Part shown: one piece after another, positions 1 to 64,000 of the stretch
Numbering within the stretch: position 1 is the first letter of the stretch
Layout of the letters: every line of letters starts with the position of its first letter
From: Nonlabens antarcticus
GTDB taxonomy: Bacteria > Bacteroidota > Bacteroidia > Flavobacteriales > Flavobacteriaceae
Direction of reading: 5' to 3'
DNA length: 64,000 nucleotides
NCBI RefSeq assembly: GCF_015356755.1
Contig: NZ_JADFCO010000064.1
Location: 248,001-312,000 of the forward strand
The notes under the pieces: generated by a model
The model's database searches: none
What the model was told of the DNA's origin: nothing
Seen by the model: the letters and a program-made list of their open reading frames with translations, nothing else
Translations under genes and position numbers: made by a program

Positions 1-2
1 CA

Positions 3-1064
3 GTAACAGCCGACGTTTCTCACGCTGATGTCATGATAGGCGTGAAGGAGGTTCCAGTCAATGCATTAATACCAGAAAAGAAATACTTTTTCTTCTCACA
101 CACCATTAAAAAACAACCCTACAACCGCGACCTACTGCGTGCTATTTTAGATCGGAAAATTGAACTCTACGATCATGAAACAATAGTGGATGAGAACAAT
201 AGCAGGCTTATAGGCTTTGGCCGTTATGCAGGTCTAGTAGGCGCATATAATGCATTCAGAGCATTGGGACTGCGAGATGAACTGTTTCAATTGCCTAAAG
301 TAAACGATCTTGCCGACTTTGAATCAGTCAAAAAAGAGTTGCTAAAAATTAAGGCTGAGCTGCCACCCATTAACATAATTGCTACGGGAACTGGTAAGGT
401 CGCAGGAGGAATCCGTGAGATACTTGAGGTTTTAGAAATACATGAACTGACACCTAAAGAATTTTTACAGTTAGCCCATTTCAAAAATGAACAGACGGTA
501 TTCACGCAATTAGATGTGGAAGATTATTACGTTAGAAAAGATGGCCTAAAACCCACAAAAACAGAATGCTATAATAATCCTGAACTGTTAGAATCTGACT
601 TTAAAAAGTTTTCTGCGGTTGGAGATTTATTAATTACAGGTCATTTTTATGGTGATGGTGCACCTTACTTTTTTACAAAAGAAGATATTAAATCTGATCA
701 ATTCAATATTTCATTAGTAGCAGATGTTAGTTGTGACATTGATGGACCTATAGCTTGTACGATTAGATCTTCTACGATTGAAAACCCGCTGTATGGCTAC
801 GATCCAATGACCGAAAAGGAAGTTGCGTTTAAAACACCAAGGTCTATTACAGTCATGGCAGTGGACAACTTGCCTTGTGAATTGCCTAAGGATGCGAGCG
901 AGGGATTTGGTGAGATGTTTCTAGAACACGTGTTCCCAGCTTTTTTCAACAATGATGCAGACGGTATTTTAGAAAGAGCAAGAATGACCACTCCAGAAGG
1001 AACACTTACACCACGATTTTCCTATTTAGAAGACTATGTAAACGAGGCGAAAACCAAGTTTTAA
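3..1064 (+). CDS. Saccharopine dehydrogenase-like NAD(P)-dependent oxidoreductase (5' end outside window)
   Basis: The reading frame is open from the window edge: ten codons ending in ...SHADV precede the first internal ATG at 33, and the conserved run ADVMIGVKEVP continues across it, so the true start lies upstream. About 353 residues are visible. Landmarks are GVKEVP, FFSHTIKKQPYNR, IGFGRYAGLVGAYNA and GTGKVAGG, the last of these a nucleotide-binding glycine stretch. This is the alanine dehydrogenase/pyridine nucleotide transhydrogenase fold as found in lysine-forming saccharopine dehydrogenases (Lys1-like). Family knowledge says these interconvert saccharopine and lysine plus 2-oxoglutarate, but flavobacterial members are poorly characterised and the substrate here is inferred. 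It is followed by a long repeat-rich spacer, so it appears to end its transcription unit. Confidence 0.75.
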   Translation, partial: VTADVSHADVMIGVKEVPVNALIPEKKYFFFSHTIKKQPYNRDLLRAILDRKIELYDHETIVDENNSRLIGFGRYAGLVGAYNAFRALGLRDELFQLPKVNDLADFESVKKELLKIKAELPPINIIATGTGKVAGGIREILEVLEIHELTPKEFLQLAHFKNEQTVFTQLDVEDYYVRKDGLKPTKTECYNNPELLESDFKKFSAVGDLLITGHFYGDGAPYFFTKEDIKSDQFNISLVADVSCDIDGPIACTIRSSTIENPLYGYDPMTEKEVAFKTPRSITVMAVDNLPCELPKDASEGFGEMFLEHVFPAFFNNDADGILERARMTTPEGTLTPRFSYLEDYVNEAKTKF

Positions 1065-1572
1065 GAAGTGTTTTTTCAGTCCTAAACAAAAATCAAAACG
1101 AAAATCAAACTTCAAACTCCTCCAAAAAATTCATGTAGTTTTCTAAAATCTAAATCTGATTTGTTTCTCTTTTGAGAAAATGTCAAAAACAATTGGGAGT
1201 GCAAGAGTGAGCTAAATTAAAAGGGAAATCAAAATCAACTAGTTTCATCCGTTTTATGTGAGTTTATAAGGGCTTGTTTCTTTACTGGAGAAATGCCGAA
1301 GGCAATGTGGTCTTTACAAGAATGAATGTCCATAGTCAAAATCAAACTCAAACACAAAACCCATCATGAGAAGTTATCTGGTTTTCTGATATCTAAATCT
1401 TATTTGTTTCTCTTTTAGGGAAAATGTCAAAGAGAATAGGATTGTGTAAGAGTGAATTATTCTATCAATATTAATCTATAAATCACTATAAACCTTCAGC
1501 AGATTTAGTTTCTCCCCTAGAAAAATACAGAAGGCAATGAGGGCTTTATTTCCCTTCCAACTCATAAAATAA
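1065..1572. repeat. Gene-free tract of degenerate ~120-bp intergenic repeats
   Basis: No gene is visible. Four related segments start near 1143, 1268, 1390 and 1500. Each carries a TTTGTTTCTC-like run, then AGAAAATGTCAAA or AGAAATGCCGAAGGCAATG, and ends in a GTGA or CTTTA tail. Segments 1 and 3 resemble each other most, as do 2 and 4, suggesting a duplicated two-part unit of about 235-247 bp. All are diverged. Confidence 0.55.
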
Positions 1573-4500
1573 TTAGTTGTCATTTTCATAGCCTGCAGCA
1601 CGTTTCCATCTTACTGGAGCTTTAGGTTCAGGTTTCATTTTGAATTCTTGGGTTTTAAGTAATTCTAGCGCTTCTTGGACAGCTCGCTCTAATTGTGGAT
1701 CTTGACCATTAATGGTCATACCTGGCGTTTGAATCACCTCGATATCTGGAGCGATTCCTTCTCCTTCCACAGCCCATTCTCCATTAAGGTCATAAAAACC
1801 ACCACGTGGTGCAACCATACGCCCACCATCAATGAATGGAGGAGTATCCCATGTTCCAACAAGGCCACCCCAGGTTCTAGTTCCCACAAGCGGTCCTAAT
1901 TTTTGTTGCTTGAACATATACGGCAGTAAATCACCGCCAGAACCGGCGCGCTCGTTAATGATCATCACTTTGGGACCATAAATCCCAGCCATAGGTGTCG
2001 TCCAGGGTCTATTATCGTTTGCCTTGCTGTTGAAATAACCAAAAGGTTCTCTCTTTAAAATATCAATGATATAATCTGCTGCGCTACCACCACCATTATT
2101 TCTCTCGTCTAGAATTACCCCTTTTTTATCCTGCTGACTAAACAGATATCTATTGAAAGAGGTAAAGCCGGGTTCGCTGGTATTTGGGATATAAACGTAA
2201 GCCAGTTTTCCGTCAGATAATTCATCCACTTTGCGGCGGTTTCCTTCAACCCAATCAATATATCGCAGACCACGCTCACTAGATACTGGCTTAACAAGTG
2301 CTTTTCTTGAATTGCTTCCATTTGGGGCGGCAGATACTTCTAGATAAATTTCTCTTCCAGCAGTCTGTTCCAGTAATTTATAAGGATTCATACTTCCATC
2401 TAGGGATTTACCATTGATCGCTATAATAAAGTCTCCCTCGTTCACATCAATTCCTGGCATTCCTAGCGGGCTGCTAGTATCTGGATTCCAACGCTCACCG
2501 TTATAAATTTTGGTTATCTGATAGCCGTTCTTCTCTTTCTTTAAATCTACACCCAGCAATCCTACAGGAATTCTTTTAGCATCTGGCAAATCGCCTCCAG
2601 ATACATAAGAATGACCTATCGCAACTTCACCGCTCATAATGTCAACCACATAATTTAGGTCAGTTCTATGTCTTACATCTTGAATCCAGGGTGAATACCA
2701 TTCGTATATTTTACCCCAAGGTGCTCCATGCACATTATCCACATAAAGGAAATCGCGCATGTATCGCCATCCTTCTTTGAAAATCTGTTCGTATTCCGCT
2801 CTAGGGTCTACATTCAGTTTTATCGCTATATCAAGCTTGCCATCACTCATTTTAACTGGTGTGGTAGTGGGGTTAATGGTGTAGCTGCTACCATAATTGA
2901 TTAATGCAAACTTCCCATCATAGCTGGTTTCTAATCCTGTTATACCATCTGAAAATTCTTTTGCTTCTTGTTTCTTAGTATCATATAAATGCAACGTGAA
3001 ACCTTCTTTGTTTTCTATGGATTCCATGACAAATACAAAACCCTCTGCAGCTTTAGCGAGTCCTGTGTAGTTCCTAGCAGGCAAGTCCATGGCAACAGTC
3101 CGGTCGTAAATCCCTACTTCGTCTATAGTTACCTTAATAGGTTTTTCTCCTTCCTTCTCCGCATCAAAGCCTTTATCTTCTCTCTCTTTTTGCTTTTCTT
3201 TTTTACCTTTTTTTATATCAGCAATGGTTTCTTCATCTGATTCTGGCAGGTTAGGAGCTTTTCCGTCTTTAGAAAGTACAATGGCGTATAAAGATCTCGT
3301 TGTAGATGGGTCAAACGAACTCATATCTAACCATCCAGATTTTAACCCATAATCAGTACTTGCGAGTGTGTAAAGATATTTTCCAGATTCATCCCATACT
3401 GGCGTAATGGCATCAGCCAGCGGATCCGTGAGTTGAATGCTCTTATTGGAATCTATGTTGTAAGCATAAATTGCTTTAAAATGACTTTTTTGCTGTTTTG
3501 CATAAGCGATCCATTTACTATCCGGCGACCATACCGGGTTCATAGATCGGTCAGGATGTGCATAGCTATCGGTATCTGCCATAATAGTTTTGCCGCTAGT
3601 AATGTTAGTTATCCAGATATTATAGTTTGTATCTGTGTACGCTAGGTTATTACCGTCTGGTGACCATTGAGGCCTGAAGTAAAAGGTGGGGTTTTCAATT
3701 TTTATGCTCCGCTGATTGTCTCCATACTGATCGGCGATAACCAATTCATACTCGCCGCTGGCGTCAGAAAACCAAGCTATTTTATCCCCTTTGGGAGACC
3801 ACGCTGGAAAACGCTCTGCAGATCCACTAGAATTAGTCAAATTTCTCCAAGAGCCTTTTTCTTTAGGTACACTAAAAATTTCTCCGCGATGCTCAAATAA
3901 GGCCCGCATTCCATTGGGAGAAAGAGCGGAATTTGTAATGCTTCTTGCAGATACATCTTCCCAGCGCTCTCGGGAAGTGTTCAGGTCAGCATTTACGGTA
4001 ATAGGAATAACCTGAGTTGTTCCAGTATTTGGATCAAGTAAGTTCAAATAACCGCCGTGTTCATAAACGATCTGGTTTTCGTCAGCATCCAGGCTTTTAA
4101 CATCAAACTTTTTATGAAATGTGATTTGTTTTTCTTCTTTGGAAACTGGATTGTAAGACCATATATTGCTGGTGTAATCTCTCTCAGAAAGGAAATATAA
4201 TTTACCATCATGCCACACAGGATCGAGGTGACGTTCCTTAGTAGGTTGAGTTGTGGTTTGAAGAGCGTTAGTTTTGAGATCTACAATCCAGATGGGCATT
4301 GCCTGGCCACCGCGGTAATTGCGCCATTCTGGATCCCAAGATGTGATAGGTGTATAAGCAACATATTTGCCATCTGGAGAAAGCTCTCCATAAGCAGCTC
4401 GCGTCAATTTCATAGCCTCTGGAAAAGAATCCTCTAATCCTATGGTGAAAAACCGAGTCGACTCTGTAGGTCGTCCTTCCCTATCTGAGCGGAACAATAC

Positions 4501-4848
4501 TTTATTATCTGGAGTCCATCCGTTCACAAAATCGCCGGCAGGGTGATAAGTCAGCCGTTGTGGCGTTCCCCCTTGTGCGGGAATTACAAAAACATCTGTA
4601 TTCCCATCATATTCACCTGTAAAAGCTATGTGTTTTCCATCCGGAGAAAAGTGCGGTACACTTTCATAACCTATATCACTGGTAAGTCGTTGCGCATCTC
4701 CACCGCTTATGGAAGATTTCCACAAGTCGTTTGCATAGACAAAAACGACTTGATCGCCATAAACGGTAGGCTGTCTAAGCAATCTCGTTCCTTGACCGAA
4801 GCTTAACGAGGTAAATAAAAGTACTAATATTACGATCAGAAATCTCAT
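1573..4848 (-). CDS. Tricorn-type S41 peptidase with beta-propeller, PDZ and protease domains
   Basis: A 1091-residue secreted or periplasmic protein. Residues 1-19 are a signal peptide (hydrophobic core, then SFGQ). The N-terminal third holds PD40/WD40-like propeller blades with repeated SPDGK, WSPKGDK and WSPDGNN motifs. A linker rich in Lys and Glu lies near residues 540-580. A PDZ domain is near 760-850 (GIDVNEGDFIIAINGKSL). The C-terminal S41 core has NERAGSGGDLLPY, where Ser970 is the expected nucleophile. This is the domain order of archaeal tricorn protease, which degrades peptides after gating by its propellers. Many Bacteroidota encode exported versions whose substrates are unknown. 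It stands alone between gene-poor spacers. Confidence 0.9.
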   Translation of the reverse strand: MRFLIVILVLLFTSLSFGQGTRLLRQPTVYGDQVVFVYANDLWKSSISGGDAQRLTSDIGYESVPHFSPDGKHIAFTGEYDGNTDVFVIPAQGGTPQRLTYHPAGDFVNGWTPDNKVLFRSDREGRPTESTRFFTIGLEDSFPEAMKLTRAAYGELSPDGKYVAYTPITSWDPEWRNYRGGQAMPIWIVDLKTNALQTTTQPTKERHLDPVWHDGKLYFLSERDYTSNIWSYNPVSKEEKQITFHKKFDVKSLDADENQIVYEHGGYLNLLDPNTGTTQVIPITVNADLNTSRERWEDVSARSITNSALSPNGMRALFEHRGEIFSVPKEKGSWRNLTNSSGSAERFPAWSPKGDKIAWFSDASGEYELVIADQYGDNQRSIKIENPTFYFRPQWSPDGNNLAYTDTNYNIWITNITSGKTIMADTDSYAHPDRSMNPVWSPDSKWIAYAKQQKSHFKAIYAYNIDSNKSIQLTDPLADAITPVWDESGKYLYTLASTDYGLKSGWLDMSSFDPSTTRSLYAIVLSKDGKAPNLPESDEETIADIKKGKKEKQKEREDKGFDAEKEGEKPIKVTIDEVGIYDRTVAMDLPARNYTGLAKAAEGFVFVMESIENKEGFTLHLYDTKKQEAKEFSDGITGLETSYDGKFALINYGSSYTINPTTTPVKMSDGKLDIAIKLNVDPRAEYEQIFKEGWRYMRDFLYVDNVHGAPWGKIYEWYSPWIQDVRHRTDLNYVVDIMSGEVAIGHSYVSGGDLPDAKRIPVGLLGVDLKKEKNGYQITKIYNGERWNPDTSSPLGMPGIDVNEGDFIIAINGKSLDGSMNPYKLLEQTAGREIYLEVSAAPNGSNSRKALVKPVSSERGLRYIDWVEGNRRKVDELSDGKLAYVYIPNTSEPGFTSFNRYLFSQQDKKGVILDERNNGGGSAADYIIDILKREPFGYFNSKANDNRPWTTPMAGIYGPKVMIINERAGSGGDLLPYMFKQQKLGPLVGTRTWGGLVGTWDTPPFIDGGRMVAPRGGFYDLNGEWAVEGEGIAPDIEVIQTPGMTINGQDPQLERAVQEALELLKTQEFKMKPEPKAPVRWKRAAGYENDN

Positions 4849-5165
4849 GAGGTTGATTTTTAGATACCTCTAAGATATTAAAAGCAGGTGGAATTAAAGT
4901 CCGCTTTCGCGAAAGCGGAATAGCATTAAATAATAAATACTAAAACAGACCTTTCGAAAATGATTCTTAGATCCAAATAGGACATTGCAACGAGCATTCC
5001 AACGTCAACTAAAGGCTGCGAATTTTTTGATAATAAAGCTGCGGTTAAAATGGAGTAGGTTAGCTAAAAGTAAGGATTCAGTTGAAATCAACAAATTTGA
5101 ATCTAATTTGTATTGTCCTCGAAAGCATTAGGTTTGAAGCTTTAAAAATAACCGTTTAAGAAGAT
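4849..5165. other. Intergenic spacer with one CGCTTTCGCGAAAGCG palindrome
   Basis: This 317-bp AT-rich spacer lies upstream of the tricorn gene and downstream of the T9SS cargo gene. Apart from the palindrome at 4902-4917 I see no gene, strong terminator or convincing promoter. Confidence 0.5.
4902..4917. repeat. Interspersed palindrome, copy 1 (intergenic)
   Basis: Exact CGCTTTCGCGAAAGCG core with matched flanking C and G, giving an 18-bp perfect palindrome. It sits 54 bp upstream of the tricorn-type protease start. Confidence 0.9.
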
Positions 5166-5855
5166 TTATTTTTTAATGATCTTCTTCAACAAACTCTTAT
5201 TCGTTTGTACATCCATGATTTTCATCAAATACATACCTGAGCTAAAATTTGATAAATCAACACTGTTATTTTTAGTTTTAAGTAATGAACTTCCTAGTAG
5301 ATCAAATACTTCAATTTGCAAGCTATTTTTATAATTGACTTCCACTAGAGAAGTAGTAGGATTGGGGAATACTTTAAGTGATAATTCATCAAAATCTGTA
5401 CTGCTCAATGTTTGTTTCTCTACCGCTGTAACACCAAAAATACTTACCGGATTGTCAAATGTAAATTCAAATGATTTGATGTCAAGATCGATCGAACTCT
5501 CAAGGTTTATCCAATCAGAACCAGAGTCCATCACAACTAATTCTAGATCTGATTCTTTTAAATCATTCAACTCTGAATTCTGATAGTAAAATGTAATATT
5601 GCCTTGATAGTTTTCTAGAGGGTTAGATAGCTCAACCACATTACTAATGCTATGTGGACTCGATAATGGCGTGTTAATAACGGAAAAATTTGTAGGATTT
5701 GCAAGATTATAGTCAATGGATGGTCTTAATTCTATTCCATTTAAATAAAGCATTTTACCGCTGCTTATTGAAAGGGTACCACCTTCCATCACCGTGAAAT
5801 CTTGAGCTGAAACAACACTGGCAAAAAGAACTATTAAAAATGTAATTTTATTCAT
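5166..5855 (-). CDS. Secreted protein with T9SS C-terminal sorting domain
   Basis: This 229-residue protein begins with a signal peptide (MNKITFLIVLFASVVSAQ). The middle is a beta-rich region of unknown function with no motif I recognise. The last ~70 residues form a Por secretion tail: VFPNPTTSLVEVNY, then IEVFDLLGSSLLK, then SSGMYLMKI and a Lys-rich end. Proteins with this tail cross the outer membrane by the type IX system, found in Bacteroidota, and lose the tail on export. It is short for a T9SS cargo and carries no recognisable enzyme domain, so an adhesin or surface-layer role is only a guess. It is transcribed alone, divergently from the kinase gene. Confidence 0.85.
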   Translation of the reverse strand: MNKITFLIVLFASVVSAQDFTVMEGGTLSISSGKMLYLNGIELRPSIDYNLANPTNFSVINTPLSSPHSISNVVELSNPLENYQGNITFYYQNSELNDLKESDLELVVMDSGSDWINLESSIDLDIKSFEFTFDNPVSIFGVTAVEKQTLSSTDFDELSLKVFPNPTTSLVEVNYKNSLQIEVFDLLGSSLLKTKNNSVDLSNFSSGMYLMKIMDVQTNKSLLKKIIKK

Positions 5856-6291
5856 GTTTCTAATTTAAGAGTGCGAACGACGAGCTCTGTATATTCCACG
5901 CAATAATAGATTTAATTGAGCTAAAAAACTAAAATAATCGTTGAATAGCGTGGTTCTAATTAATTATTATCTCAAATTATCCACTAACGGTTTATCTATA
6001 TGAAATCATACGATTGTATAAAGCGATGAATCTATAAAACTGTAAGCATAAATCATCAACAAGCTGTTAACTCAGAAGTTAAGTGATTTTTAAAACACCT
6101 ATGATGATAGACTTGGGAATAAGAGGTGAAGTTAAAATAATTGAAATTGATTTTTGTTTTACGCAAGGGAATTAGGTTTTAACTTTTTTCTGATACGATA
6201 AAACAAGATTATTATACGAATTATAATTTAGGAAAAACGTATTTTCATATTTCGCAGTAGCTCTAAAATCATCTAATTCTCGCTCTTCATT
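5856..6291. other. Divergent intergenic region
   Basis: A 436-bp AT-rich spacer between the T9SS cargo gene (minus strand) and the hybrid kinase gene (plus strand). It must hold both promoters, but I cannot point to a clear TAnnTTTG element for either. No small gene is visible. Confidence 0.4.
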
Positions 6292-8535
6292 TTGAATTCT
6301 CTCCAATTCCACGCAAATAAATTCGGTATTACTGTTTTATTTTTAATGATGTTTTGTTCTGCATTTGGGCAAAAGAATACTAATTTCTATAATGCTGAGG
6401 AAAAAAAGTTGCAACAAGAACTAGTAAGTCTTTTAGATACAATAAGAGAAAAATATTACGGTCAAGATTTTGTATCTGCGATGGATCTGAGTCAAAAGGG
6501 CAGGGAGCTGAGCAATACCAAGAAATTCTACCATTACTACACATACATTTCAAGTAATTTGGGAAATGCATTGATCCAAATGGGAGATACATTGCAAGCG
6601 ACCAAAATTTTTGAGGAGTCATTAGAGAAAGCAGAGATTTATCAAAAACTAGATGTTCTAGAAAAAGATAAACAAGAGGTTTTAACTACTTCTTATGTGG
6701 ACATGGCTAATATTCTTGCTTTGACAGGAAATTATGAAGAAGCGATATTAAAGTACAAACAGGTATTGAAGATATCATCTGGCGCCGACTTACACACCCT
6801 TTTTGTAACTAATTACAATATAGCAGAATCGTATTTAGAATTAGGAATGCCAGATTTAGCCGAACCCTACGTTATGAAGTCGGAAAGGTTAGCTGAGAAG
6901 CTTAATTTTGATACCTACACTGCAAGTTCCCAATTACTATCTGGAAAATACTATCTGCTGATTAAAGATTATCAGGCTTCAACACCACGATTTGAAAAAG
7001 CCGTGAAATATGCAAAATCTGAAAATTATATTGAGGTGGTTATTGAGGGCTACTTGCATTGGTCAGAAGCCGAGGCTCAACTTGGAAACTATAAAAAAGC
7101 TTTAGAGCTTTCCAATAAATTAGACTCATTGAGAAAGGAAAAATTCAGCATCGATCGGGTTATTGCTATAGAAAATGCAAAAGCCGAATTTGAGGTGGCT
7201 GAAGCAAAACGAATTAGTGAGATAGTTAGGGAAAAAGCATTAAGAGAAAACACTCTTTTTTGGTCTGTAATTGCATTATCTATTTCTACAATCCTTATAA
7301 TTCTTTTATTAATAGGTTTCTCACGAAGAAAAAAATTAAACAAAGATCTTGCAGAAAAGAACTTAGTTTATCTAGAGGAAAAACAAAAAAGTGATAGGTT
7401 ATTAACAGCAAGAAATGCTTTGTTCTCGCGCATTAGTCACGAGCTTAGAACGCCTATGTATGGAATTGTAGGTATTTCTAATATCTTAATTGAAGATAAA
7501 GCCATTCGTGAGATACAAAAAGAGAATATAAGATCTTTAAAGTACAGCGCAGATTATTTGCTTTCATTAATTAATAACGTTTTGGAAATGAATAAACTTA
7601 ATCGTTCTTCATATCTGTCCTTGACTCAAGAGGTATTTGACATAAGAGAATTATGTGATCATGCTGTGGAATCGGCTAAATATGTTTCTCTCGATCACAA
7701 CAACGTATTTCACATTGAAATCGATAGAGATGTATCTAATAAGTATAGAGGGGATGCTGTGAAGCTTATGCAGGTATTAATAAATATACTGGGCAACTCT
7801 AATAAGTTTACTAAGGATGGTGAAATCGTCCTAAAAATCAATAAATTAAGATCCACTGGGCCTGTCGACCTTCTTGCATTTATGATGAGCGACACAGGTA
7901 AAGGTATCGCGTCGGGTAAATTAAATGACATTTTTGATGAAACAAAATTTATCAATCATAATGAAGAATTCGAAGGAACTGGTTTAGGCTTAGCCATCTC
8001 AAAAAAGATATTAGAACTACAGGATTCAAATCTTGTTATAAAAAGTGAACTGGGAAAAGGAACTACTGTAGAATTCAAACTTAAACTGGAATCAGTCAGG
8101 TTAGATTTGTCTGATATGAAGTTGATCGATGAAAATGTAATATCTAAAGACCTAACTGGTACATCCATACTGATTGTAGAGGATAATAAAATCAACCAAT
8201 TAGTAACTAAAAAAATTATTGAAGGCTTTAATGGGAATTATGAAATAGCAGAATCTGGTTTAGAAGCTATTGAAATGACTCAGAAAAAAGAGTATGATCT
8301 TATCCTAATGGATATTAATATGCCACCGGGAATGGATGGGTTTGCAGCGGCACGAGAAATTAGAAAGTTCAATGTCGAGGTTCCAATAATTGCATTGACT
8401 GCAGTAGAGCAAATTGAAATCGAAAAGAGAATGAAAAACTCCTTGATAAATGACTATTTAATAAAACCTTTCAAGAGTGAAGAGTTTTTAGTGAAAATAT
8501 CTAATTTCTTAAAGAGCCATGATACTGATCAATAG
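6292..8535 (+). CDS. TPR-containing hybrid sensor histidine kinase / response regulator
   Basis: This 747-residue protein has an N-terminal signal or anchor segment, TPR-like helical repeats over about residues 35-310 as the probable periplasmic sensor, and one transmembrane helix near 323-343. A short coiled linker leads to a HisKA domain with SHELRTP (His383). The ATPase domain shows NILGNSNKF, DTGKGI and GTGLGLAIS. The C-terminal receiver begins LIVEDNKINQLV and has the phospho-acceptor Asp674 in LILMDINMP. His-to-Asp phosphorelay inside one chain is therefore expected. There is no output DNA-binding domain, so a separate partner is needed. The start is a TTG; the only nearby in-frame ATGs fall inside the signal peptide. 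The signal is unknown. Confidence 0.9.
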   Translation: MNSLQFHANKFGITVLFLMMFCSAFGQKNTNFYNAEEKKLQQELVSLLDTIREKYYGQDFVSAMDLSQKGRELSNTKKFYHYYTYISSNLGNALIQMGDTLQATKIFEESLEKAEIYQKLDVLEKDKQEVLTTSYVDMANILALTGNYEEAILKYKQVLKISSGADLHTLFVTNYNIAESYLELGMPDLAEPYVMKSERLAEKLNFDTYTASSQLLSGKYYLLIKDYQASTPRFEKAVKYAKSENYIEVVIEGYLHWSEAEAQLGNYKKALELSNKLDSLRKEKFSIDRVIAIENAKAEFEVAEAKRISEIVREKALRENTLFWSVIALSISTILIILLLIGFSRRKKLNKDLAEKNLVYLEEKQKSDRLLTARNALFSRISHELRTPMYGIVGISNILIEDKAIREIQKENIRSLKYSADYLLSLINNVLEMNKLNRSSYLSLTQEVFDIRELCDHAVESAKYVSLDHNNVFHIEIDRDVSNKYRGDAVKLMQVLINILGNSNKFTKDGEIVLKINKLRSTGPVDLLAFMMSDTGKGIASGKLNDIFDETKFINHNEEFEGTGLGLAISKKILELQDSNLVIKSELGKGTTVEFKLKLESVRLDLSDMKLIDENVISKDLTGTSILIVEDNKINQLVTKKIIEGFNGNYEIAESGLEAIEMTQKKEYDLILMDINMPPGMDGFAAAREIRKFNVEVPIIALTAVEQIEIEKRMKNSLINDYLIKPFKSEEFLVKISNFLKSHDTDQ

Positions 8536-9439
8536 TCAGCTTTAATAGCATATGAATTATGTTTTATAGGAATTGAGCTTATTTATAGATCTAACAACTT
8601 TAGATCATAGATCAAAACACTATCTACATGCATGCCATCTGTAAAGCCTTTTTGCGCTATCACATCATCGCATGAGATCATTTGAGTTAAACATTTATTT
8701 CGCCAAAGCTTTATGATTGAAGTCTTATTTTGAAATAACAACAGTCGTGAAAAAACTTTTAAGATCTTAATCATGGTATAGTTACATTAATCCGTGTTCA
8801 TTTTTGCGGACTGCTATGTGGTAGTGAGTAACAAAGTATTGAAAGGCTTTTCACATGGCTATTATCTTAGGATTTAATTTATATCAGGTTAAAGTGAGGG
8901 TGTCACGTTCTACCGAGGTATTAACGATCTGTCTTTAAGCTTAGATTATGCATGATTTTTCCGAAAGCCTATAACCCAAATCTTCGTTAGAGAACAGTAC
9001 TATCGGAAAATTATTCAATGCTTGCGCATCACAATGTAAAGGTAATGAAGGTATTATCGATAGTGAATGTACTGATTATATGAACACTTATAAGGGGTTA
9101 TAATAATAAGAACTACTCATATATCAATCTTCTTAGGAAGAGCCTTCTGCCTTTCGTCAGAGACCTTCTAGATGAGGATGATCATATCTAATCGGAAGAT
9201 CCATAAAATCCTTCCTAGGTAATAGTGAATAAAAACTTTTACTACCGGGACAGTAAAAATTAAGACGGGTTGAATAAGAATCTAAGTATGTCTTAAAAAG
9301 AAAAAGATCTCAACGCAAACTATTAGTTTAAAAAATAATGTTGGACGTAGTCTTGATAGACTGATCTGCTCACAATTGCTAAACTAAAAATCCCGAAACA
9401 ACTAAATGCTTCGGGATTTTGAATCAGTAAAAAGTTAAT
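8536..9439. other. Long gene-poor spacer
   Basis: About 900 bp without a convincing gene. A 63-codon frame on the minus strand (8583-8774) has no recognisable features. Scattered CTTCTTAGGAAGA-like and CCTTCTAG-like runs near 9128-9230 may be decayed repeats. The only clear element is the terminator at 9386-9420. Confidence 0.45.
9386..9420 (-). terminator. Stem-loop terminator of the 9440-10129 gene
   Basis: The stem AAATCCCGAA pairs with TTCGGGATTT around a 12-nt loop, with A/T runs on both sides. It lies 20 bp beyond the stop of the minus-strand gene, and its flanks allow function in either direction. Confidence 0.8.
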
Positions 9440-10129
9440 CTAATCATCCTCTTCTTTTGATTGTGATGGGGCTGACATTATCAACCATTTCTGCGCAGTA
9501 CCATCATACATTAATTGTACCATTTCAAATGGTTTAACTGTGATGTCTTTATCAGTTAGAATTTGATTTGCTGCTATGGATTTGCTACTCTTCTTTTTGA
9601 GCTTAATGTTTCCTGATGTAGGATACAACCATGCTTGTGCCCCATCAAAGGATGCTTTAAAGCCTGTTATTTCCACTGATCTATTACTATCTCCATTACT
9701 TAACCTGATTACTGGACGACGTCCTCGTGGATCTCCCGGTAGAATAACGATACCTAAATCTAAATCATTAATTAATCCATCCTTTCCTCCTGAGTAGTTG
9801 TCACTTAAGTTACCTCCATTAGGCAATTCCGTTACTGCAGTTTCAACTTCTGGCAATTGAACCTTCAGTTTGTTACCTTCCAATACAATGTTTTCACTTA
9901 TTTCAATAGGAATCACATTACCTTTTTCATCAACACCCATAATATATAAAACCGTTCCACTAGCTTGAAAGCCATCGACGGTTTTTTCTAAACTCCTAAT
10001 GCGTAACGTTCCATTTACATCTAGGTTCGCAGTTGGTTTATTAGTGTTAACTCCAATTTGTGCGGTAGAAATTAATCCTACACATAGAATAAGGATTGAA
10101 GAAAGGGCTAAGGGGTATTTTTTTATCAT
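9440..10129 (-). CDS. Secreted protein of unknown function with a phage-tail-like repeat opening
   Basis: This 229-residue protein has a signal peptide (about residues 1-23, ending STAQ) followed by IGVNTNKPTANLDVNGTLRIR. That opening is common in Bacteroidota surface proteins and resembles phage tail-fibre shaft units. The rest is beta-rich, with a Gly/Asn/Asp-rich middle (GGNLSDNYSGGKDG), a basic stretch (LKKKSSKS) and an acidic tail (KEEDD). No enzyme motif is visible. A cell-surface or structural role is inferred. Monocistronic: a stem-loop terminator follows closely. Confidence 0.7.
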   Translation of the reverse strand: MIKKYPLALSSILILCVGLISTAQIGVNTNKPTANLDVNGTLRIRSLEKTVDGFQASGTVLYIMGVDEKGNVIPIEISENIVLEGNKLKVQLPEVETAVTELPNGGNLSDNYSGGKDGLINDLDLGIVILPGDPRGRRPVIRLSNGDSNRSVEITGFKASFDGAQAWLYPTSGNIKLKKKSSKSIAANQILTDKDITVKPFEMVQLMYDGTAQKWLIMSAPSQSKEEDD

Positions 10130-10483
10130 AGTATCAAAAATAGCATAGTTCAGGATATAATTTTATTATGGAAGGCATTATCGATATACGACCGCTTAAG
10201 TTTACTTTTATCGATAAAATAGATCGCTCAGTGGCTTTCGTTTAGTAGAAAAGATGCCATGTAGTTTTAATATTGTATAAATAACCATATTTATAAATTA
10301 GAATTTAGTAGCTAAATTATCGCTAATGATTTAATAATAAGTAACTTATAAACAAGGAGTTTTTTAGCTTAAAGCTTAAACTGAGTCCTGATTAGACCAA
10401 CTAAAAAATGATTGCAGTTATTTGTGAGTAAATTGACCTTAAGACCCAATATTAATACCAAGGAATCCATGAATTGAAATCAT
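10130..10483. other. Gene-free spacer
   Basis: This 354-bp AT-rich spacer lies between two minus-strand genes. It must carry the promoter of the secreted-protein gene; a CAAAAATA run at 10135-10142 reads as TATTTTTG on the minus strand but lies only 6 bp from the ATG. I see no gene. Confidence 0.35.
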
Positions 10484-11305
10484 TTATCCAAATGCGGTGA
10501 TAGTCTTGCGAATAGCAACCAGTCGCGTCATCAAACCTTCTAGATATTGAAGGTCCAGCATATTTGCACCATCACTTTTTGCATTCGCAGGATCAAAATG
10601 GGTTTCAATAAATAATCCATCAACGTGATTGACAATTCCTGCTCGAGCTATAGTTTCAATCATGTCTGGACGACCTCCAGTAACACCGCTGGATTGATTG
10701 GGCTGCTGTAAACTGTGGGTAACGTCAAGCACCGTAGGCGCATATTGACGCATGGTGGGAATACCTCTAAAGTCAACAATCATATCCTGATAACCGAACA
10801 TGGTGCCGCGATCTGTAATCATCACTTGCTCATTTCCAGAGTCAGTAACTTTAAGGGCCGCATGCTTCATACTTTCCGGAGACATGAATTGGCCTTTTTT
10901 AAGGTTGACCACTTTGCCGGTTGCAGCTGCAGCAACTACAAGGTCGGTTTGACGCACTAAAAAAGCTGGGATTTGTAAAATATCTACATATTCCGCAGCC
11001 AAGGCCGCATCGCTCACCTCATGAATGTCTGTCACCGTAGGAATCTGAAAGGTCTCGCTCACCTTTCTCAAAATCTTCAAAGCCTTTTCATCTCCTATAC
11101 CCGTAAAGCTATCAATGCGGCTGCGATTGGCTTTTTTAAAACTTCCTTTAAATACAAATGGAATTTTCAACTTATCTGTGATCTCAAGAATCCTTTCTGC
11201 TATTCTTAGCGCCATTTCTTCTCCCTCTATGGCGCATGGGCCAGATAGCAGAAAGAAATTATTAGCATCAATATGCTTGAGTTGTGGGATGTTTTTAAGT
11301 TGCAT
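10484..11305 (-). CDS. kdsA: 3-deoxy-8-phosphooctulonate (KDO-8-P) synthase
   Basis: This 273-residue cytoplasmic enzyme condenses arabinose 5-phosphate with phosphoenolpyruvate, the committed step to KDO of the lipopolysaccharide inner core. Family signatures run the full length: LLSGPCAIEGEEMA, FKGSFKKANRSR (PEP/phosphate binding), SFTGIGDEKAL, TDIHE, LKKGQFMSPESM, TDRGTMFGYQ, VLDVTHSLQQPN, SGVTGGRPDMIETIARAG and a C-terminal IETHFDPANAKSDGANML. Length is typical of the family. It is followed on the same strand, after rhodanese genes, but has no KDO-pathway partners in the window. The assignment is firm. Confidence 0.96.
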   Translation of the reverse strand: MQLKNIPQLKHIDANNFFLLSGPCAIEGEEMALRIAERILEITDKLKIPFVFKGSFKKANRSRIDSFTGIGDEKALKILRKVSETFQIPTVTDIHEVSDAALAAEYVDILQIPAFLVRQTDLVVAAAATGKVVNLKKGQFMSPESMKHAALKVTDSGNEQVMITDRGTMFGYQDMIVDFRGIPTMRQYAPTVLDVTHSLQQPNQSSGVTGGRPDMIETIARAGIVNHVDGLFIETHFDPANAKSDGANMLDLQYLEGLMTRLVAIRKTITAFG

Positions 11306-11346
11306 CAGGGAAAAGTTTGTGTATCGTTATGGAACTGAGTAACCGT

Positions 11347-11664
11347 TTAAATTTTATGAAAAATGGAACCATCCCATTTGCTAAATCCTTCGGTTAGGTT
11401 ATGAGTGTGTTCAAAGCCCATTTGATTCATAATCTGACAGGCCTGCTGGCTGCGACTTCCAGAACGGCAATAGATGTAATATTTTTTAGACTTATCCATT
11501 TTTTCAAGAGCGGCCATGAATTCCTGCGGCTGGTGAATGTCGTGGTGAACGGCATTTTCAATCATTCCTTCCGCTACCTCGTCGTCTGTTCTTACATCTA
11601 GGATAACTGCATTAGGATCATTTTCAATTTCTTCTTTCCACTCAAAATTATTAAGATTTTTCAT
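11347..11664 (-). CDS. Single-domain rhodanese (sulfurtransferase)
   Basis: A 105-residue single rhodanese domain. It has the family LDVRTDDEVAEGMIENAVHHDI segment and an active-site loop CRSGSRSQQAC, whose first Cys would carry the persulfide. It lies 11 bp downstream of the MBL-rhodanese gene on the same strand, so the two are almost certainly cotranscribed and act in the same persulfide or thiosulfate transfer path. There is no signal peptide, so it is cytoplasmic. Confidence 0.9.
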   Translation of the reverse strand: MKNLNNFEWKEEIENDPNAVILDVRTDDEVAEGMIENAVHHDIHQPQEFMAALEKMDKSKKYYIYCRSGSRSQQACQIMNQMGFEHTHNLTEGFSKWDGSIFHKI

Positions 11665-11675
11665 AACTCTTGTTT

Positions 11676-13073
11676 TTAATTATTTTGCATTAATGTATCT
11701 GGAGCAACCATTTTAATTGCACCATATCCACCCTCAATATTAACCATGTTTTTGATACCGTTAGCTTGTGCTATGCTTGAAAATATCACAGATCGATAAC
11801 CACCGGCGCAATGAACGTGATAGGTGTTAGCAGCACTCAGGCTTTCCACATGCTCATGAACAGCATTTAGTGTTTTTAATGGAACATCTTGAAGGTGCGA
11901 CTTTTCAAACTCTACAGGTTTTCTAACATCCAGCGGATTCTTAATCGATCCATCTTCAAGTCCTTTTACAAAATCTTCAGCATTCATATTCTCTATAGAG
12001 CTAATTTCAAAACCGGAATCTTTCCAAGATTCAAAACCACCTTTTAAATATCCATTGACGTTGTCATAACCCACTCTCGCTAGTCTAGTGACTGCTTCTT
12101 CCTCCCGATCCTCTGGAGTTACAAGGATTATTTTTTGATCTATATTAGTAATCAAAGCTCCTACCCATGGAGCAAATTGACCATCCAGACCAATGAACCA
12201 TGACCCAGGAATGTGTCCAGCAGTAAATTCTTGTGGCGATCTTACATCTAGGACTAGATATTCAGAATCTTCTGCAAGAGTTTTGAAAGCATTAGCCTTG
12301 ATACTTGTTAAACCGCGATGTAACACCTCATCAATACTGGAATTTACACCGCGATTCATCTGTACATTTTTCGGGAAATAGGCGGGCGGTGGTGCAATCC
12401 CAGTTGTAACCTCTTTAATAAATTCGTCTTTAGACAATTCAGGATTTAATGCGTAATTCGTTTTTTTCTGATTCCCCAAAGAATCACTAGTCTCGCTGCT
12501 CATGTTTTTTCCACACGCACTACCGGCGCCATGTGCTGGATAGACTTTAATATGATCGTCTAATGGCATAATCACATTGCGCAGGGAATCGTATAATAAA
12601 CCAGCAAGATCTTGTGTGGACATATCACTTTTGGCTGCTAGATCTGGTCTTCCCACATCGCCTATAAATAAAGTGTCACCTGTAAAAAGCGCTTGTTCCT
12701 TTCCGTCACTATCCTTTAATAGATAACAGGAAGATTCTAGCGTGTGTCCAGGTGTGTGTAATAGGATAAGTGTAATGTCTCCTATTGAAAACTTTTCTAG
12801 ATGTTCCGCTTTCGCGAAAGCGTAACTCGTTTGGGCATTAGGACCTATAACAATGGTAGCACCCGTTTTTTGAGCCAGATCAACGTGGCCTGAAACAAAA
12901 TCTGCATGAAAATGAGTCAAAAATATATATTTAATGGTGACTCCGTCCTCATCTGCTCGATCAACGTATTGTTGAACTTCTCGCAAGGGGTCAATTACTA
13001 CAGCCTCCTTTCTAGAAGAAATGTAGTAAGTTCCTTGTGCTAGACATTTAGTATAATATTGTTCTAAGACCAT
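11676..13073 (-). CDS. MBL-fold persulfide dioxygenase-like protein with two rhodanese domains
   Basis: This 465-residue protein has an N-terminal metallo-beta-lactamase domain (residues ~1-220) with THFHADFVSGH, HTPGHT, FTGDTLFIGDVGRPD and YPAHGAG, matching ETHE1/Blh-type persulfide dioxygenases. Two rhodanese domains follow. The first (VLDVRSPQEFTAGHIPG) has VTPED where a Cys loop should be and is presumably inactive. The second has VHCAGGYRSVI with the Cys kept. Known members oxidise glutathione persulfide to sulfite during sulfide detoxification. The interspersed palindrome at 12807-12822 encodes the AFAKA within SYAFAKAEHLEKF of the MBL domain. First gene of a two-gene unit with the small rhodanese. 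Confidence 0.88.
   Translation of the reverse strand: MVLEQYYTKCLAQGTYYISSRKEAVVIDPLREVQQYVDRADEDGVTIKYIFLTHFHADFVSGHVDLAQKTGATIVIGPNAQTSYAFAKAEHLEKFSIGDITLILLHTPGHTLESSCYLLKDSDGKEQALFTGDTLFIGDVGRPDLAAKSDMSTQDLAGLLYDSLRNVIMPLDDHIKVYPAHGAGSACGKNMSSETSDSLGNQKKTNYALNPELSKDEFIKEVTTGIAPPPAYFPKNVQMNRGVNSSIDEVLHRGLTSIKANAFKTLAEDSEYLVLDVRSPQEFTAGHIPGSWFIGLDGQFAPWVGALITNIDQKIILVTPEDREEEAVTRLARVGYDNVNGYLKGGFESWKDSGFEISSIENMNAEDFVKGLEDGSIKNPLDVRKPVEFEKSHLQDVPLKTLNAVHEHVESLSAANTYHVHCAGGYRSVIFSSIAQANGIKNMVNIEGGYGAIKMVAPDTLMQNN
12807..12822. repeat. Interspersed palindrome, copy 2 (inside MBL-rhodanese CDS)
   Basis: Exact 16-bp core. On the coding strand it is read as AFAKA, between the MBL motifs, at a surface-helix-like position. 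Confidence 0.9.
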
Positions 13074-13384
13074 AGGACATTTTTATGCAAAAATACGATT
13101 TATCAATCTTACGACTGGTTTTGCCAGCTCGCTTTTCAAGTTCATTATCCAATTAAAACTAGCAGTTATAGGCATTTTAGTGTGGTTATTTTATAAGTAC
13201 TGAGTATCATGAACATCACTTTCATTAATAGTTTTATGATCATCATGCTGATTCACTCCTGTTGATTCTAAAAGAATTAAGGGAGGTAATTTTTCAGAAT
13301 GAGCAAGCTTTTCTTAAAGCGTTACAAAAACGATACTCACAGATTTGATCAAAGAAGAAGAGCATAAAAACGCTTTCGTTTCTG
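13074..13384. other. Gene-free spacer
   Basis: A 311-bp spacer between two minus-strand genes. Its first 20 bases hold the promoter motif of the MBL-rhodanese gene. I see nothing else in it. Confidence 0.4.
13088..13095 (-). promoter_or_regulatory. -7 promoter motif of the MBL-rhodanese gene
   Basis: On the minus strand this reads TATTTTTG, matching the Bacteroidota TAnnTTTG -7 element, 14 bp upstream of the ATG. No clear -33 element was recognised. Confidence 0.45.
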
Positions 13385-13858
13385 TTATAGAAACTTGTCC
13401 ACCTCTTCTTCTAGTTCTCCTGCGGTAAATGCTTTATTATAAAATATTCTTTTGGTGCCTTTCTGGATTAAAGTAGCTGGAATGGTTCCATCCCAGTGCT
13501 GGTCAACCCTGGGAACCCATTCTGCCAAATAAGGATCGTCTAATAGTTTTACCTTAGATGTAATATTATATTTCTTCAAAAACGGATCTACTTGCGAGTC
13601 TATATATTGCGCATCATCAATAGACATAAGTATTACCTCTACATTATTGTTAGTGTCGATTTCTATAAAAACAGGAAGCTCATCGACACATGGAGCACAC
13701 CAGGTTGCCCAAAAATTAATAACCTGTACTTTATCTGATGGAGGGTTTTCTATGAGATCTAATAAATATTCCCTATCGACAACTTCTGCTTTACTTACTT
13801 TTTTGTGACTGCATGAAATCAAGCAAGCGATGGAGAATAATAGAATGATTAGTTTCAT
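13385..13858 (-). CDS. TlpA/ResA-like thioredoxin-fold lipoprotein
   Basis: A 157-residue protein with a lipoprotein signal (LFSIACLISCSHKK; the Cys is the lipidation site) and a thioredoxin fold carrying NFWATWCAPCVDELPVF, so a CxxC redox pair with the WCAPC signature. The cis-Pro region is GTIPATLI. It would act in the periplasm, anchored to a membrane, as a thiol oxidoreductase of the TlpA/ResA kind used in cytochrome c maturation or disulfide reduction. No partner genes are adjacent, so the substrate is unknown. Monocistronic by spacing. Confidence 0.85.
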   Translation of the reverse strand: MKLIILLFSIACLISCSHKKVSKAEVVDREYLLDLIENPPSDKVQVINFWATWCAPCVDELPVFIEIDTNNNVEVILMSIDDAQYIDSQVDPFLKKYNITSKVKLLDDPYLAEWVPRVDQHWDGTIPATLIQKGTKRIFYNKAFTAGELEEEVDKFL

Positions 13859-14538
13859 AATAGAAATATACGGCAGCTTGCTTAGTTTCTATTAATGATT
13901 AACGAACCTTAGTAAAAAGATTAGCACTATTGCAAAATTTTGAAGCTTCAACGCCACTGTTTTACGCAAGTGTCTTAGTTACACGTTCCAGTATGCGGCA
14001 CAGTTTGATGGATAAACCTTATTCCAGCCTTAGAAACTTATTTGTTTAAGTTTGGCACTCTCCATCGGATGAAAATTTTGTTAGGCTATAGCCTTACTCC
14101 ATATAGATCGCAGGAATTGCAATTTCTTGGAACATGATAAAAAGTGACTTATTTCAAATATTTATTATTAATCGACGTACTAAAAGAATCATTAAAATTT
14201 TCCAGTGGCATTTTAAGGTGTTTTGCAATCCGCATGATGGGTATTTTCGTAGATGTAGTACCGATTAATTGATAGTACTATCTACAAACGCAGCAATTCT
14301 TTCCTGATCTAAGCGATGACTAAGTTGGTTTAGGTTCTCCTTTGCTTTTCTTTCAATTTTTTAAATAATGGAACGTTCTCTTTTGTGCGCTATCAGTTGA
14401 AAGTGGATAACTGGGTCAGCTGAATGATTGTTACACGATCAATAATGCGTGACAACCTTCCTTTTTTTTCTGGTAAGGAAACTGGTAAGGAAAGTTGACT
14501 AGAAAGATTTTAGGATTAATGATTATTAAATAAATACT
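13859..14538. other. Long gene-free divergent spacer
   Basis: A 680-bp stretch between the minus-strand thioredoxin gene and the plus-strand metalloprotease gene. The only internal structure I can name is a short direct repeat of TGGTAAGGAAA near 14472-14494. No RNA gene or ORF is convincing. Confidence 0.4.
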
Positions 14539-15309
14539 ATGAGAAAATATGGATTTTGGCTCGCAATCGCCTTTTTGATTGTAGGATGTGCCAGTGATGA
14601 TTCTAACGATGTAGTGGACGGTCCTGGAAATAACGGTAATGCAAACCTGAGAAATACGGGTGACAGCGCAGAAGAACTCTTGCGCAGCGATAACTTTGAT
14701 CAATTAGAAGTTGAATTGATTTATGTTAATGGTGCTCGTCCAGAAACTACTTCCATCAACAATTTAAAATCATTTCTGCAGGCACGACTCAATAAGCCTA
14801 ATGGTATTAATATCGTGGAGCGCAATGTGACTAATGATGCCGGTGATGATTATTCCATTGAGGAAGTAAGTGATTTAGAAAATTCAAGCCGTACAAGTTT
14901 TTCAAGAGATCAAACCATAGCAGTAAGTGTGCTATTTGTGGATAAGCCTAACGATGGCGATGAAGGAAATTCTGTAGTTTTAGGAAGCGCTTATAGAAAT
15001 ACTTCCTTGGTAATTTATCAAAGTACCATAGAGAGATTTAGTCGATCTGTGAACCAGCCATCTCGAGTAGATCTGGAATCAACTGTTTATAATCATGAAT
15101 TTGGACATTTATTAGGGTTGGTAAATCTGGGAACGCCTTTGCAAAGTCAACATGAGGATGCAGAAAACGACCGCCATTGCAATGTGGATGGCTGCTTGAT
15201 GTTTTTCCAAATTAATGGAGGGAATATTCTGGACATGATGAACATGACTAGCATACCGCAACTCGATCCTCAATGCATTGCAGATTTGCAAGCGAATGGA
15301 GGTAAGTAG
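14539..15309 (+). CDS. Lipoprotein zinc metalloprotease
   Basis: This 256-residue protein has a lipoprotein signal (FLIVGCASDD; Cys is the lipidation site). After an Asn/Gly/Asp-rich linker comes a catalytic domain with HEFGHLLGLVN (His186, Glu187, His190). That is an HExxH zinc motif extended to HExxHxxGxxN, so the third ligand position of the metzincin pattern is Asn, not His. Downstream DRHCNVDGCLMFF could supply another ligand and a Met-turn. Flavobacterial proteins of this type are annotated as membrane metalloproteases; no substrate is known to me. The stop is only 4 bp from that of the convergent lipoprotein gene. Confidence 0.8.
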   Translation: MRKYGFWLAIAFLIVGCASDDSNDVVDGPGNNGNANLRNTGDSAEELLRSDNFDQLEVELIYVNGARPETTSINNLKSFLQARLNKPNGINIVERNVTNDAGDDYSIEEVSDLENSSRTSFSRDQTIAVSVLFVDKPNDGDEGNSVVLGSAYRNTSLVIYQSTIERFSRSVNQPSRVDLESTVYNHEFGHLLGLVNLGTPLQSQHEDAENDRHCNVDGCLMFFQINGGNILDMMNMTSIPQLDPQCIADLQANGGK

Positions 15310-15313
15310 TGAA

Positions 15314-15781
15314 TTAGATGTCGTTAGTAATCCTGCGTTGGTATATAATTGCTCCAGAACAGTCTTGATTTGGCTCACAGATTGGCGTCAAGATTAATTC
15401 ACCTATCACGGTCAACTGGTATGTAAAACTAGGATTACCTGTGGCTACGTCTTGAAGTTCGGTTGCTGGTTTAAAAGATCCGTCACCTGAAGTTCTATAG
15501 CTTCTTATATTTAAATCCAATCTATCGTTGGCACTGGAATAATTTCCTGCTTCCTGATAAAGAAATCCTATTGATGAACCAGAGGTTGCATCAAATCCTT
15601 CACGACTGGAAAAATAGGAGCCATCACTTTTAAAAGATATTAGATCTAATTCAACAACATTATTGTCGGTCGATGATTTGACCCATTCTCCTTGAAGTTT
15701 TTGGTCTATTTGCAGATCATCATCACTGGAACAAGAAGTCGCTACAAATAATATGCAAGCGATAAGGTTCAGATATCTCAT
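15314..15781 (-). CDS. Small lipoprotein, lipocalin-like
   Basis: I place the start at the ATG at 15781, not the upstream one at 15808, because this puts the signal peptide MRYLNLIACILFVATSCSS at the N-terminus with an SC lipobox. The mature part of about 140 residues has LQGEWVKSSTDNNVVELDLISFKSDGSY, the pattern of lipocalin-like Bacteroidota lipoproteins, then paired beta strands and late cysteines (CEPNQDC). Ligand and role are unknown. Convergent with the metalloprotease gene, with almost no gap. Confidence 0.7.
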   Translation of the reverse strand: MRYLNLIACILFVATSCSSDDDLQIDQKLQGEWVKSSTDNNVVELDLISFKSDGSYFSSREGFDATSGSSIGFLYQEAGNYSSANDRLDLNIRSYRTSGDGSFKPATELQDVATGNPSFTYQLTVIGELILTPICEPNQDCSGAIIYQRRITNDI

Positions 15782-15965
15782 AAATTGGTTTATACAATAG
15801 ATGCGCATTCCTGAAAAAGGTTGCGTGGAGAATCGGAATAATTTCAGGTTCAGACCTAAATGCCTGTGATTAAAAGATAGGTCCAGTTAATACCGTCTGC
15901 CATAGAAATGACAAGAAAGTTACGTGTGAGAATAAGTATTATGTAATATAAACTACAATTGAGTT

Positions 15966-15981
15966 CGCTTTCGCGAAAGCG
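15966..15981. repeat. Interspersed palindrome, copy 3 (intergenic)
   Basis: Exact core with five more matched bases on each side (GAGTT / AACTC), so a 26-bp perfect palindrome over 15961-15986. It lies just downstream of folD and could double as its transcription end. Confidence 0.92.
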
Positions 15982-15995
15982 AACTCATAAAGGTT

Positions 15996-16886
15996 TTAAT
16001 TTTTATTAGATTCTCTGTGACGCTCCCTCGCGAGTAATGTGTTTTTCAATAACATCGCAATGGTCATAGGTCCGACGCCGCCGGGAACAGGCGTGATATA
16101 ACTCGCTTTTTTAGATACATTTTCAAAATCAACATCACCGGTAATATAATAACCGCGCTCTTTAGAATCGTCGGGAACTCTAGTGATTCCCACGTCAATG
16201 ATGACAACGTCATCCTTCACCATTTCGGCCTTTAGGAAACCGGGAACCCCCAATGCGGTAATAATAATATCAGCCTGGGAAGTGATCTGAGTGATGTTTT
16301 TAGTATGGCTGTGGGTTAAGGTAACCGTAGAATTTCCTGGAAAACCTCTCCTTCCCATTAAAATGCTCATGGGACGACCAACGATATGAGAACGACCGAT
16401 AACTACGGTGTGTTTTCCTTGCGTATCCACACCATAACGATCCAGTAATTCCAAAATTCCAAACGGTGTGGCAGGAATAAATGTGCTCATATCCAGCGCC
16501 ATCCGGCCAAAGTTAGTCGGGTGAAAACCATCCACATCTTTGTCTGGATCTACTGCCATTAATACTTTTTGGGTGTCAATTTGTTTAGGCAACGGCAGTT
16601 GGACAATAAAACCATCAATTTTAGGATCCTCGTTTAATTTCTTGATTTCACGCAGTAATTCTGTTTCGCTGGTCGTATTAGGCAAACGTACCATCGTACT
16701 TTCAAAACCTACCCGCTCACAAGCGCGAACCTTAGAACCTACGTAAGTCAAACTAGCACCATCATTGCCAACGATTACTGCTGCTAGATGAGGAACTTTC
16801 TCACCATTTGCCTTCATCTCATCAACAATGGATGTGATCTCGTTTTTGATGTCGTTACTGGTCTTTTTTCCGTCTAAGATGATCAT
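15996..16886 (-). CDS. folD: Bifunctional methylenetetrahydrofolate dehydrogenase / methenyl-THF cyclohydrolase
   Basis: A 296-residue protein from the ATG at 16886. Signatures are VGNDGASLTYVGSKVRACERVG (catalytic Tyr and Lys), DGFIVQLPLPKQID, PDKDVDGFHPTNFGR, GRSHIVGRPMS and the C-terminal TPVPGGVGPMTIAMLL. FolD interconverts 5,10-methylene-, methenyl- and 10-formyl-THF in the cytoplasm. An upstream in-frame TTG at 16928 would add MRQQFINWQLNLAT, but those codons come from the inverted-repeat arm of the neighbouring S23 cassette and match no FolD sequence I know, so I reject that start. Confidence 0.96.
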   Translation of the reverse strand: MIILDGKKTSNDIKNEITSIVDEMKANGEKVPHLAAVIVGNDGASLTYVGSKVRACERVGFESTMVRLPNTTSETELLREIKKLNEDPKIDGFIVQLPLPKQIDTQKVLMAVDPDKDVDGFHPTNFGRMALDMSTFIPATPFGILELLDRYGVDTQGKHTVVIGRSHIVGRPMSILMGRRGFPGNSTVTLTHSHTKNITQITSQADIIITALGVPGFLKAEMVKDDVVIIDVGITRVPDDSKERGYYITGDVDFENVSKKASYITPVPGGVGPMTIAMLLKNTLLARERHRESNKN

Positions 16887-16900
16887 TGTTGCTAAATTTA

Positions 16901-17476
16901 ATTGCCAATTTATGAATTGCTGACGCAATTCGTGATTACTAATTCTTAATTACTTACGCCTTGTTAATCATATTTAAGTCCTTTGCGATCACTGTTCTTG
17001 AGGTATTTCATGAACCCTGATATCTGCGCTTTACATTCATCCATTTTCTTAGCAACATTTTCAAATTTGTCCTGCTCCATATATTTCCTGTCTAAACATC
17101 GATAAAGCTGGGATTTTGATTCTCCACAACTCGCTTTTGAAATACTTAAAAATTGGATAAATTCTTTATTTCCATCGCGATCAAAACCCTCTGCGATATT
17201 ATCCATTATAGAGCCTGTTGAACGGTTTATCTGATTCCAAAGCCCGTAATCTTTCTGTAAGTCACTCAATAAATAAAGATCATACACATCATTACAAATT
17301 ACCCTCGCACGTTGCCAAATTTCCAGATCTTCAAAAGATTTATAATGAGCCATAATTAGAGGTTACGTAATTAAAATCTGTAATCATTAAAAACAAATTT
17401 CGAAGCGATTAGCAATCAAGAATGGCAATTTTATTGAATAATCAATAATTGCGTCAGCAATTCAACAATCGGGAAT
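16901..17476 (-). mobile_element. Putative S23 cassette A with inverted-repeat arms (between ffh and folD)
   Basis: An 18-bp perfect inverted repeat brackets the four-helix-bundle gene: TGAATTGCTGACGCAATT at 16913-16930 and its complement at 17447-17464. Matching continues imperfectly on both sides (TGATTA inside, about 8 of 12 bases outside). A transcript would place the gene in the loop of a long hairpin. No transposase or target-site duplication was seen, so mobility is inferred. Confidence 0.6.
16964..17353 (-). CDS. S23/IVP-family four-helix-bundle protein, copy A
   Basis: A 129-residue helical protein with SFEDLEIWQRARVICNDVY at the start and NRSTGSIMDNIAEGF, then FLSISKASCGESKSQL. These are hallmarks of the family first found inside intervening sequences of 23S rRNA and related to the Avd accessory protein of diversity-generating retroelements. 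Structures of relatives are four-helix bundles that form pentamers, and their function is unknown. Here it sits in the same orientation as ffh upstream and folD downstream, enclosed by inverted-repeat arms. No rRNA or reverse transcriptase is near. Confidence 0.88.
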   Translation of the reverse strand: MAHYKSFEDLEIWQRARVICNDVYDLYLLSDLQKDYGLWNQINRSTGSIMDNIAEGFDRDGNKEFIQFLSISKASCGESKSQLYRCLDRKYMEQDKFENVAKKMDECKAQISGFMKYLKNSDRKGLKYD

Positions 17477-17477
17477 T

Positions 17478-17520
17478 GAGCAAATGCGCTAAAAGCATTT
17501 GCTTTTAGCGCATTTTGCTC
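17478..17520 (-). terminator. Strong hairpin overlapping the ffh stop codon
   Basis: The arms GAGCAAATGCGCTAAAAGC (17478-17496) and GCTTTTAGCGCATTTTGCTC (17501-17520) pair almost perfectly around a 4-nt loop. The right arm covers the last four codons and stop of ffh, so the hairpin forms at the 3' end of the message. No long U run follows, so it may stabilise or attenuate rather than terminate. Confidence 0.65.
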
Positions 17521-18833
17521 ATCGCTTGCATCATGGCTTTTCCTTTTCCGCCTTGCATCATCTTCATCATTTTGCTCATCTGGTCAAATTGCTTGAGCAG
17601 TTGATTCACTTCAGTAACTGTTGTACCACTACCGCCTGCGATACGTTTCTTGCGGGAACCGTTAATCACTTGAGGTTGTGTGCGCTCTTGAATGGTCATC
17701 GAGTGAATAATGGCTTCAATACCTTTAAAGGCATCGTCGTCAATATCTACATCTTTCAACATTTTACCGGCACCAGGAATCATTCCCATCAGGTCTTTCA
17801 TGTTCCCCATTTTCTTGATCTGCTGGATCTGGGATAGAAAGTCATCAAAACCGAATTGGTTTTTAGCAATCTTCTTGCTTAATTTCCTTGCTTCTTCCTC
17901 GTCAAACTGTTCCTGGGCGCGTTCCACAAGAGATACCACATCACCCATTCCCAGAATACGATCTGCCATACGTTCTGGGTAGAAGATGTCAATCGCTTCC
18001 ATTTTCTCACCAGTTCCTATAAATTTTATAGGCTTATTCACCACAGACTTGATCGATAGCGCGGCACCACCACGAGTATCACCATCTAGTTTAGTAAGAA
18101 CAACACCATCAAAATTAAGGCGCTCATTAAAAGCCTTAGCAGTATTCACGGCATCCTGACCCGTCATGGAATCCACGACAAATAAGGTTTCGTGCGGTTC
18201 AACTGCTGCGTGAACATCTGCAATTTCTTTCATCATCTGCTCATCAATCGCTAGACGACCGGCAGTATCTATAATTACGGCATTAAAACCGTTCTGTTTT
18301 GCATAAGCAATCGCAGCTTCAGAAATCTTTACAGGATCCTTTTCATCACGATTAGAAAATACTTCAACGCCTATTTGTTCTCCTACAACGTGCAGCTGGT
18401 CAATTGCAGCTGGACGATAAATATCACAAGCAACTAGAAGAGGCTTTTTATTCTTCTTGGTTTTGAGAAAATTAGCGAGCTTTCCAGAGAAGGTTGTCTT
18501 ACCAGAACCTTGTAAACCAGACATAAGAATGATCGTGGGGTTTCCAGAAAGGTTAATACCTTCCACAGATCCTCCCATCAATTCTGTCAATTCATCCTTG
18601 ACAATTTTAGTTAAGAGCTGTCCTGGTTTAAGCGTTGTAAGAACGCCTTGACCTATTGCTTTTTCTTTTGCTATGGCTGTAAATTCCTTAGCAATCTTAT
18701 AATTTACATCAGCATCCACGAGGGCGCGACGTATTTCTTTTAGGGTGTCTGCAACGTTGACCTCAGTAATACTACCGTGACCTTTAAGGACGTGCATCGC
18801 CTTGTCCAGCTTATCTGTTAAATTATCAAACAT
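17505..18833 (-). CDS. ffh: Signal recognition particle GTPase Ffh (SRP54)
   Basis: This 442-residue protein has the N-terminal four-helix N domain, then the G domain: LQGSGKTTFSGKLA (P-loop), CDIYRPAAIDQL, DTAGRLAIDEQ, LTKLDGDTRGGAAL and GTGEKMEAID. The Met-rich M domain forms the C-terminus (KKMGNMKDLMGMIPGAGKM, ending MMKMMQGGKGKAMMQAMSKM) and binds 4.5S RNA and signal peptides. It delivers nascent membrane proteins to FtsY. A TATCTTTG -7 motif lies 26 bp upstream of the ATG. The assignment is firm. Confidence 0.97.
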   Translation of the reverse strand: MFDNLTDKLDKAMHVLKGHGSITEVNVADTLKEIRRALVDADVNYKIAKEFTAIAKEKAIGQGVLTTLKPGQLLTKIVKDELTELMGGSVEGINLSGNPTIILMSGLQGSGKTTFSGKLANFLKTKKNKKPLLVACDIYRPAAIDQLHVVGEQIGVEVFSNRDEKDPVKISEAAIAYAKQNGFNAVIIDTAGRLAIDEQMMKEIADVHAAVEPHETLFVVDSMTGQDAVNTAKAFNERLNFDGVVLTKLDGDTRGGAALSIKSVVNKPIKFIGTGEKMEAIDIFYPERMADRILGMGDVVSLVERAQEQFDEEEARKLSKKIAKNQFGFDDFLSQIQQIKKMGNMKDLMGMIPGAGKMLKDVDIDDDAFKGIEAIIHSMTIQERTQPQVINGSRKKRIAGGSGTTVTEVNQLLKQFDQMSKMMKMMQGGKGKAMMQAMSKMR

Positions 18834-18858
18834 ATTCTATAGGCATTTTTGAAGATTG

Positions 18859-18866
18859 CAAAGATA
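18859..18866 (-). promoter_or_regulatory. -7 promoter motif of ffh
   Basis: Reads TATCTTTG on the minus strand, a full match to TAnnTTTG, followed by GCAATCTTC and a short leader to the ffh ATG. Confidence 0.55.
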
Positions 18867-18930
18867 GAATTTCGCCGCGTGGTCTTCAAGGTTTTATATT
18901 GTGAATTGATGCTCTATATTTGAATGAGTT

Positions 18931-18946
18931 CGCTTTCGCGAAAGCG
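18931..18946. repeat. Interspersed palindrome, copy 4 (intergenic)
   Basis: Exact core in the spacer between ffh and the WG-repeat gene, about 100 bp upstream of ffh. Confidence 0.9.
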
Positions 18947-19097
18947 GAATAGTCAGAAATTATCCTGCACATGATGAGGTTCATGAAATAGGATACCTAC
19001 TCGCAGGAGGATGAAATTAATTATGCAAAAGAAACCGGCTAACATTGAATAGGCTAGGAGTTGACCGTTTGCTGCAAGCAGAATCTCTAGTTTAAAG

Positions 19098-19604
19098 TTA
19101 TTCTATCTTTTTACCATCACAGTCAATCATCCAGCGATCGATGCCTTTAAAAACTTCTGCTTTACCTTCAAAAAATGGCATTGCTGCACTGTATTCGAAC
19201 GGGACAATAATGTTATTCTCCTTATCAATGTAGCCCCATTTATCATTTTTTCTAACGCCTGCAAGACCACACTCACTAAAATGTGTTCCTTGACCGTACA
19301 TGAACGGTATCACTAAAATACCTTTTGCATTAATGTATCCGTAGGTGTAAGAACCTCCCTCACGCACTCGAGCCATGCCGTTAAGGAAAGGGTAGGCCAG
19401 CGAGTATTGTAAGGGAATAACTACAGTTCCAGCCTTATTAATAAAGCCGTGTTTTCCCTGATATGAGACGCTGGCTAGACCGCTGTGCTTTTCCCAGTTG
19501 TGATCTTTATCTACATTTCCCAACAGCAATTCTCTGGATTGCGCATAAGAACTCAATGAAATAAACATTAAAAGAAGTGGCAATAGAGCGGCTTTGGTTT
19601 TCAT
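19098..19604 (-). CDS. Exported WG-repeat protein
   Basis: A 168-residue protein with a signal peptide (LLPLLLMFISLSSYAQ). Three WG-type repeats follow: HGFINKAGTVVIPLQYSLAYPF, YGYINAKGILVIPFMYGQGTHF and WGYIDKENNIIVPFEYSAAMPF, each with the G-[FY]-I-[DN]-x-x-G/N-x-x-[IV]-[IV]-P-[FL]-x-Y core. The C-terminus carries WMIDCDGKKIE. WG repeats form beta-rich surface domains of unknown ligand. Monocistronic. Confidence 0.8.
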   Translation of the reverse strand: MKTKAALLPLLLMFISLSSYAQSRELLLGNVDKDHNWEKHSGLASVSYQGKHGFINKAGTVVIPLQYSLAYPFLNGMARVREGGSYTYGYINAKGILVIPFMYGQGTHFSECGLAGVRKNDKWGYIDKENNIIVPFEYSAAMPFFEGKAEVFKGIDRWMIDCDGKKIE

Positions 19605-19996
19605 AATTGCAGAATTGAATTATAAAAATACATTTTTTATTGCAGTTTTAAATTTTAGATGAGAACTAAAGGTCTGTACTATAGATAAATAATAGAGGTG
19701 TATGTAAGTTCGCTTACATAATTGGCGTTTTTTTTAGCAACCGCGATTTAGAGACAATATGCTAAGGATCTTTGCTACAACCTTCTGTTTTTTTATAATA
19801 TTGATTCAAAGTTCGCAATCAATTCTATTCTCAGACAGTGGGATGAATAATTTACTCGATATTTTTACTCAAAAACAGCGTGGGTTTTTCGAGCACGACT
19901 ATCTTAACTTTAGTGTAGCAATAAGAAAACTATGGTCGATGGGAACATGAACAAATCTTGAAAGGCACTACATAAACTAATAAATAACTTAAAAGA
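19605..19996. other. Spacer with one doubtful short ORF
   Basis: A plus-strand frame at 19759-19950 encodes 63 residues with a hydrophobic start (IFATTFCFFIILIQSS), but the rest resembles nothing I know and no promoter motif precedes it. I would not call it a gene without expression or conservation data. Confidence 0.3.
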
Positions 19997-20374
19997 ATGG
20001 GATTACTAGATAAATTAATGGGCAATGCCGGCGAGGTTGCTGCGGAAGAGTTAAAAAAGAATTACGGTCATTTATTAATTGACTCAGAAGAGATTGAGAT
20101 GGGCTTTGTACTCTTCCGCGATGTGTTCATATTTACTACTCGCAGATTAATCCTGATCGACAAGCAAGGTTTTACAGGTAAAAAAATCGAAATCAAATCC
20201 ATGCCCTATAAAAGCATTTCTAGATTTTCCCTAGAAACTGCTGGAACCTTCGATCTAGATGCAGAATTAAAGATTTGGATCTCTAGCGAAAACCTCCCCA
20301 GCGTCAGTAAGAAATTCTCTAAGGCCGTTGATATATACAAAGTGCAGAGATTGTTAGCTTCCAAAACCTGCTAA
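19997..20374 (+). CDS. Bacterial PH-domain protein (bPH_1 type)
   Basis: A 125-residue cytoplasmic protein. MGLLDKLMGNAGEV leads into a PH-like fold with EEIEMGFVLFRDVFIFTTRRLILIDKQGFTGKKIEIKSMPYKSI and a terminal helix (VYKVQRLLASK-like). The [FL]-[TL]-x-[RK]-R-L-[IL]-x-x-[DN]-x-x-G core is typical of the bPH_1/DUF family found in many bacteria. The length fits a single domain. The role is unknown and the gene stands alone. Confidence 0.78.
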   Translation: MGLLDKLMGNAGEVAAEELKKNYGHLLIDSEEIEMGFVLFRDVFIFTTRRLILIDKQGFTGKKIEIKSMPYKSISRFSLETAGTFDLDAELKIWISSENLPSVSKKFSKAVDIYKVQRLLASKTC

Positions 20375-20700
20375 TAATTTAGCGATCAACGCTTCAGGTC
20401 AAAGAAATGGGATCAATGTTAGCCAATTTTTGACCATGGGCGACCTCTGTTATCTACGGGAACACTCGTGATCTAATAAAAGCGATCTTGTTATGTGGAA
20501 TTTAACGTAAAGCTGGATGCTATTTGAAATCGGAATTTGAGCAAAAGGTAACCATCGTAAAGAAAAAAGTCATTTGCCCTACGTCAGCAGGTTGAAAGCG
20601 CAGCTATCAACAAGCTGGTCATTTGTCAACTTTGAGCACAAAAAAAATGCCTTTTTGAACTCAATCAAAAAGGCATTTCTTAATTACTATTTACTTTATA
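20375..20700. other. Convergent spacer with terminator
   Basis: A 326-bp spacer between the PH-domain gene and the FKBP gene, which converge on it. It holds the terminator at 20645-20678 and nothing else I can support. Confidence 0.45.
20645..20678 (-). terminator. Intrinsic terminator (FKBP gene, possibly bidirectional)
   Basis: The stem AAATGCCTTTTTGA pairs perfectly with TCAAAAAGGCATTT around a 6-nt loop. An A run on the left reads as a U run for the minus-strand FKBP transcript. Confidence 0.88.
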
Positions 20701-21132
20701 TTAGTTGATTCCAACTACTTCTAGTTCAAAAACTAGATCTTGTCCGGCAAGTGGGTGGTTTGCATCAACGATGATAAAGTCATCCTTAACATCTGCAACA
20801 CGCAACTGACGCTCTGTCCCGTCAGGGTTTTGTGCCATTAGTCCCATTCCTACTTCTGGCTTAATTTCGGCTGGAAGTTGGTTTCTTTCTACTTTCTGAA
20901 ACAATTCTTTTTGAACATCACCATAAGCTTCAGCCATTGGGATTTCCACAGTTTTCTTTTCATTAATCTTCATGTCGATCAATCCATTTTCAAAACCTGG
21001 GATCAATTGACCTTCTCCTAGCTTAGCCTCTAAAGGCTCTCTGTCTTCTGAAGTATCAAAAACACGACCGTCTTCCTTCAATTTTCCAGTGTAATGAACT
21101 TTTACTGTATCGTTTGCTTGTACTTGACTCAT
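20701..21132 (-). CDS. FKBP-type peptidyl-prolyl isomerase, SlyD-like
   Basis: This 143-residue cytoplasmic protein has VKVHYTGKLKEDGRVFDTSEDREPLEAKLGEGQLIPGFENGL, the FKBP core. The flap is replaced by an insert (VQKELFQKVERNQLPAEIKPEVGMGLMAQNPDG) as in SlyD IF domains, and it closes with VDANHPLAGQDLVFELEVVGI. These enzymes combine prolyl isomerase and chaperone activity. There is no His-rich metal-binding tail as in E. coli SlyD. A TACCTTTG -7 motif lies 25 bp upstream. Confidence 0.92.
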   Translation of the reverse strand: MSQVQANDTVKVHYTGKLKEDGRVFDTSEDREPLEAKLGEGQLIPGFENGLIDMKINEKKTVEIPMAEAYGDVQKELFQKVERNQLPAEIKPEVGMGLMAQNPDGTERQLRVADVKDDFIIVDANHPLAGQDLVFELEVVGIN

Positions 21133-21546
21133 AATATTATGATTTTATATCAGTTGCAAAGGTAAAAACTTAAGATCCGTAGCAAAGTTTGAGCTGTGCT
21201 AATCTGTACAATTAAGAGAAACTTAACGAGTTAGGAGATTTGTAATAGGTATTGCGTTAGATAATTTTCAGAGAAGGAATTATGAGTACCGCTTTCAAGT
21301 TTTATATCGTCCAAAATGCAATAAAGGCGACAGGTAAATCCATTGAAATTCTCCTAAAATAATTTCAATAATAGTTAAAACGTACCGCGAGACTCTTCTT
21401 TGCACAAGACTATGAATTAGCAATACTTAAATAAATCAGAGTTGTGTGTAGTGGGATGTTTCAATCTATTTATAAAGACTATCGTGTAACATTTCAATCA
21501 GCAACTTTGAATCGAGGATTCAATATTAAATAGAGTTAGAATACAA
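21133..21546. other. Gene-free spacer
   Basis: A 414-bp AT-rich spacer between two minus-strand genes. Apart from the FKBP promoter motif at its left end I see no structure. Confidence 0.4.
21157..21164 (-). promoter_or_regulatory. -7 promoter motif of the FKBP gene
   Basis: Reads TACCTTTG on the minus strand and is followed by CAAC, matching the TAnnTTTG element. Confidence 0.55.
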
Positions 21547-22305
21547 TCATTTCAGCGCTTCCATGCTGTCCTGTTTCACGGCAATCATCCCACGTCTAGG
21601 ACGGTCGAGATCGATGATGACAAATATCATGAGAGAGATTAAGAAGCCCATGATAATAGCGGGAACCCTAGGGTTGCGTTTGCCCAGACCACTAACATAT
21701 CCTGTGAGGACGCTGGCAAAAATAAATATTACAAACATCAGGTAATAAATAGTTGCAGGCACAGATCGTTGCAAGATATCGTTACGCTTTCCCTGAGCAT
21801 CGATCATGTCATTTACAGAGGTTACAAAATATCCCGTCGTTACAGGATTTGGAGCTTTTTCCGCAGCTCTTATTCCCACGCGCCATATCTGGCTTTGGAG
21901 GTCGCTAGTTCGATCCAGTTGCTGCTTTCTTATTTTCTCGTCGGTAACATCCGTTTTTACACTTTCAACTCTATGATCTATATAAAGGGACATCAAGGAA
22001 TCAGCGGCGCGATCGTCTGGACCAGGTAATAACTCCGTTCGCAACATGGTAGTCCCTATGGCATTAGCCTCAGCTACTTCAGCCGCTGCCCGGTTATCGT
22101 ATCTAGCTACAGACATACTAAAGGTAAAACCTATTATTAAGGCCAGCATACCGATGATCCCACCTTGAATGGAAGACGATTGGGATTTTGCGTCCTCGTC
22201 AGTTTTTCGTTCAAATTTTTCACCAAAATAAATTCCTATTTCGTTGGCAAGAATGATGGCAATAAATAAACCGATGGCAATGACGGCGCTGTTGATGTCG
22301 TACAT
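21547..22305 (-). CDS. DUF4239 (bestrophin-like) membrane protein
   Basis: This 252-residue protein starts at the ATG at 22305; an in-frame TTG at 22326 adds only seven residues. A first helix (VIAIGLFIAIILANEIGIYFG) and a second (GGIIGMLALIIGFTFSMSVARYDNR) precede a soluble middle with LRTELLPGPDDRAADSLMSLYIDHRVE. Two more helices follow (IYYLMFVIFIFASVLTGYVSGLG and IIMGFLISLMIFVIIDLDRPRRG). The GFTFSMSVARYDNR and DLDRPRRG motifs are typical of DUF4239 proteins, which resemble bestrophin-type channels. Function and ion are unproven. Confidence 0.82.
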   Translation of the reverse strand: MYDINSAVIAIGLFIAIILANEIGIYFGEKFERKTDEDAKSQSSSIQGGIIGMLALIIGFTFSMSVARYDNRAAAEVAEANAIGTTMLRTELLPGPDDRAADSLMSLYIDHRVESVKTDVTDEKIRKQQLDRTSDLQSQIWRVGIRAAEKAPNPVTTGYFVTSVNDMIDAQGKRNDILQRSVPATIYYLMFVIFIFASVLTGYVSGLGKRNPRVPAIIMGFLISLMIFVIIDLDRPRRGMIAVKQDSMEALK

Positions 22306-22391
22306 GTGAATGTTTTTGGAAGGCAATTTAGAATTGGCTCTCTTTCTTTTCTATGAACAAAATGTTAATTGGTAGTAGATAGGTATAAGTC

Positions 22392-22411
22392 ATCCCGCCG
22401 CAGGGCGGGAT
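22392..22411. repeat. GC-rich hairpin
   Basis: ATCCCGCC and GGCGGGAT pair perfectly around a 4-nt loop, in otherwise AT-rich spacer DNA. It has no U tract and lies between divergent genes, so it is more likely a dispersed repeat than a terminator. Confidence 0.6.
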
Positions 22412-22478
22412 CGGCTTTAAGATGTCAGTACTATCAAAGAACTCTATATCTTAGATAGTTGGTGAATGGAGAGGTTTC

Positions 22479-22494
22479 CGCTTTCGCGAAAGCG
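22479..22494. repeat. Interspersed palindrome, copy 5 (intergenic)
   Basis: Exact core, upstream of typA. Confidence 0.9.
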
Positions 22495-22633
22495 AACTCA
22501 AAATCAGTCCTATAAACAATCGGGCATAATTAGAGTTTAATCGAAATACCCACTATCATTCAATCTGATTATCAAATAAATACATTAAACTTCGTTTTAA
22601 CGCTTCAAAGGATTATAAATAAATAAATAAAAC

Positions 22634-22641
22634 TACTTTTG
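22634..22641 (+). promoter_or_regulatory. -7 promoter motif of typA
   Basis: TACTTTTG followed by CAGCC, a full TAnnTTTG match. Its position means transcription starts after 22641, which rules out the in-frame TTG at 22639 as a start and supports the ATG at 22666. Confidence 0.65.
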
Positions 22642-22665
22642 CAGCCGCTAAGAAGCGCTATTTAT

Positions 22666-24471
22666 ATGAAAGATATTAGAAACATTGCGATTATTGCTCA
22701 CGTTGACCACGGGAAAACGACACTGGTAGACAAGATTTTACACCACTGTGAGACGTTCCGAGAGAACGAATCAACCGGAGATTTAATTCTTGACAATAAC
22801 GACATTGAACGCGAACGCGGGATTACAATCCTTGCTAAAAACGTTTCAGTGATGTACAAGGGAACTAAAATTAACATTATCGATACACCTGGTCACGCCG
22901 ATTTTGGTGGGGAAGTAGAACGTGTATTGAACATGGCTGACGGTGTTCTGTTGCTAGTGGATGCTTTTGAAGGTCCTATGCCACAGACGCGTTTTGTATT
23001 GCAGAAAGCGATCGATCTAGGTTTAAAACCTTGTATAGTTATAAATAAAGTTGATAAGGATAATTGTACTCCTGATGAAGTGCATGAGTCGGTTTTTGAC
23101 TTGATGTTTGAATTAGGTGCGGAAGAATGGCAACTTGATTTCCCTACCGTTTATGGTAGTGCAAAAAATAACTGGATGTCTGACGACTGGAAAGTTATTA
23201 CTGAAAACATTGAGCCATTACTAGATATGGTTATCGAGCATGTTCCTGCTCCTAAAGTAGAACAAGGAACGACTCAAATGTTGATTACTTCTCTAGATTT
23301 CTCTAACTATACGGGTCGTATCGCGATAGGTCGTGTAAAGAGAGGTTCTATTAAAGAAGGACAGAATGTGACCTTATGTAAACGTGATGGTTCACAAACT
23401 AAAACTAAAGTCAAAGAGGTTTATGTCTTTGACGGAATGGGGAAAGCCAAAACAGATGAGGTGATGGCTGGAGATATTTGTGCGATTGTAGGATTAGAAG
23501 GTTTTGAAATAGGCGATTCTGTTGCTGATATCGAGAATCCAGAAGCTATGGAAACGATTGCTATCGATGAGCCTACAATGAGTATGTTGTTCACGATCAA
23601 CGATTCACCTTTCTTTGGTAAGGATGGTAAATTTGTGACTTCACGTCACATTAAGGATCGTTTACATAAGGAATTAGAAAAGAACCTGGCGCTACAAGTT
23701 CACGAGACTGGAAGTGCTGAGAAGTTCATGGTTTATGGACGTGGGGTATTGCACCTTTCTGTATTAATTGAAACGATGCGTCGTGAAGGTTATGAATTGC
23801 AAATAGGACAACCGCAGGTAATTATCAAAGAAATTGATGGTGTGAAATGCGAGCCTATTGAAGAGCTTAGCATCGACTTGCCAGAAAACGTCAGCGGAAA
23901 GGCGGTTGAAATGGTTTCCTTGAGAAAGGGCGAAATGACAAGTATGGCACCTAAAGGTGAGCGTATGTTGATCCAATTCAGAATGCCATCTCGTGGAATT
24001 ATAGGATTGAGAAATCAATTGATAACGGCTACTGCTGGTGAGGCGATTATGAATCACCGTTTTGTAGGATTTGAACCTTATAAAGGTGAGATTCAAGGAC
24101 GTATCAACGGTTCTATGATTTCAATGGAGAAAGGAACAGCGATTCCTTATTCTATGGATAAACTTCAGGATCGTGGTAAATTCTTTATTCACCCAGGTGA
24201 GGAGATTTATGGCGGACAAGTGGTAGGTGAAAACTCAAGACCAGATGATCTTGCGATTAACCTGACTAAAACTAAAAAGCTTTCTAACGTTCGTAGTTCA
24301 GGAACTGATGATAAAGTTAAGATTGCACCACCGGTGAAATTCACCCTTGAAGAAGCTCTAGAATACATCCAGAAAGATGAATATGTAGAGGTAACTCCGC
24401 ATTTCTTGAGATTGCGTAAAGTATTTCTTGATGAAAACGAACGCAAACGTAGAGGTAAAGAACTAGGATAG
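22666..24471 (+). CDS. typA: Ribosome-associated translational GTPase TypA/BipA
   Basis: A 601-residue protein from the ATG at 22666. G motifs are AHVDHGKTTLVDKIL (G1), ERGITI (G2), DTPGHADFGGEVERV (G3), NKVDKD (G4) and GSAKN in the G5 region. Elongation-factor-like domains II-III and V follow, and a C-terminal domain with PSRGIIGLRNQLITATAG and LRLRKVFLDENERKR is specific to TypA. It binds 70S ribosomes and assists 50S assembly, notably at low temperature or under stress. It is transcribed alone: its own promoter lies just upstream and a strong terminator follows. Confidence 0.97.
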   Translation: MKDIRNIAIIAHVDHGKTTLVDKILHHCETFRENESTGDLILDNNDIERERGITILAKNVSVMYKGTKINIIDTPGHADFGGEVERVLNMADGVLLLVDAFEGPMPQTRFVLQKAIDLGLKPCIVINKVDKDNCTPDEVHESVFDLMFELGAEEWQLDFPTVYGSAKNNWMSDDWKVITENIEPLLDMVIEHVPAPKVEQGTTQMLITSLDFSNYTGRIAIGRVKRGSIKEGQNVTLCKRDGSQTKTKVKEVYVFDGMGKAKTDEVMAGDICAIVGLEGFEIGDSVADIENPEAMETIAIDEPTMSMLFTINDSPFFGKDGKFVTSRHIKDRLHKELEKNLALQVHETGSAEKFMVYGRGVLHLSVLIETMRREGYELQIGQPQVIIKEIDGVKCEPIEELSIDLPENVSGKAVEMVSLRKGEMTSMAPKGERMLIQFRMPSRGIIGLRNQLITATAGEAIMNHRFVGFEPYKGEIQGRINGSMISMEKGTAIPYSMDKLQDRGKFFIHPGEEIYGGQVVGENSRPDDLAINLTKTKKLSNVRSSGTDDKVKIAPPVKFTLEEALEYIQKDEYVEVTPHFLRLRKVFLDENERKRRGKELG

Positions 24472-24520
24472 ATACTAGAAGGTGATTATACATAATCATT
24501 CAACTAGAATTATTATAACA

Positions 24521-24550
24521 AAGCAGATTCGAAAGAATCTGCTTTTTTTG
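24521..24550 (+). terminator. Intrinsic terminator of typA
   Basis: AAGCAGATTC and GAATCTGCTT pair around a GAAA loop and are followed by TTTTT: a textbook rho-independent terminator. Confidence 0.93.
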
Positions 24551-24985
24551 TTTTAGAGACTGGATGTGATTGTTAAACCTAAGAATAAAGTGGTCATGCT
24601 GAATTCATCAAGTGCTGAATTCATTTCAGTACAGCATCTCCTGGAACAGGCTAGAATTTTTAGTTTACCATCAATTAATGGATTCTAAGTAGCAATTTCT
24701 CATTTAAAAATAGCGTCGGACACCATCAGGTTTACCTAAAATTAACAACCTAGCGGAATGTAACGTTTTCCCTCTCATTGAAGAGAAGATATAGATGTTC
24801 TGGAATCTAGAACTTGAATCTGAACCTGAACTTAAACCTGGATCTAAAACCTCTAATGAAAACAAATCAACCTTTATTATATTCTCAAGTACTCTAGAGT
24901 TGGCACAACTTTGAACTCAACGACTTAAAATCTCGACCGCTCACAACCCAAAGACTCATAAAACCACAAACTCACAACACAGTCC

Positions 24986-24993
24986 TATCTTTG
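24986..24993 (+). promoter_or_regulatory. -7 promoter motif of the glycan gene set
   Basis: TATCTTTG followed by CAATTC, 17 bp before the TTG start at 25011. It probably drives the acyltransferase, small membrane protein and downstream genes. Confidence 0.55.
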
Positions 24994-25010
24994 CAATTCA
25001 AACCACGAGA

Positions 25011-25988
25011 TTGAAAATCGTCAAATACACTTCAGATTATAAGAAACAATGGAATAGTTTCATAAGGGAATCTAGTAACGGTTTTTTTCTGCATGATCGG
25101 GATTTTATGGAGTACCATTCTGATAGATTTGAAGACCATAGCTTGATGATATTTGATGATGAAAAATTGGTGGGTTGTTTTCCCGCGCATCAAACTGGAA
25201 CTGCTTTACACAGTCATTTAGGACTGACTTATGGAGCGTTTTTAATTAAAGCACCACAGCGGATAAGCTCTGGTGAAACTCGGCTACTTTCTGAAAAACA
25301 AGAATCTTTCTATACGCACCTTGTTAGAGAAGTTATCAATTATGCAAAGGGAAAAAGTTTCCAGAAAGTGGAACTTAAATTGCCTCCTCCGTTTTTTGAT
25401 CCGGAATTTGACGCACATTACCAATGTTTGATGGAAATGGGTTTTGAAATTTATGAAGAATCTCTGGATCTCGTGGTAGACCTGCATAAGGAATGGAAGC
25501 CCAGTCCCAAAAAAACTGCTGGATATCGCAATGGGAAATTCAATCAGCTGCGGTTGATAGTTTGTGATGACTTACAAGAGTTTTGGAATAAATTACTGAT
25601 ACCACAATTGCAAGAAAGACACAATGCAAAACCAACGCATACACTGGAAGAGATTCAGCTATTGAAAAGCAGGTTTCCAACAAAAATCCTACAATACTAT
25701 GCAGAGTTTGATGGAAAGAAGGTCGCTGGACTAACCCTATTTGATTTTGATAATATTCTTAAAGTCCAGTATGCAGCTGCGAGTCAAGAAGGTTTTGAGA
25801 AAAACGCTATGGATTTTTTATATCTAGAAATCATTCAGGAGGCGAGAGGTTCTGGAAAACAGTTTGTGGATCTGGGAACGGTTAATAATGCAGACGGTAC
25901 CATAAATGAAGGATTACTAAGATTCAAAAAACAATTAGGTGCAACAGCGATTCCGGTATTTGAGATAGCCTTAGATTTGCGCCCATGA
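25011..25988 (+). CDS. FemAB/GNAT-like acyltransferase
   Basis: This 325-residue protein starts with TTG, placed 17 bp after a promoter motif. It has two GNAT-like halves: SNGFFLHDRDFMEYHSDRFEDHSLMIF in the first, and KVAGLTLFDFDNILKVQYAAAS with EIIQEARGSGKQFVDLGTVNNADGT in the second. This layout matches FemAB or BioF2-like acetyltransferase proteins, which transfer acyl or aminoacyl groups, often in cell-envelope glycan synthesis. Its place ahead of a sugar aminotransferase and a flippase suggests N-acylation of an amino sugar, analogous to WecD in enterobacterial common antigen synthesis. That role is inferred. Confidence 0.72.
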   Translation: MKIVKYTSDYKKQWNSFIRESSNGFFLHDRDFMEYHSDRFEDHSLMIFDDEKLVGCFPAHQTGTALHSHLGLTYGAFLIKAPQRISSGETRLLSEKQESFYTHLVREVINYAKGKSFQKVELKLPPPFFDPEFDAHYQCLMEMGFEIYEESLDLVVDLHKEWKPSPKKTAGYRNGKFNQLRLIVCDDLQEFWNKLLIPQLQERHNAKPTHTLEEIQLLKSRFPTKILQYYAEFDGKKVAGLTLFDFDNILKVQYAAASQEGFEKNAMDFLYLEIIQEARGSGKQFVDLGTVNNADGTINEGLLRFKKQLGATAIPVFEIALDLRP

Positions 25989-26284
25989 ATTTTTCTAAAC
26001 GCAGCTATCACTTTGCTATCATTTCCATTGTTTTGTTGGTCATATTTTTAGCACTGTCCATCATTAATAGAAATGGAAGTACCAGTTTTGATGACATAGT
26101 AGGTTATCTGATTACTCTATTTTTTGTAACTGTAATCATAGGTTTTGTATGTGCGATGCTTAGTTTGCGAGAGGCTTCTTCTACTCAAAAGTACATAGGA
26201 CTTATTATAAATGTGGTCCTCGCAATATTACTGACGGTCAACACGCTACAAAATCTATCCACGATTGCGGGAGCGTTTTCTTAA
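25985..26284 (+). CDS. Small three-helix membrane protein
   Basis: This 99-residue protein overlaps the previous gene by an ATGA. It has three hydrophobic segments: FAIISIVLLVIFLALSII, GYLITLFFVTVIIGFVCAML and YIGLIINVVLAILLTVNTL. The family is not recognised. Translational coupling suggests it works with the acyltransferase. Confidence 0.65.
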   Translation: MNFSKRSYHFAIISIVLLVIFLALSIINRNGSTSFDDIVGYLITLFFVTVIIGFVCAMLSLREASSTQKYIGLIINVVLAILLTVNTLQNLSTIAGAFS

Positions 26285-26365
26285 ATACTTAGTTACATTT
26301 ACGATACTTAGAACCGGCACGCTATCAATATCAATATTCCATATCTCGATCTCCCTGCACTGCAA

Positions 26366-27424
26366 TTGCGTTTTGCCCAGCGCGACCGTGAAGTTCTGCA
26401 GGAAATTCAGCATACCGGCCAGTTTATAGCTGGTGAACCAGTGCGATTTTTTGAGGCAGATTTTGCCGGCTATTGCGGCACGCAATACTGCGTGAGTTGT
26501 GGGAATGGACTGGATGCTTTAACCATCATTTTGCGTGCTGATAAAGTCTTAGGGAATTTGCCTGAAAACGCACGGATTCTAGTCCCTGCTCATACTTATA
26601 TCGCCACTTTTTTGAGTATTGTGGAAGCTGGAATGCAGCCAGTTCCGGTGGATGTGAATGAACTATTATTGACTTCAGATGTGATTGAATCCCAGCTTGC
26701 AAACATTGATGCGATCGTTGCGGTGGACCTCTATGGAAAGCTGGTGGATGATGACGTTTACGCTTTCGCGAAAGCGAACAATCTCCCCATCTACACAGAC
26801 ACGGCACAGTCGCACGGCGCGGTCACAGCAATGGGACAAAAATCTGGCAGTCGCGGTAGGGCAAGCGCTTTCTCGTTTTACCCCACTAAAAACCTAGGTG
26901 CCATGGGCGATGCGGGAGCCATAACCTGCAATGATCCAGAGCTGGCAAATATGGCAAGGAAAATTGCCAGTTATGGCCGCAGCTCCAGACAAGTCAACGA
27001 TGTCAAGGGAATGAACAGTCGCATGGACACCTTGCAAGCAGCATTCCTCAATAACCGGTTGCCATTTCTAGACAATGACAATAAAAAACGGTTCAAAATT
27101 GCTGAAACCTACATCGCGCAAATTGACAATGAACTCGTAAAATTACCATCAGATAGCTTTATTAGGCATAATGCGATACATGTATTTCCCGTTTTTGTGG
27201 AAGACCGCAATGGCTTTGTGAAATTTTTGGAAAACCACGGTATTCAAACCAATTGTCATTACGAAATCCCACCGCACAAGCAAGCTTCCTTTGCAGAGTT
27301 CAATCATCTAAACTTTCCACAAACGGAGGATTTGCATCGAACGGAAGTCAGTTTGCCTTGTCATCCTTTGTTGGAAGATCACGACGTTCAAGAAATCATC
27401 AATGCGATAAACGCTTATTCATGA
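26366..27424 (+). CDS. DegT/DnrJ/EryC1-family sugar aminotransferase (start uncertain)
   Basis: A PLP-dependent aminotransferase resembling FdtB/WecE enzymes. It has VSCGNGLDALTIIL, PAHTYIATFLSIVEAG, DTAQSHGA, FSFYPTKNLGAMGDAGAI (the Lys forming the internal aldimine, residue 175 from the TTG), SYGRSS and GMNSRMDTLQAAFL. The family's N-terminal motif IPYLDLPALQ is encoded in frame just upstream, from about 26330, but no ATG, GTG or TTG precedes it before the stop at 26309. Either a rare ATT/ATC start is used or the TTG at 26366 starts a slightly shortened protein. A palindrome copy encodes AFAKA at 26761. Confidence 0.85.
   Translation: MRFAQRDREVLQEIQHTGQFIAGEPVRFFEADFAGYCGTQYCVSCGNGLDALTIILRADKVLGNLPENARILVPAHTYIATFLSIVEAGMQPVPVDVNELLLTSDVIESQLANIDAIVAVDLYGKLVDDDVYAFAKANNLPIYTDTAQSHGAVTAMGQKSGSRGRASAFSFYPTKNLGAMGDAGAITCNDPELANMARKIASYGRSSRQVNDVKGMNSRMDTLQAAFLNNRLPFLDNDNKKRFKIAETYIAQIDNELVKLPSDSFIRHNAIHVFPVFVEDRNGFVKFLENHGIQTNCHYEIPPHKQASFAEFNHLNFPQTEDLHRTEVSLPCHPLLEDHDVQEIINAINAYS
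26761..26776. repeat. Interspersed palindrome, copy 6 (inside aminotransferase CDS)
   Basis: Exact core, read as AFAKA in DDVYAFAKANNLPIYTDTAQ, the helix preceding the DTAQSHGA motif. Relatives usually carry an Ala/Lys-rich helix at this place, so the insert is tolerated. Confidence 0.9.
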
Positions 27425-28713
27425 GGAATTTGATGCGGCTCTTCAACCGCAATCTATTGCTCAAGGTTGCTGGATATAATTCCATTCATATTATGTTGCG
27501 CATCGGGATAGGTGCTGTGATGTCCTGGGTTTTGGCACGATTGATAGGTCCCAGTGGTATGGCGGTAATGGGGAACCTGCGCAATTTCATTCAGGGAATT
27601 CAGAGTTTCAGCGTCCTTGGATTAGAAAATGGACTGGTAAGTTATGCGACACAGTATAAAAATGATCGCCAGAAGTTGGTTGAAGTTTATGGTACAGCCT
27701 GGATCGTTAGTATTGTCATTACTACGATTTTAAGCATCTCGATCTTCCTGCTGGCGCCCACGCTTGATCGCTGGTTGATCGGTCTTGATTTTAGTTATGC
27801 TTTTGTATTCCAGTATATGGCCGCTGCAATGCCGTTTTACGTGATTTTCATCCTGATAAGCTCGCTGCTACAAGGTTTTGAATGGTACAAGAAATTTGTC
27901 ATGATTAATATTATCATCAACATTCTTGTATTTGTAGCGAGTCTATTCCTGATTTATGGTTTTGGGCTTTCAGGAGCATTAGTGGCCGTCGTTATTACCC
28001 CCATTATTCAATGTTTGGTAGGTTTTGGGATGTGGAAAAGCAACATCAACAATGGAGCACTTACTAAGATTTTATGGAGCAAGTTTGAAATTGCACGCTT
28101 AAAACCATTATTGAGCTACAGCGCGATGGCTTTAATAAGCGCCGTGTTGATTCCCGTGACCTACATTGCGATCCGACAGGATGTTCGGGCTGTGCTGGGA
28201 GATGTGGTGGCGGGTGACTGGGAAATGTTGCAACGACTTTCCGGTTACTACATGTTATTTGTCACGACCTTAATCAGCCTTTATGTGTTGCCACAATTAA
28301 GCAAGGATTTTTCACATCAAGTGTACCGGAAAACGATCATACATTTTTATAAAACAATTCTTCCTCCAGTTGCTTTAGGGCTGATGACCATTTATATGTG
28401 TCGAGAATTACTGGTGGATGCATTATTTACTGAGGAATTCAATGGCATGCTGCCTATGTTTAAATGGCAACTCGCGGGAGATTTTATCAAGATAATCACA
28501 ACGGTAATGGCGTTTCGTTTTATTGCTATTAATGATTTGAAGCGGTATTTTATTGCAGAAACCGTGAGTCTGGGAACTTTTTACATCGCCAATGTTTTTA
28601 TGATCAGACACTATGGAACTAGTGGCGTGGTCATGGCATATCTCACAAGTTATTTGTTTTATGCTGCGGCATTAACAATTTTACTACGGAAAGAATTGTG
28701 GTCTAAAAATTAG
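27421..28713 (+). CDS. WzxE-like O-antigen/lipid III flippase
   Basis: This 430-residue polytopic protein starts at the ATG at 27421, which overlaps the aminotransferase stop (ATGA). Longer in-frame starts would lie inside the aminotransferase gene and add a non-family tail. About twelve hydrophobic segments follow. ARLIGPSGMAVMGNLRNFIQG, MALISAVLIPVTYIAIR and FKWQLAGDFIKI align by eye with E. coli WzxE, which flips undecaprenyl-linked enterobacterial common antigen units. With an FdtB/WecE-like aminotransferase and an acyltransferase just upstream, it likely exports a glycan bearing an N-acylated deoxyamino sugar. Confidence 0.85.
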   Translation: MRNLMRLFNRNLLLKVAGYNSIHIMLRIGIGAVMSWVLARLIGPSGMAVMGNLRNFIQGIQSFSVLGLENGLVSYATQYKNDRQKLVEVYGTAWIVSIVITTILSISIFLLAPTLDRWLIGLDFSYAFVFQYMAAAMPFYVIFILISSLLQGFEWYKKFVMINIIINILVFVASLFLIYGFGLSGALVAVVITPIIQCLVGFGMWKSNINNGALTKILWSKFEIARLKPLLSYSAMALISAVLIPVTYIAIRQDVRAVLGDVVAGDWEMLQRLSGYYMLFVTTLISLYVLPQLSKDFSHQVYRKTIIHFYKTILPPVALGLMTIYMCRELLVDALFTEEFNGMLPMFKWQLAGDFIKIITTVMAFRFIAINDLKRYFIAETVSLGTFYIANVFMIRHYGTSGVVMAYLTSYLFYAAALTILLRKELWSKN

Positions 28714-29090
28714 CGTTTTCCTATGCTGTCTGGATCAACCCTGCGTATTTCACGAACTAAGGTATCGGTTTTTCTAATCTCTATATTGTTTTTCTCCTTC
28801 GTTACAATCGCAATGTACGTATGAGTCGTATCGGCATCTTTTAGAGGTATTAGGGTAACTAAATTACGTTTTGATCTTGCGGGAATCTTTATAATAACCG
28901 GTCGATCTGCTCTGCGTCGGAAACCCTTGCTATCAACCTTAAAGAAAAGATCTAGTGGCTTATCGGTTATATTTTCCGCAACGTAGGTTATTTTTTTGTG
29001 ACCTTGTTTGACGCTTATATTTATACCTTCAGGTTCTTGCGTCGTTCCAGCCGTAATCAGGAATCCTACAAAGAAAAAGTACTTCAACAT
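28710..29090 (-). CDS. Exported small protein of unknown function
   Basis: A 126-residue protein with a short signal peptide (YFFFVGFLITAGTTQ) and a beta-rich body: NISVKQGHKKITYVAENITDKPLDLFFKVDS, then PARSKRNLVTLIPL. The pattern suggests an immunoglobulin-like fold, as in accessory domains of periplasmic proteins. No known family. Two bp separate it from the preceding secreted-protein gene on the same strand, so they form a pair. Its stop overlaps the end of the flippase gene. Confidence 0.6.
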   Translation of the reverse strand: MLKYFFFVGFLITAGTTQEPEGINISVKQGHKKITYVAENITDKPLDLFFKVDSKGFRRRADRPVIIKIPARSKRNLVTLIPLKDADTTHTYIAIVTKEKNNIEIRKTDTLVREIRRVDPDSIGKR

Positions 29091-29092
29091 AA

Positions 29093-29509
29093 TTAGGAGT
29101 GTTTTTCAAATTCAGCTTTTAATTCTATCTGCTTATTATAAATAAAATCTTCACCAAACCTAGCTTTCCATTTGCTGTTCATTGCTTTCATATAACAAAC
29201 TTCAGCTCCCATAGGAATGCAAGTCGACAAAACTTCTGTTTTTATAGCATGCTTTTCCCAAAGATATTTTTCTATTAAGAGCTCAGTTTCCGTTCTTGAG
29301 TTATCTAAATTTCCTGCAGTTACATATACATACTGACCACTGGCAGCAAGTTTTGAAGCTTCAATTTTACTTTGATTGCAGTCTAGTGACTTTAAAGGTC
29401 TAGGTAGCTCTGAAGTAGCGGTTCCATCTCTACTTATTTTGATGGTGGTTCCGTTTTGCGCAAAGCTCAATGCAGTGCAAAGCAGACAAAGTATAGTTAG
29501 ATATTTCAT
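29093..29509 (-). CDS. Exported small protein of unknown function
   Basis: A 138-residue protein with a signal peptide (YLTILCLLCTALSFAQ) and four or more cysteines (LDCNQS, STCIPMGAEVCYM), consistent with disulfides outside the cytoplasm. No family is recognised. It is followed at 2 bp by another exported protein gene, with which it is probably cotranscribed. Confidence 0.6.
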   Translation of the reverse strand: MKYLTILCLLCTALSFAQNGTTIKISRDGTATSELPRPLKSLDCNQSKIEASKLAASGQYVYVTAGNLDNSRTETELLIEKYLWEKHAIKTEVLSTCIPMGAEVCYMKAMNSKWKARFGEDFIYNKQIELKAEFEKHS

Positions 29510-29594
29510 ATAGAAATTATTATCAATTTATGTACCAGAGCGATGCGACCTAGTATCTTTGTAAATATAAGACAACTACAAATTGTAAGTTTTC

Positions 29595-29610
29595 CGCTTT
29601 CGCGAAAGCG
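29595..29610. repeat. Interspersed palindrome, copy 7 (intergenic)
   Basis: Exact core, between divergent genes, 44 bp upstream of the exonuclease ATG. Confidence 0.9.
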
Positions 29611-29654
29611 AAATAACGACCAACTTTACTGCAGCACAATATACTCTTACAACC

Positions 29655-30422
29655 ATGAAACTTAATTTACACCGCCCCATTTGCTTTTTTGACCTCGAGA
29701 CAACTGGAACAAACATTTCTAAAGATCGTATTGTTGAGATCTCTATTCACAAGGTTTTTCCTGATGGGAATGAGAAAACATATACCTATCGGATAAATCC
29801 TACGGTTCCTATTCCTGCGGAAACTACTGCGATTCATGGTGTGACAGACGATATGGTGAAAGATGAACCTACGTTTGCAGACATGGCAAGGAAAATTCAC
29901 GATTTGATCAAGGATTCTGATCTTGCGGGATTCAACTCAAACCGTTTTGACATTCCATTGCTTGCGGAAGAGATGCTGCGAGCCGGTGTTGATTTTGATA
30001 TGGGCAATAGAAATGCCATTGACATTCAGAACATCTTTCATAAAATGGAGCAACGCACGCTTGTGGCGGCATACAAATTCTATTGCGATAAAGACCTGAC
30101 GGACGCGCACAGTGCAGAGGCTGATACGATGGCAACTTACGAGGTTTTGAAAGGACAGCTCGAGCGTTATCCTGACCTAGAAAACGACATGAAATCCCTC
30201 GCTGATTTTTCCACGCGTCGCAAACCGGTTGATTTTGCTGGAATGCTGGCGTATAATGAAAAAGGGGAGGAGTGCTTTAATTTCGGCAAGCATAAAGGCA
30301 AGCGCATTGTCGATGTACTAGAAAGTGAGCCGGGCTATTACAGCTGGATTCAAAACGCCGACTTCCCACTTTATACAAAAAAGGTGTTGACTGCCATTAA
30401 ATTGCGTGGATTTAATCAGTAG
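29655..30422 (+). CDS. DnaQ-like DEDDh 3'-5' exonuclease
   Basis: This 255-residue protein has Exo I FDLETTG (residues ~12-18), Exo II FNSNRFDIPLL and Exo III AHSAEADTMAT, giving the DEDDh catalytic set. The C-terminal ~60 residues (FNFGKHKGKRIVDVLESEPGYYSWI) match the small DUF3820-like tail found in Bacteroidota exonucleases of this type. It may act as a proofreading epsilon-like subunit or a repair or RNA exonuclease. It is not in a polymerase operon here, so its partner is unknown. Confidence 0.9.
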   Translation: MKLNLHRPICFFDLETTGTNISKDRIVEISIHKVFPDGNEKTYTYRINPTVPIPAETTAIHGVTDDMVKDEPTFADMARKIHDLIKDSDLAGFNSNRFDIPLLAEEMLRAGVDFDMGNRNAIDIQNIFHKMEQRTLVAAYKFYCDKDLTDAHSAEADTMATYEVLKGQLERYPDLENDMKSLADFSTRRKPVDFAGMLAYNEKGEECFNFGKHKGKRIVDVLESEPGYYSWIQNADFPLYTKKVLTAIKLRGFNQ

Positions 30423-30579
30423 GGATTAGAAGCTCAGTCTGGGAAGATAGCGTTTGGTCCACATCAAAATCACTTATTAAATTGATAAAGAGATACTATT
30501 TCATAATGGAATCATAAATTAGGTTTGTAACGCAAACTATATTACTTTCACAAAGTAGTTTAATCTAATATTATCAATT

Positions 30580-31152
30580 ATGGAACATGCTGAACAACTT
30601 GACCCGAATGAGAGCTTGAACATTATTGCGAAGGCAATTAACCAAACTAGAAACAATATAAAAGACCAAAGTTTCTATTACATTTTGTGGGGTTGGCTTA
30701 TTTCCATCGCTTCTTTGGCAAATTTTATACTGATTTCCTTTACCGAATTCCAGTATGCATATTTGCCTTGGTTGGTATTAGTTCCTATCGGTTGGGTGGG
30801 TAGTATTTGGTATTCTGTTAAGGCGGAGAAGTCTAAAAATTATGAAACCTATTTTGAGGTATTTCTCAAATACCTCTGGATCGTGCTGGGTATATCATTT
30901 ATTGTAGCTGTTTTCATATCTATATCACTTCAAATAAATCCTACAACTTTTGTTTTATTGCTAGCGGGTATTGGTACGCTGGTATCTGGCCTGACCATGA
31001 AGTTCAAGCCACTTTCTATAGGAGGAATCTCCCTAGTGTTTTTTGCAGTCGCCACGTTATTTGTGGATAGTTCCTATATGCTGCTTATAAATAGTATCGC
31101 AGTGGTAACAGGATATTTGATACCTGCCTATTTGCTCAAAAATGCTAACTAA
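30580..31152 (+). CDS. Multi-pass membrane protein coupled to a winged-helix regulator
   Basis: A 190-residue protein with a soluble start (EHAEQLDPNESLNIIAKAINQTRNNIKDQ) and five or six hydrophobic segments (FYYILWGWLISIASLANFILI, YLPWLVLVPIGWVGSIWYSV, YLWIVLGISFIVAVFISI and others). Its family is not recognised beyond a general resemblance to Bacteroidota membrane proteins next to HTH_34 regulators. The regulator gene follows after 2 bp, so one probably controls or senses through the other. Confidence 0.7.
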   Translation: MEHAEQLDPNESLNIIAKAINQTRNNIKDQSFYYILWGWLISIASLANFILISFTEFQYAYLPWLVLVPIGWVGSIWYSVKAEKSKNYETYFEVFLKYLWIVLGISFIVAVFISISLQINPTTFVLLLAGIGTLVSGLTMKFKPLSIGGISLVFFAVATLFVDSSYMLLINSIAVVTGYLIPAYLLKNAN

Positions 31153-31154
31153 TC

Positions 31155-31451
31155 ATGTATGAAAATTTAGATTCCGTATTGAACCAGCAGGTGAGGCTGG
31201 CCGTTGTTTCCATATTGATCAAGGTTAAAAAAGCCGACTTTAATTATTTAAAGGAGCAAACCCAAACAACTCAGGGAAACTTGAGCCACCAATTAAAGAA
31301 ACTTAAAGAATCTGAATATATTTTAGTAGAAAAAACATTTGAAAACAATTATCCCAAAACCTTCTGCAGCCTCACTGAAATAGGAAGAAAAGCATTTGAA
31401 GAATATGTGGAACAAATGAAAAAGTACTTGAATCTTAATGAAAAAGAGTGA
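31155..31451 (+). CDS. Winged-helix transcriptional regulator (HTH_34 type)
   Basis: A 98-residue single-domain DNA-binding protein. NQQVRLAVVSILIKVKKADFNYLKEQTQTTQGNLSHQLKKLKESEYILVEKTF carries the helix-turn-helix and wing of the MarR/ArsR-like HTH_34 group, followed by LTEIGRKAFEEYVEQMKKYL. It is cotranscribed with the membrane protein and probably autoregulates that pair. Confidence 0.85.
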   Translation: MYENLDSVLNQQVRLAVVSILIKVKKADFNYLKEQTQTTQGNLSHQLKKLKESEYILVEKTFENNYPKTFCSLTEIGRKAFEEYVEQMKKYLNLNEKE

Positions 31452-31465
31452 TTTTGATTTTGTTC

Positions 31466-31481
31466 CGCTTTCGCAAAAGCG
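31466..31481. repeat. Interspersed palindrome, copy 8 (one-base variant, intergenic)
   Basis: CGCTTTCGCAAAAGCG: one base off the core, but the flanking GTTC/GAAC halves are kept, so a 24-bp near-palindrome. It sits between convergent genes. Confidence 0.8.
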
Positions 31482-31489
31482 GAACTCTT

Positions 31490-32881
31490 TTAAACGTCGA
31501 AAATTCTACCAGGATTCAAAATCCCATTAGGATCCATGGCGGTCTTCAATGTCTTCATTAATTGGATTTCTTCTGGCGTGCGACTTATGTTTAAATAGGC
31601 TTTTTTATGCAGTCCTATGCCGTGCTCAGCACTTACAGATCCACCTATTGCTTTCAATCCAGAATAGATAATATCATTGATTTCCAATCTTAGTGAATCA
31701 CCGGTGTTTTCTTTCCCTATGATAAAGTGAATATTCCCGTCTGCGACATGACCGAAGGCATAAATTTGTTCTACTCCCTTTATGAGTTTTAATTTTTTAT
31801 AAGCGTCTTTTATGTAACCTCCAATCAACGCCACCGGCAAACTGATGTCAAAATGCTGGTCGTGCTTCATGTGATCTGTCAAGTTATTGACATCTTCCCT
31901 TATGCGGAAAAACCATTCTACATCACTGGGAGAATGGGCCATCACGGCATCCAGAATCATTTCTTTTTCAACGGTAGTTTCTAATAAACTCTGGAACTCG
32001 GCTTGATCTTGTTCGGATTGACTTCCTAGGGCTTCTATCAGGATATAATATTCATAATCGTAGGGCAACGGTGGTCTTACCGCATCGCTTGTACTGGTCA
32101 TTTGCTCATAGCTATTGCGCCAGATCAATTCAAAACCACTCAGTTTTCCTGCAAGTCCCTGATCAAAGAATTTCAATAGTTTTACGACACTTTTATAATC
32201 GTTCACCGCTAGGTAAGCAACATTCCTACTGCTAGGTGCTTCCTCTAATTTCAAAACGGCTCTGGTAACAATTCCTAAAGTCCCCTCTGAGCCTATAAAA
32301 AGCTGCTTCAAATCATAACCGGAATTATCCTTGATGATTTTCTTCATGGAATTGATAATTGCTCCATCTGCCATGACAGCTTCCAGACCCAAAACTAACT
32401 TACGGGTCATGCCATATTTTAGCACCCGCAGACCGCCCGCATTGGAAGAAATTATACCACCTATCTGCGCCGATCCTCGTGCGCCAAAATTCAATGGAAA
32501 CAACAAACCCAGGTCTGCAACGGCTTCATGAATAGTTTCTAATATCACACCAGACTGCACTGTAATAGATCGACTGTCAGAATCAATTTCCTCTATTTGA
32601 TTCATTCGTTCTAACGATATTACAACCTCGTCTGCATTAGTTTCTGTTCCTCCCACAAGGTTTGTTAACCCTCCATGCACCACAACTTTCGCGTTATTTT
32701 TATGACAAATCTTTAGAATGGAGCTTACTTGCTCTGTAGATTCTGGTAACGTAACACATAAAGCATTTAAAGAATCTTCCATATACCAGATATGGGAATA
32801 GCGATCTTTTAATTGATCACCGGTTAGTATTCTTGATTCTGGTAAAACGAGTTGTAGTTGGTTTATTAAATCGGCATTCAT
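31490..32881 (-). CDS. FAD-binding D-2-hydroxyacid dehydrogenase (GlcD/D-lactate dehydrogenase type)
   Basis: This 463-residue protein has an N-terminal PCMH-type FAD domain (VVHGGLTNLVGGTET, PLNFGARGSAQIGGIISSNAGG, IGSEGTLGIVTRAVLKL). Its C-terminal FAD-oxidase domain has FGHVADGNIHFIIGKEN, SAEHGIGLHKKAYL and DPNGILNPGRIF. This family oxidises D-lactate, glycolate or D-2-hydroxyglutarate with FAD. The VGG..NA and HVADGN motifs do not settle the substrate. There is no signal peptide. It is the last gene of a three-gene unit with two small unknown proteins. Confidence 0.88.
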   Translation of the reverse strand: MNADLINQLQLVLPESRILTGDQLKDRYSHIWYMEDSLNALCVTLPESTEQVSSILKICHKNNAKVVVHGGLTNLVGGTETNADEVVISLERMNQIEEIDSDSRSITVQSGVILETIHEAVADLGLLFPLNFGARGSAQIGGIISSNAGGLRVLKYGMTRKLVLGLEAVMADGAIINSMKKIIKDNSGYDLKQLFIGSEGTLGIVTRAVLKLEEAPSSRNVAYLAVNDYKSVVKLLKFFDQGLAGKLSGFELIWRNSYEQMTSTSDAVRPPLPYDYEYYILIEALGSQSEQDQAEFQSLLETTVEKEMILDAVMAHSPSDVEWFFRIREDVNNLTDHMKHDQHFDISLPVALIGGYIKDAYKKLKLIKGVEQIYAFGHVADGNIHFIIGKENTGDSLRLEINDIIYSGLKAIGGSVSAEHGIGLHKKAYLNISRTPEEIQLMKTLKTAMDPNGILNPGRIFDV

Positions 32882-33222
32882 TAATTAAATATTTTCCGCA
32901 GTAATCCCATAATCCCTTCTTCCATTGCAGTAGTCTCATCATTAAATTCAAACATTTTTTTGACTTCAACTAGTATGAGGTCCTTATCCAGCAGGGAAAA
33001 ATTATGTTCTTTTCCATAAGAATCAATCTTTTCCAAAGCTTCTACATCGCTGTCTTTTTTAATCTCGTTCTGGATATGAACATAATCAGTTAGAGCCACG
33101 TGGTTTCTAATGAACGTTCTTTCGTCACTGCTGTGATCTATGTCAAGACGAGCCGCATAACTCATGACATAAGCCATAAACTCTTCTCTTGTCCAGTCTA
33201 AATAGTCAACATTATTTTTCAT
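32881..33222 (-). CDS. Conserved hypothetical cytoplasmic protein
   Basis: A 113-residue acidic helical protein (DYLDWTREEFMAYVMSYAARLD, HSSDERTFIRNHV, LEKIDSYGKEHNF). No family is recognised; the small size and Asp/His/Glu-rich helices are faintly TerB-like. Its stop shares one base with the ATG of the oxidoreductase gene, implying coupling. Confidence 0.6.
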   Translation of the reverse strand: MKNNVDYLDWTREEFMAYVMSYAARLDIDHSSDERTFIRNHVALTDYVHIQNEIKKDSDVEALEKIDSYGKEHNFSLLDKDLILVEVKKMFEFNDETTAMEEGIMGLLRKIFN

Positions 33223-33227
33223 AATTA

Positions 33228-33470
33228 TTAATTTTTATTTTCCCAAAGTTGGCCACGGTGAGGTTTAAGATCATCTCTTACCGCAGGCATATCGGCTTCG
33301 TTCAAAGCTAAGTAGCATATGTGATGAGTATCTGTGATGCTTTGGACACCACTTGAGATGAAACTAACCTTATGCAATTGAGTATATTCTCCCAGATGTA
33401 TCAAATGGTGTTCTGCAGTCAATTTTGCATCTGGTCCTTTAAAATCCCAAATCAGCTTAAGTTTTCTCAT
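33228..33470 (-). CDS. Conserved hypothetical small protein
   Basis: An 80-residue protein, MRKLKLIWDFKGPDAKLTAE at its start, with several His (AEHHLIHLGEY, DTHHICYLAL). No family recognised. Five bp separate it from the next minus-strand gene, so it leads a three-gene unit ending in the FAD oxidoreductase. Confidence 0.6.
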   Translation of the reverse strand: MRKLKLIWDFKGPDAKLTAEHHLIHLGEYTQLHKVSFISSGVQSITDTHHICYLALNEADMPAVRDDLKPHRGQLWENKN

Positions 33471-33581
33471 ATCCTAAAAGTACGGTAGTGAGATCGATGC
33501 GATGGTGATTTTAGGTAATAAACTGTTGTTAAACAACATATCCTTCACACTAAAACATGAGTTTCTCTGTAAATTAGAATT

Positions 33582-34217
33582 ATGGAAAAAGTATTAGTTG
33601 TAGGTGCTACAGGCACCACTGGAAAAATAATAGTGGAACTTTTAAATGAGTCCCAGTATTTTGAGCCTATAGCGATGGTTCGTAAAGAGGATCAGAAAGC
33701 ACAATTTGAAAATCAAAAGATTAAAACTGTTATGGCCGATTTAGAAGGAGATGTTGCTCAGGCTTTTCAGGATGTTGATAAAGTTGTATTTGCTGCAGGA
33801 TCTGGTGGAAAGAAAGTAGTGGAGATCGATCAAGATGGTGCTAAAAAGATGATTGATGCTGCAGAAAAAAATAACGTAGTAAAATTTGTAATGCTCAGTT
33901 CACGTGGTGCAGATGCACCAGATAAAGCTGAGGATCTCAAAGATTACTTATGGGCAAAGCATAATGCCGATGAGCATTTGAAAAAAAGTAAACTTAATTA
34001 CACGATTGTACGTCCAGGAGCATTGAATAATGAAAAAGGTACAGACCACATTATTGTAACTAAAAAGCTAGATCAAAAAGGTGAAATATCGAGAGCAGAT
34101 GTTGCTCAAGTGTTGACTAGAGTATTGCATGACGATACTGCTAACAAAGTAACTTTTGAAATGCTACAAGGAGATACAATGATAGCTAAAGCATTAGAAA
34201 CGGTAGATAATTTATAA
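33582..34217 (+). CDS. Atypical SDR (NAD(P)H-binding) protein
   Basis: This 211-residue protein has an N-terminal Rossmann motif VVGATGTTGKIIVELL, then VFAAGSGGKKVVEID, FVMLSSRGAD and YTIVRPGALNNEKG. This matches the atypical short-chain dehydrogenase subgroup 5 (YwnB/YhfK-like), which often lacks the YxxxK catalytic pair and may serve as a redox sensor or NAD(P)-dependent epimerase-like protein. Monocistronic, ending at a shared terminator. Confidence 0.85.
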   Translation: MEKVLVVGATGTTGKIIVELLNESQYFEPIAMVRKEDQKAQFENQKIKTVMADLEGDVAQAFQDVDKVVFAAGSGGKKVVEIDQDGAKKMIDAAEKNNVVKFVMLSSRGADAPDKAEDLKDYLWAKHNADEHLKKSKLNYTIVRPGALNNEKGTDHIIVTKKLDQKGEISRADVAQVLTRVLHDDTANKVTFEMLQGDTMIAKALETVDNL

Positions 34218-34242
34218 GTATCTATTAACATAAACCAGTAAT

Positions 34243-34270
34243 AAAGGAGCCGCTGTTGCGGTTCCTTTTT
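34243..34270. terminator. Bidirectional terminator between SDR and SRPBCC genes
   Basis: AAAGGAGCCGC pairs with GCGGTTCCTTT (one G-T wobble) around a short loop, with a T run to the right for the plus-strand SDR gene. The SRPBCC gene converges on it from the other side. Confidence 0.85.
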
Positions 34271-34744
34271 TTATAGCGTTGTGGCAGATATTCCTTCCTC
34301 TGCAAAGCGTTTAAAGTCCTGCATAAATAGATACGTTTGTTTTTCAAAAAGATCCGGTTTCGCTTTTGCTACCAGTCGCATCATACCCGTAAACTTAAAT
34401 TCAGAGGTAGATTCCCAGGTAGTTTGTTTAATTGTAGTAGAAGCTGTAGTTATCTCGCTTTCGCGAAAGCGGTTTTCTTGAAAGTTTACTACACCACTAG
34501 TACGATAGGTAGCAGACCAGTGGTTAGGTAAATCTCGCGCCGTGATTTCCTCTGTCATGGAAATAGTTCCTACAAGAGTCTTTATTTTAAGTTTACGTCT
34601 GCTTCCTGGAAATCCTATTTCTTTAGTGAGGTTTTCAAAGCTGATAAGACCGCGTTGCCAGTGCTTAAAATTATCCTGATTAAGAAAAAGTGTCATCAAT
34701 TCTTCAATGGGTCGGTCGATAGTAATCTGATACTTGTTTCTCAT
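34271..34744 (-). CDS. SRPBCC-family (START-like) protein
   Basis: A 157-residue protein in the helix-grip fold: YQITIDRPIEELMTLFLNQDNFKHWQRGLISFENLTKEIGFPGSRRKLKI, then MTEEITARDLPNHWSATYRTSGVVNF and a long C-terminal helix (YLFMQDFKRFAEEG). These bind hydrophobic ligands. A palindrome copy encodes RFRES at 34458. No partner genes suggest a ligand. Confidence 0.8.
   Translation of the reverse strand: MRNKYQITIDRPIEELMTLFLNQDNFKHWQRGLISFENLTKEIGFPGSRRKLKIKTLVGTISMTEEITARDLPNHWSATYRTSGVVNFQENRFRESEITTASTTIKQTTWESTSEFKFTGMMRLVAKAKPDLFEKQTYLFMQDFKRFAEEGISATTL
34458..34473. repeat. Interspersed palindrome, copy 9 (inside SRPBCC CDS)
   Basis: Exact core, read in the RFRES frame (ENRFRESEITTAST), so a different frame from the AFAKA copies. 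Confidence 0.9.
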
Positions 34745-34865
34745 TGTCTTAAGTACGCAAAAATCGCATAAACTTAACAGCGAGTGTATAATATCTAGGG
34801 ATCATCAACGTTTTGATCGCCTAAGGGTTTTAGCTATTTTTGCCCTCGATTCTAGAAATCTATAT

Positions 34866-36845
34866 ATGATAAGAGTTTCATACCTCATTTTTTTAGTAAC
34901 CCTTTGTTTCTCAAATTTTTGTAAAGCCCAACAGCTAGAGGACAAAACGTTGTTGACCGTTGATGGTATCGAGTTTGATGCCGGTACTTTTATGAGAGTT
35001 TATCTTAAAAATCTAGACATTGTACAAGATGATTCCCAGAAGGACATGGATAATTATCTAGAACTATATGTCGATTACCGTTTGAAATTACTGCAAGCTT
35101 ATGAACTGGGATTGCAAAATGGTGACGCTTATCAGAAAGAATTATTATCCTACCGCAACAGTCTAGCAGAGTCCTATTTGACAGATAATGAGGTTACAGA
35201 TGCATTAGTGAAACAAGCATATAACCGCATGATGGAAGAAGTAAATGCCAGTCATATTATCGTGAACGTACTGAGAACTGCAACTCCAGCAGATTCTTTA
35301 AAAGCTTATAAAAAAATAGCAGCAATTAAAAAACAGGTGGAAAATGGAGCAGATTTTGCAACAGTGGCACGAGAAGAAAGTGAAGGGCCTAGTGCAGCTT
35401 CTGGTGGCGAGTTAGGATGGTTCGGTGTTTTTACTATGGTAGATGAATTTGAAAATGCTGCCTATGGAAGCGAAGTCGGTCAAATCTCTGGAATTTTCAG
35501 AACCGATTTTGGTTATCATATTCTAAAAGTAAATAGTAAAAGACAAACTCCGGATGAGGTTACCGTAGCTCATATTATGACTTATGATCAACGTGTCGAT
35601 ACTACCAACACGGCGCAGCAACGCATTAATTTAATTTATGGTCAATTAGAAGCTGGAAAGGAATTTAGTGCAATGGCAAGAGAGTTCTCTGAGGATATTA
35701 ATAGCTCTAGGAATGATGGTAAGCTCTCCAGATTTGGAACAGGTGACCTCAATACGCCAGAATTTGAACAAGCTGCATTTGAATTAACAGAAATCAATAG
35801 TTATACAAAACCGGTACAATCAAAATTTGGCTGGCACATTATTCAATTATTGGAAAAGCATCCTACGCCTTCTTTTGAAGATTCTGAACCAGGGTTGCGG
35901 GAACAAATAAAGAACTCTCCCAGATCTAGAAAAATAACTGATGCTTTTACAAATAAACTAATTGCAAAATATGGAGTCCAACTTCCAGAAATTGATTCCT
36001 ACACAAAGAAGTTCCCGCAAGTTACGGACTCCTTGATGACGGGAACGTGGACAAACAACGTGCGCATAAAATCAATGCAACCTTTGTTTGCTATTAAGGA
36101 TCAATCGTACGTGACTAATCAGTTTTATGATTTCATCTCTCAAAAACAGTTGAAGGATTATGGGAAGTATGGTGACCTTGAAGAGAAGCTAGCTGTTTAT
36201 TTTAAAGACTATATAAATGCTTCTCTAATCAACTATTATGATGAGAATTTAGAGCGAGACAATGAAGATTTCGCTTTTATTTATAAAGAATACAAGGAAG
36301 GATTGTTGCTTTTTGATTTGATGGAGAAGAAGGTATGGGAAGAGGCAAAGATAGACAGCACGGGTCAACAAGATTATTACAACAGTCATAAGGACAATTA
36401 CAGGTGGAAAAGAAGGCTTGACATCGTTCTTACTCAAAATACGACAAGTGCCATTGCAGAGAAAGTTAGAGACTTGTTACAAGAAGGAAAAACGGTAGAC
36501 CAGATAAAAGAACAATTAAATGACAAGGGAAGAACCCAGGTAATGGTATCTAAAGGTGTCGTGGAAGAATCGTTTCCCAGGTTGCCTGAAAACTTTGAAG
36601 TCAAAAAAGGGGTTTCTAGGGTGTATGAAAAGGAAAATAACGGCTTTTATAAGGTTGTTCTAGTGAACGATATTCTTGAGCCATCCTTCAAAAATTTTGA
36701 GGAAGCTCGAGGAAACGTGATTAATGATTACCAGCAAGAACTAGAAAAAAAATGGTTGGACAGTCTAAGGATTGATAGAAATATTAATGTAGATGAAAAT
36801 GTATTCACACAAGTAAAAGAAGAGATTGAAAATAAACGTTCGTAA
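34866..36845 (+). CDS. Periplasmic PpiC-type peptidyl-prolyl isomerase
   Basis: A 659-residue protein from the ATG at 34866, which opens a signal peptide (VSYLIFLVTLCFSNFCKAQ). Upstream in-frame codons would put a charged 44-residue stretch in front of it. Two parvulin domains follow: ASHIIVNV...GGELGWFGVFTMVDEFENAAYG and VAHIMTYD...FSEDINSSRNDGKLSRFGTGDL...FGWHIIQLLEKHP. A C-terminal region of ~250 residues is unassigned. SurA/PpiD-like proteins of this kind fold outer-membrane proteins. First of three overlapping PPIase genes. Confidence 0.9.
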   Translation: MIRVSYLIFLVTLCFSNFCKAQQLEDKTLLTVDGIEFDAGTFMRVYLKNLDIVQDDSQKDMDNYLELYVDYRLKLLQAYELGLQNGDAYQKELLSYRNSLAESYLTDNEVTDALVKQAYNRMMEEVNASHIIVNVLRTATPADSLKAYKKIAAIKKQVENGADFATVAREESEGPSAASGGELGWFGVFTMVDEFENAAYGSEVGQISGIFRTDFGYHILKVNSKRQTPDEVTVAHIMTYDQRVDTTNTAQQRINLIYGQLEAGKEFSAMAREFSEDINSSRNDGKLSRFGTGDLNTPEFEQAAFELTEINSYTKPVQSKFGWHIIQLLEKHPTPSFEDSEPGLREQIKNSPRSRKITDAFTNKLIAKYGVQLPEIDSYTKKFPQVTDSLMTGTWTNNVRIKSMQPLFAIKDQSYVTNQFYDFISQKQLKDYGKYGDLEEKLAVYFKDYINASLINYYDENLERDNEDFAFIYKEYKEGLLLFDLMEKKVWEEAKIDSTGQQDYYNSHKDNYRWKRRLDIVLTQNTTSAIAEKVRDLLQEGKTVDQIKEQLNDKGRTQVMVSKGVVEESFPRLPENFEVKKGVSRVYEKENNGFYKVVLVNDILEPSFKNFEEARGNVINDYQQELEKKWLDSLRIDRNINVDENVFTQVKEEIENKRS

Positions 36846-37689
36846 ATACTGTTTGTACCTAATTCCTTTACTGGTTTTAACTTCTTGCTCTTATTTTGAG
36901 AAGGAGGAAAACACAGATGCCATAGCACGTATAGGCGAGGCGTTTTTAACCAGGACAGAAGCTCAATCTGCATTGCCAGAGGAATATACACCGGCGGACT
37001 CTGCACTTATAGTTCAGAAATTCATTGATGAATGGGCCACTGACCAAATGTTGATGAAAAATGCCCGACAGAATATTTCTGAGGAAAAGCAACGCAGTCT
37101 AAACTTGTTAATCGATCGCTACAAAACGGAGTTATACTCTCAAGCCTATCTACAAGAATTGATCAAACATAATCTAGACACGATTGTTTCTAAAGACGCG
37201 ATAATTGAATACTTCCAGGTACGTAAGGAAGAGTTCGTTTTGAATGAAGACCTAGTTAAATTCCGTTATTTATTTCTTGATAAGAACTATGCACAACTAG
37301 ATGAGATAAAATCAATGTTTGAAGATGGCGGTACAAAAAATCTGAAAATTCTGGACAGCCTTTCCTTGGGATTTCGCAGTTTCTCATTAGATGATACTAT
37401 TTGGGTAAAGAAAAGCATTCTTTTGGATCGGATTTTGCCCATTACCCCAGCAAATGAAGATCAGTATATAATACCCGGAAAGTCGTGGGAGCTAGAAGAT
37501 AGTCTTGGCGTATATTTGGTGCGCTTTAAGGACGTACTGCGTCGCGGCGAGCAGGCGCCACTTTCCTACGTCAATCCCACGATCAAACAGATTTTGCGCA
37601 ACCAACGGAAGTTGGCATACATTAAAAAAATTGAAAAAGACCTATTAAATGATGCGATTGAAAGCAATAGACTTAAGATTAATCCGTAG
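36826..37689 (+). CDS. PPIase-associated lipoprotein (degenerate parvulin)
   Basis: A 287-residue lipoprotein (LIPLLVLTSCSYFEKEEN; SC lipobox) starting at a TTG that overlaps the preceding gene by 20 bp. It has the SurA-like N-terminal helical part (IARIGEAFLTRTEAQSALPEEYTPADSALIVQKFIDEW) and a C-terminal PPIase-like region (YLVRFKDVLRRGEQAPLSYVNPTIKQILRNQRK) without a complete catalytic parvulin signature. It probably acts as a chaperone beside the two true isomerases. Confidence 0.75.
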   Translation: MKINVRKYCLYLIPLLVLTSCSYFEKEENTDAIARIGEAFLTRTEAQSALPEEYTPADSALIVQKFIDEWATDQMLMKNARQNISEEKQRSLNLLIDRYKTELYSQAYLQELIKHNLDTIVSKDAIIEYFQVRKEEFVLNEDLVKFRYLFLDKNYAQLDEIKSMFEDGGTKNLKILDSLSLGFRSFSLDDTIWVKKSILLDRILPITPANEDQYIIPGKSWELEDSLGVYLVRFKDVLRRGEQAPLSYVNPTIKQILRNQRKLAYIKKIEKDLLNDAIESNRLKINP

Positions 37690-39127
37690 TTGGACCAGTA
37701 TTTTGATGGTTTTCGCTTTCGCGAAAGCGATGACAGCTCAAACCACACCACAACCTACATCTGCAACACAAGACGAGGCCATAAAGCAAGAAGTACTTGC
37801 CGCCTTAAATGACACAATTGAGCCTACTAAAGTACGGTTCAAAATCGACGGAGTTTCAGGAGTGATCGGTGAATTTGTAGTGCTGGATTCAGACATTGAA
37901 AAGCAGATCATGTCCTACAAACGTGCAGGAAGATCTGATGAAATCACAAAGTGTGAGATGATGCAGTCCATGCTGGGCGAAAAACTATATGCGCACCACG
38001 CAATTCAAGATAGTATCACCGTTTCTGATGCAGAAATATCAGGAATGACAGACCAGCGCATTGAGTATTTCAGATCTCAATTAAATGGTGGTAGCGATCA
38101 AGACATCGCTGATATTTATCGCATGGAAAATATCCAGCAGGTACGCGACGAATTAAATATTATAAACAGAGAGGAATTATTGTCTGATCGCATGCAAAGA
38201 CGATTGACAGAGGATGTGCAAATTACGCCTGAAGAAGTGCGACAGTTCTTCTATGATATTCCAGAGGACGAACGACCTCTTTTCAATACAGAGGTGGAAA
38301 TTGCCCGTATTGTAGTAAAAGCAAAACCCAGTGAGCGATCTATAAAGGAGACGATTGAAAAGCTTAATGAGTATAGGGATGACGTACTAAATAACGATGC
38401 CAATTTTGCGGCTAAAGCAACCCTGTTTTCAGAAGATTCAGGAACAGAACGCCAGGGAGGTTTAATATCCATGAAAAGAGGGGATCCTTATGCAAAGCAG
38501 TTTAAGGAAGCTGCTTTTTCTCTTGAAGAAGGTCAGATAAGCGAGCCTTTTGAAACCGCGTTTGGATGGCATATTGTTTATCTTGAAAAGGTTCGTGGAT
38601 CTGTAAGAGACGTTCGTCATATTTTATTATATCCTTACATAAGTCGTTCCCAGGAGGAAAAAGCAAAAACGATGCTGGATGAAATGCGGGATAGAATCGT
38701 GCAAGGCGATACGACGTTTGCAGACGCTGCTAGAGCTATTAGTGATGAAGAACAAACAGCAAAAAGTGGAGGTCTTTTTGTTAACCCTACTACGGGTGAA
38801 AATTTATTAGATTTAACTAAAGCTGCTCCCTCTCTAGTTTCAACTGTGCAGTTTATGGAAGAAGGTGACGTGAGTGGTATTATCGAGGAAAAAGATGAGC
38901 GCAATATAGGTGTGATGACTTACACCATTGTAAACCTTATCAGAAAGGTAGAAGATCACGAGGCTGACTATACCTTAGATTATTTAAAAATCAAGGACCT
39001 CGCTTTACGCGATAAGCAAGTGCGCAAGATTAAAAAATGGAGAGATGATAAGATCAAGGATACCTATATTAAAATAGGAGATGATTTTGATGATTGTGAT
39101 CTACTTCAAGAATGGAATAAAATATAA
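37649..39127 (+). CDS. SurA-like periplasmic peptidyl-prolyl isomerase
   Basis: A 492-residue protein overlapping the previous gene by 41 bp. Signal peptide LIRSWTSILMVFAFAKAMTAQ is unusual because palindrome copy 10 encodes its AFAKA. SurA N-terminal helices follow (GVSGVIGEFVVLDSDIEKQI...). Two parvulin domains come after: TEVEIARIVVKAKPS...GGLISMKRGDPYAKQFKEAAFSLEEG...FGWHIVYLEKV and VRDVRHILLYPYIS...SGGLFVNPTTGENLL. Likely an outer-membrane protein chaperone; it closes the three-gene PPIase run. Confidence 0.9.
   Translation: MMRLKAIDLRLIRSWTSILMVFAFAKAMTAQTTPQPTSATQDEAIKQEVLAALNDTIEPTKVRFKIDGVSGVIGEFVVLDSDIEKQIMSYKRAGRSDEITKCEMMQSMLGEKLYAHHAIQDSITVSDAEISGMTDQRIEYFRSQLNGGSDQDIADIYRMENIQQVRDELNIINREELLSDRMQRRLTEDVQITPEEVRQFFYDIPEDERPLFNTEVEIARIVVKAKPSERSIKETIEKLNEYRDDVLNNDANFAAKATLFSEDSGTERQGGLISMKRGDPYAKQFKEAAFSLEEGQISEPFETAFGWHIVYLEKVRGSVRDVRHILLYPYISRSQEEKAKTMLDEMRDRIVQGDTTFADAARAISDEEQTAKSGGLFVNPTTGENLLDLTKAAPSLVSTVQFMEEGDVSGIIEEKDERNIGVMTYTIVNLIRKVEDHEADYTLDYLKIKDLALRDKQVRKIKKWRDDKIKDTYIKIGDDFDDCDLLQEWNKI
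37714..37729. repeat. Interspersed palindrome, copy 10 (inside SurA-like signal peptide)
   Basis: Exact core, read as AFAKA at the end of the hydrophobic core, just before the predicted cleavage site (AMTAQ). It adds a Lys to the signal peptide. Confidence 0.92.
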
Positions 39128-39139
39128 CCGTACGAGCTT

Positions 39140-40093
39140 ATGTCAGATGTAGCAGCAATTGACAACCTTGTATTGAGACACAAGGAACTCAAAAAAGAAA
39201 TTTCTAAAGTAATAATAGGACAAGATCATGTGATTGATCAAATCCTAATCAGCATTTTTTCTGGAGGTCATGCATTGCTCATAGGTGTTCCCGGACTCGC
39301 CAAAACATTGATGGTAAATACTATCGCTCAGGCTTTAGGATTGCAGTTCAAGCGCATTCAATTTACACCAGACTTGATGCCTTCTGATATTCTAGGCAGT
39401 GAGATCCTAGATGAAACCAGACAGTTTAAATTTATTAAAGGTCCTGTTTTCTCTAACATAGTGCTGGCAGATGAGATCAACCGTACGCCTCCTAAAACCC
39501 AGGCAGCTTTATTAGAAGCTATGCAAGAACGCTCTGTGACCGTTGCAGGTCATCGATATGATTTAGAAAATCCTTATTTTGTTCTGGCTACTCAAAACCC
39601 TATCGAGCAAGAAGGAACCTATCCCTTGCCAGAAGCGCAACTAGACCGCTTCATGTTTGCCATTAATCTGGAGTATCCATCATACCAAGAAGAGGTGGAC
39701 GTAGTAAAAGCTACGACTTCAGACCGCAAACCAAAGGTGAACCCTTTATTTACGGCACAGGAAATTGTTGATTTGCAACAACTCGTGCGACGCATTCCAG
39801 TTGCAGATAACGTTGTAGAATATGCGGTTAAATTAGTGGGTAAAACCCGACCTAAGTCTGCAGAAGCTCCTGAAATTATCAAGCAATACCTAGATTGGGG
39901 TGCTGGTCCACGAGCTTCTCAGAATCTAATTCTTGCTGCAAAAACTCACGCAGCTACTCGTGGTAAATACAGTCCAGACATTGAGGATGTAAAAGCAGTA
40001 GCGACTGGTATCTTGAGACACAGAATAATTAAGAATTATAAAGCAGAGGCTGAAGGTTTTACAGAAGATAGCCTCATAGCAAAAATCTTATAA
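39140..40093 (+). CDS. MoxR-family AAA+ ATPase
   Basis: A 317-residue ATPase. Walker A is GVPGLAKT, Walker B NIVLADEINRTPPKTQAALLEAMQE. It also has sensor 1 (FVLATQNPIEQEGTYPLPEAQLDRF) and an arginine-containing lid (WGAGPRASQNLILAAK). MoxR proteins remodel VWA-domain partners, but none is next to it here. It follows the PPIase genes after 12 bp, an arrangement that suggests envelope protein quality control; that is inference. Confidence 0.92.
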   Translation: MSDVAAIDNLVLRHKELKKEISKVIIGQDHVIDQILISIFSGGHALLIGVPGLAKTLMVNTIAQALGLQFKRIQFTPDLMPSDILGSEILDETRQFKFIKGPVFSNIVLADEINRTPPKTQAALLEAMQERSVTVAGHRYDLENPYFVLATQNPIEQEGTYPLPEAQLDRFMFAINLEYPSYQEEVDVVKATTSDRKPKVNPLFTAQEIVDLQQLVRRIPVADNVVEYAVKLVGKTRPKSAEAPEIIKQYLDWGAGPRASQNLILAAKTHAATRGKYSPDIEDVKAVATGILRHRIIKNYKAEAEGFTEDSLIAKIL

Positions 40094-40272
40094 TGTCTCA
40101 GAAATACGGCTTACCATTATTATTTCTTTTTGCAGGTGGCCTTTTGATCGCTATTAGTGCTCCCTTGCGGGATTCACGCCCTATATTATCCACAATATTA
40201 TTTTACTTGGGTTACTTCATCGATGCAGCCGCTATATTTCTATTCTTTAAAATCAGATTTCAAAAGAACTGA
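40093..40272 (+). CDS. 59-residue membrane protein coupled to MoxR
   Basis: A small gene whose ATG overlaps the moxR stop (TAATG). It encodes MSQKYGLPLLFLFAGGLLIA at its start, then a polar turn (PLRDSRP), then a second hydrophobic segment (ILFYLGYFIDAAAIFLFF) and a basic end (KIRFQKN). Two transmembrane helices are expected. No family recognised; overlap and hydrophobic pattern are the only evidence. Confidence 0.6.
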   Translation: MSQKYGLPLLFLFAGGLLIAISAPLRDSRPILSTILFYLGYFIDAAAIFLFFKIRFQKN

Positions 40273-40296
40273 TTGTGATTATGCTCAGAGTATTTC

Positions 40297-40312
40297 CGCT
40301 TTCGCGAAAGTG
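40297..40312. repeat. Interspersed palindrome, copy 11 (one-base variant, intergenic)
   Basis: CGCTTTCGCGAAAGTG: the penultimate C is T. It lies 25 bp after the small membrane protein gene. Confidence 0.8.
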
Positions 40313-40472
40313 AGATTCTATTTATATTCTACATGCAGTGTGAATGACTTATATTATTAAGAACGAAACTAAATAAAGCTTAAACATACCGTTGTAATTT
40401 TAGCAGAATGTTAAGAATCTGTTAGAGGTCTTCAATGGTCTGCTGTTATTTTCAAAACGCGTTGGGATTTTG

Positions 40473-40480
40473 TAAATTTG
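40473..40480 (+). promoter_or_regulatory. Possible -7 promoter motif of aconitase
   Basis: TAAATTTG followed by CTTTGAAC, matching TAnnTTTG, 29 bp before the ATG. No good -33 partner is visible. Confidence 0.45.
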
Positions 40481-40509
40481 CTTTGAACAGATACTAAAAA
40501 ACAATTTAT

Positions 40510-42777
40510 ATGGCCTTTGATATTGACATGATCAAAAAAGTGTATGAGACCTTGCCAGCGCGCGTGGACAAAGCACGTAAGCTCGTAGGGAAACCTTTGA
40601 CGCTTTCAGAAAAAATACTTTATGCTCACTTATGGGATGGCAAGGCAACAGAGCCTTTCACTAGAGGTAAGGATTATGTTGATTTTGCCCCAGACCGCAT
40701 TGCGTGTCAGGATGCGACCGCACAAATGGCTCTTTTGCAATTTATGCAAGCCGGTAAAGATCAAGTGGCAGTTCCAACGACAGTTCACTGCGATCACTTG
40801 ATACAGGCAAAACAAGGAGCAGCTATCGATCTTGCTCGTGCAAACGATGTAAGTAACGAGGTTTTTGAGTTCTTAGGTTCTGTATCTAATAAATACGGAA
40901 TTGGTTTTTGGAAACCAGGTGCAGGTATTATACACCAGGTTGTACTTGAAAATTATGCGTTCCCAGGTGGAATGATGATAGGTACTGATTCTCACACAGT
41001 GAATGCTGGTGGATTAGGAATGGTAGCGATAGGAGTAGGTGGAGCTGATGCTGTTGATGTAATGGCAGGTATGGCTTGGGAATTGAAATTTCCTAAGCTG
41101 ATAGGTGTAAAACTTACAGGAAATATCAACGGATGGACTAGTGCTAAGGACGTGATCCTTAAAGTTGCTGGAATTCTTACCGTTAAAGGTGGAACAGGTG
41201 CAATTGTTGAGTACTTTGGAGAAGGTGCTAAAAACCTTTCCTGTACAGGTAAAGGAACCATCTGTAATATGGGAGCTGAGATTGGAGCGACGACTTCAAC
41301 ATTTGGTTATGATGAATCTATGTCTCGATATTTGAGAGCAACAGATCGAGCAGATATTGCTGACGAGGCAGATAAAATAGCAGAATATCTTACTGCTGAT
41401 GATGAGGTTTATGCAAATCCAGAAGAATATTTTGACCAAGTAATTGAAATTAATCTTGATGAACTCGTCCCACATCTAAATGGACCGTTTACTCCAGATC
41501 TTGCGACGCCTGTAGGAGAATTAGGACCTAAGGCTAAAGAAAATGGATGGCCATTAAAAGTGGATTGGGGACTTATAGGTTCTTGTACGAATTCTTCTTA
41601 TGAAGATTTAACCAGAGCGGCCTCCATTGCAGAACAAGCCGTGAAAAAGAATATTAAACCTAAATCTGACTTTGGAATTAATCCGGGATCAGAAACGATA
41701 CGTTTTACAGCCGAGCGCGATGGTATTTTAAAAATATTTGAAGATCTAGACGCTACAATTTTCACAAACGCTTGTGGACCATGTATAGGTCAATGGGATC
41801 GTAGTGATATGAAAGGTGATGAGAAAAACACGATAGTACACTCATTCAACCGTAACTTCTCAAAACGTGCCGATGGTAATCCTAATACGCACGCATTTGT
41901 AGGTTCGCCAGAAATGGTTGCTGCGATTGCGATTTCAGGAAGACTTGATTTCAATCCTATGACAGACTTCTTGATCACTGAAGATGGTGAAGAAGTAATG
42001 CTGGATGAACCATCTGGTATTGAATTGCCTCCTAAAGGCTTTGAGGTGGAAGACGCAGGATATGAGGCTCCAGTTGAAGATGGAAGCAAAATAGATGTGA
42101 AAGTTGCAGAGGATAGTGAAAGATTGCAATTGCTGACACCTTTTGAACCTTGGGATGGAGAAAACCTAATGAATGCAAAATTACTTATTAAAGCATTCGG
42201 GAAGTGTACCACAGATCATATTTCTATGGCTGGTCCATGGTTAAAATACCGCGGTCACTTAGATAATATTTCTAATAATTGTTTAATAGGTGCCGTTAAT
42301 GCTTACACCAAACAAACTAACCTGGTGAAGAGTCAAATAAACGGTGAATATGATGCAGTGCCTAAAACGGCTAGAGCCTATAAAAAAGCTGGTATTCCAA
42401 CTGTAGTCGTGGGAGATCATAATTATGGTGAAGGTTCAAGTAGAGAACACGCTGCCATGGAGCCTAGACACCTAGGAGTTTATGTAGTTCTTGTAAAATC
42501 ATTTGCAAGAATACATGAGACTAACCTTAAGAAACAGGGAATGTTAGGAGTAACATTTGAAAATGAATCTGATTATGACTTGATTCAAGAAGATGACACC
42601 TTCAACTTCATTGACCTGAAAGACTTTGCTCCAGATCAACCATTGACGGTAGAAGTGGTTCATGCAGATGGTTCTAAGGATACTTTTAAAGTGAATCATA
42701 CTTATAATGATGCACAGATTAAATGGTACCGTAAGGGTAGTGCACTTAATTTGATTAAGGAAGAAAACGCAGCTTAA
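40510..42777 (+). CDS. acn: Aconitate hydratase, mitochondrial type
   Basis: A 755-residue [4Fe-4S] enzyme of the TCA cycle isomerising citrate and isocitrate. Cluster cysteines are seen in GSCTNSS and in [12 protein letters not shown] (CxxC). Other motifs are [50 protein letters not shown] and the swivelling-domain [22 protein letters not shown]. The length and these motifs fit the mitochondrial-type class common in Bacteroidota, as opposed to AcnB. It is monocistronic with a strong terminator. Confidence 0.97.
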
Positions 42778-43614
42778 TTAACAGTAATTGAGTAAGAGCT
42801 TAGAGAAAGAGCGTTGCAATTTTGCAACGCTCTTTTTTGCTTTTAAAATTGAATTACTAGTTTAATTTAAGTGTTATTTAATTGTGATTTTCAGGCATTA
42901 GTTGTTTGGTTTTTAAATCAATTACTAGCTTTAGGCAAATAAAATTTAGCCATAAGTTGAAGTGCAAATAAGGTTTTGGCTCTTATTTTTTGAAGAAAGG
43001 CGTATTTCGGGATATAAATACGACTTTGTCATTTTGTGGATAACACACCATAAATTAAGGGGTTTTGAACCCATTCTGTGAAACTACTTCTTTTACTTAT
43101 TGACTATCTAATGGAGTTTTTAAATCATGTAGACCTCTAGTTTGTCCATTTTATAATTGAAGACAGAAGCGCTTCTGACAAGTCAATGATTTTCTCTACG
43201 TACTAGAATATTATTCACCGCGATTATTTATGAGTTGCTTTTTTTGAGATGAAGTAATATAATAATACTAAAGATGCTAAATCTAGGACAACCCACCAAT
43301 AATGCAGAAAACCTTAAATTTCGATCACATAGTATTCTCAATGTAGATTTAATCAGAACGCAATAATGGAATTAGAACTTTTCACTTCATCCTTTATCGT
43401 TATACAGTGATGTAGCTCATTACAATTTAAATCTTAGGAATCATATTATGCAAAGAATTATGCAAAGATTAGCTCTGCATGATTTTGGGTATAAAAATTT
43501 AAGTAAAGTAAAAATGAGCCTTACACTGAAACAGGTATAATCAGCAGCAAACCGGTTCTAAACTGAATTCTATCCTTAGAAAATGGTTTGTCATTGCAGC
43601 AATATTTTAGCAAC
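42778..43614. other. Long convergent gene-free spacer
   Basis: An 837-bp AT-rich spacer after aconitase. It has the terminator at 42806-42840, a short CGTATTT/AAATACG inverted repeat at 43001-43022 and a direct repeat of ATTATGCAAAGA near 43446-43468. I see no gene. Confidence 0.45.
42806..42837 (+). terminator. Intrinsic terminator of aconitase
   Basis: AAAGAGCGTTGCAA pairs perfectly with TTGCAACGCTCTTT around a 2-nt centre, followed by a T run. Confidence 0.93.
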
Positions 43615-45303
43615 TTAATACCCTACAGCGGCGCCGTCCGGACTAGAGCTATCTGACGCACCAGAATAGATATTATTTTTTGCATCATATTGAATGCCCA
43701 TTAAACGACCTAATTGATTGGAAGCTTTCATATTGTGACCCATAGCTTCAAGTTGTTCTACTGTATCTGGAGATAATTTATCCATTTCATAGTACGTAAC
43801 ATCTGGCAACCACTGATGATGAATTTTCATCGCTTCAATGCCTTGACCTACGGGCATATCATAAAGTATAGCATTAAGAACTGTTTGAAAAACGGTATTT
43901 ATAATTGTACGCCCACCAGGACTTCCCACAATGAGAAATGGTTTGCCATCTTTTGCAACTATGGTAGGGTTCATGGAAGAAAGCATTCGTTTTTCTGGAG
44001 CAATAAGATTAGGATCAGTTCCTATCTGACCGTTTGAGGTTGTTTCACCCGGGACCGGATTGAAATCGCCCATCTCATTATTGAATATAAAACCCAATGT
44101 TGAATCACCTAATCCTGATCCATAAGATTGTTCTAAAGTATAAGTCACACTAACGGCATTTCCAGCGTTGTCGACTACTGAAAAGTGGGTCGTATCATCT
44201 CCATCATAGGGATGGCTAAATTTTTCTGGATTGCTTACAGATGCATTGTTCTTATCAATATTGTTAAAGAGCTTTTTAGCATATTCCTTAGAAGTCAATC
44301 GGTCAAGAGGCATATTGAGGTTAAAATCGGGATCACCTAGGTATTCCGCTCGATTTGCAAAACCACGACGCATGGCTTCTATGACCAAATGCACATAAGC
44401 TGTGGAATTAAACGGAATCGTCTCTAGATCTGCTTGCTCAATAATGTTAAGCATCGCTGTCATGGTAACACCACCAGAACTGGGTGGCGGCATGCTGTAA
44501 ATATCATAACCATTAAATGTTCCTTTGATGGGTTCACGTTCTACCGCTTGGTATTTGGCAAGATCTTCTATACTAATTATCCCACCGTTTGTTTTCATAA
44601 AAGCTGCAATTTGCTGAGCTACCTTTCCTTTGTAAAAACCATCTTGGCCATTGGCAGCTATTAGTTCTAACGTTTTAGCCAGTTCTGGTTGTTTCCAGCT
44701 TTCTTTAAAGTCAACTGGAGAACCATCAGGTTTCAGAAAATAGTTTTTGAGAAAAGCTGTTGAGCTTTCTGAATCGCGGATTACTTTTGATTCATTATAC
44801 AAAGCCCAGGTTAACGGGAAGCCGTCAATCGCTAATTTTATGGCTGGTTCTACTAAAGTTTTCCAGGGGAGTTTACCATATTTTTTATGCGCTAGATAAA
44901 GACCGGCTACCGTGCCAGGAACGCCTATTGCCAGCGCGGAATCATGGTTTATACGATCTGGGACCACACCATTTTCATTTAGAAACATAGTGGGACTTGC
45001 TGCTAGCGGTGCTTTCTCTCTAAAGTCTATAGTGGTTGCATTTCCATCAGTAGGTAAATACACCATAAAGCCACCACCACCTATATTCCCGGCAGCTGGA
45101 TGTGTGACGGCTAGCGCAAAAGCTGTTGCAACGCTCGCATCGATGGCATTTCCCCCTTGTTTTAAAATTGCTACTCCGGCTTCACTGGCGAGGCGGTTAT
45201 CAGATACCACCATGCCATTGCGGGCGTATGTTTGAGCTTGAATAGTAATACTCGTGAATAATATAAAAACTAAAAGAAAGTAGTGTATAAGTCTGGAAAA
45301 CAT
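43615..45303 (-). CDS. ggt: Gamma-glutamyltransferase
   Basis: A 562-residue exported Ntn-hydrolase with a signal peptide (FLLVFILFTSITIQAQ). DDTTHFSVVDNAGNAVSVTYTLE contains the expected autocleavage site before Thr372, the nucleophile. It also has the glutamate-binding NNEMGDF, the SSMNPTIV and PFLIVGSPGGRTIINTVFQ motifs, and DSSSPDGAAVGY at the end. It cleaves glutathione and gamma-glutamyl peptides in the periplasm. Monocistronic, divergent from the crtA-like gene. Confidence 0.95.
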   Translation of the reverse strand: MFSRLIHYFLLVFILFTSITIQAQTYARNGMVVSDNRLASEAGVAILKQGGNAIDASVATAFALAVTHPAAGNIGGGGFMVYLPTDGNATTIDFREKAPLAASPTMFLNENGVVPDRINHDSALAIGVPGTVAGLYLAHKKYGKLPWKTLVEPAIKLAIDGFPLTWALYNESKVIRDSESSTAFLKNYFLKPDGSPVDFKESWKQPELAKTLELIAANGQDGFYKGKVAQQIAAFMKTNGGIISIEDLAKYQAVEREPIKGTFNGYDIYSMPPPSSGGVTMTAMLNIIEQADLETIPFNSTAYVHLVIEAMRRGFANRAEYLGDPDFNLNMPLDRLTSKEYAKKLFNNIDKNNASVSNPEKFSHPYDGDDTTHFSVVDNAGNAVSVTYTLEQSYGSGLGDSTLGFIFNNEMGDFNPVPGETTSNGQIGTDPNLIAPEKRMLSSMNPTIVAKDGKPFLIVGSPGGRTIINTVFQTVLNAILYDMPVGQGIEAMKIHHQWLPDVTYYEMDKLSPDTVEQLEAMGHNMKASNQLGRLMGIQYDAKNNIYSGASDSSSPDGAAVGY

Positions 45304-45384
45304 AAAATGAAAATTATAGCAAAAAGATACGACCTATTATACACAGAACAAGGTTCAAGGTTAGTTCTGCATTTGATCAATACG

Positions 45385-45392
45385 TACCTTTG
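45385..45392 (+). promoter_or_regulatory. -7 promoter motif of the crtA-like gene
   Basis: TACCTTTG, a full TAnnTTTG match, 9 bp before the ATG at 45402. It overlaps the in-frame TTG at 45390 and so argues against that codon as the start. Confidence 0.55.
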
Positions 45393-45401
45393 AAATTAAC
45401 T

Positions 45402-46109
45402 ATGTCAGAACAGATAACCACGCTTACCTTTTATAAATACCCAACTTTCAAAGATAAGTTGTGGGCGTTTTTTATGATGCAATTGGCCCATGCTCCATTG
45501 AAAAAAGTGACCGGTTTACAGTTTTACAAATTGTTGGGTAGTGGGCAAAAGCATTTTAATCCACGACCTGATTTTTCTGTTTATGGACTGTTACAGGTTT
45601 GGGAAAATGAGAAGGCTTCTGATGCTTATTTTGATTCACATTCCTTGAACAAAAGATATCTAAAGCACAGTTCTCATAAGCTCACTTTTTTCATGAACAA
45701 TATCAAAGCACATGGATTGTGGTCTGGAAAAAACCCTTTTGAATCTAGCCATCATTTAAGCGATACAAATCCGTATATCGCCGTAATAACGCGTGCAACG
45801 ATCAAGCTATCTATGTTGAAGAAATTCTGGGATTACGTTCCTAAATCCCAAAAGGATTTAATTGACAATCCTAACCTATTGTTTACCGCAGGTGTAGGAG
45901 AACGACCAGTAACTCAAATGGCAACTTTTAGCCTTTGGGATGATGAAAAGGCATTGAAAAAATTTGCTTATCGTGGGCAAAATCACAAACATGCTGTTCA
46001 ACAGACCCAGGCTTTGCAATGGTATAAGGAAGAATTATTCACCAGATTCCAACCTTTCAAAATTTCAGGAAACTGGCCGGATTTTGAAATTCCGCAATCC
46101 TTAAAATAG
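45402..46109 (+). CDS. Spheroidene monooxygenase (CrtA)-like protein
   Basis: A 235-residue protein starting at the ATG at 45402. It has PTFKDKLWAFFMMQLAHAPL, FKLLGSGQKHFNPRPDFSVYGLLQVWENE, ITRATIKLSMLKKFW and VGERPVTQMATFSLW, which matches the CrtA family: heme-dependent 2-ketolases of acyclic carotenoids in purple bacteria. Flavobacterial homologues sit in or beside carotenoid operons, but their reaction is not established to my knowledge. It converges on crtY with a 9-bp overlap. Confidence 0.75.
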   Translation: MSEQITTLTFYKYPTFKDKLWAFFMMQLAHAPLKKVTGLQFYKLLGSGQKHFNPRPDFSVYGLLQVWENEKASDAYFDSHSLNKRYLKHSSHKLTFFMNNIKAHGLWSGKNPFESSHHLSDTNPYIAVITRATIKLSMLKKFWDYVPKSQKDLIDNPNLLFTAGVGERPVTQMATFSLWDDEKALKKFAYRGQNHKHAVQQTQALQWYKEELFTRFQPFKISGNWPDFEIPQSLK

Positions 46110-47218
46110 TTTTTTAAAGAAACCTTTTATAAAGGGCATGGAAGTTAGAGGGATCATGATTTTAATCTCTTCCCATAGCGTGGTTTCCTCATCCAGAAAA
46201 GCAAAAATTCGCGTTATCGGATTGTTGGAATATAAATTCTGAAACAATAAATGACCTCTTCCATTATGCTCGTTGAGTACTTCTAGCATGATATCATCGT
46301 AAAACTGGAATCGGCTATTTTGCATACCAGTATCAAGAGGTTTTTCTTCTAAATAGTTATTTACGAGGACTTTAGCTCTTTTTTCACTTAATTTAAAGCT
46401 ATAGCCGGTACTAGACTTAACCCAGCCTCCTGCCGTTCCTATTTTATGAACCAGTCTAGAATGATGCTGCTCAAATCTATAGGTAGTCATTGGAATAATT
46501 CCTTGTTCTTTTGCTGTGATTTCAAATTCGTTAGTTTTCAGACATTCGTTTATAAATCGTTTCAAATATTTTTCATAAACGATATCTTCCACAAGATCAG
46601 GGGAGAAATAAGTGAATTCTACAAGAGCCTCAGTTTTAGAATAGGGAAGGATGTAAATAAAACTAGTAGTTCCTGGATCCCGCAATCGATAGTCCATCAT
46701 TACAAATCGGTCGGGATCAAAGGTGTCTTTTTCTACTTTGATTTGCCATCCTAAAAAATGCTGTTTTAAGGTAATTGCCTTGGTATCTTTATAGAATGCT
46801 TTATCAATTCTACTATCTAAAACTAACTTTGCCTCAAAACTTTCTGACTCCGTTTTTATAGTAGCAAACTCATTTTCCAGAATGTTCTCTACTCTTGCAG
46901 ATATGAAGGTGAAGTTGGGATGTTGCTGTAATTTTGCTTTCGCGAAAGCAATAAAATCTTTACTTTCTAACTTTTTATAGACATAAGGTGCCAGAGGAAA
47001 ATCAAGGTCCACCTTGTTAGTTTTGAAGTTTCCCAAAGCCCATTTAGCCGATAAAAGCGAGTCCCAATTACCGACTCCTTTTTCCCAAAAACTCCAGGTT
47101 TTATCTAGACTTTCTCCTTGAAAATCGTCCAGAATAAGAATCTTTTTATTCTTCATCCCGGGATGATCGAGCATTTGTAACAGAATATGACTGCCCGCGC
47201 AGCCCATTCCTACTATCG

Positions 47219-47243
<25 letters not shown>
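46101..47243 (-). CDS. crtY: Lycopene cyclase (CrtY type)
   Basis: This 380-residue flavoprotein-like enzyme starts with the dinucleotide-binding YDIAIVGMGCAGSHILLQML. Typical CrtY segments follow: DKTWSFWEKG, MDYRLRD, FIYILPYSKTEALVEFTYFS, GIIPMTTYRF and GTAGGWVKSSTGYSF. It cyclises one or both ends of lycopene-type chains to beta rings at the membrane. It is the last gene of the six-gene crt operon and overlaps cruF by 25 bp. Palindrome copy 12 encodes AFAKA at 46935. Confidence 0.93.
46935..46950. repeat. Interspersed palindrome, copy 12 (symmetrical variant inside crtY)
   Basis: TGCTTTCGCGAAAGCA: both outer bases differ from the core yet still pair with each other, so the palindrome is intact. 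Encodes AFAKA in FIAFAKAKLQQHP. Confidence 0.85.
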
Positions 47244-49311
<2,068 letters not shown>

Positions 49312-49758
49312 TTATTTGAAATACTTAAAGGGAACGATCAACATTCCAAAATTTTCACCATCTGCTTTACCTATATGCTTGTGATGCATTTTATGTGCAC
49401 GACGCACACCTTTGGCATATGTATTACTTGCTTTACGCAACCATTTGAAGCGCTGATGAATGAAAATATCGTGAACAACAAAATAGGCAACTCCATAGGC
49501 GAAAATTCCTGCACTTATAGGTAATGCCCACCACAGGTCTAGAAAACTATGAAGTAATTTGAAGGTAATACTGACACTCGCGAAAAAAACAAAAAACCAA
49601 TCGTTTTTCTCAAACCAACTGTCATGGGTTTTGTGGTGATGATCTTCGTGAAGATTCCACAAAAAACCATGCATGATATATTTATGAATAAACCATGCAT
49701 TAAACTCCATTATGAAGAAAGTCACTATGAAAATTAGTGACCAGTACAAAACTTCCAT
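49312..49758 (-). CDS. crtZ: Beta-carotene hydroxylase (CrtZ)
   Basis: A 148-residue membrane diiron hydroxylase. It has the histidine clusters HKYIMHGFLWNLHEDHHH, HDIFIHQRF and RAHKMHHKHIGK, matching the fatty acid hydroxylase superfamily, and hydrophobic segments between. It adds 3-hydroxy groups to beta rings. Two to three bp separate it from crtB and crtD. Confidence 0.93.
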   Translation of the reverse strand: MEVLYWSLIFIVTFFIMEFNAWFIHKYIMHGFLWNLHEDHHHKTHDSWFEKNDWFFVFFASVSITFKLLHSFLDLWWALPISAGIFAYGVAYFVVHDIFIHQRFKWLRKASNTYAKGVRRAHKMHHKHIGKADGENFGMLIVPFKYFK

Positions 49759-49760
49759 AT

Positions 49761-50600
49761 CTAGATTAAATTGAGTCTATAACTTACATAACCTTTAGCT
49801 AGTAAGCCTATTTTTTCATAATTAGGAACGCGTATTCTCGTATTCCTAATTTCTGCAGATGGTGTGCGTTCTAATCGTGTCAACAATCTGCGATAATACA
49901 CATATGCTGTATAAACTCCTAATTTTGCTTCCACTGGTAAGCGTTGGATTCCCTTGAGGCCAGCATCAAAATCAGCTTTAATTTCTTCAATTAAACGAGC
50001 TTTATCATGTTCTTTTAGGTCTTGAAGATCCGTATTTGGAAAATAACTACGCTCTAAAACATCAAGGTCAGCTTTCAGATCTCTGAGAAAATTTACTTTT
50101 TGAAAAGCACTTCCTAGTCGCATAGCGTCTGCTTTTAGATCTTCATATTTTTGATGATCTCCTTTTACAAAAACCTTTAGAGACATAAGTCCTACTACGT
50201 CAGCACTACCATAAATATAATTCTTGTATTCCTCGTCTGTGAGGTAAATGCTTTTGTCCAGATCTAATCTCATGCTGTGGATAAATGCTCCGTACATGTC
50301 TGGGGTGATGTTATATTTATTTACGGTTTCCTGAAAAGAATTCAGGATAGGATTGAGGCTTATTTTATCCTGAATGGCATAAGCAAGATCCTGCTCAAAT
50401 CTATCAAGTAAAGTGCGCTTATCGTAATCATGAAACGTATCTACAATTTCATCTGCAAATCTGACAAATCCATAAATATTATGAATGTCCTGTCTTATGG
50501 ATGGTCCCAACATTTTACTGGCAAGCGAGAAAGAAGTACTGTAATTATTAGTTACAGCCTTGCTACATTGCCTAGAAACCTCGTCAAAGATACTTTTCAT
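49761..50600 (-). CDS. crtB: Phytoene synthase
   Basis: A 279-residue enzyme joining two geranylgeranyl diphosphates into phytoene. FVRFADEIVDTFHDYD and AFQKVNFLRDLKADLDVLERSYFP carry the two Asp-rich metal-binding motifs, and YIYGSADVVGLMSL is the family signature. Its ATG overlaps the crtI stop (ATGA). No GGPP synthase (crtE) is in the window. Confidence 0.95.
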   Translation of the reverse strand: MKSIFDEVSRQCSKAVTNNYSTSFSLASKMLGPSIRQDIHNIYGFVRFADEIVDTFHDYDKRTLLDRFEQDLAYAIQDKISLNPILNSFQETVNKYNITPDMYGAFIHSMRLDLDKSIYLTDEEYKNYIYGSADVVGLMSLKVFVKGDHQKYEDLKADAMRLGSAFQKVNFLRDLKADLDVLERSYFPNTDLQDLKEHDKARLIEEIKADFDAGLKGIQRLPVEAKLGVYTAYVYYRRLLTRLERTPSAEIRNTRIRVPNYEKIGLLAKGYVSYRLNLI

Positions 50601-52060
50601 GTACTCAAGTGTTTATTTATCAATTGTGCTGCTAACTTTCCAGATATTAATGATGGTGGCACGCCTGGACCTGGCACAGTTAATTGACCGGTAAAGTAAA
50701 GACTTTTTACGGTTCTACTTCTTAAATTAGGTCTAAGAAATGCCGTCTGTAATAACGTGTTTGCCATTCCATAGGCGTTTCCCTTATAACTGTTGTAAGC
50801 CTCCTTAAAATCATTTACACAGAAGGATTCCTTAAACAAGATATTATCCATAATCTTTTGGTCGGTTAATTTTTGAAACCTATCCATGATTTTTTGGAAA
50901 TATTCCTCCCTCAACTCAGGTGTATCCTCCAGTCCAGGAGCGAGTGGTATCAAGAAAAAACCATTCTCACACCCTTCTGGCGCAGTGTTATCTGTTATGG
51001 AAGTGAAGTTAGCATAAAAAAGTGGGTCTTCTGGCCATTTGGGATTTTCGTAGATTTCATTAGCATGTTTGGTAAAGTCAGTATCAAAAAATAAATTATG
51101 ATGATCAACATTCTTCAATTTACAATCAAACCCCACATAAAAAATTAAGGAGCTGGGCGCAAATGTTTTTTTACTCCAGTATTTCTCGGAATATTGTCTG
51201 TATTTAGGTTGTAAAAGAGTTTCAGAGTGATGGTAATCTGCACCAGAGAGAACCGTGTCGAATAAGTGAACTTCACCATCTAATGAAATACCGTTAGCAT
51301 GTCCATCATCAGAAACAAGAATTTCTGTCACCGGAGCATTCGTTCTTATAACAACACCCAGGTCCTCTGCTAATTTTTTCATTCCTAAAATCACTTCATA
51401 CATTCCGCCTTTAGGGTGCCATGTTCCCAGACCAAAATCTGCGTAATTCATGAAATTGTAAAAACTGGGCGTGTTTCCAGGAGTTGCTCCTAAAAATAAA
51501 ACCGGAAACTCGAGGATAGAAACTAACTTAGGATCTTTGAATTTTTTGCGAACGTCTTTTGAAACGTTTCCTATAAAAGCTCCTAACTTTTTTACAGTTT
51601 TTGGCGTTACTAGTTCTATTATAGATTCACCAGGACGATACACTAGATCTCTAATGGCAATATCATAGTTCTCACTAGATTTGTCTATAAACGCTTGTAG
51701 TTTTTCACCGCTACCAGGTTCAATTTCTTCAAAGGTTTTTTTAATGGCGTCCAGATTGTCGCCTATCTGAATTCGATCATCCTTAAAATAAACGGAATAC
51801 GCCGGATTCAACTTATCTAAGTGGTAATAATCAGAAGGTTTTTTACCAAAATCTGCGAAAAAGCGCTCAAAAATATCTGGCATCCAGTACCATGACGGAC
51901 CTATATCAAATGTAAATCCATCTTTTTCTAAACGTCGCGCCCTACCGCCCACGGTATCATTTTTCTCAAAAACAGTCACTTGGTGGCCAGATTGTGCTAG
52001 GTACGCTGCTGCTGAAAGCGACGAAAAACCAGAGCCGATTACGGCAATTTTAGTACTCAT
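50597..52060 (-). CDS. crtI: Phytoene desaturase
   Basis: A 487-residue FAD-dependent desaturase: IAVIGSGFSSLSAAAYLAQSG at the N-terminus, FDIGPSWYWMPDIFERFFADFG, and a C-terminal LYFTGQLTVPGPGVPPSLISGKLAAQL. It converts phytoene to lycopene-level polyenes. First gene of the six-gene operon crtI-crtB-crtZ-crtD-cruF-crtY; the 607 bp upstream contain no gene and should hold the operon promoter. Confidence 0.93.
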   Translation of the reverse strand: MSTKIAVIGSGFSSLSAAAYLAQSGHQVTVFEKNDTVGGRARRLEKDGFTFDIGPSWYWMPDIFERFFADFGKKPSDYYHLDKLNPAYSVYFKDDRIQIGDNLDAIKKTFEEIEPGSGEKLQAFIDKSSENYDIAIRDLVYRPGESIIELVTPKTVKKLGAFIGNVSKDVRKKFKDPKLVSILEFPVLFLGATPGNTPSFYNFMNYADFGLGTWHPKGGMYEVILGMKKLAEDLGVVIRTNAPVTEILVSDDGHANGISLDGEVHLFDTVLSGADYHHSETLLQPKYRQYSEKYWSKKTFAPSSLIFYVGFDCKLKNVDHHNLFFDTDFTKHANEIYENPKWPEDPLFYANFTSITDNTAPEGCENGFFLIPLAPGLEDTPELREEYFQKIMDRFQKLTDQKIMDNILFKESFCVNDFKEAYNSYKGNAYGMANTLLQTAFLRPNLRSRTVKSLYFTGQLTVPGPGVPPSLISGKLAAQLINKHLST

Positions 52061-52667
52061 AATTATGGAAGGTTCTTAAAATTCCTCTATCAACTAGTCA
52101 ATAGGGCGGAAAATTTTATGGTTCTATCTTAGTTCGAAGTTCTGCATTTTATTTACAATATGTTCTAAAATCTAGATCTGGTTTTTATTTTGGGTAAAAT
52201 CTAGCTTTCAAAGCACCTTTAGAATTAAGTCATTGTAATATGTCACGTTTCGCAACGATGAAGGGCATACTGTTAGATTGAACTCCAAAATTTTGGAAGA
52301 TGTTTGAAGTCCTTAGCTTGATGCTATTCATAGCTTAGGGACATGTTTTTTCTTTTCCTAGAGGACAATTTGAAATTCATATAAAGCAAACTAAAAGCAT
52401 GTATTTAGTTATAGGATAATAATAGAATGGAGAGATTTTCCAGACTTTCATCTTGTTAAAATGATAGATTTTATAAATGATACTTGACAGTTCGCTTTTT
52501 CAAGTGATTGATAAAGTATTCAAGGACGACATCCAACGTAAATTTTACGACCTTGTTTCAAACAATAGACTCCTTGTATTATTGATCCTAAATCCTGACT
52601 TAAAACACCAATTTGCACATCAAACTAACAAGTGTTAGTTTAGTAGTCCTAAAACGACTTAAAAAGA
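52061..52667. other. Divergent regulatory spacer between crt and paa operons
   Basis: A 607-bp spacer driving crtI leftward and paaE rightward. The paaE-proximal end holds a 20-bp palindrome. I cannot assign a convincing -7/-33 pair for crtI. No gene is visible. Confidence 0.5.
52622..52641 (+). promoter_or_regulatory. Palindromic operator upstream of paaE
   Basis: AAACTAACA and TGTTAGTTT are perfect inverted half-sites separated by AG, ending 26 bp before the paaE start. Size and symmetry fit a TetR-family operator such as PaaR uses in other bacteria. No regulator gene is in the window, so the protein is unknown. Confidence 0.7.
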
Positions 52668-53744
52668 GTGAATAAATTCTACGAAATACGCCTTTCTGAG
52701 GTTTACAAAGAAACTGATGACACGACCGTGCTAGCATTTGATGTGCCTGAAGAACTGCGGGAAGAATTTAAGTATCGCCAGGGTCAGTTCTTGACGTTGA
52801 GAGCTACTGTAGATGGGGAAGACCTGAGACGTAGTTATTCGTTGTGCAGCAGTCCGCTGAACAAAGAATGGAAAGTTGCGGTCAAAGAAATTTTTGAAGG
52901 TAAGTTTTCCACCTACGTGAATAGAGAATTGAAGGTAGGTGACACCTTACAAGTTGCCGCTCCCAGTGGTGATTTTGGAATTGAGTGCACTGATGGAAGT
53001 GAAGGCAAGAGATACATTGCTTTTGCTGCTGGTAGCGGTATCACACCCATGCTTAGCATCATTAAAACGCACCTTCAAAGCGAGCCAAATGCTAAATTTC
53101 AGTTATTCTATCTGAACCGTACCGCAAAATCTATTATCTTCAAAGAGGAGATTGAAGCACTGAAAAACAACTACTTAACTAGGTTTGAGGTCTTTTATTT
53201 TTTGAGTCGGGAACAACGTGATATTCCGCTGTTTAATGGTCGATTTGATCAGGAGAAACTACAGCAGTTGACACAGACTTTGATCAACGCGCCACATACC
53301 GACCACGCGTTTATTTGCGGTCCAGAAGAAATGATCTTCATGATCAGGGATGAGTTGGTTGCCGCAGGAATGAAAAAGGAAAATGTTCACTTTGAATTGT
53401 TTGTTAGCGGTTTGAGTGATGCAGACAAAGCCAGAGCAGCAGCGGCATTAGAAAAGAAAGTCGATGGAGTTGATGTGACGATACTGGATGGAGGTAAAGA
53501 GTTCCATTTTGTATTAGACAAAAATTTTGACAACGTGCTAGATGCGGCAATCGCTGCTGGTGCAGACTTGCCATTTGCTTGTAAAGGAGGCGTTTGCAGC
53601 ACTTGTAAATGCCAGCTTAAGGAAGGTAGTGTGGAGATGAAGGTCAATTATGCCTTGTCAGATGAAGAGGTTGAAAAAGGCTTTATTTTAAGCTGCGTGA
53701 GCGTTCCTACGAGTAAGAAATTAGTAGTGGATTATGATGTGTAA
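52668..53744 (+). CDS. paaE: 1,2-phenylacetyl-CoA epoxidase reductase subunit PaaE
   Basis: A 358-residue electron-transfer subunit starting with GTG, about 26 bp after the operator. It has the ferredoxin-reductase FAD domain (YRQGQFLTL, RRSYSLCSSPL), a NAD domain (FAAGSGITPMLSIIKTHL, FICGPEEMIFMI) and a C-terminal plant-type 2Fe-2S domain (CKGGVCSTCKCQLKEG). It passes NADPH electrons to the PaaA diiron centre. In this operon it precedes paaA, whereas in E. coli paaE follows paaD. Confidence 0.95.
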   Translation: MNKFYEIRLSEVYKETDDTTVLAFDVPEELREEFKYRQGQFLTLRATVDGEDLRRSYSLCSSPLNKEWKVAVKEIFEGKFSTYVNRELKVGDTLQVAAPSGDFGIECTDGSEGKRYIAFAAGSGITPMLSIIKTHLQSEPNAKFQLFYLNRTAKSIIFKEEIEALKNNYLTRFEVFYFLSREQRDIPLFNGRFDQEKLQQLTQTLINAPHTDHAFICGPEEMIFMIRDELVAAGMKKENVHFELFVSGLSDADKARAAAALEKKVDGVDVTILDGGKEFHFVLDKNFDNVLDAAIAAGADLPFACKGGVCSTCKCQLKEGSVEMKVNYALSDEEVEKGFILSCVSVPTSKKLVVDYDV

Positions 53745-53803
53745 GCATACATTATGTGCAGATAGAAATCTTTTAAATTGAAGCACGATAATAAATGTTA
53801 TCT

Positions 53804-53819
53804 CGCTTTCGCGAAAGCG
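53804..53819. repeat. Interspersed palindrome, copy 14 (paaE-paaA spacer)
   Basis: Exact core, 59 bp after paaE and just ahead of the tandem hairpin array. Confidence 0.9.
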
Positions 53820-53900
53820 GAACAATTTATGAGCATATAAACAAATAAGGAAGGATAGCCGTCCATAAATAGGATGATGAAGTAAGTTTGAATTTGACCC

Positions 53901-54026
53901 GACGCATACGATGCGTCCAAAACAACCGACGCATGCGATGCGTCCAAAACAACCGACGCATGCGATGCGTCCAAAACAACCGACGCATGCGATGCGTCCA
54001 AAACAACCGACGCATGCGATGCGTTA
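53901..54026. repeat. Five tandem 27-bp units of a GACGCAT/ATGCGTC hairpin, upstream of paaA
   Basis: Units begin at 53901, 53928, 53955, 53982 and 54009. Each is a GACGCAT-GCG-ATGCGTC hairpin plus the linker CAAAACAACC; the first unit has ACG at its centre, and the last is cut short and runs into the paaA leader 16 bp before its ATG. Spacers are identical, so this is not CRISPR. It could be a transcript-stabilising or attenuating stack, or a binding-site array. Confidence 0.9.
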
Positions 54027-54041
54027 ATAACTATAGAAACC

Positions 54042-55004
54042 ATGAGCGAAGCAGAAATCAAGAATTTAGAAGATCAATTTGATGCCAAAATTGCGCGCGA
54101 TGAGAAAATCGAGCCGAAAGACTGGATGCCAGAAAAATATCGCAAGACGCACATTCGCCAGATGTCACAGCATGCGCATTCTGAAATTGTCGGGATGTTG
54201 CCTGAAGGGAATTGGATCACACGTGCTCCATCCTTGCGTCGTAAAGTCGCATTGCTGGCTAAAGTTCAGGATGAAGCTGGACACGGGTTGTACTTATATA
54301 GTGCTTGTGAAACTTTAGGAATCACTCGCGAGCAGATGTATGAAGACCTGCATTCTGGTAAGGCAAAATATTCTTCCATTTTTAATTATCCGACCGTCAC
54401 ATGGGCAGACATGGGAGCAATTGGCTGGTTAGTTGATGGTGCTGCGATTATCAATCAGGTGCCACTTTGTAATACATCGTTCGGACCTTATGCGCGTGCG
54501 ATGGTGCGTGTTTGTAAGGAAGAAAGTTTTCACCAGCGTCAGGGTTATGAGATTATGTTGTCCTTATGTAATGGAAGTGCGGAGCAAAAAAATATGGCGC
54601 AAGACGCCTTGAATCGCTGGTGGTGGCCATCATTAATGATGTTAGGTCCTACAGATGCAGAAAGTACGCACACGGATCAATCCATGAAATGGAAGTTGAA
54701 ACGTAAAACAAACGATGAATTGCGTCAGCAGTTTATTGATCAAACCGTACCACAAGCAGATATTTTAGGCCTTACCATCCCAGATGCCGACTTGAAATGG
54801 AATGAGGAAACGGGACATTACGATTTTGGCGAGATCAATTGGGATGAGTTTTGGCAAGTTGTAAAAGGTCACGGCCCGATGAATAAATCCAGAATTGATG
54901 CCAGAAGAAACGCCTGGGAAGGTGGCGCATGGGTAAGAGAAGCAGCAACGGCTTATGCAGATAAGCAACGAGCTCGAAAAGAAGAAACTGCTCAGGCATC
55001 GTAA
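54042..55004 (+). CDS. paaA: 1,2-phenylacetyl-CoA epoxidase catalytic subunit PaaA
   Basis: A 320-residue diiron oxygenase subunit that epoxidises the aromatic ring of phenylacetyl-CoA. Ligand motifs of the ExxH kind are in [20 protein letters not shown] and [15 protein letters not shown]. Other family stretches are [37 protein letters not shown] and [16 protein letters not shown]. Hairpin repeats bracket it on both sides; the downstream set begins right at its stop codon. Confidence 0.96.
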
Positions 55005-55195
55005 GTGCAGATCGCATCCGCCCACGACATGCTAGGACGCAAGCGATGCACCTCCGAACCGGCGCATGAGATGCGCCGACAACAGTAAGGGCGGATCGCA
55101 TCCGCCCACGATATGCTAGGACGCATGCGATGCGCCGACAACGTAAGGGCGGATCGCATCAGCCCAGCATATGGTAAGACGCATGCGATGCGTCT
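55002..55195. repeat. Three-unit hairpin repeat block between paaA and paaB
   Basis: Units start at 55002, 55086 and 55144. Each contains a GGGCGGAT-nnn-ATCCGCCC type hairpin, a CACGAnATGCTAGGA linker and a GACGCATGCGATGCG hairpin. The first is longer by a 26-bp insert holding GGCGCAT-GAG-ATGCGCC. The first unit begins on the TAA of paaA. The GACGCAT hairpin is the same as in the array upstream of paaA. Confidence 0.85.
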
Positions 55196-55219
55196 CGAAA
55201 CTACAAACTACTGAAACCA

Positions 55220-55504
55220 ATGAAAAAAGAAACACCACTTTGGGAAGTATTCATCCGCTCTAAAAACGGTCTGGAACATCGCCATTGCGGCAGCCTTCAT
55301 GCGGAAGATGCAGAAATGGCAATGAATAACGCTCGTGACGTTTATACCCGTCGCAATGAAGGCGTCAGCATTTGGGTTGTAGAATCTACCAATATCACCG
55401 CCAGCAGCCCAGAGTCCAGCGGCGAACTTTTTGAACCCGCAAATGATAAGGTTTATCGTCATCCTACTTTTTATGAGTTGCCTGATGAGTTGAAACATAT
55501 GTAG
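55220..55504 (+). CDS. paaB: 1,2-phenylacetyl-CoA epoxidase subunit PaaB
   Basis: A 94-residue structural subunit: TPLWEVFIRSKNGLEHRHCGSLHAEDAEMAMNNARDVYTRRNEGVSIWVV, with the family end DKVYRHPTFYELPDELKHM. It bridges PaaAC dimers in the multicomponent oxygenase. Followed by S23 cassette B. Confidence 0.95.
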   Translation: MKKETPLWEVFIRSKNGLEHRHCGSLHAEDAEMAMNNARDVYTRRNEGVSIWVVESTNITASSPESSGELFEPANDKVYRHPTFYELPDELKHM

Positions 55505-55505
55505 G

Positions 55506-55948
55506 TTTAAAAATAAAATTAAAAGGAAAAATAAAAGCAATCTGTAATGAGCGATAAACCTTATGATGTCGAAGAAAGGCTTATAGAATTTGCTGCACAA
55601 GTTACAATTGAGTTTAATTTCCCCTTAAAGAATTATGCTTCAAAATATTATGCTGAACAACTTATAAGATCCTCGGGAAGTGCTGCTCTCAATTATGGCG
55701 AGTTTGCTGGAGCTTCTTCTGCTAAAGACAGAGCGAATAAATTGAGAATTGCTTTCAAAGAAATGAAGGAATGTCATAACAATATTCGCATTCAGCATCG
55801 AGCTAACTTATTAAAGGAAAAGCAAGCGGATTTGATTGATGAATCATTACAACTTTGTAAAATCCTTTCCACAATAATTAAAAACTTAAAATAATATTGA
55901 AATCTAACTAAGCTTATTTTTCATTTTATTTTTCATTTTATTTTTAAT
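55506..55948 (+). mobile_element. Putative S23 cassette B with inverted-repeat arms (between paaB and paaC)
   Basis: The left arm (55506-55538; TTTAAAAATAAAATTAAAAG core) and the right arm (55912-55948; its complement with a 7-base insertion) enclose the S23 gene. The right arm ends on the base before the paaC ATG. The arms are built of short ATTTT/CATTTTA-like repeats. They are low-complexity, so pairing could be partly chance. Confidence 0.5.
55547..55894 (+). CDS. S23/IVP-family four-helix-bundle protein, copy B
   Basis: A 115-residue protein with VEERLIEFAAQVTIEFNFPL, LIRSSGSAALNYGEFAGASS and AFKEMKECHNNIRI. It belongs to the same subfamily as copies C and D (shared [ED]-x-RLIxF and LIRS-x-x-x-ALNYGE), and is more distant from copies A and E. 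It is cytoplasmic and likely oligomeric. Function is unknown; it lies inside the paa operon, same strand, 46 bp after paaB. Confidence 0.88.
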   Translation: MSDKPYDVEERLIEFAAQVTIEFNFPLKNYASKYYAEQLIRSSGSAALNYGEFAGASSAKDRANKLRIAFKEMKECHNNIRIQHRANLLKEKQADLIDESLQLCKILSTIIKNLK

Positions 55949-56797
55949 ATGAAACAAATAAACAATCCAACTTCAACTTCAATTTCAGGTTCGACTTCTT
56001 CACCGATCCGTGAATTGAATCCGCAATTTTTGGAATCAAAGGAAAACAAACAACACCTAATCGACTACCTATTAGGCGTAGCAGACAATTATCTTATTCT
56101 AGGACAACGTTTGGGAGAACTCTGCGGTCACGGTCCTAATTTGGAGCCAGATATTGCGATTACTAACATATCACTGGATTTGCTGGGTCAAGTACGCAGT
56201 TATTATCAATATATTGCTCAGATCAAAGGCGATAAAACAACAGAGGATGATATTGCATTCTTGCGAACAGAACGGGAGTATAAAAACGTGTTGCTGGTAG
56301 AGCAACCCAATACCGATTTTGCCTATATCATTGTGCGTCAGTACTTCTTTGATGTTTATAATCGGTTATTTTTAAATGCGTTGCAGCAGAGTGGTGATGA
56401 AACCTTGCGAGCACTGGCATTTAAAGGAATCAAGGAAGCCAGTTACCACGAGCGATTTTCGGGCGACTGGTTAAAACGATTGGGCGATGGAACGGAAGAA
56501 AGCAAAGTTAAAACTCAAGAAGCCGTCAACAACCTATGGATCTTCACGGAAGAATTATTTCATAAAACAGAGGCCGACCAGTCTATGATTGAAGTGGGAG
56601 TCGCTATTGACATGACGCAGTTTAAAGAACTCTATTACGAGAAGATAAAAGAACAATTAACCATTGCAGCTATAGAAATCCCGGAAGTTGAATACTTCCA
56701 AAAAGGAGGCAAACAAGGAATTCACAGCGAGCATATGGGCTTTTTGCTGTCAGAAATGCAATATATGCAGCGCACTTATCCGGACTCACGGTGGTAG
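55949..56797 (+). CDS. paaC: 1,2-phenylacetyl-CoA epoxidase subunit PaaC
   Basis: A 282-residue structural subunit. The conserved part begins near residue 36 (LIDYLLGVADNYLILGQRLGELCGHGP), then LDLLGQVRSYYQYIAQ, EASYHERFSGDWLKRLGDGTEES and a C-terminal GKQGIHSEHMGFLLSEMQYMQRTYP. About 34 Ser/Thr/Asn-rich residues precede the family start (NNPTSTSISGSTSS). They are absent from known PaaC proteins, such as the E. coli one, and the ATG follows directly on the S23 arm, so the leader may be an accident of that insertion, or a later TTG may be used. Confidence 0.93.
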   Translation: MKQINNPTSTSISGSTSSPIRELNPQFLESKENKQHLIDYLLGVADNYLILGQRLGELCGHGPNLEPDIAITNISLDLLGQVRSYYQYIAQIKGDKTTEDDIAFLRTEREYKNVLLVEQPNTDFAYIIVRQYFFDVYNRLFLNALQQSGDETLRALAFKGIKEASYHERFSGDWLKRLGDGTEESKVKTQEAVNNLWIFTEELFHKTEADQSMIEVGVAIDMTQFKELYYEKIKEQLTIAAIEIPEVEYFQKGGKQGIHSEHMGFLLSEMQYMQRTYPDSRW

Positions 56798-56811
56798 TAA
56801 AAAATGTTCAA

Positions 56812-57328
56812 TAACAATTTGTCAATGAACAATGAACAATGAAAGTTTAATTTTGATAATGTAACTTGAACAGTCAAATAAATGTTCAACTAACAATTTG
56901 TCAATTTTCAATTGTCAGCGACTAAAATTCTATTATGGTTAGGAAATTTGATTTAGAAGAAAGGCTGATTGACTTTGGAGTTCAATGCATAAAACTCTTT
57001 GTTAAAATAGAAAAATCTTATGCCTTAGATCATTTGAGTAAACAGCTCATAAGATCATCGACTGGAGCTGCATTAAATTATGGAGAGGTTCAAGGTGCCG
57101 AATCGAATCGCGATTTTATCCATAAGATGGGTATTGTTTTAAAGGAATTGAAAGAGTCGAGGGTTAATTTCAAGATTCAAATAAGAGCAGAACTACTTAA
57201 AGAAATTGCCTTAGCTGAATCATCTCTGAAAGAATGCGAAGAGCTTGTCGCTATTTTCGCAAAAAGTATAAAAACTGCAAAATCCAAATAATTGAAAATT
57301 GAGCATTGATAATTCTAAATTGAGAATT
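56812..57328 (+). mobile_element. Putative S23 cassette C with inverted-repeat arms (between paaC and paaD)
   Basis: Left arm 56881-56913 ends in TCAATTTTCAATT. The right arm starts inside the S23 stop codon (57290) with AATTGAAAATTGA and continues to 57328 with TCAATTTAG/CTAAATTGA-type pairing. A direct repeat of TAACAATTTGTCAAT (56812 and 56891) lies in the left flank. The exact 13-bp pairing is clear; the outer parts are imperfect. Confidence 0.5.
56935..57291 (+). CDS. S23/IVP-family four-helix-bundle protein, copy C
   Basis: A 118-residue protein: FDLEERLIDFGVQCIKLFVKIEKSYALDHLSKQLIRSSTGAALNYGE, then MGIVLKELKESRVNFKIQIRAELLK. Clearly the closest paralogue of copy D (shared LSKQLIRS-x-T-x-x-ALNYGE-x-x-G-x-ES and IQ-[IK]-x-AEL). 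Its role is unknown. Position is between paaC and paaD on the same strand. Confidence 0.88.
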   Translation: MVRKFDLEERLIDFGVQCIKLFVKIEKSYALDHLSKQLIRSSTGAALNYGEVQGAESNRDFIHKMGIVLKELKESRVNFKIQIRAELLKEIALAESSLKECEELVAIFAKSIKTAKSK

Positions 57329-57368
57329 TTCTAGTTCGGTATTCGTTAATCGATATTCAATATTCCAC

Positions 57369-57866
57369 ATGATTCAAAACTTCAACATATCAAGTAAACT
57401 TAAAGAAATTCTAGAATCCGTAATGGATCCTGAGATTCCTGTACTTAACGTTGTGGATCTGGGTGTAATCCGCAATGTTCAGGTCAATGGGAAAGAAATC
57501 ACCATTAAACTAACTCCTACCTACAGCGGTTGTCCAGCGATGGACGTGATAGGCGACGATCTGGAACGGGCTTTTGAAAAGGAAGGGTATTCTGCACATA
57601 TTCAATTGATTATGAGTCCGCCATGGACTACTGACTGGATTACGGATCGTGGTCGCAAGGCGCTGGAAGATTACGGTATCGCCGCACCACTCGATGAAAC
57701 AGCCGATAAAGACGTGCTGCTCAACGAGAAGAAATTAGTCAAGTGTACGAATTGTGGCTCGACGAATACGAAACTCGTGAGCCAGTTCGGTTCCACGGCA
57801 TGTAAGGCGATGTTTCAATGTGAGGATTGTCACGAGCCGTTTGACTATTTTAAGTGTTTGAAATAG
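57369..57866 (+). CDS. paaD: Phenylacetyl-CoA epoxidase maturation factor PaaD
   Basis: A 165-residue protein with an N-terminal DUF59/MIP18 domain (LESVMDPEIPVLNVVDLGVIRNVQV, TYSGCPAMDVIGDD, SPPWTTDWITDRGR) and a C-terminal zinc ribbon (KCTNCGSTNTK, FQCEDCHEPFDYFKC). In E. coli this factor is needed for the epoxidase, probably for metal-cluster assembly. Confidence 0.95.
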   Translation: MIQNFNISSKLKEILESVMDPEIPVLNVVDLGVIRNVQVNGKEITIKLTPTYSGCPAMDVIGDDLERAFEKEGYSAHIQLIMSPPWTTDWITDRGRKALEDYGIAAPLDETADKDVLLNEKKLVKCTNCGSTNTKLVSQFGSTACKAMFQCEDCHEPFDYFKCLK

Positions 57867-57877
57867 AAATAATTTTC

Positions 57878-57893
57878 CGCTTTCGCGAAAGCG
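57878..57893. repeat. Interspersed palindrome, copy 15 (paaD-paaG spacer)
   Basis: Exact core, 12 bp after the paaD stop. Confidence 0.9.
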
Positions 57894-58035
57894 AACTATC
57901 TTTCATTATCGAGTAAATTATCAAGTGGAGCCGTCCTGCAAGGGCTTAACAAATTAAACTGAAACCGTTTTGAAACCGCTTGACTAAAAAGAACCAAAGC
58001 CATTTTCAAATGTCTTTCCAACTAGAAAAATATTT

Positions 58036-58815
58036 ATGTCAGAATCCATACAACTAGAAATCAATAACGGCATTGCCGAAATAACTTTTAACAGACCACA
58101 AGTCTTCAACTCCTTTAATAAAGAAATGGCTTTTGCGATGCAGGATGCGCTAGATCGATGTGTACAAGACGATGTTCGAGCAGTATTGATCACGGGAAAC
58201 GGGAAGGCATTTTGTGCCGGTCAAGATATTCAAGAGATCACCAATCCAGATTTGAATCCCGGATTTAAGGCGATTCTGGATGATCATTATAATCCGATCG
58301 TTTTAAAAATAAGGAATCTTGGAAAACCAGTCGTTGCCGCAGTGAATGGTGTTGCTGCTGGTGCTGGAGCAAATCTCGCGTTATGTTGCGATATTGTGAT
58401 TGCTACTGAAAGCGCCACCTTTATTCAAGCTTTTTCTAAAATCGGCTTGATTCCGGATAGTGCTGGGACTTTCTTTTTGCCGCGATTGATCGGTTTTGGG
58501 AAGGCGAGTGCCACTATGATGCTAGCCGACAAGATTACCGCTATAGAAGCTGACCAATTGGGAATGATCTATAAAGTTGTAAAGGATGATGAGTTTCTAG
58601 CTTTCGCGAAAGCGACCACAAAAAAACTAGCAGAATTACCAACAATCGCTCTAGCAAACACCAAAAAAGCGCTCAACGAATCCATGACAAATACTATGGA
58701 ACAACAGCTTGCACTGGAATCTAAATTACAAATCGCAAGCGCCAGCACCGATGACTATCAGGAAGGTGTAGCCGCATTTGTGGAGAAAAGAAAGCCGGAG
58801 TTTAAAGGGAAATAG
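58036..58815 (+). CDS. paaG: Ring 1,2-epoxyphenylacetyl-CoA isomerase PaaG
   Basis: A 259-residue crotonase-fold enzyme. RPQVFNSFNKEM, ITGNGKAFCAGQDIQEI, HYNPIVLKIRNLGKPVVAAVNGVAAGAGANLAL, FSKIGLIPDSAGTFFLPRLIG and DDYQEGVAAFVEKRKPEFKGK align by eye with E. coli PaaG, including the YNP and IPD motifs that set it apart from PaaF. It converts the epoxide to an oxepin. Palindrome copy 16 encodes AFAKA at 58599. Confidence 0.92.
   Translation: MSESIQLEINNGIAEITFNRPQVFNSFNKEMAFAMQDALDRCVQDDVRAVLITGNGKAFCAGQDIQEITNPDLNPGFKAILDDHYNPIVLKIRNLGKPVVAAVNGVAAGAGANLALCCDIVIATESATFIQAFSKIGLIPDSAGTFFLPRLIGFGKASATMMLADKITAIEADQLGMIYKVVKDDEFLAFAKATTKKLAELPTIALANTKKALNESMTNTMEQQLALESKLQIASASTDDYQEGVAAFVEKRKPEFKGK
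58599..58614. repeat. Interspersed palindrome, copy 16 (one-base variant inside paaG)
   Basis: AGCTTTCGCGAAAGCG: first base differs. Read as AFAKA in EFLAFAKATTKKL, a helix. Confidence 0.85.
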
Positions 58816-58923
58816 AACACCGATTTGAGATTAACGATCAAGAATTTTTAATTTATGGGCGCAGTAGATTGTTGTAGCTTTAGAAAAAAGACATCACGAA
58901 TCCGAGCTATTGATATTAGATTG

Positions 58924-59358
58924 GAGATTCTTGATATCTGATTTTTGATTTAAAAAAACAATATGAAAGCTCAAGAATTAGAAGATCGATTGATAGGTTT
59001 TGCAGTTTCAGTTATTAGGACCTGTAAATTTCTTGATCAAAGCTTTGCTTCACAGCATTTGTCAAAGCAGTTAATTAGATCAACAACTTCAGTTGCGTTA
59101 AATTACGGAGAAGCTAAAGGAGGCGAATCCACCAAGGATTATCTGCACAAAATGAATATCTGCTTAAAGGAATTAAGAGAAAGTTATATAAATCTCAAGA
59201 TTCAAAAAGGTGCCGAACTCATTACAAATATCCAAGTGCTAGATAATCTCATTGATGAAAATAATCAACTGATTTCCATTTTTGTAGTCAGTATAAAAAA
59301 CACGAAAACGAAGTGATAGAACAAAATCAAAAATCAAAAATCAAAAATCAAGATTCTC
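58924..59358 (+). mobile_element. Putative S23 cassette D with inverted-repeat arms (between paaG and paaH)
   Basis: The left arm (58924-58951; GAGATTCTTGAT, then TGATTTTTGATTT) pairs with the right arm (59323-59358; AAATCAAAAATCA repeated, then AGATTCTC). The right arm is a run of AAATCA-like hexamers and lies inside the start of paaH. Confidence 0.6.
58963..59316 (+). CDS. S23/IVP-family four-helix-bundle protein, copy D
   Basis: A 117-residue protein: ELEDRLIGFAVSVIRTCKFL, HLSKQLIRSTTSVALNYGE, KGGESTKDYLHKMNICLKELRESYINLKIQKGAEL. Same subfamily as copies B and C. Its stop overlaps the GTG start of paaH (GTGA), so the two are translationally coupled. Function unknown. Confidence 0.88.
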   Translation: MKAQELEDRLIGFAVSVIRTCKFLDQSFASQHLSKQLIRSTTSVALNYGEAKGGESTKDYLHKMNICLKELRESYINLKIQKGAELITNIQVLDNLIDENNQLISIFVVSIKNTKTK

Positions 59359-60533
59359 ATATCCGTAAGGTTGGAATAATAGGAGCAGGAACAATGGGCA
59401 GCGGTATTGCTCAAGTGGCAGCCACAGCAGATTGCATCGTCAAGTTGTTTGACCTGAAGACTGATCAGCTGGAGAATTCGAAAATAGCATTAGAAAAAGT
59501 CTTGAGCAGATTGATCGAGAAAAAGAGAATCGACGAATCTGATAAAAACCGCATTCAAGGAAATATTCACTACGTCAATACGCTGGAAGATCTAGCCGAT
59601 AGTGATCTGACGATTGAGGCAATCGTAGAAAACCTAGAAGTTAAAAAGAAGGTTTTTACTCAATTGGAAAAGTTGGTTTCTGACAATTGCATTATTGCAT
59701 CTAATACTTCTAGTCTAAGTATTACAAGTATTGCGGCGTCACTAGAGAATCCAGAACGATGCATTGGGATTCATTTTTTCAATCCTGCACCGTTGATGAA
59801 ATTAGTAGAAATTATTCCAGCGGTTCAAACTTCAGAAGAAATTACAGCAACTTGTGTCGCCACGATAAGAAGTTGGGGCAAAACTACCGCAGTTGCTAAG
59901 GATACACCTGGTTTCATTGTCAATCGTGTTGCACGACCATTTTACAGTGAAGCATTGAGAATGTATGAAGAAGGAATGGCAGACATTCCTATGCTAGACA
60001 AAGTCGTCCGACAGATGGGTTTCAAAATGGGGCCGTTTGAACTAATGGATTTTATAGGAAACGATGTGAATTATGTTGTAACCGAATCGGTTTTTGCAGC
60101 CTTTTATTTTGACCCGCGATACAAGCCGTCGTTGACCCAAAAACGATTGGTAGAAGCTGGTTGGTTAGGCAAAAAATCTGGTCGCGGATTTTATAAGTTT
60201 GAAGATGGCAAAAAAATAGAACCAGATCACGACCCAGAAATGCTGACTGGCGCAGATATTCAGGCCATCCAAGATCGTTTGCTCGTTATGCTCATCAATG
60301 AAGCTGCAGATGCTTTGTACTTAAAGATTGCAACTGCAGAAGATCTGGATAACGCCATGACTAAAGGCGTGAATTACCCGAAAGGACTGCTCGCCTGGGC
60401 AGACGAGAAAGGAATAGCCTGGTGTGTGGAGCAACTGGATGCGTTGTATGCGTTTTATAGAGAAGATCGTTATCGATGCTCGCCTCTATTGCGCAGTAAG
60501 GCCACAGCCAAAGAAACCTTCTTTTCATTATGA
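59313..60533 (+). CDS. paaH: 3-hydroxyacyl-CoA dehydrogenase PaaH
   Basis: A 406-residue NAD-dependent dehydrogenase: VGIIGAGTMGSGIAQVAA, SNTSSLSITSIAASLENPERCIGIHFFNPAPLMKLVEI, DTPGFIVNRVARPFYSEALRMYEEG, MGFKMGPFELMDFIGNDVN. Its first ~20 residues (IEQNQKSKIKNQ... repeated) are the translated inverted-repeat arm of S23 cassette D, ahead of the conserved VGIIGAG; no later standard start lies before that motif. It is shorter than E. coli PaaH, which carries an additional C-terminal region. Confidence 0.93.
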   Translation: MIEQNQKSKIKNQDSHIRKVGIIGAGTMGSGIAQVAATADCIVKLFDLKTDQLENSKIALEKVLSRLIEKKRIDESDKNRIQGNIHYVNTLEDLADSDLTIEAIVENLEVKKKVFTQLEKLVSDNCIIASNTSSLSITSIAASLENPERCIGIHFFNPAPLMKLVEIIPAVQTSEEITATCVATIRSWGKTTAVAKDTPGFIVNRVARPFYSEALRMYEEGMADIPMLDKVVRQMGFKMGPFELMDFIGNDVNYVVTESVFAAFYFDPRYKPSLTQKRLVEAGWLGKKSGRGFYKFEDGKKIEPDHDPEMLTGADIQAIQDRLLVMLINEAADALYLKIATAEDLDNAMTKGVNYPKGLLAWADEKGIAWCVEQLDALYAFYREDRYRCSPLLRSKATAKETFFSL

Positions 60534-61060
60534 TAAGATTTGTAGGTCTTTTGCGTGGTGTCAATGTGGGCGGTCATAACAAACTTCCCATGGCAAGCTT
60601 GCGCGACGCGTTGGATAAAACATCTTTTCAAAGCATCACTACCTACATACAAACTGGGAATATCGTTTTCAGCAGCAAGCTGGAAGAAGCTGAATGTGAA
60701 CAAATCATTTCTGAAGTTCTCAAGTCAGACTTTGACCTTGAAGCTCCAGTTATTGTGCGGGAGCAATCTTATTTTGAAACGGTTCTAAAAGCAAATCCGT
60801 TCAAAACAAGAACGATCGATAATTCTAAATCCATGAGTTTTGGTTTTTTGAGTGAAATTCCTGCTCAAGATAAAATAACGGTCGTAGAACAAATGTCTTC
60901 TGATTTAGAAACCTTTAAAATCGTAGATGACGTTCTCTATTTCTACTGTGGAATCAGTCTTGCCGATACTAAATTCACAAACACATGGTTTGAAAAGAAA
61001 CTCGGCGTGATTTCAACGATGCGCAATTACAATACAACACTTAAACTGACACAGCTCTAA
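60530..61060 (+). CDS. DUF1697 protein
   Basis: A 176-residue protein overlapping paaH by an ATGA: MIRFVGLLRGVNVGGHNKLP, YIQTGNIVFSSKL, MSFGFLSEIP, FYCGISLADTKFTNTWFEKKLGVISTMRNYNTTLKL. These are family signatures of DUF1697, of unknown function. It is not part of known paa operons, so its placement may be incidental or reveal an accessory role. Confidence 0.85.
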   Translation: MIRFVGLLRGVNVGGHNKLPMASLRDALDKTSFQSITTYIQTGNIVFSSKLEEAECEQIISEVLKSDFDLEAPVIVREQSYFETVLKANPFKTRTIDNSKSMSFGFLSEIPAQDKITVVEQMSSDLETFKIVDDVLYFYCGISLADTKFTNTWFEKKLGVISTMRNYNTTLKLTQL

Positions 61061-61062
61061 AT

Positions 61063-61470
61063 ATGATGGAAGGGAAAAATATTCCAACAAAAATGCTTTC
61101 ACTAGATCCGTTCTCGACCTGGTTGGGAATTGAGATTATTAGTGCGGAAATAGGCTGTGTGAAATTAGGAATGACGATACGACCAGAGATGTTGAACAGT
61201 ATGGGAAAAGCTCATGGTGGAATTACTTATTCGCTTGCCGATACGGCTTTTGGATTCACTTCAAATACGCACGGCAAAATGGCGGTTTCTATTGACACCA
61301 GCATCAACCATATAGAATCACTAGAAGCTGGTGATTACATCACAGCAGAATGCACGCTGGATAAGACAAAGACAAAAGTGGGTTTCAATATCGTTGAGGT
61401 TAAGAAAGGTGATGAATTGGTGGCTTTGTTTAAGGGTGTTGTCTATCGAACAAATAAGGATTGGGAATGA
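61063..61470 (+). CDS. paaI: Hotdog-fold acyl-CoA thioesterase PaaI
   Basis: A 135-residue protein, MLNSMGKAHGGITYSLADTAFGFTSNTHG with the catalytic Asp in the hotdog helix, and AGDYITAECTLDKTKTKVGFN. PaaI hydrolyses stalled ring-hydroxylated phenylacetyl-CoA, freeing CoA when the pathway blocks. It starts 2 bp after the DUF1697 gene; two adjacent ATGs are possible starts. Confidence 0.92.
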   Translation: MMEGKNIPTKMLSLDPFSTWLGIEIISAEIGCVKLGMTIRPEMLNSMGKAHGGITYSLADTAFGFTSNTHGKMAVSIDTSINHIESLEAGDYITAECTLDKTKTKVGFNIVEVKKGDELVALFKGVVYRTNKDWE

Positions 61471-61473
61471 TTT

Positions 61474-61489
61474 CGCTTTCGCGAAAGCG
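61474..61489. repeat. Interspersed palindrome, copy 17 (paaI-S23 spacer)
   Basis: Exact core, directly after the paaI stop and 4 bp before the left arm of S23 cassette E. Confidence 0.9.
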
Positions 61490-61493
61490 AGCT

Positions 61494-61945
61494 AGGCATT
61501 AGGCAATAGGGATGAGGTATTAGTATATTTGAAATATGCGGAGTTTATATCATTTCAAGTTTGAAAATTTGTTGGTCTATCAAAAAGCGATGGATTTTGC
61601 TGAGCTTGTTGATGAAATCACTAAATCCTTTCTACAACGAGAGTTATATGCCATAAGCTCTCAATATAGAAGAGCACCAGACTCAATAGGGCTGAATATA
61701 GCCGAAGGATATCCTGGAAGTGACGCTCAGTTTTGTAAGCATATAAACATTGCTATTTATTCAGCAAATGAATGTGTTTCTGCATCTACCAAAGCCTTTC
61801 GCAGAGAATACATAAGTTTTAATCAAAATGAAGAAACTAGAAGGCTATTGGTTGAAATCACTAAAATGCTATCTAGTCTAAGAAATAAAATATTGGAGCG
61901 CAGGAAAAAGTAAATCTAATTCCTCATCCCTAATACCTAATCCCT
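61494..61945 (+). mobile_element. Putative S23 cassette E with clear inverted-repeat arms (between paaI and paaJ)
   Basis: The arms are 30 nt long (61494-61523 and 61916-61945). Over the outer 24 bases they pair at 21 positions, the inner 5 include ATTAG/CTAAT, and 26 of 30 match overall. The core is AGGGATGAGG/CCTCATCCCT. The arms consist of tandem AGG-containing heptamers. This is the clearest cassette of the set, because the sequence is not simply AT-rich. Confidence 0.75.
61536..61913 (+). CDS. S23/IVP-family four-helix-bundle protein, copy E
   Basis: A 125-residue protein: YHFKFENLLVYQKAMDFAELVDEITKSF, ISSQYRRAPDSIGLNIAEGY, KHINIAIYSANECVSASTKAF. This matches the FENLxVYQKAM and NIAEG signatures of the canonical S23 group, like copy A and unlike B-D. 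Hence two lineages of the family have reached this operon independently. Position: between paaI and paaJ, same strand. Confidence 0.9.
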   Translation: MRSLYHFKFENLLVYQKAMDFAELVDEITKSFLQRELYAISSQYRRAPDSIGLNIAEGYPGSDAQFCKHINIAIYSANECVSASTKAFRREYISFNQNEETRRLLVEITKMLSSLRNKILERRKK

Positions 61946-61951
61946 AAAGGA

Positions 61952-63166
61952 ATGAAAAATACCTACATCATCGACGGCATACGAACTCCCGTTGGAAACT
62001 ACAAAGGAACATTAAGCGCTGTACGACCTGACGATCTTGCGGCACACGTTATTAAAACAATCGTTGAAAAACATCCTGAAATCCCACAAGAAGACTATGC
62101 AGATGTGATCATGGGCTGTGCAAATCAGGCCGGAGAAGACAATCGCAATGTCGCGCGCATGGCTGGATTGCTGGCTGGATTGCCACCCACGGTTCCAGGA
62201 GAAACGGTGAATCGGCTTTGTAGCTCTGGCCTGAGTTCTATAGTTCACGCGCATCGTGCGATACAAACAGGCGATGGCGATGTTTTTATCTCTGGAGGCT
62301 TGGAAAATATGACTCGTGGGCCGCTGGTTATTGCAAAACCTAGCAGTGCTTTCGGGAACGATTCCAAGATGTATGATTCTAGTTTTGGCTGGAGATTTGT
62401 CAACCAGAAAATGGCCGACTTATACGGTGTCGACGGAATGGGAACCACGGCGGAAAATCTGGTTTCTAAATATGATATTTCTCGCGAGGATCAGGACGCC
62501 TTTGCAGCATGGTCACAACAAAAAGCAGCAGCAGCTCAAAAATCAGGAAGACTGTCTCAAGAAATTGTGCCGGTTGAGATTCCGCAGCGCAAGAAAGATC
62601 CGATCATTTTTAAGGATGACGAATTCATCCGAGCAGGAACCACAGAAGAAATTTTAGCAAAACTACGTCCAGCCTTCAAAAAAGAAGGTGGTTCAGTTAC
62701 CGCTGGAAACTCCAGTGGTCTTAATGATGGGGCAGCTGCAACCATTATTGCCAGCGAGGATGCCGTAAAAAAATACGGACTGAAGCCTATGGCTAGAATA
62801 CTGAGTAGTGCGGTGGTAGGCGTAGAACCGAGAATCATGGGAATTGGACCCGTTGAAGCGAGCAATCGAGCCCTCAAAAAAGCAGGGTTAACAATTGCAG
62901 ATATGGACGTGATAGAACTCAATGAGGCGTTTGCATCACAGGCACTGGCATGTATGAGGGAATGGGGACTTAAAGATAACGACCCGCGAGTGAACCCTAA
63001 CGGCGGTTCTATTGCCATAGGCCATCCACTAGGAATGACGGGAACCAGACTCGCTTATACGGCGGCTCTGGAGTTGTCGCTTTCGCGAAAGCGATATGCC
63101 TTAATTACTATGTGTGTAGGGGTAGGTCAAGGTTACGCCATGGTGATTGAAAATGCGCAATTATAA
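61952..63166 (+). CDS. paaJ: 3-oxoadipyl-CoA/beta-ketoadipyl-CoA thiolase PaaJ
   Basis: A 404-residue thiolase. The nucleophile Cys90 is in VNRLCSSGLSS. Further motifs are DIVISGGLENMTRGP-like (VFISGGLENMTRGP), ELNEAFASQALACM, NGGSIAIGHPLGMTGTR and MCVGVGQG with the second Cys. It releases acetyl-CoA and succinyl-CoA at the end of phenylacetate degradation. Palindrome copy 18 lies inside its 3' part, read as LSRKR (ELSLSRKRYALIT). No terminator is evident after it. Confidence 0.95.
   Translation: MKNTYIIDGIRTPVGNYKGTLSAVRPDDLAAHVIKTIVEKHPEIPQEDYADVIMGCANQAGEDNRNVARMAGLLAGLPPTVPGETVNRLCSSGLSSIVHAHRAIQTGDGDVFISGGLENMTRGPLVIAKPSSAFGNDSKMYDSSFGWRFVNQKMADLYGVDGMGTTAENLVSKYDISREDQDAFAAWSQQKAAAAQKSGRLSQEIVPVEIPQRKKDPIIFKDDEFIRAGTTEEILAKLRPAFKKEGGSVTAGNSSGLNDGAAATIIASEDAVKKYGLKPMARILSSAVVGVEPRIMGIGPVEASNRALKKAGLTIADMDVIELNEAFASQALACMREWGLKDNDPRVNPNGGSIAIGHPLGMTGTRLAYTAALELSLSRKRYALITMCVGVGQGYAMVIENAQL
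63078..63093. repeat. Interspersed palindrome, copy 18 (inside paaJ)
   Basis: Exact core, read in the third frame as LSRKR, between the GTR and MCVGVGQG motifs. All three frames of the palindrome are thus used within this window. Confidence 0.9.
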
Positions 63167-63181
63167 AAATTAAATATATTC

Positions 63182-64000
63182 ATGAAGTACGCTTACAAAT
63201 CGATCAAGGGTTGCCTTGTTATTTTAATGGTCTTTGGAGCGCTCCAATTTACGCAAGCTCAAAATGGCAAAAAGGAGATCGCTGACTCTTTCCAGGAGTT
63301 TAAAAGCGTACCTAAATCCAACATTTATCTACATGTCAACAAGTCGATTCTAGTCCAAGGAGAGGATTTGGGTTTTAGTGCATACGTGTTTGATCATGTG
63401 AATCAAATTCCATCAGCTGATGTGACTAATCTGTATTGTCAATTTTTAGATTCTACCAGTATAGTGATAAAAGAGAAGTTATTAAAGGTCGAGAATGGTA
63501 CTGCACACAATGTGTTTGCCATTGATTCTTTACTGGCGCCTGGCAACTATAGAATTCGCGCGTTTACTAACTGGATGAAGAATTTTGAAAATCCGCAATT
63601 TTTTGAGACTTCTATTAAAGTACTATCTGCTACCCAAAAGCAAAATAGATCTAGCGCAAAGATTACTTCACTTGATGTCCAAATCATGCCTGAAGGCGGT
63701 CATCTTGTGGCAGGTATTTTGACGAATGTAGGTGTTTCTATAAAAGATGAATATGGCCGCAGTGTTGATGGTCTTGAAATAACTGTTTTATCAAACGGCT
63801 CGCCCATAATGGGTGTAAAGCTAGATGGGAACGGCCATGGCAGATTTTCAATTAAACCTTTAAATGAAAACATTTATACCTTATCAGTAAGAAATAAGGA
63901 AGTCGTGACGGTGTATTCTTTTCCAAAAATTGATGAAACAGGAGTTGGCTTATCAGTAAATGAGATTAATAATAAATTGTTTGTCGAATTAAAATCAAAT
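63182..64000 (+). CDS. Large secreted macroglobulin-like (MG2-type) protein, 3' end outside window
   Basis: The frame is open from ATG 63182 to the window end (273 codons, no stop). A signal peptide ends near residue 26 (MVFGALQFTQAQ). Then FKSVPKSNIYLHVNKSILVQGEDLGFSAYVFDHVNQIPS matches the opening strand of MG2-type domains in large Bacteroidota envelope proteins, some of which end in a TonB-plug or carboxypeptidase-regulatory domain. The visible part continues with beta-sandwich repeats (GGHLVAGILTNVGVSIKDEYGR). The rest cannot be seen, so the family is tentative. Confidence 0.7.
   Translation, partial: MKYAYKSIKGCLVILMVFGALQFTQAQNGKKEIADSFQEFKSVPKSNIYLHVNKSILVQGEDLGFSAYVFDHVNQIPSADVTNLYCQFLDSTSIVIKEKLLKVENGTAHNVFAIDSLLAPGNYRIRAFTNWMKNFENPQFFETSIKVLSATQKQNRSSAKITSLDVQIMPEGGHLVAGILTNVGVSIKDEYGRSVDGLEITVLSNGSPIMGVKLDGNGHGRFSIKPLNENIYTLSVRNKEVVTVYSFPKIDETGVGLSVNEINNKLFVELKSN

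Follow-up and report, generated by a model that had tools for sequence, protein, structure and literature searches.

The S23 protein family takes its name from intervening sequences of 23S rRNA, in which the S23 reading frame lies between complementary ends. Heptamer words form arrays in the cyanobacterial STRR repeats and face each other in the stem of the Nostoc tRNA-Leu intron; we know of no S23 link for either. Arrays of a 7-bp word in direct and inverted order are bound by the Omega repressor of plasmid pSM19035. PF05635 (S23) and Avd of diversity-generating retroelements are described as akin in PMC10053308. Heptameric intergenic repeats are described in two further articles: GGGAATC in Xanthomonas, often between aligned genes and with 70–75 inverted pairs per genome (PMC4692102), and TAACTGA in Beggiatoaceae, Cyanobacteria and Bacteroidetes (PMC4679880). 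The terms 'S23' and 'four helix' have no occurrence in the main text of either article, and no article joining S23 with flanking arrays was found in the open-access literature by title or abstract opening. Nor did we find a known role for S23 genes.

The DNA analysed here, referred to as the window, is a 64,000 nt stretch of Nonlabens antarcticus (GCF_015356755.1, contig NZ_JADFCO010000064.1, positions 248,001 to 312,000). A first-pass annotation had recognised five S23-family genes in it, each running in the direction of its host operon, four of them interrupting paa. All five pass the PF05635 gathering score of 33.8 (38.4–109.7 bits in the Pfam profile search) and are codirectional with both neighbours; four do lie within paa and the fifth is between ffh and folD (Table 1, where cassettes are named by the lowest coordinate of their S23 gene). 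The AlphaFold model of the 61536 protein has four helices (mean pLDDT 92) and shows the four-helix bundle fold, and Foldseek matched it to 2gsc (E 1.6e-6) and 2rld (E 2.8e-5). It also resembles Avd in fold, with TM scores of 0.74 to Avd itself (4dwl, E 0.047) and 0.73 to a DGR ribonucleoprotein (8ub7), at weak E-values of ~0.05–0.08. The window copies differ from diversity-generating retroelements in that no reverse transcriptase adjoins them among their nine immediate neighbours. With the 23S rRNA intervening sequences (PF05635/TIGR02436) they share the protein family and the complementary ends, weak in one of the five copies; they differ in being placed between protein genes of operons and in having ends made of arrays of a private word. 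Insertion into rRNA was rejected: the copies lie between ffh and folD and between paa genes, the window gave no Rfam match, and at S23 loci of other phyla no rRNA and one tRNA were found (20 of 80 named loci).

Complementarity of the flanks was scored over 200 nt on each side of a gene and compared with 500 cross-locus pairings and 500 dinucleotide shuffles. The proposal that all five genes are enclosed by pairing arms holds clearly for four copies; the 56935 arms are weak (p ~0.03), with a score that 6.5% of 803 control genes also reach. The pairs singled out at the start as clearest, 61494/61916 and 16913/17447, were correctly chosen, and the arms are indeed unlike between copies. Three inverted pairs scoring at least 17 occur in the 20 kb paa locus, and all are S23 arms; 300 kb of S23-free DNA from the same genome also contains three, none of them word-like.

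Table 1. S23 genes, their arms and an associated array in the window (p values: cross-locus, then dinucleotide shuffle)
Feature	Coordinates	Strand	Evidence and remarks
S23 gene, 129 aa, between ffh and FolD gene (folD)	16964..17353	-	PF05635 109.7 bits; neighbour identities
5' arm, 16964 cassette	17439..17477	-	Arm-match score 24.0, p 0.004, p 0.000
3' arm, 16964 cassette	16900..16938	-	Same test as its 5' arm
S23 gene, 115 aa, between paaB and paaC	55547..55894	+	PF05635 41.0 bits
5' arm, 55547 cassette, 6-nt words (period 6)	55505..55536	+	Score 19.5, p 0.010, p 0.000
3' arm, 55547 cassette	55924..55955	+	Same test as its 5' arm
S23 gene, 118 aa, between paaC and paaD	56935..57291	+	PF05635 38.4 bits
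5' arm, 56935 cassette, weak	56888..56917	+	Score 12.5, p 0.032, p 0.028
3' arm, 56935 cassette, weak	57307..57336	+	Same test as its 5' arm
7-nt periodic array, after 3' arm of 56935 cassette	57335-57370		
S23 gene, 117 aa, between paaG and paaH	58963..59316	+	PF05635 46.9 bits
5' arm, 58963 cassette, TTGATTT words	58924..58951	+	Score 20.5, p 0.012, p 0.000
3' arm, 58963 cassette	59331..59358	+	Arm-match test; within first codons of longest paaH frame
S23 gene, 125 aa, between paaI and paaJ	61536..61913	+	PF05635 89.2 bits; AlphaFold model
5' arm, 61536 cassette, TAGGxAT words	61493..61523	+	Score 21.0, p 0.002, p 0.000
3' arm, 61536 cassette	61916..61946	+	Same test as its 5' arm

S23 genes are carried by 89 of 120 Flavobacteriaceae genomes and 193 of 247 genomes of the phylum. 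With S23 genes excluded where either flank was shorter than 150 nt, 62% of 181 Flavobacteriaceae S23 genes had an arm score of at least 12.5, as against 6.5% of 803 other genes; at a score of at least 15 the fractions were 48% and 3%. Some of the high-scoring controls are fadA-type genes adjoining S23 cassettes, so the control rate, if biased, is overestimated. S23 arms outscore the controls used. Arms are present in other phyla as well, where 25 of 31 S23 loci exceeded the cross-locus 95th percentile for arm match. Arms below 12.5, or flanks holding N, were found at 124 of 334 S23 loci. GIY-YIG genes in one control list also have palindromic flanks, in an arrangement unlike that of S23 arms.

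Each arm is an array of a word private to its locus, repeated every 7 nt (at some loci every 6 or 8), and the two arms face each other in inverted orientation; part of the word is a conserved core and the rest a spacer free to vary. The first-pass description of arms built of short tandem words was therefore right and is sharpened here to a 7-nt period in most periodic arms. Self-match at lag 7 was 0.386 in left arms and 0.381 in right arms versus 0.269 in control DNA, with further peaks at 14, 21 and 28. Both arms were periodic at 26 of 181 loci, their periods being equal or 6 and 12, and the core/spacer pattern reached p<0.05 in 111 of 240 arrays (combined z 38). The suggestion that arms arise by expansion gained support from right arms with up to ~15 unit copies opposite short left arms. 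Words change jointly in both arms: among 228 pairs of same-site orthologues with 45–60% protein identity, the arm match was 13.8 within a locus and 9.2, near background, between loci. Arm similarity across different sites climbs with S23 identity, a score of at least 16 being reached by 10.7% of 168 pairs at 60% identity or more and 0.3% of 6728 pairs below 25%; close S23 relatives may share similar words simply through inheritance. Mismatches between arms comprise 333 transversions and 190 transitions and are therefore not ordinary point mutations. Adenine-specific mutagenesis, as in retroelements, was rejected, the word mismatches not being confined to adenine.

One-sided expansions of identical units, linked turnover of the two arms and the excess of transversions also fit a reading of the arms as mutational by-products, enlarged by tandem slippage and equalised by quasi-palindrome correction, with S23 as a passenger. 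We regard this as quite improbable, since paired word arms set S23 genes apart from the 803 controls, core positions are kept while spacers vary, and two dispersed words associate with S23 carriage, as described below.

Of 181 S23 genes, 172 were codirectional with both neighbours and none opposed both; the corresponding counts for 112 control small genes were 58 and 6. S23 genes are often placed between fadB and fadA, accB and accC, or carA and carB, which we take to be subunit genes of one enzyme. A median dN/dS of 0.086 (33 pairs) shows purifying selection and implies lasting use at the level of the host, which is not what would be expected of a purely selfish element. At the ffh/folD junction, three distant S23 lineages have independently occupied the same place, and three genomes have clean empty sites with gaps of 18–26 nt. 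At paaB/paaC, 16 of 23 genus members have an open S23 frame and four genomes carry broken copies. Presence and absence at shared junctions in relatives is supported at both loci; as to arm remnants at empty sites, the result is mixed, the three ffh/folD sites being clean and two empty paa sites retaining arm-like words as judged by eye.

Strong purifying selection, the core/spacer structure of the words, orientation with the operon and siting between presumed subunit genes all fit a resident autoregulator that binds its own arms as local operator arrays and tunes downstream genes without being mobile. This account is unlikely in our view: the clean empty sites and the three distant lineages at one junction speak against it, as do the broken copies at paaB/paaC and the many S23-free sites in Luteimonas where S23 arm words are arrayed.

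The genes were initially proposed to be hairpin-with-ORF cassettes. The gene with its two own arms does behave as a unit, placed within operons; the hairpin as a conserved object has been weakened. In full, this reading holds that the arms form a transcript hairpin, an mRNA counterpart of the rRNA intervening sequences from which the family is named, with the S23 frame in the loop, RNase III cutting the stem and S23 acting on the hairpin. RNA folds were predicted for samples of 150 S23 and 150 control genes whose length was suitable, and the median number of expected arm pairs was 35 and 8, respectively; between orthologues, 133 of 245 positions changed in both arms still match. These values agree with a hairpin, as does the codirectionality of 172 of 181 S23 genes with the operon. 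When the window copies were folded with the ORF in the loop, pairing was strong at 16964, 58963 and 61536 (56, 40 and 41 expected pairs), weak at 56935 (12) and hardly present at 55547 (4), so two of the five scarcely pair. G.U was not favoured over A.C mismatches (80 vs 110 and 199 vs 323, where base composition predicts an A.C bias of ~1.3), and selection on an RNA stem through G.U tolerance was rejected on this ground. Matching of word order between the arms was likewise rejected, with 3 of 160 loci at p<0.05, a comparison of low power in short arrays. What the arms share is the word; a transcript hairpin is less well supported, and we judge the hairpin reading somewhat unlikely.

Dispersed copies of arm words were evident in Luteimonas, where an S23 gene bears GGGAATC arms and S23 arm words are also arrayed at many S23-free places. 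Among 149 genomes of the Luteimonas family, 64 carry S23 and 85 lack it: (GGGAATC)2 occurred in 37 of the carriers and 13 of the others (odds ratio 7.6, p 7e-8), and for (GGGACTC)2 the respective counts were 23 and 6 (odds ratio 7.4, p 1.5e-5). Because the genomes are related, Fisher's p overstates the significance. Two dispersed words are thus associated with S23 carriage in one family. Some S23-free genomes are rich in the words (82 GGGAATC doublets in G490, 98 GGGACTC doublets in G389). The arm word did not significantly predict the genome word under a preset rule (p 0.28, 16 loci); allowing post hoc for up to one mismatch, they agreed in 5 of 6 GGGACTC-arm and 2 of 2 GGGAATC-arm genomes. 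Gene ends in this family are uncertain owing to long frames, and arm scores there (6 of 30 at 15 or more) are a poor guide. The word of Geobacter AOG1 is confined to its S23 locus (16 of 16 matches). In the N. antarcticus genome, a test of eight solo arrays for match to resident words gave p 0.0006; this is not independent support because it rests on one array, L193:18357-18462, without which p is 0.49 (dropping any other leaves p at or below 0.0015). One S23 copy missed by the profile (L007) was added by hand in these own-genome tests only. Within the genus, a comparison of stray period-7 arrays with S23 carriage was underpowered, with 1 array in 400 kb of two S23-free genomes, 2 in 400 kb of two S23-rich genomes and 8 in 300 kb of N. 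antarcticus.

The S23-free inverted pairs of Luteimonas, 36–132 nt apart, could pass for the short non-autonomous copies of an ordinary transposon with terminal inverted repeats, and the S23 cassettes, with a gene between inverted ends and with empty sites, for its complete form. The interiors of five such pairs are unrelated to each other, however, and the ends are non-homologous between most copies, cross-locus match being near background except among close S23 relatives. The cassette moreover contains a single gene, matching PF05635 alone, with no transposase match in Pfam, and no target duplication was recognised by eye at ffh/folD, where the insertions may be too old. A transposon of this kind is highly improbable.

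The explanation we prefer, tentatively and at a little short of an even chance, is that each S23 protein recognises the word of its own arms, at the two ends of the cassette and in solo arrays alike, both binding and mobility being inferences from the patterns above. The S23 gene and its two arms form one unit, whose word, ~7 nt with a core of a few conserved positions beside a free spacer, is tied to the S23 lineage. The protein, a four-helix-bundle relative of Avd, would bind the repeats on both arms directly and specifically, probably as double-stranded DNA, and in some lineages would also recognise arrays of its word elsewhere in the genome. The Omega repressor is a precedent for such word-array binding, as a ribbon-helix-helix protein unlike S23. 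The unit would settle in gaps between co-transcribed genes and exploit transcription of the host operon, which would explain its one-way orientation. Over time, the same junctions would gain and lose units and exchange one for another while the word changes jointly in both arms, and S23 may serve in spreading or rewriting arrays, probably with a further enzyme. A bolder version, which we also consider unlikely, makes S23 proteins, as kin of Avd, word-writing factors: each would direct the installation and spread of its own word in inverted arrays that enclose intergenic segments, the S23 gene itself included, so that arrays surround unrelated interiors without any fixed element being copied. 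On this view, a single S23 lineage would have given rise to the GGGAATC repeats dispersed in Xanthomonas.

The pattern suggests a genetic element of a type not recognised before. S23 arms resemble the heptameric repeats described in PMC4692102 and PMC4679880 in their period of 7 and mostly intergenic position, and differ in that their word is tied to an S23 gene, varies by lineage and has a period of 6 or 8 at some loci. Their heptamer arrays also resemble STRR and, in facing each other, the Nostoc intron stem. Common S23 genes are now linked to short word arrays, a connection absent from the titles and abstract openings of the open-access literature searched, and this link offers an origin for the published heptamer repeats. 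It would also open the questions of what role Avd-like proteins have outside retroelements and of how operons tolerate S23 genes between subunit genes.

All five S23 genes proposed in the first-pass annotation passed the curated PF05635 cut-off, and the N. antarcticus genome carries ten in total. The family was present in 21 of 23 genomes of the genus, 89/120 Flavobacteriaceae genomes, and 193/247 genomes of the phylum. The best fold matches of the structure model of a window S23 protein were 2gsc and 2rld, both solved S23 structures; PMC10053308 describes PF05635 and Avd as related. S23 reading frames have a median dN/dS of 0.086 (maximum 0.279; 33 independent pairs, 14 further pairs being saturated). 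Their orientation matched that of both neighbouring genes in 172/181 cases and opposed both in none, as compared with 58/112 and 6/112, respectively, for small control genes.

Flanking arms were evaluated by matching the 200 nt upstream of each gene to the reverse complement of the 200 nt downstream. Arms had been claimed around every window copy; four gave a clear match, and the match at 56935 was weak. A first set comprised 102 distinct S23 genes. Their arms surpassed the 95th percentile of cross-locus pairings (flanks of different loci) at 50 genes and the 99th at 17; for direct matches, only 6 genes lay above the 99th percentile. The expectation that arms would exceed controls was borne out: a score of 12.5 was reached by 62% of 181 S23 genes and 6.5% of 803 other genes from the same DNA, a score of 15 by 48% versus 3%, and a score of 20 by 20% versus 0.5%. 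Three inverted pairs scoring at least 17 were found in 300 kb of S23-free N. antarcticus DNA, none composed of words. Among 153 further S23 genes, grouped by the titles of their records, arms exceeded the cross-locus 95th percentile in 42/72 from further Bacteroidota (Flavobacteriaceae included), 13/27 from Flavobacteriales, 21/23 from other Bacteroidota and 25/31 from other phyla (one Ignavibacteriales and one Kapaibacterium record included), confirming that arms occur elsewhere. Combining both sets, 210/334 loci scored at least 12.5. The cassette as a unit, together with its statistical anatomy, is well supported. Several control matches derive from a palindrome, CTTTCGCGAAAG, also present in relatives. 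Small GIY-YIG-like nuclease genes, read from the sequence, carry palindromic repeats of the CAAGCCGTCGCAGGACGGCTT and ATTCCTGCGAAGGCAGGAAT types on both flanks, in an arrangement unlike S23 arms.

Features located in the window and in related genomes
Feature	Location	Remark
S23 gene	window 16964	between ffh and folD
S23 gene	window 55547	paa operon
S23 gene	window 56935	paa operon
S23 gene	window 58963	paa operon
S23 gene	window 61536	paa operon
3' arm of the 58963 cassette	window 59313-59360	overlaps first codons of longest paaH frame
Palindrome	window ~57878, 58602, 61474	CTTTCGCGAAAG
paaA/paaB gap	window 55000-55200	GC-rich GGCGGATCGCATCCGCCC-type repeats, unlike S23 arms
S23-paaD fusion, genome G121	L169:4879-5785	in frame, single ORF
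Tandem identical S23 genes, Saprospiraceae contig	L283:1991-2956	~617 nt apart
S23-free array, N. antarcticus	L193:18357-18462	TGGAAGC-type words
Long heptamer array, S23-rich relative	L369:3866	
Long heptamer array, S23-rich relative	L386:18565	
GIY-YIG-like gene	L166:16458-16788	- strand
GIY-YIG-like gene	L096:324-615	
GIY-YIG-like gene	L175	
GIY-YIG-like gene	L116	

In both arms, self-matching of the flanks peaked at lags of 7, 14, 21 and 28, a pattern that S23 genes and control DNA lack; the lag-7 peak recurred in each of the four further taxon groups. Examples of words are TATTGAG, TTCTTAG, TGGAAGC, GTTGTTG and ATTTGAG, and some loci have a period of 6 or 8. The period-7 arrays uphold the proposal that arms consist of tandem words; that arrays can grow on one side only supports their expansion. 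Both arms were clearly periodic at 26/181 loci, with the same period or with 6 and 12. Words contain conserved and freely varying columns (111/240 arrays at p<0.05), and word order was shared between arms at 3/160 loci, no more than chance. Shared periods, core and variable columns, and the lack of shared word order together indicate that arms are inverted arrays of a common word, which accounts for much of their pairing. The first codons of the longest paaH frame contain the 3' arm of the 58963 cassette, which may therefore be translated as an N-terminal extension.

Comparison of 23 genus members, with denominators varying by junction, located S23 frames at paaB/paaC (16/23), paaC/paaD (11/23, counting the G121 fusion as without), paaG/paaH (11/21), paaI/paaJ (8/13) and three further paa junctions (1/21, 4/12, 2/8). 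Of the seven genomes that lack a paaB/paaC frame, four retain a broken copy, recognized by eye; three of these four also scored in the genus PF05635 search. An additional gene of ~1 kb lies at paaG/paaH in genomes G124, G133 and G125 (contigs L160, L162, L163). Arms at the same junction are unlike between species, yet match inside each species. The ffh/folD junction carries S23 in 6 of the 23 genomes and lacks it in 16; in the remaining genome the sequence is truncated there. Genomes G000, G133, G125 and G130 share one lineage there (76-85% identity); the genes of G127 and G135 are distant (no long BLASTP match, or 25-28% identity) and have other words. A comparison of the loci for clean presence or absence had been suggested, and its outcome was mixed: clean ffh/folD gaps of 18-26 nt exist in G120, G124 and G139 (elsewhere the empty junction spans 53-353 nt), and arm-like words, identified by eye, remain at the empty paaG/paaH sites of G126 and G130. 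Flank homology between an S23 pair from this genus and Brumimicrobium (78.5% DNA identity) is confined to the cassette, and the word type, by eye, is the same. Among the sites that recur in Flavobacteriaceae, with genes named from their sequences, are fadB/fadA in 32 cases, fadA/acyl-CoA dehydrogenase in 16 and, in 7, a split metH. In the Luteimonas family (L435-L464), S23 genes recur between accB/accC and carA/carB, likewise read from sequence, and the words of these two sites differ.

Words also occur apart from S23. The Luteimonas genome of locus L308 has a single S23 gene with GGGAATC arms and 140 exact GGGAATC doublets. Ten convergent pairs 36-132 nt apart were among the places listed; five lie in short gaps, three of them read as atpH/atpA, dnaK/dnaJ and gltB/gltD. 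The interiors of these five are mutually unrelated (best scores 6-10; shuffled 95th percentile 9.5; one of ten comparisons above). Across 149 genomes of the Luteimonas family, Lysobacteraceae (formerly Xanthomonadaceae), and ignoring kinship, the GGGAATC doublet occurs in 37 of the 64 genomes that carry S23 and in 13 of the 85 that lack it (2410 versus 220 copies), and GGGACTC in 23/64 versus 6/85 (1153 versus 117 copies). GGGACTC outnumbers GGGAATC in all five genomes whose retrieved S23 flanks hold an exact GGGACTC doublet. A backward control pattern matched 86 times in genome G418 and at most once in others; it is a rotation of AGGGCTC, the G418 S23 flank word. Arm word did not significantly predict genome word over 16 loci (p 0.28). 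In 300 kb of the N. antarcticus genome, eight S23-free arrays were nearer to resident than to foreign S23 flanks (137.5 versus 107.4, sd 7.6, p 0.0006), a result that depends on the L193 array (p 0.49 without it). Its words resemble those of S23 locus L005 with a score of 42.5, which no foreign S23 flank reached. Long heptamer arrays of TTGGAAG and CATACCG words in two S23-rich relatives may likewise lie apart from S23. In Geobacter AOG1 the arm word is restricted to the S23 locus.

Folding of the RNA, suggested as a check of the hairpin proposal, paired the arms of most S23 genes. Between orthologues, doubly changed arm positions were slightly commoner than in a displaced control (3.3% versus 2.7%), with complementarity kept at 133/245. 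No preference for G.U over A.C was seen in arm mismatches (80 versus 110) or between orthologues (199 versus 323, related pairs being counted repeatedly). From base composition alone, the arms are expected to show ~1.3-fold more A.C than G.U, and cross-locus mismatches likewise favor A.C (403 to 308). The missing G.U preference argues against selection for base pairing in the transcript, without proving that DNA is the target.

PMC4692102 describes Xanthomonas GGGAATC arrays, inverted pairs included, chiefly between aligned genes, and PMC4679880 describes TAACTGA arrays; the term S23 is absent from the main text of both. Because words are lineage-specific, have a core and spacer structure, and in two cases spread with S23 carriage, the simplest account of these sequence patterns is that S23 would be a putative reader of its own word.
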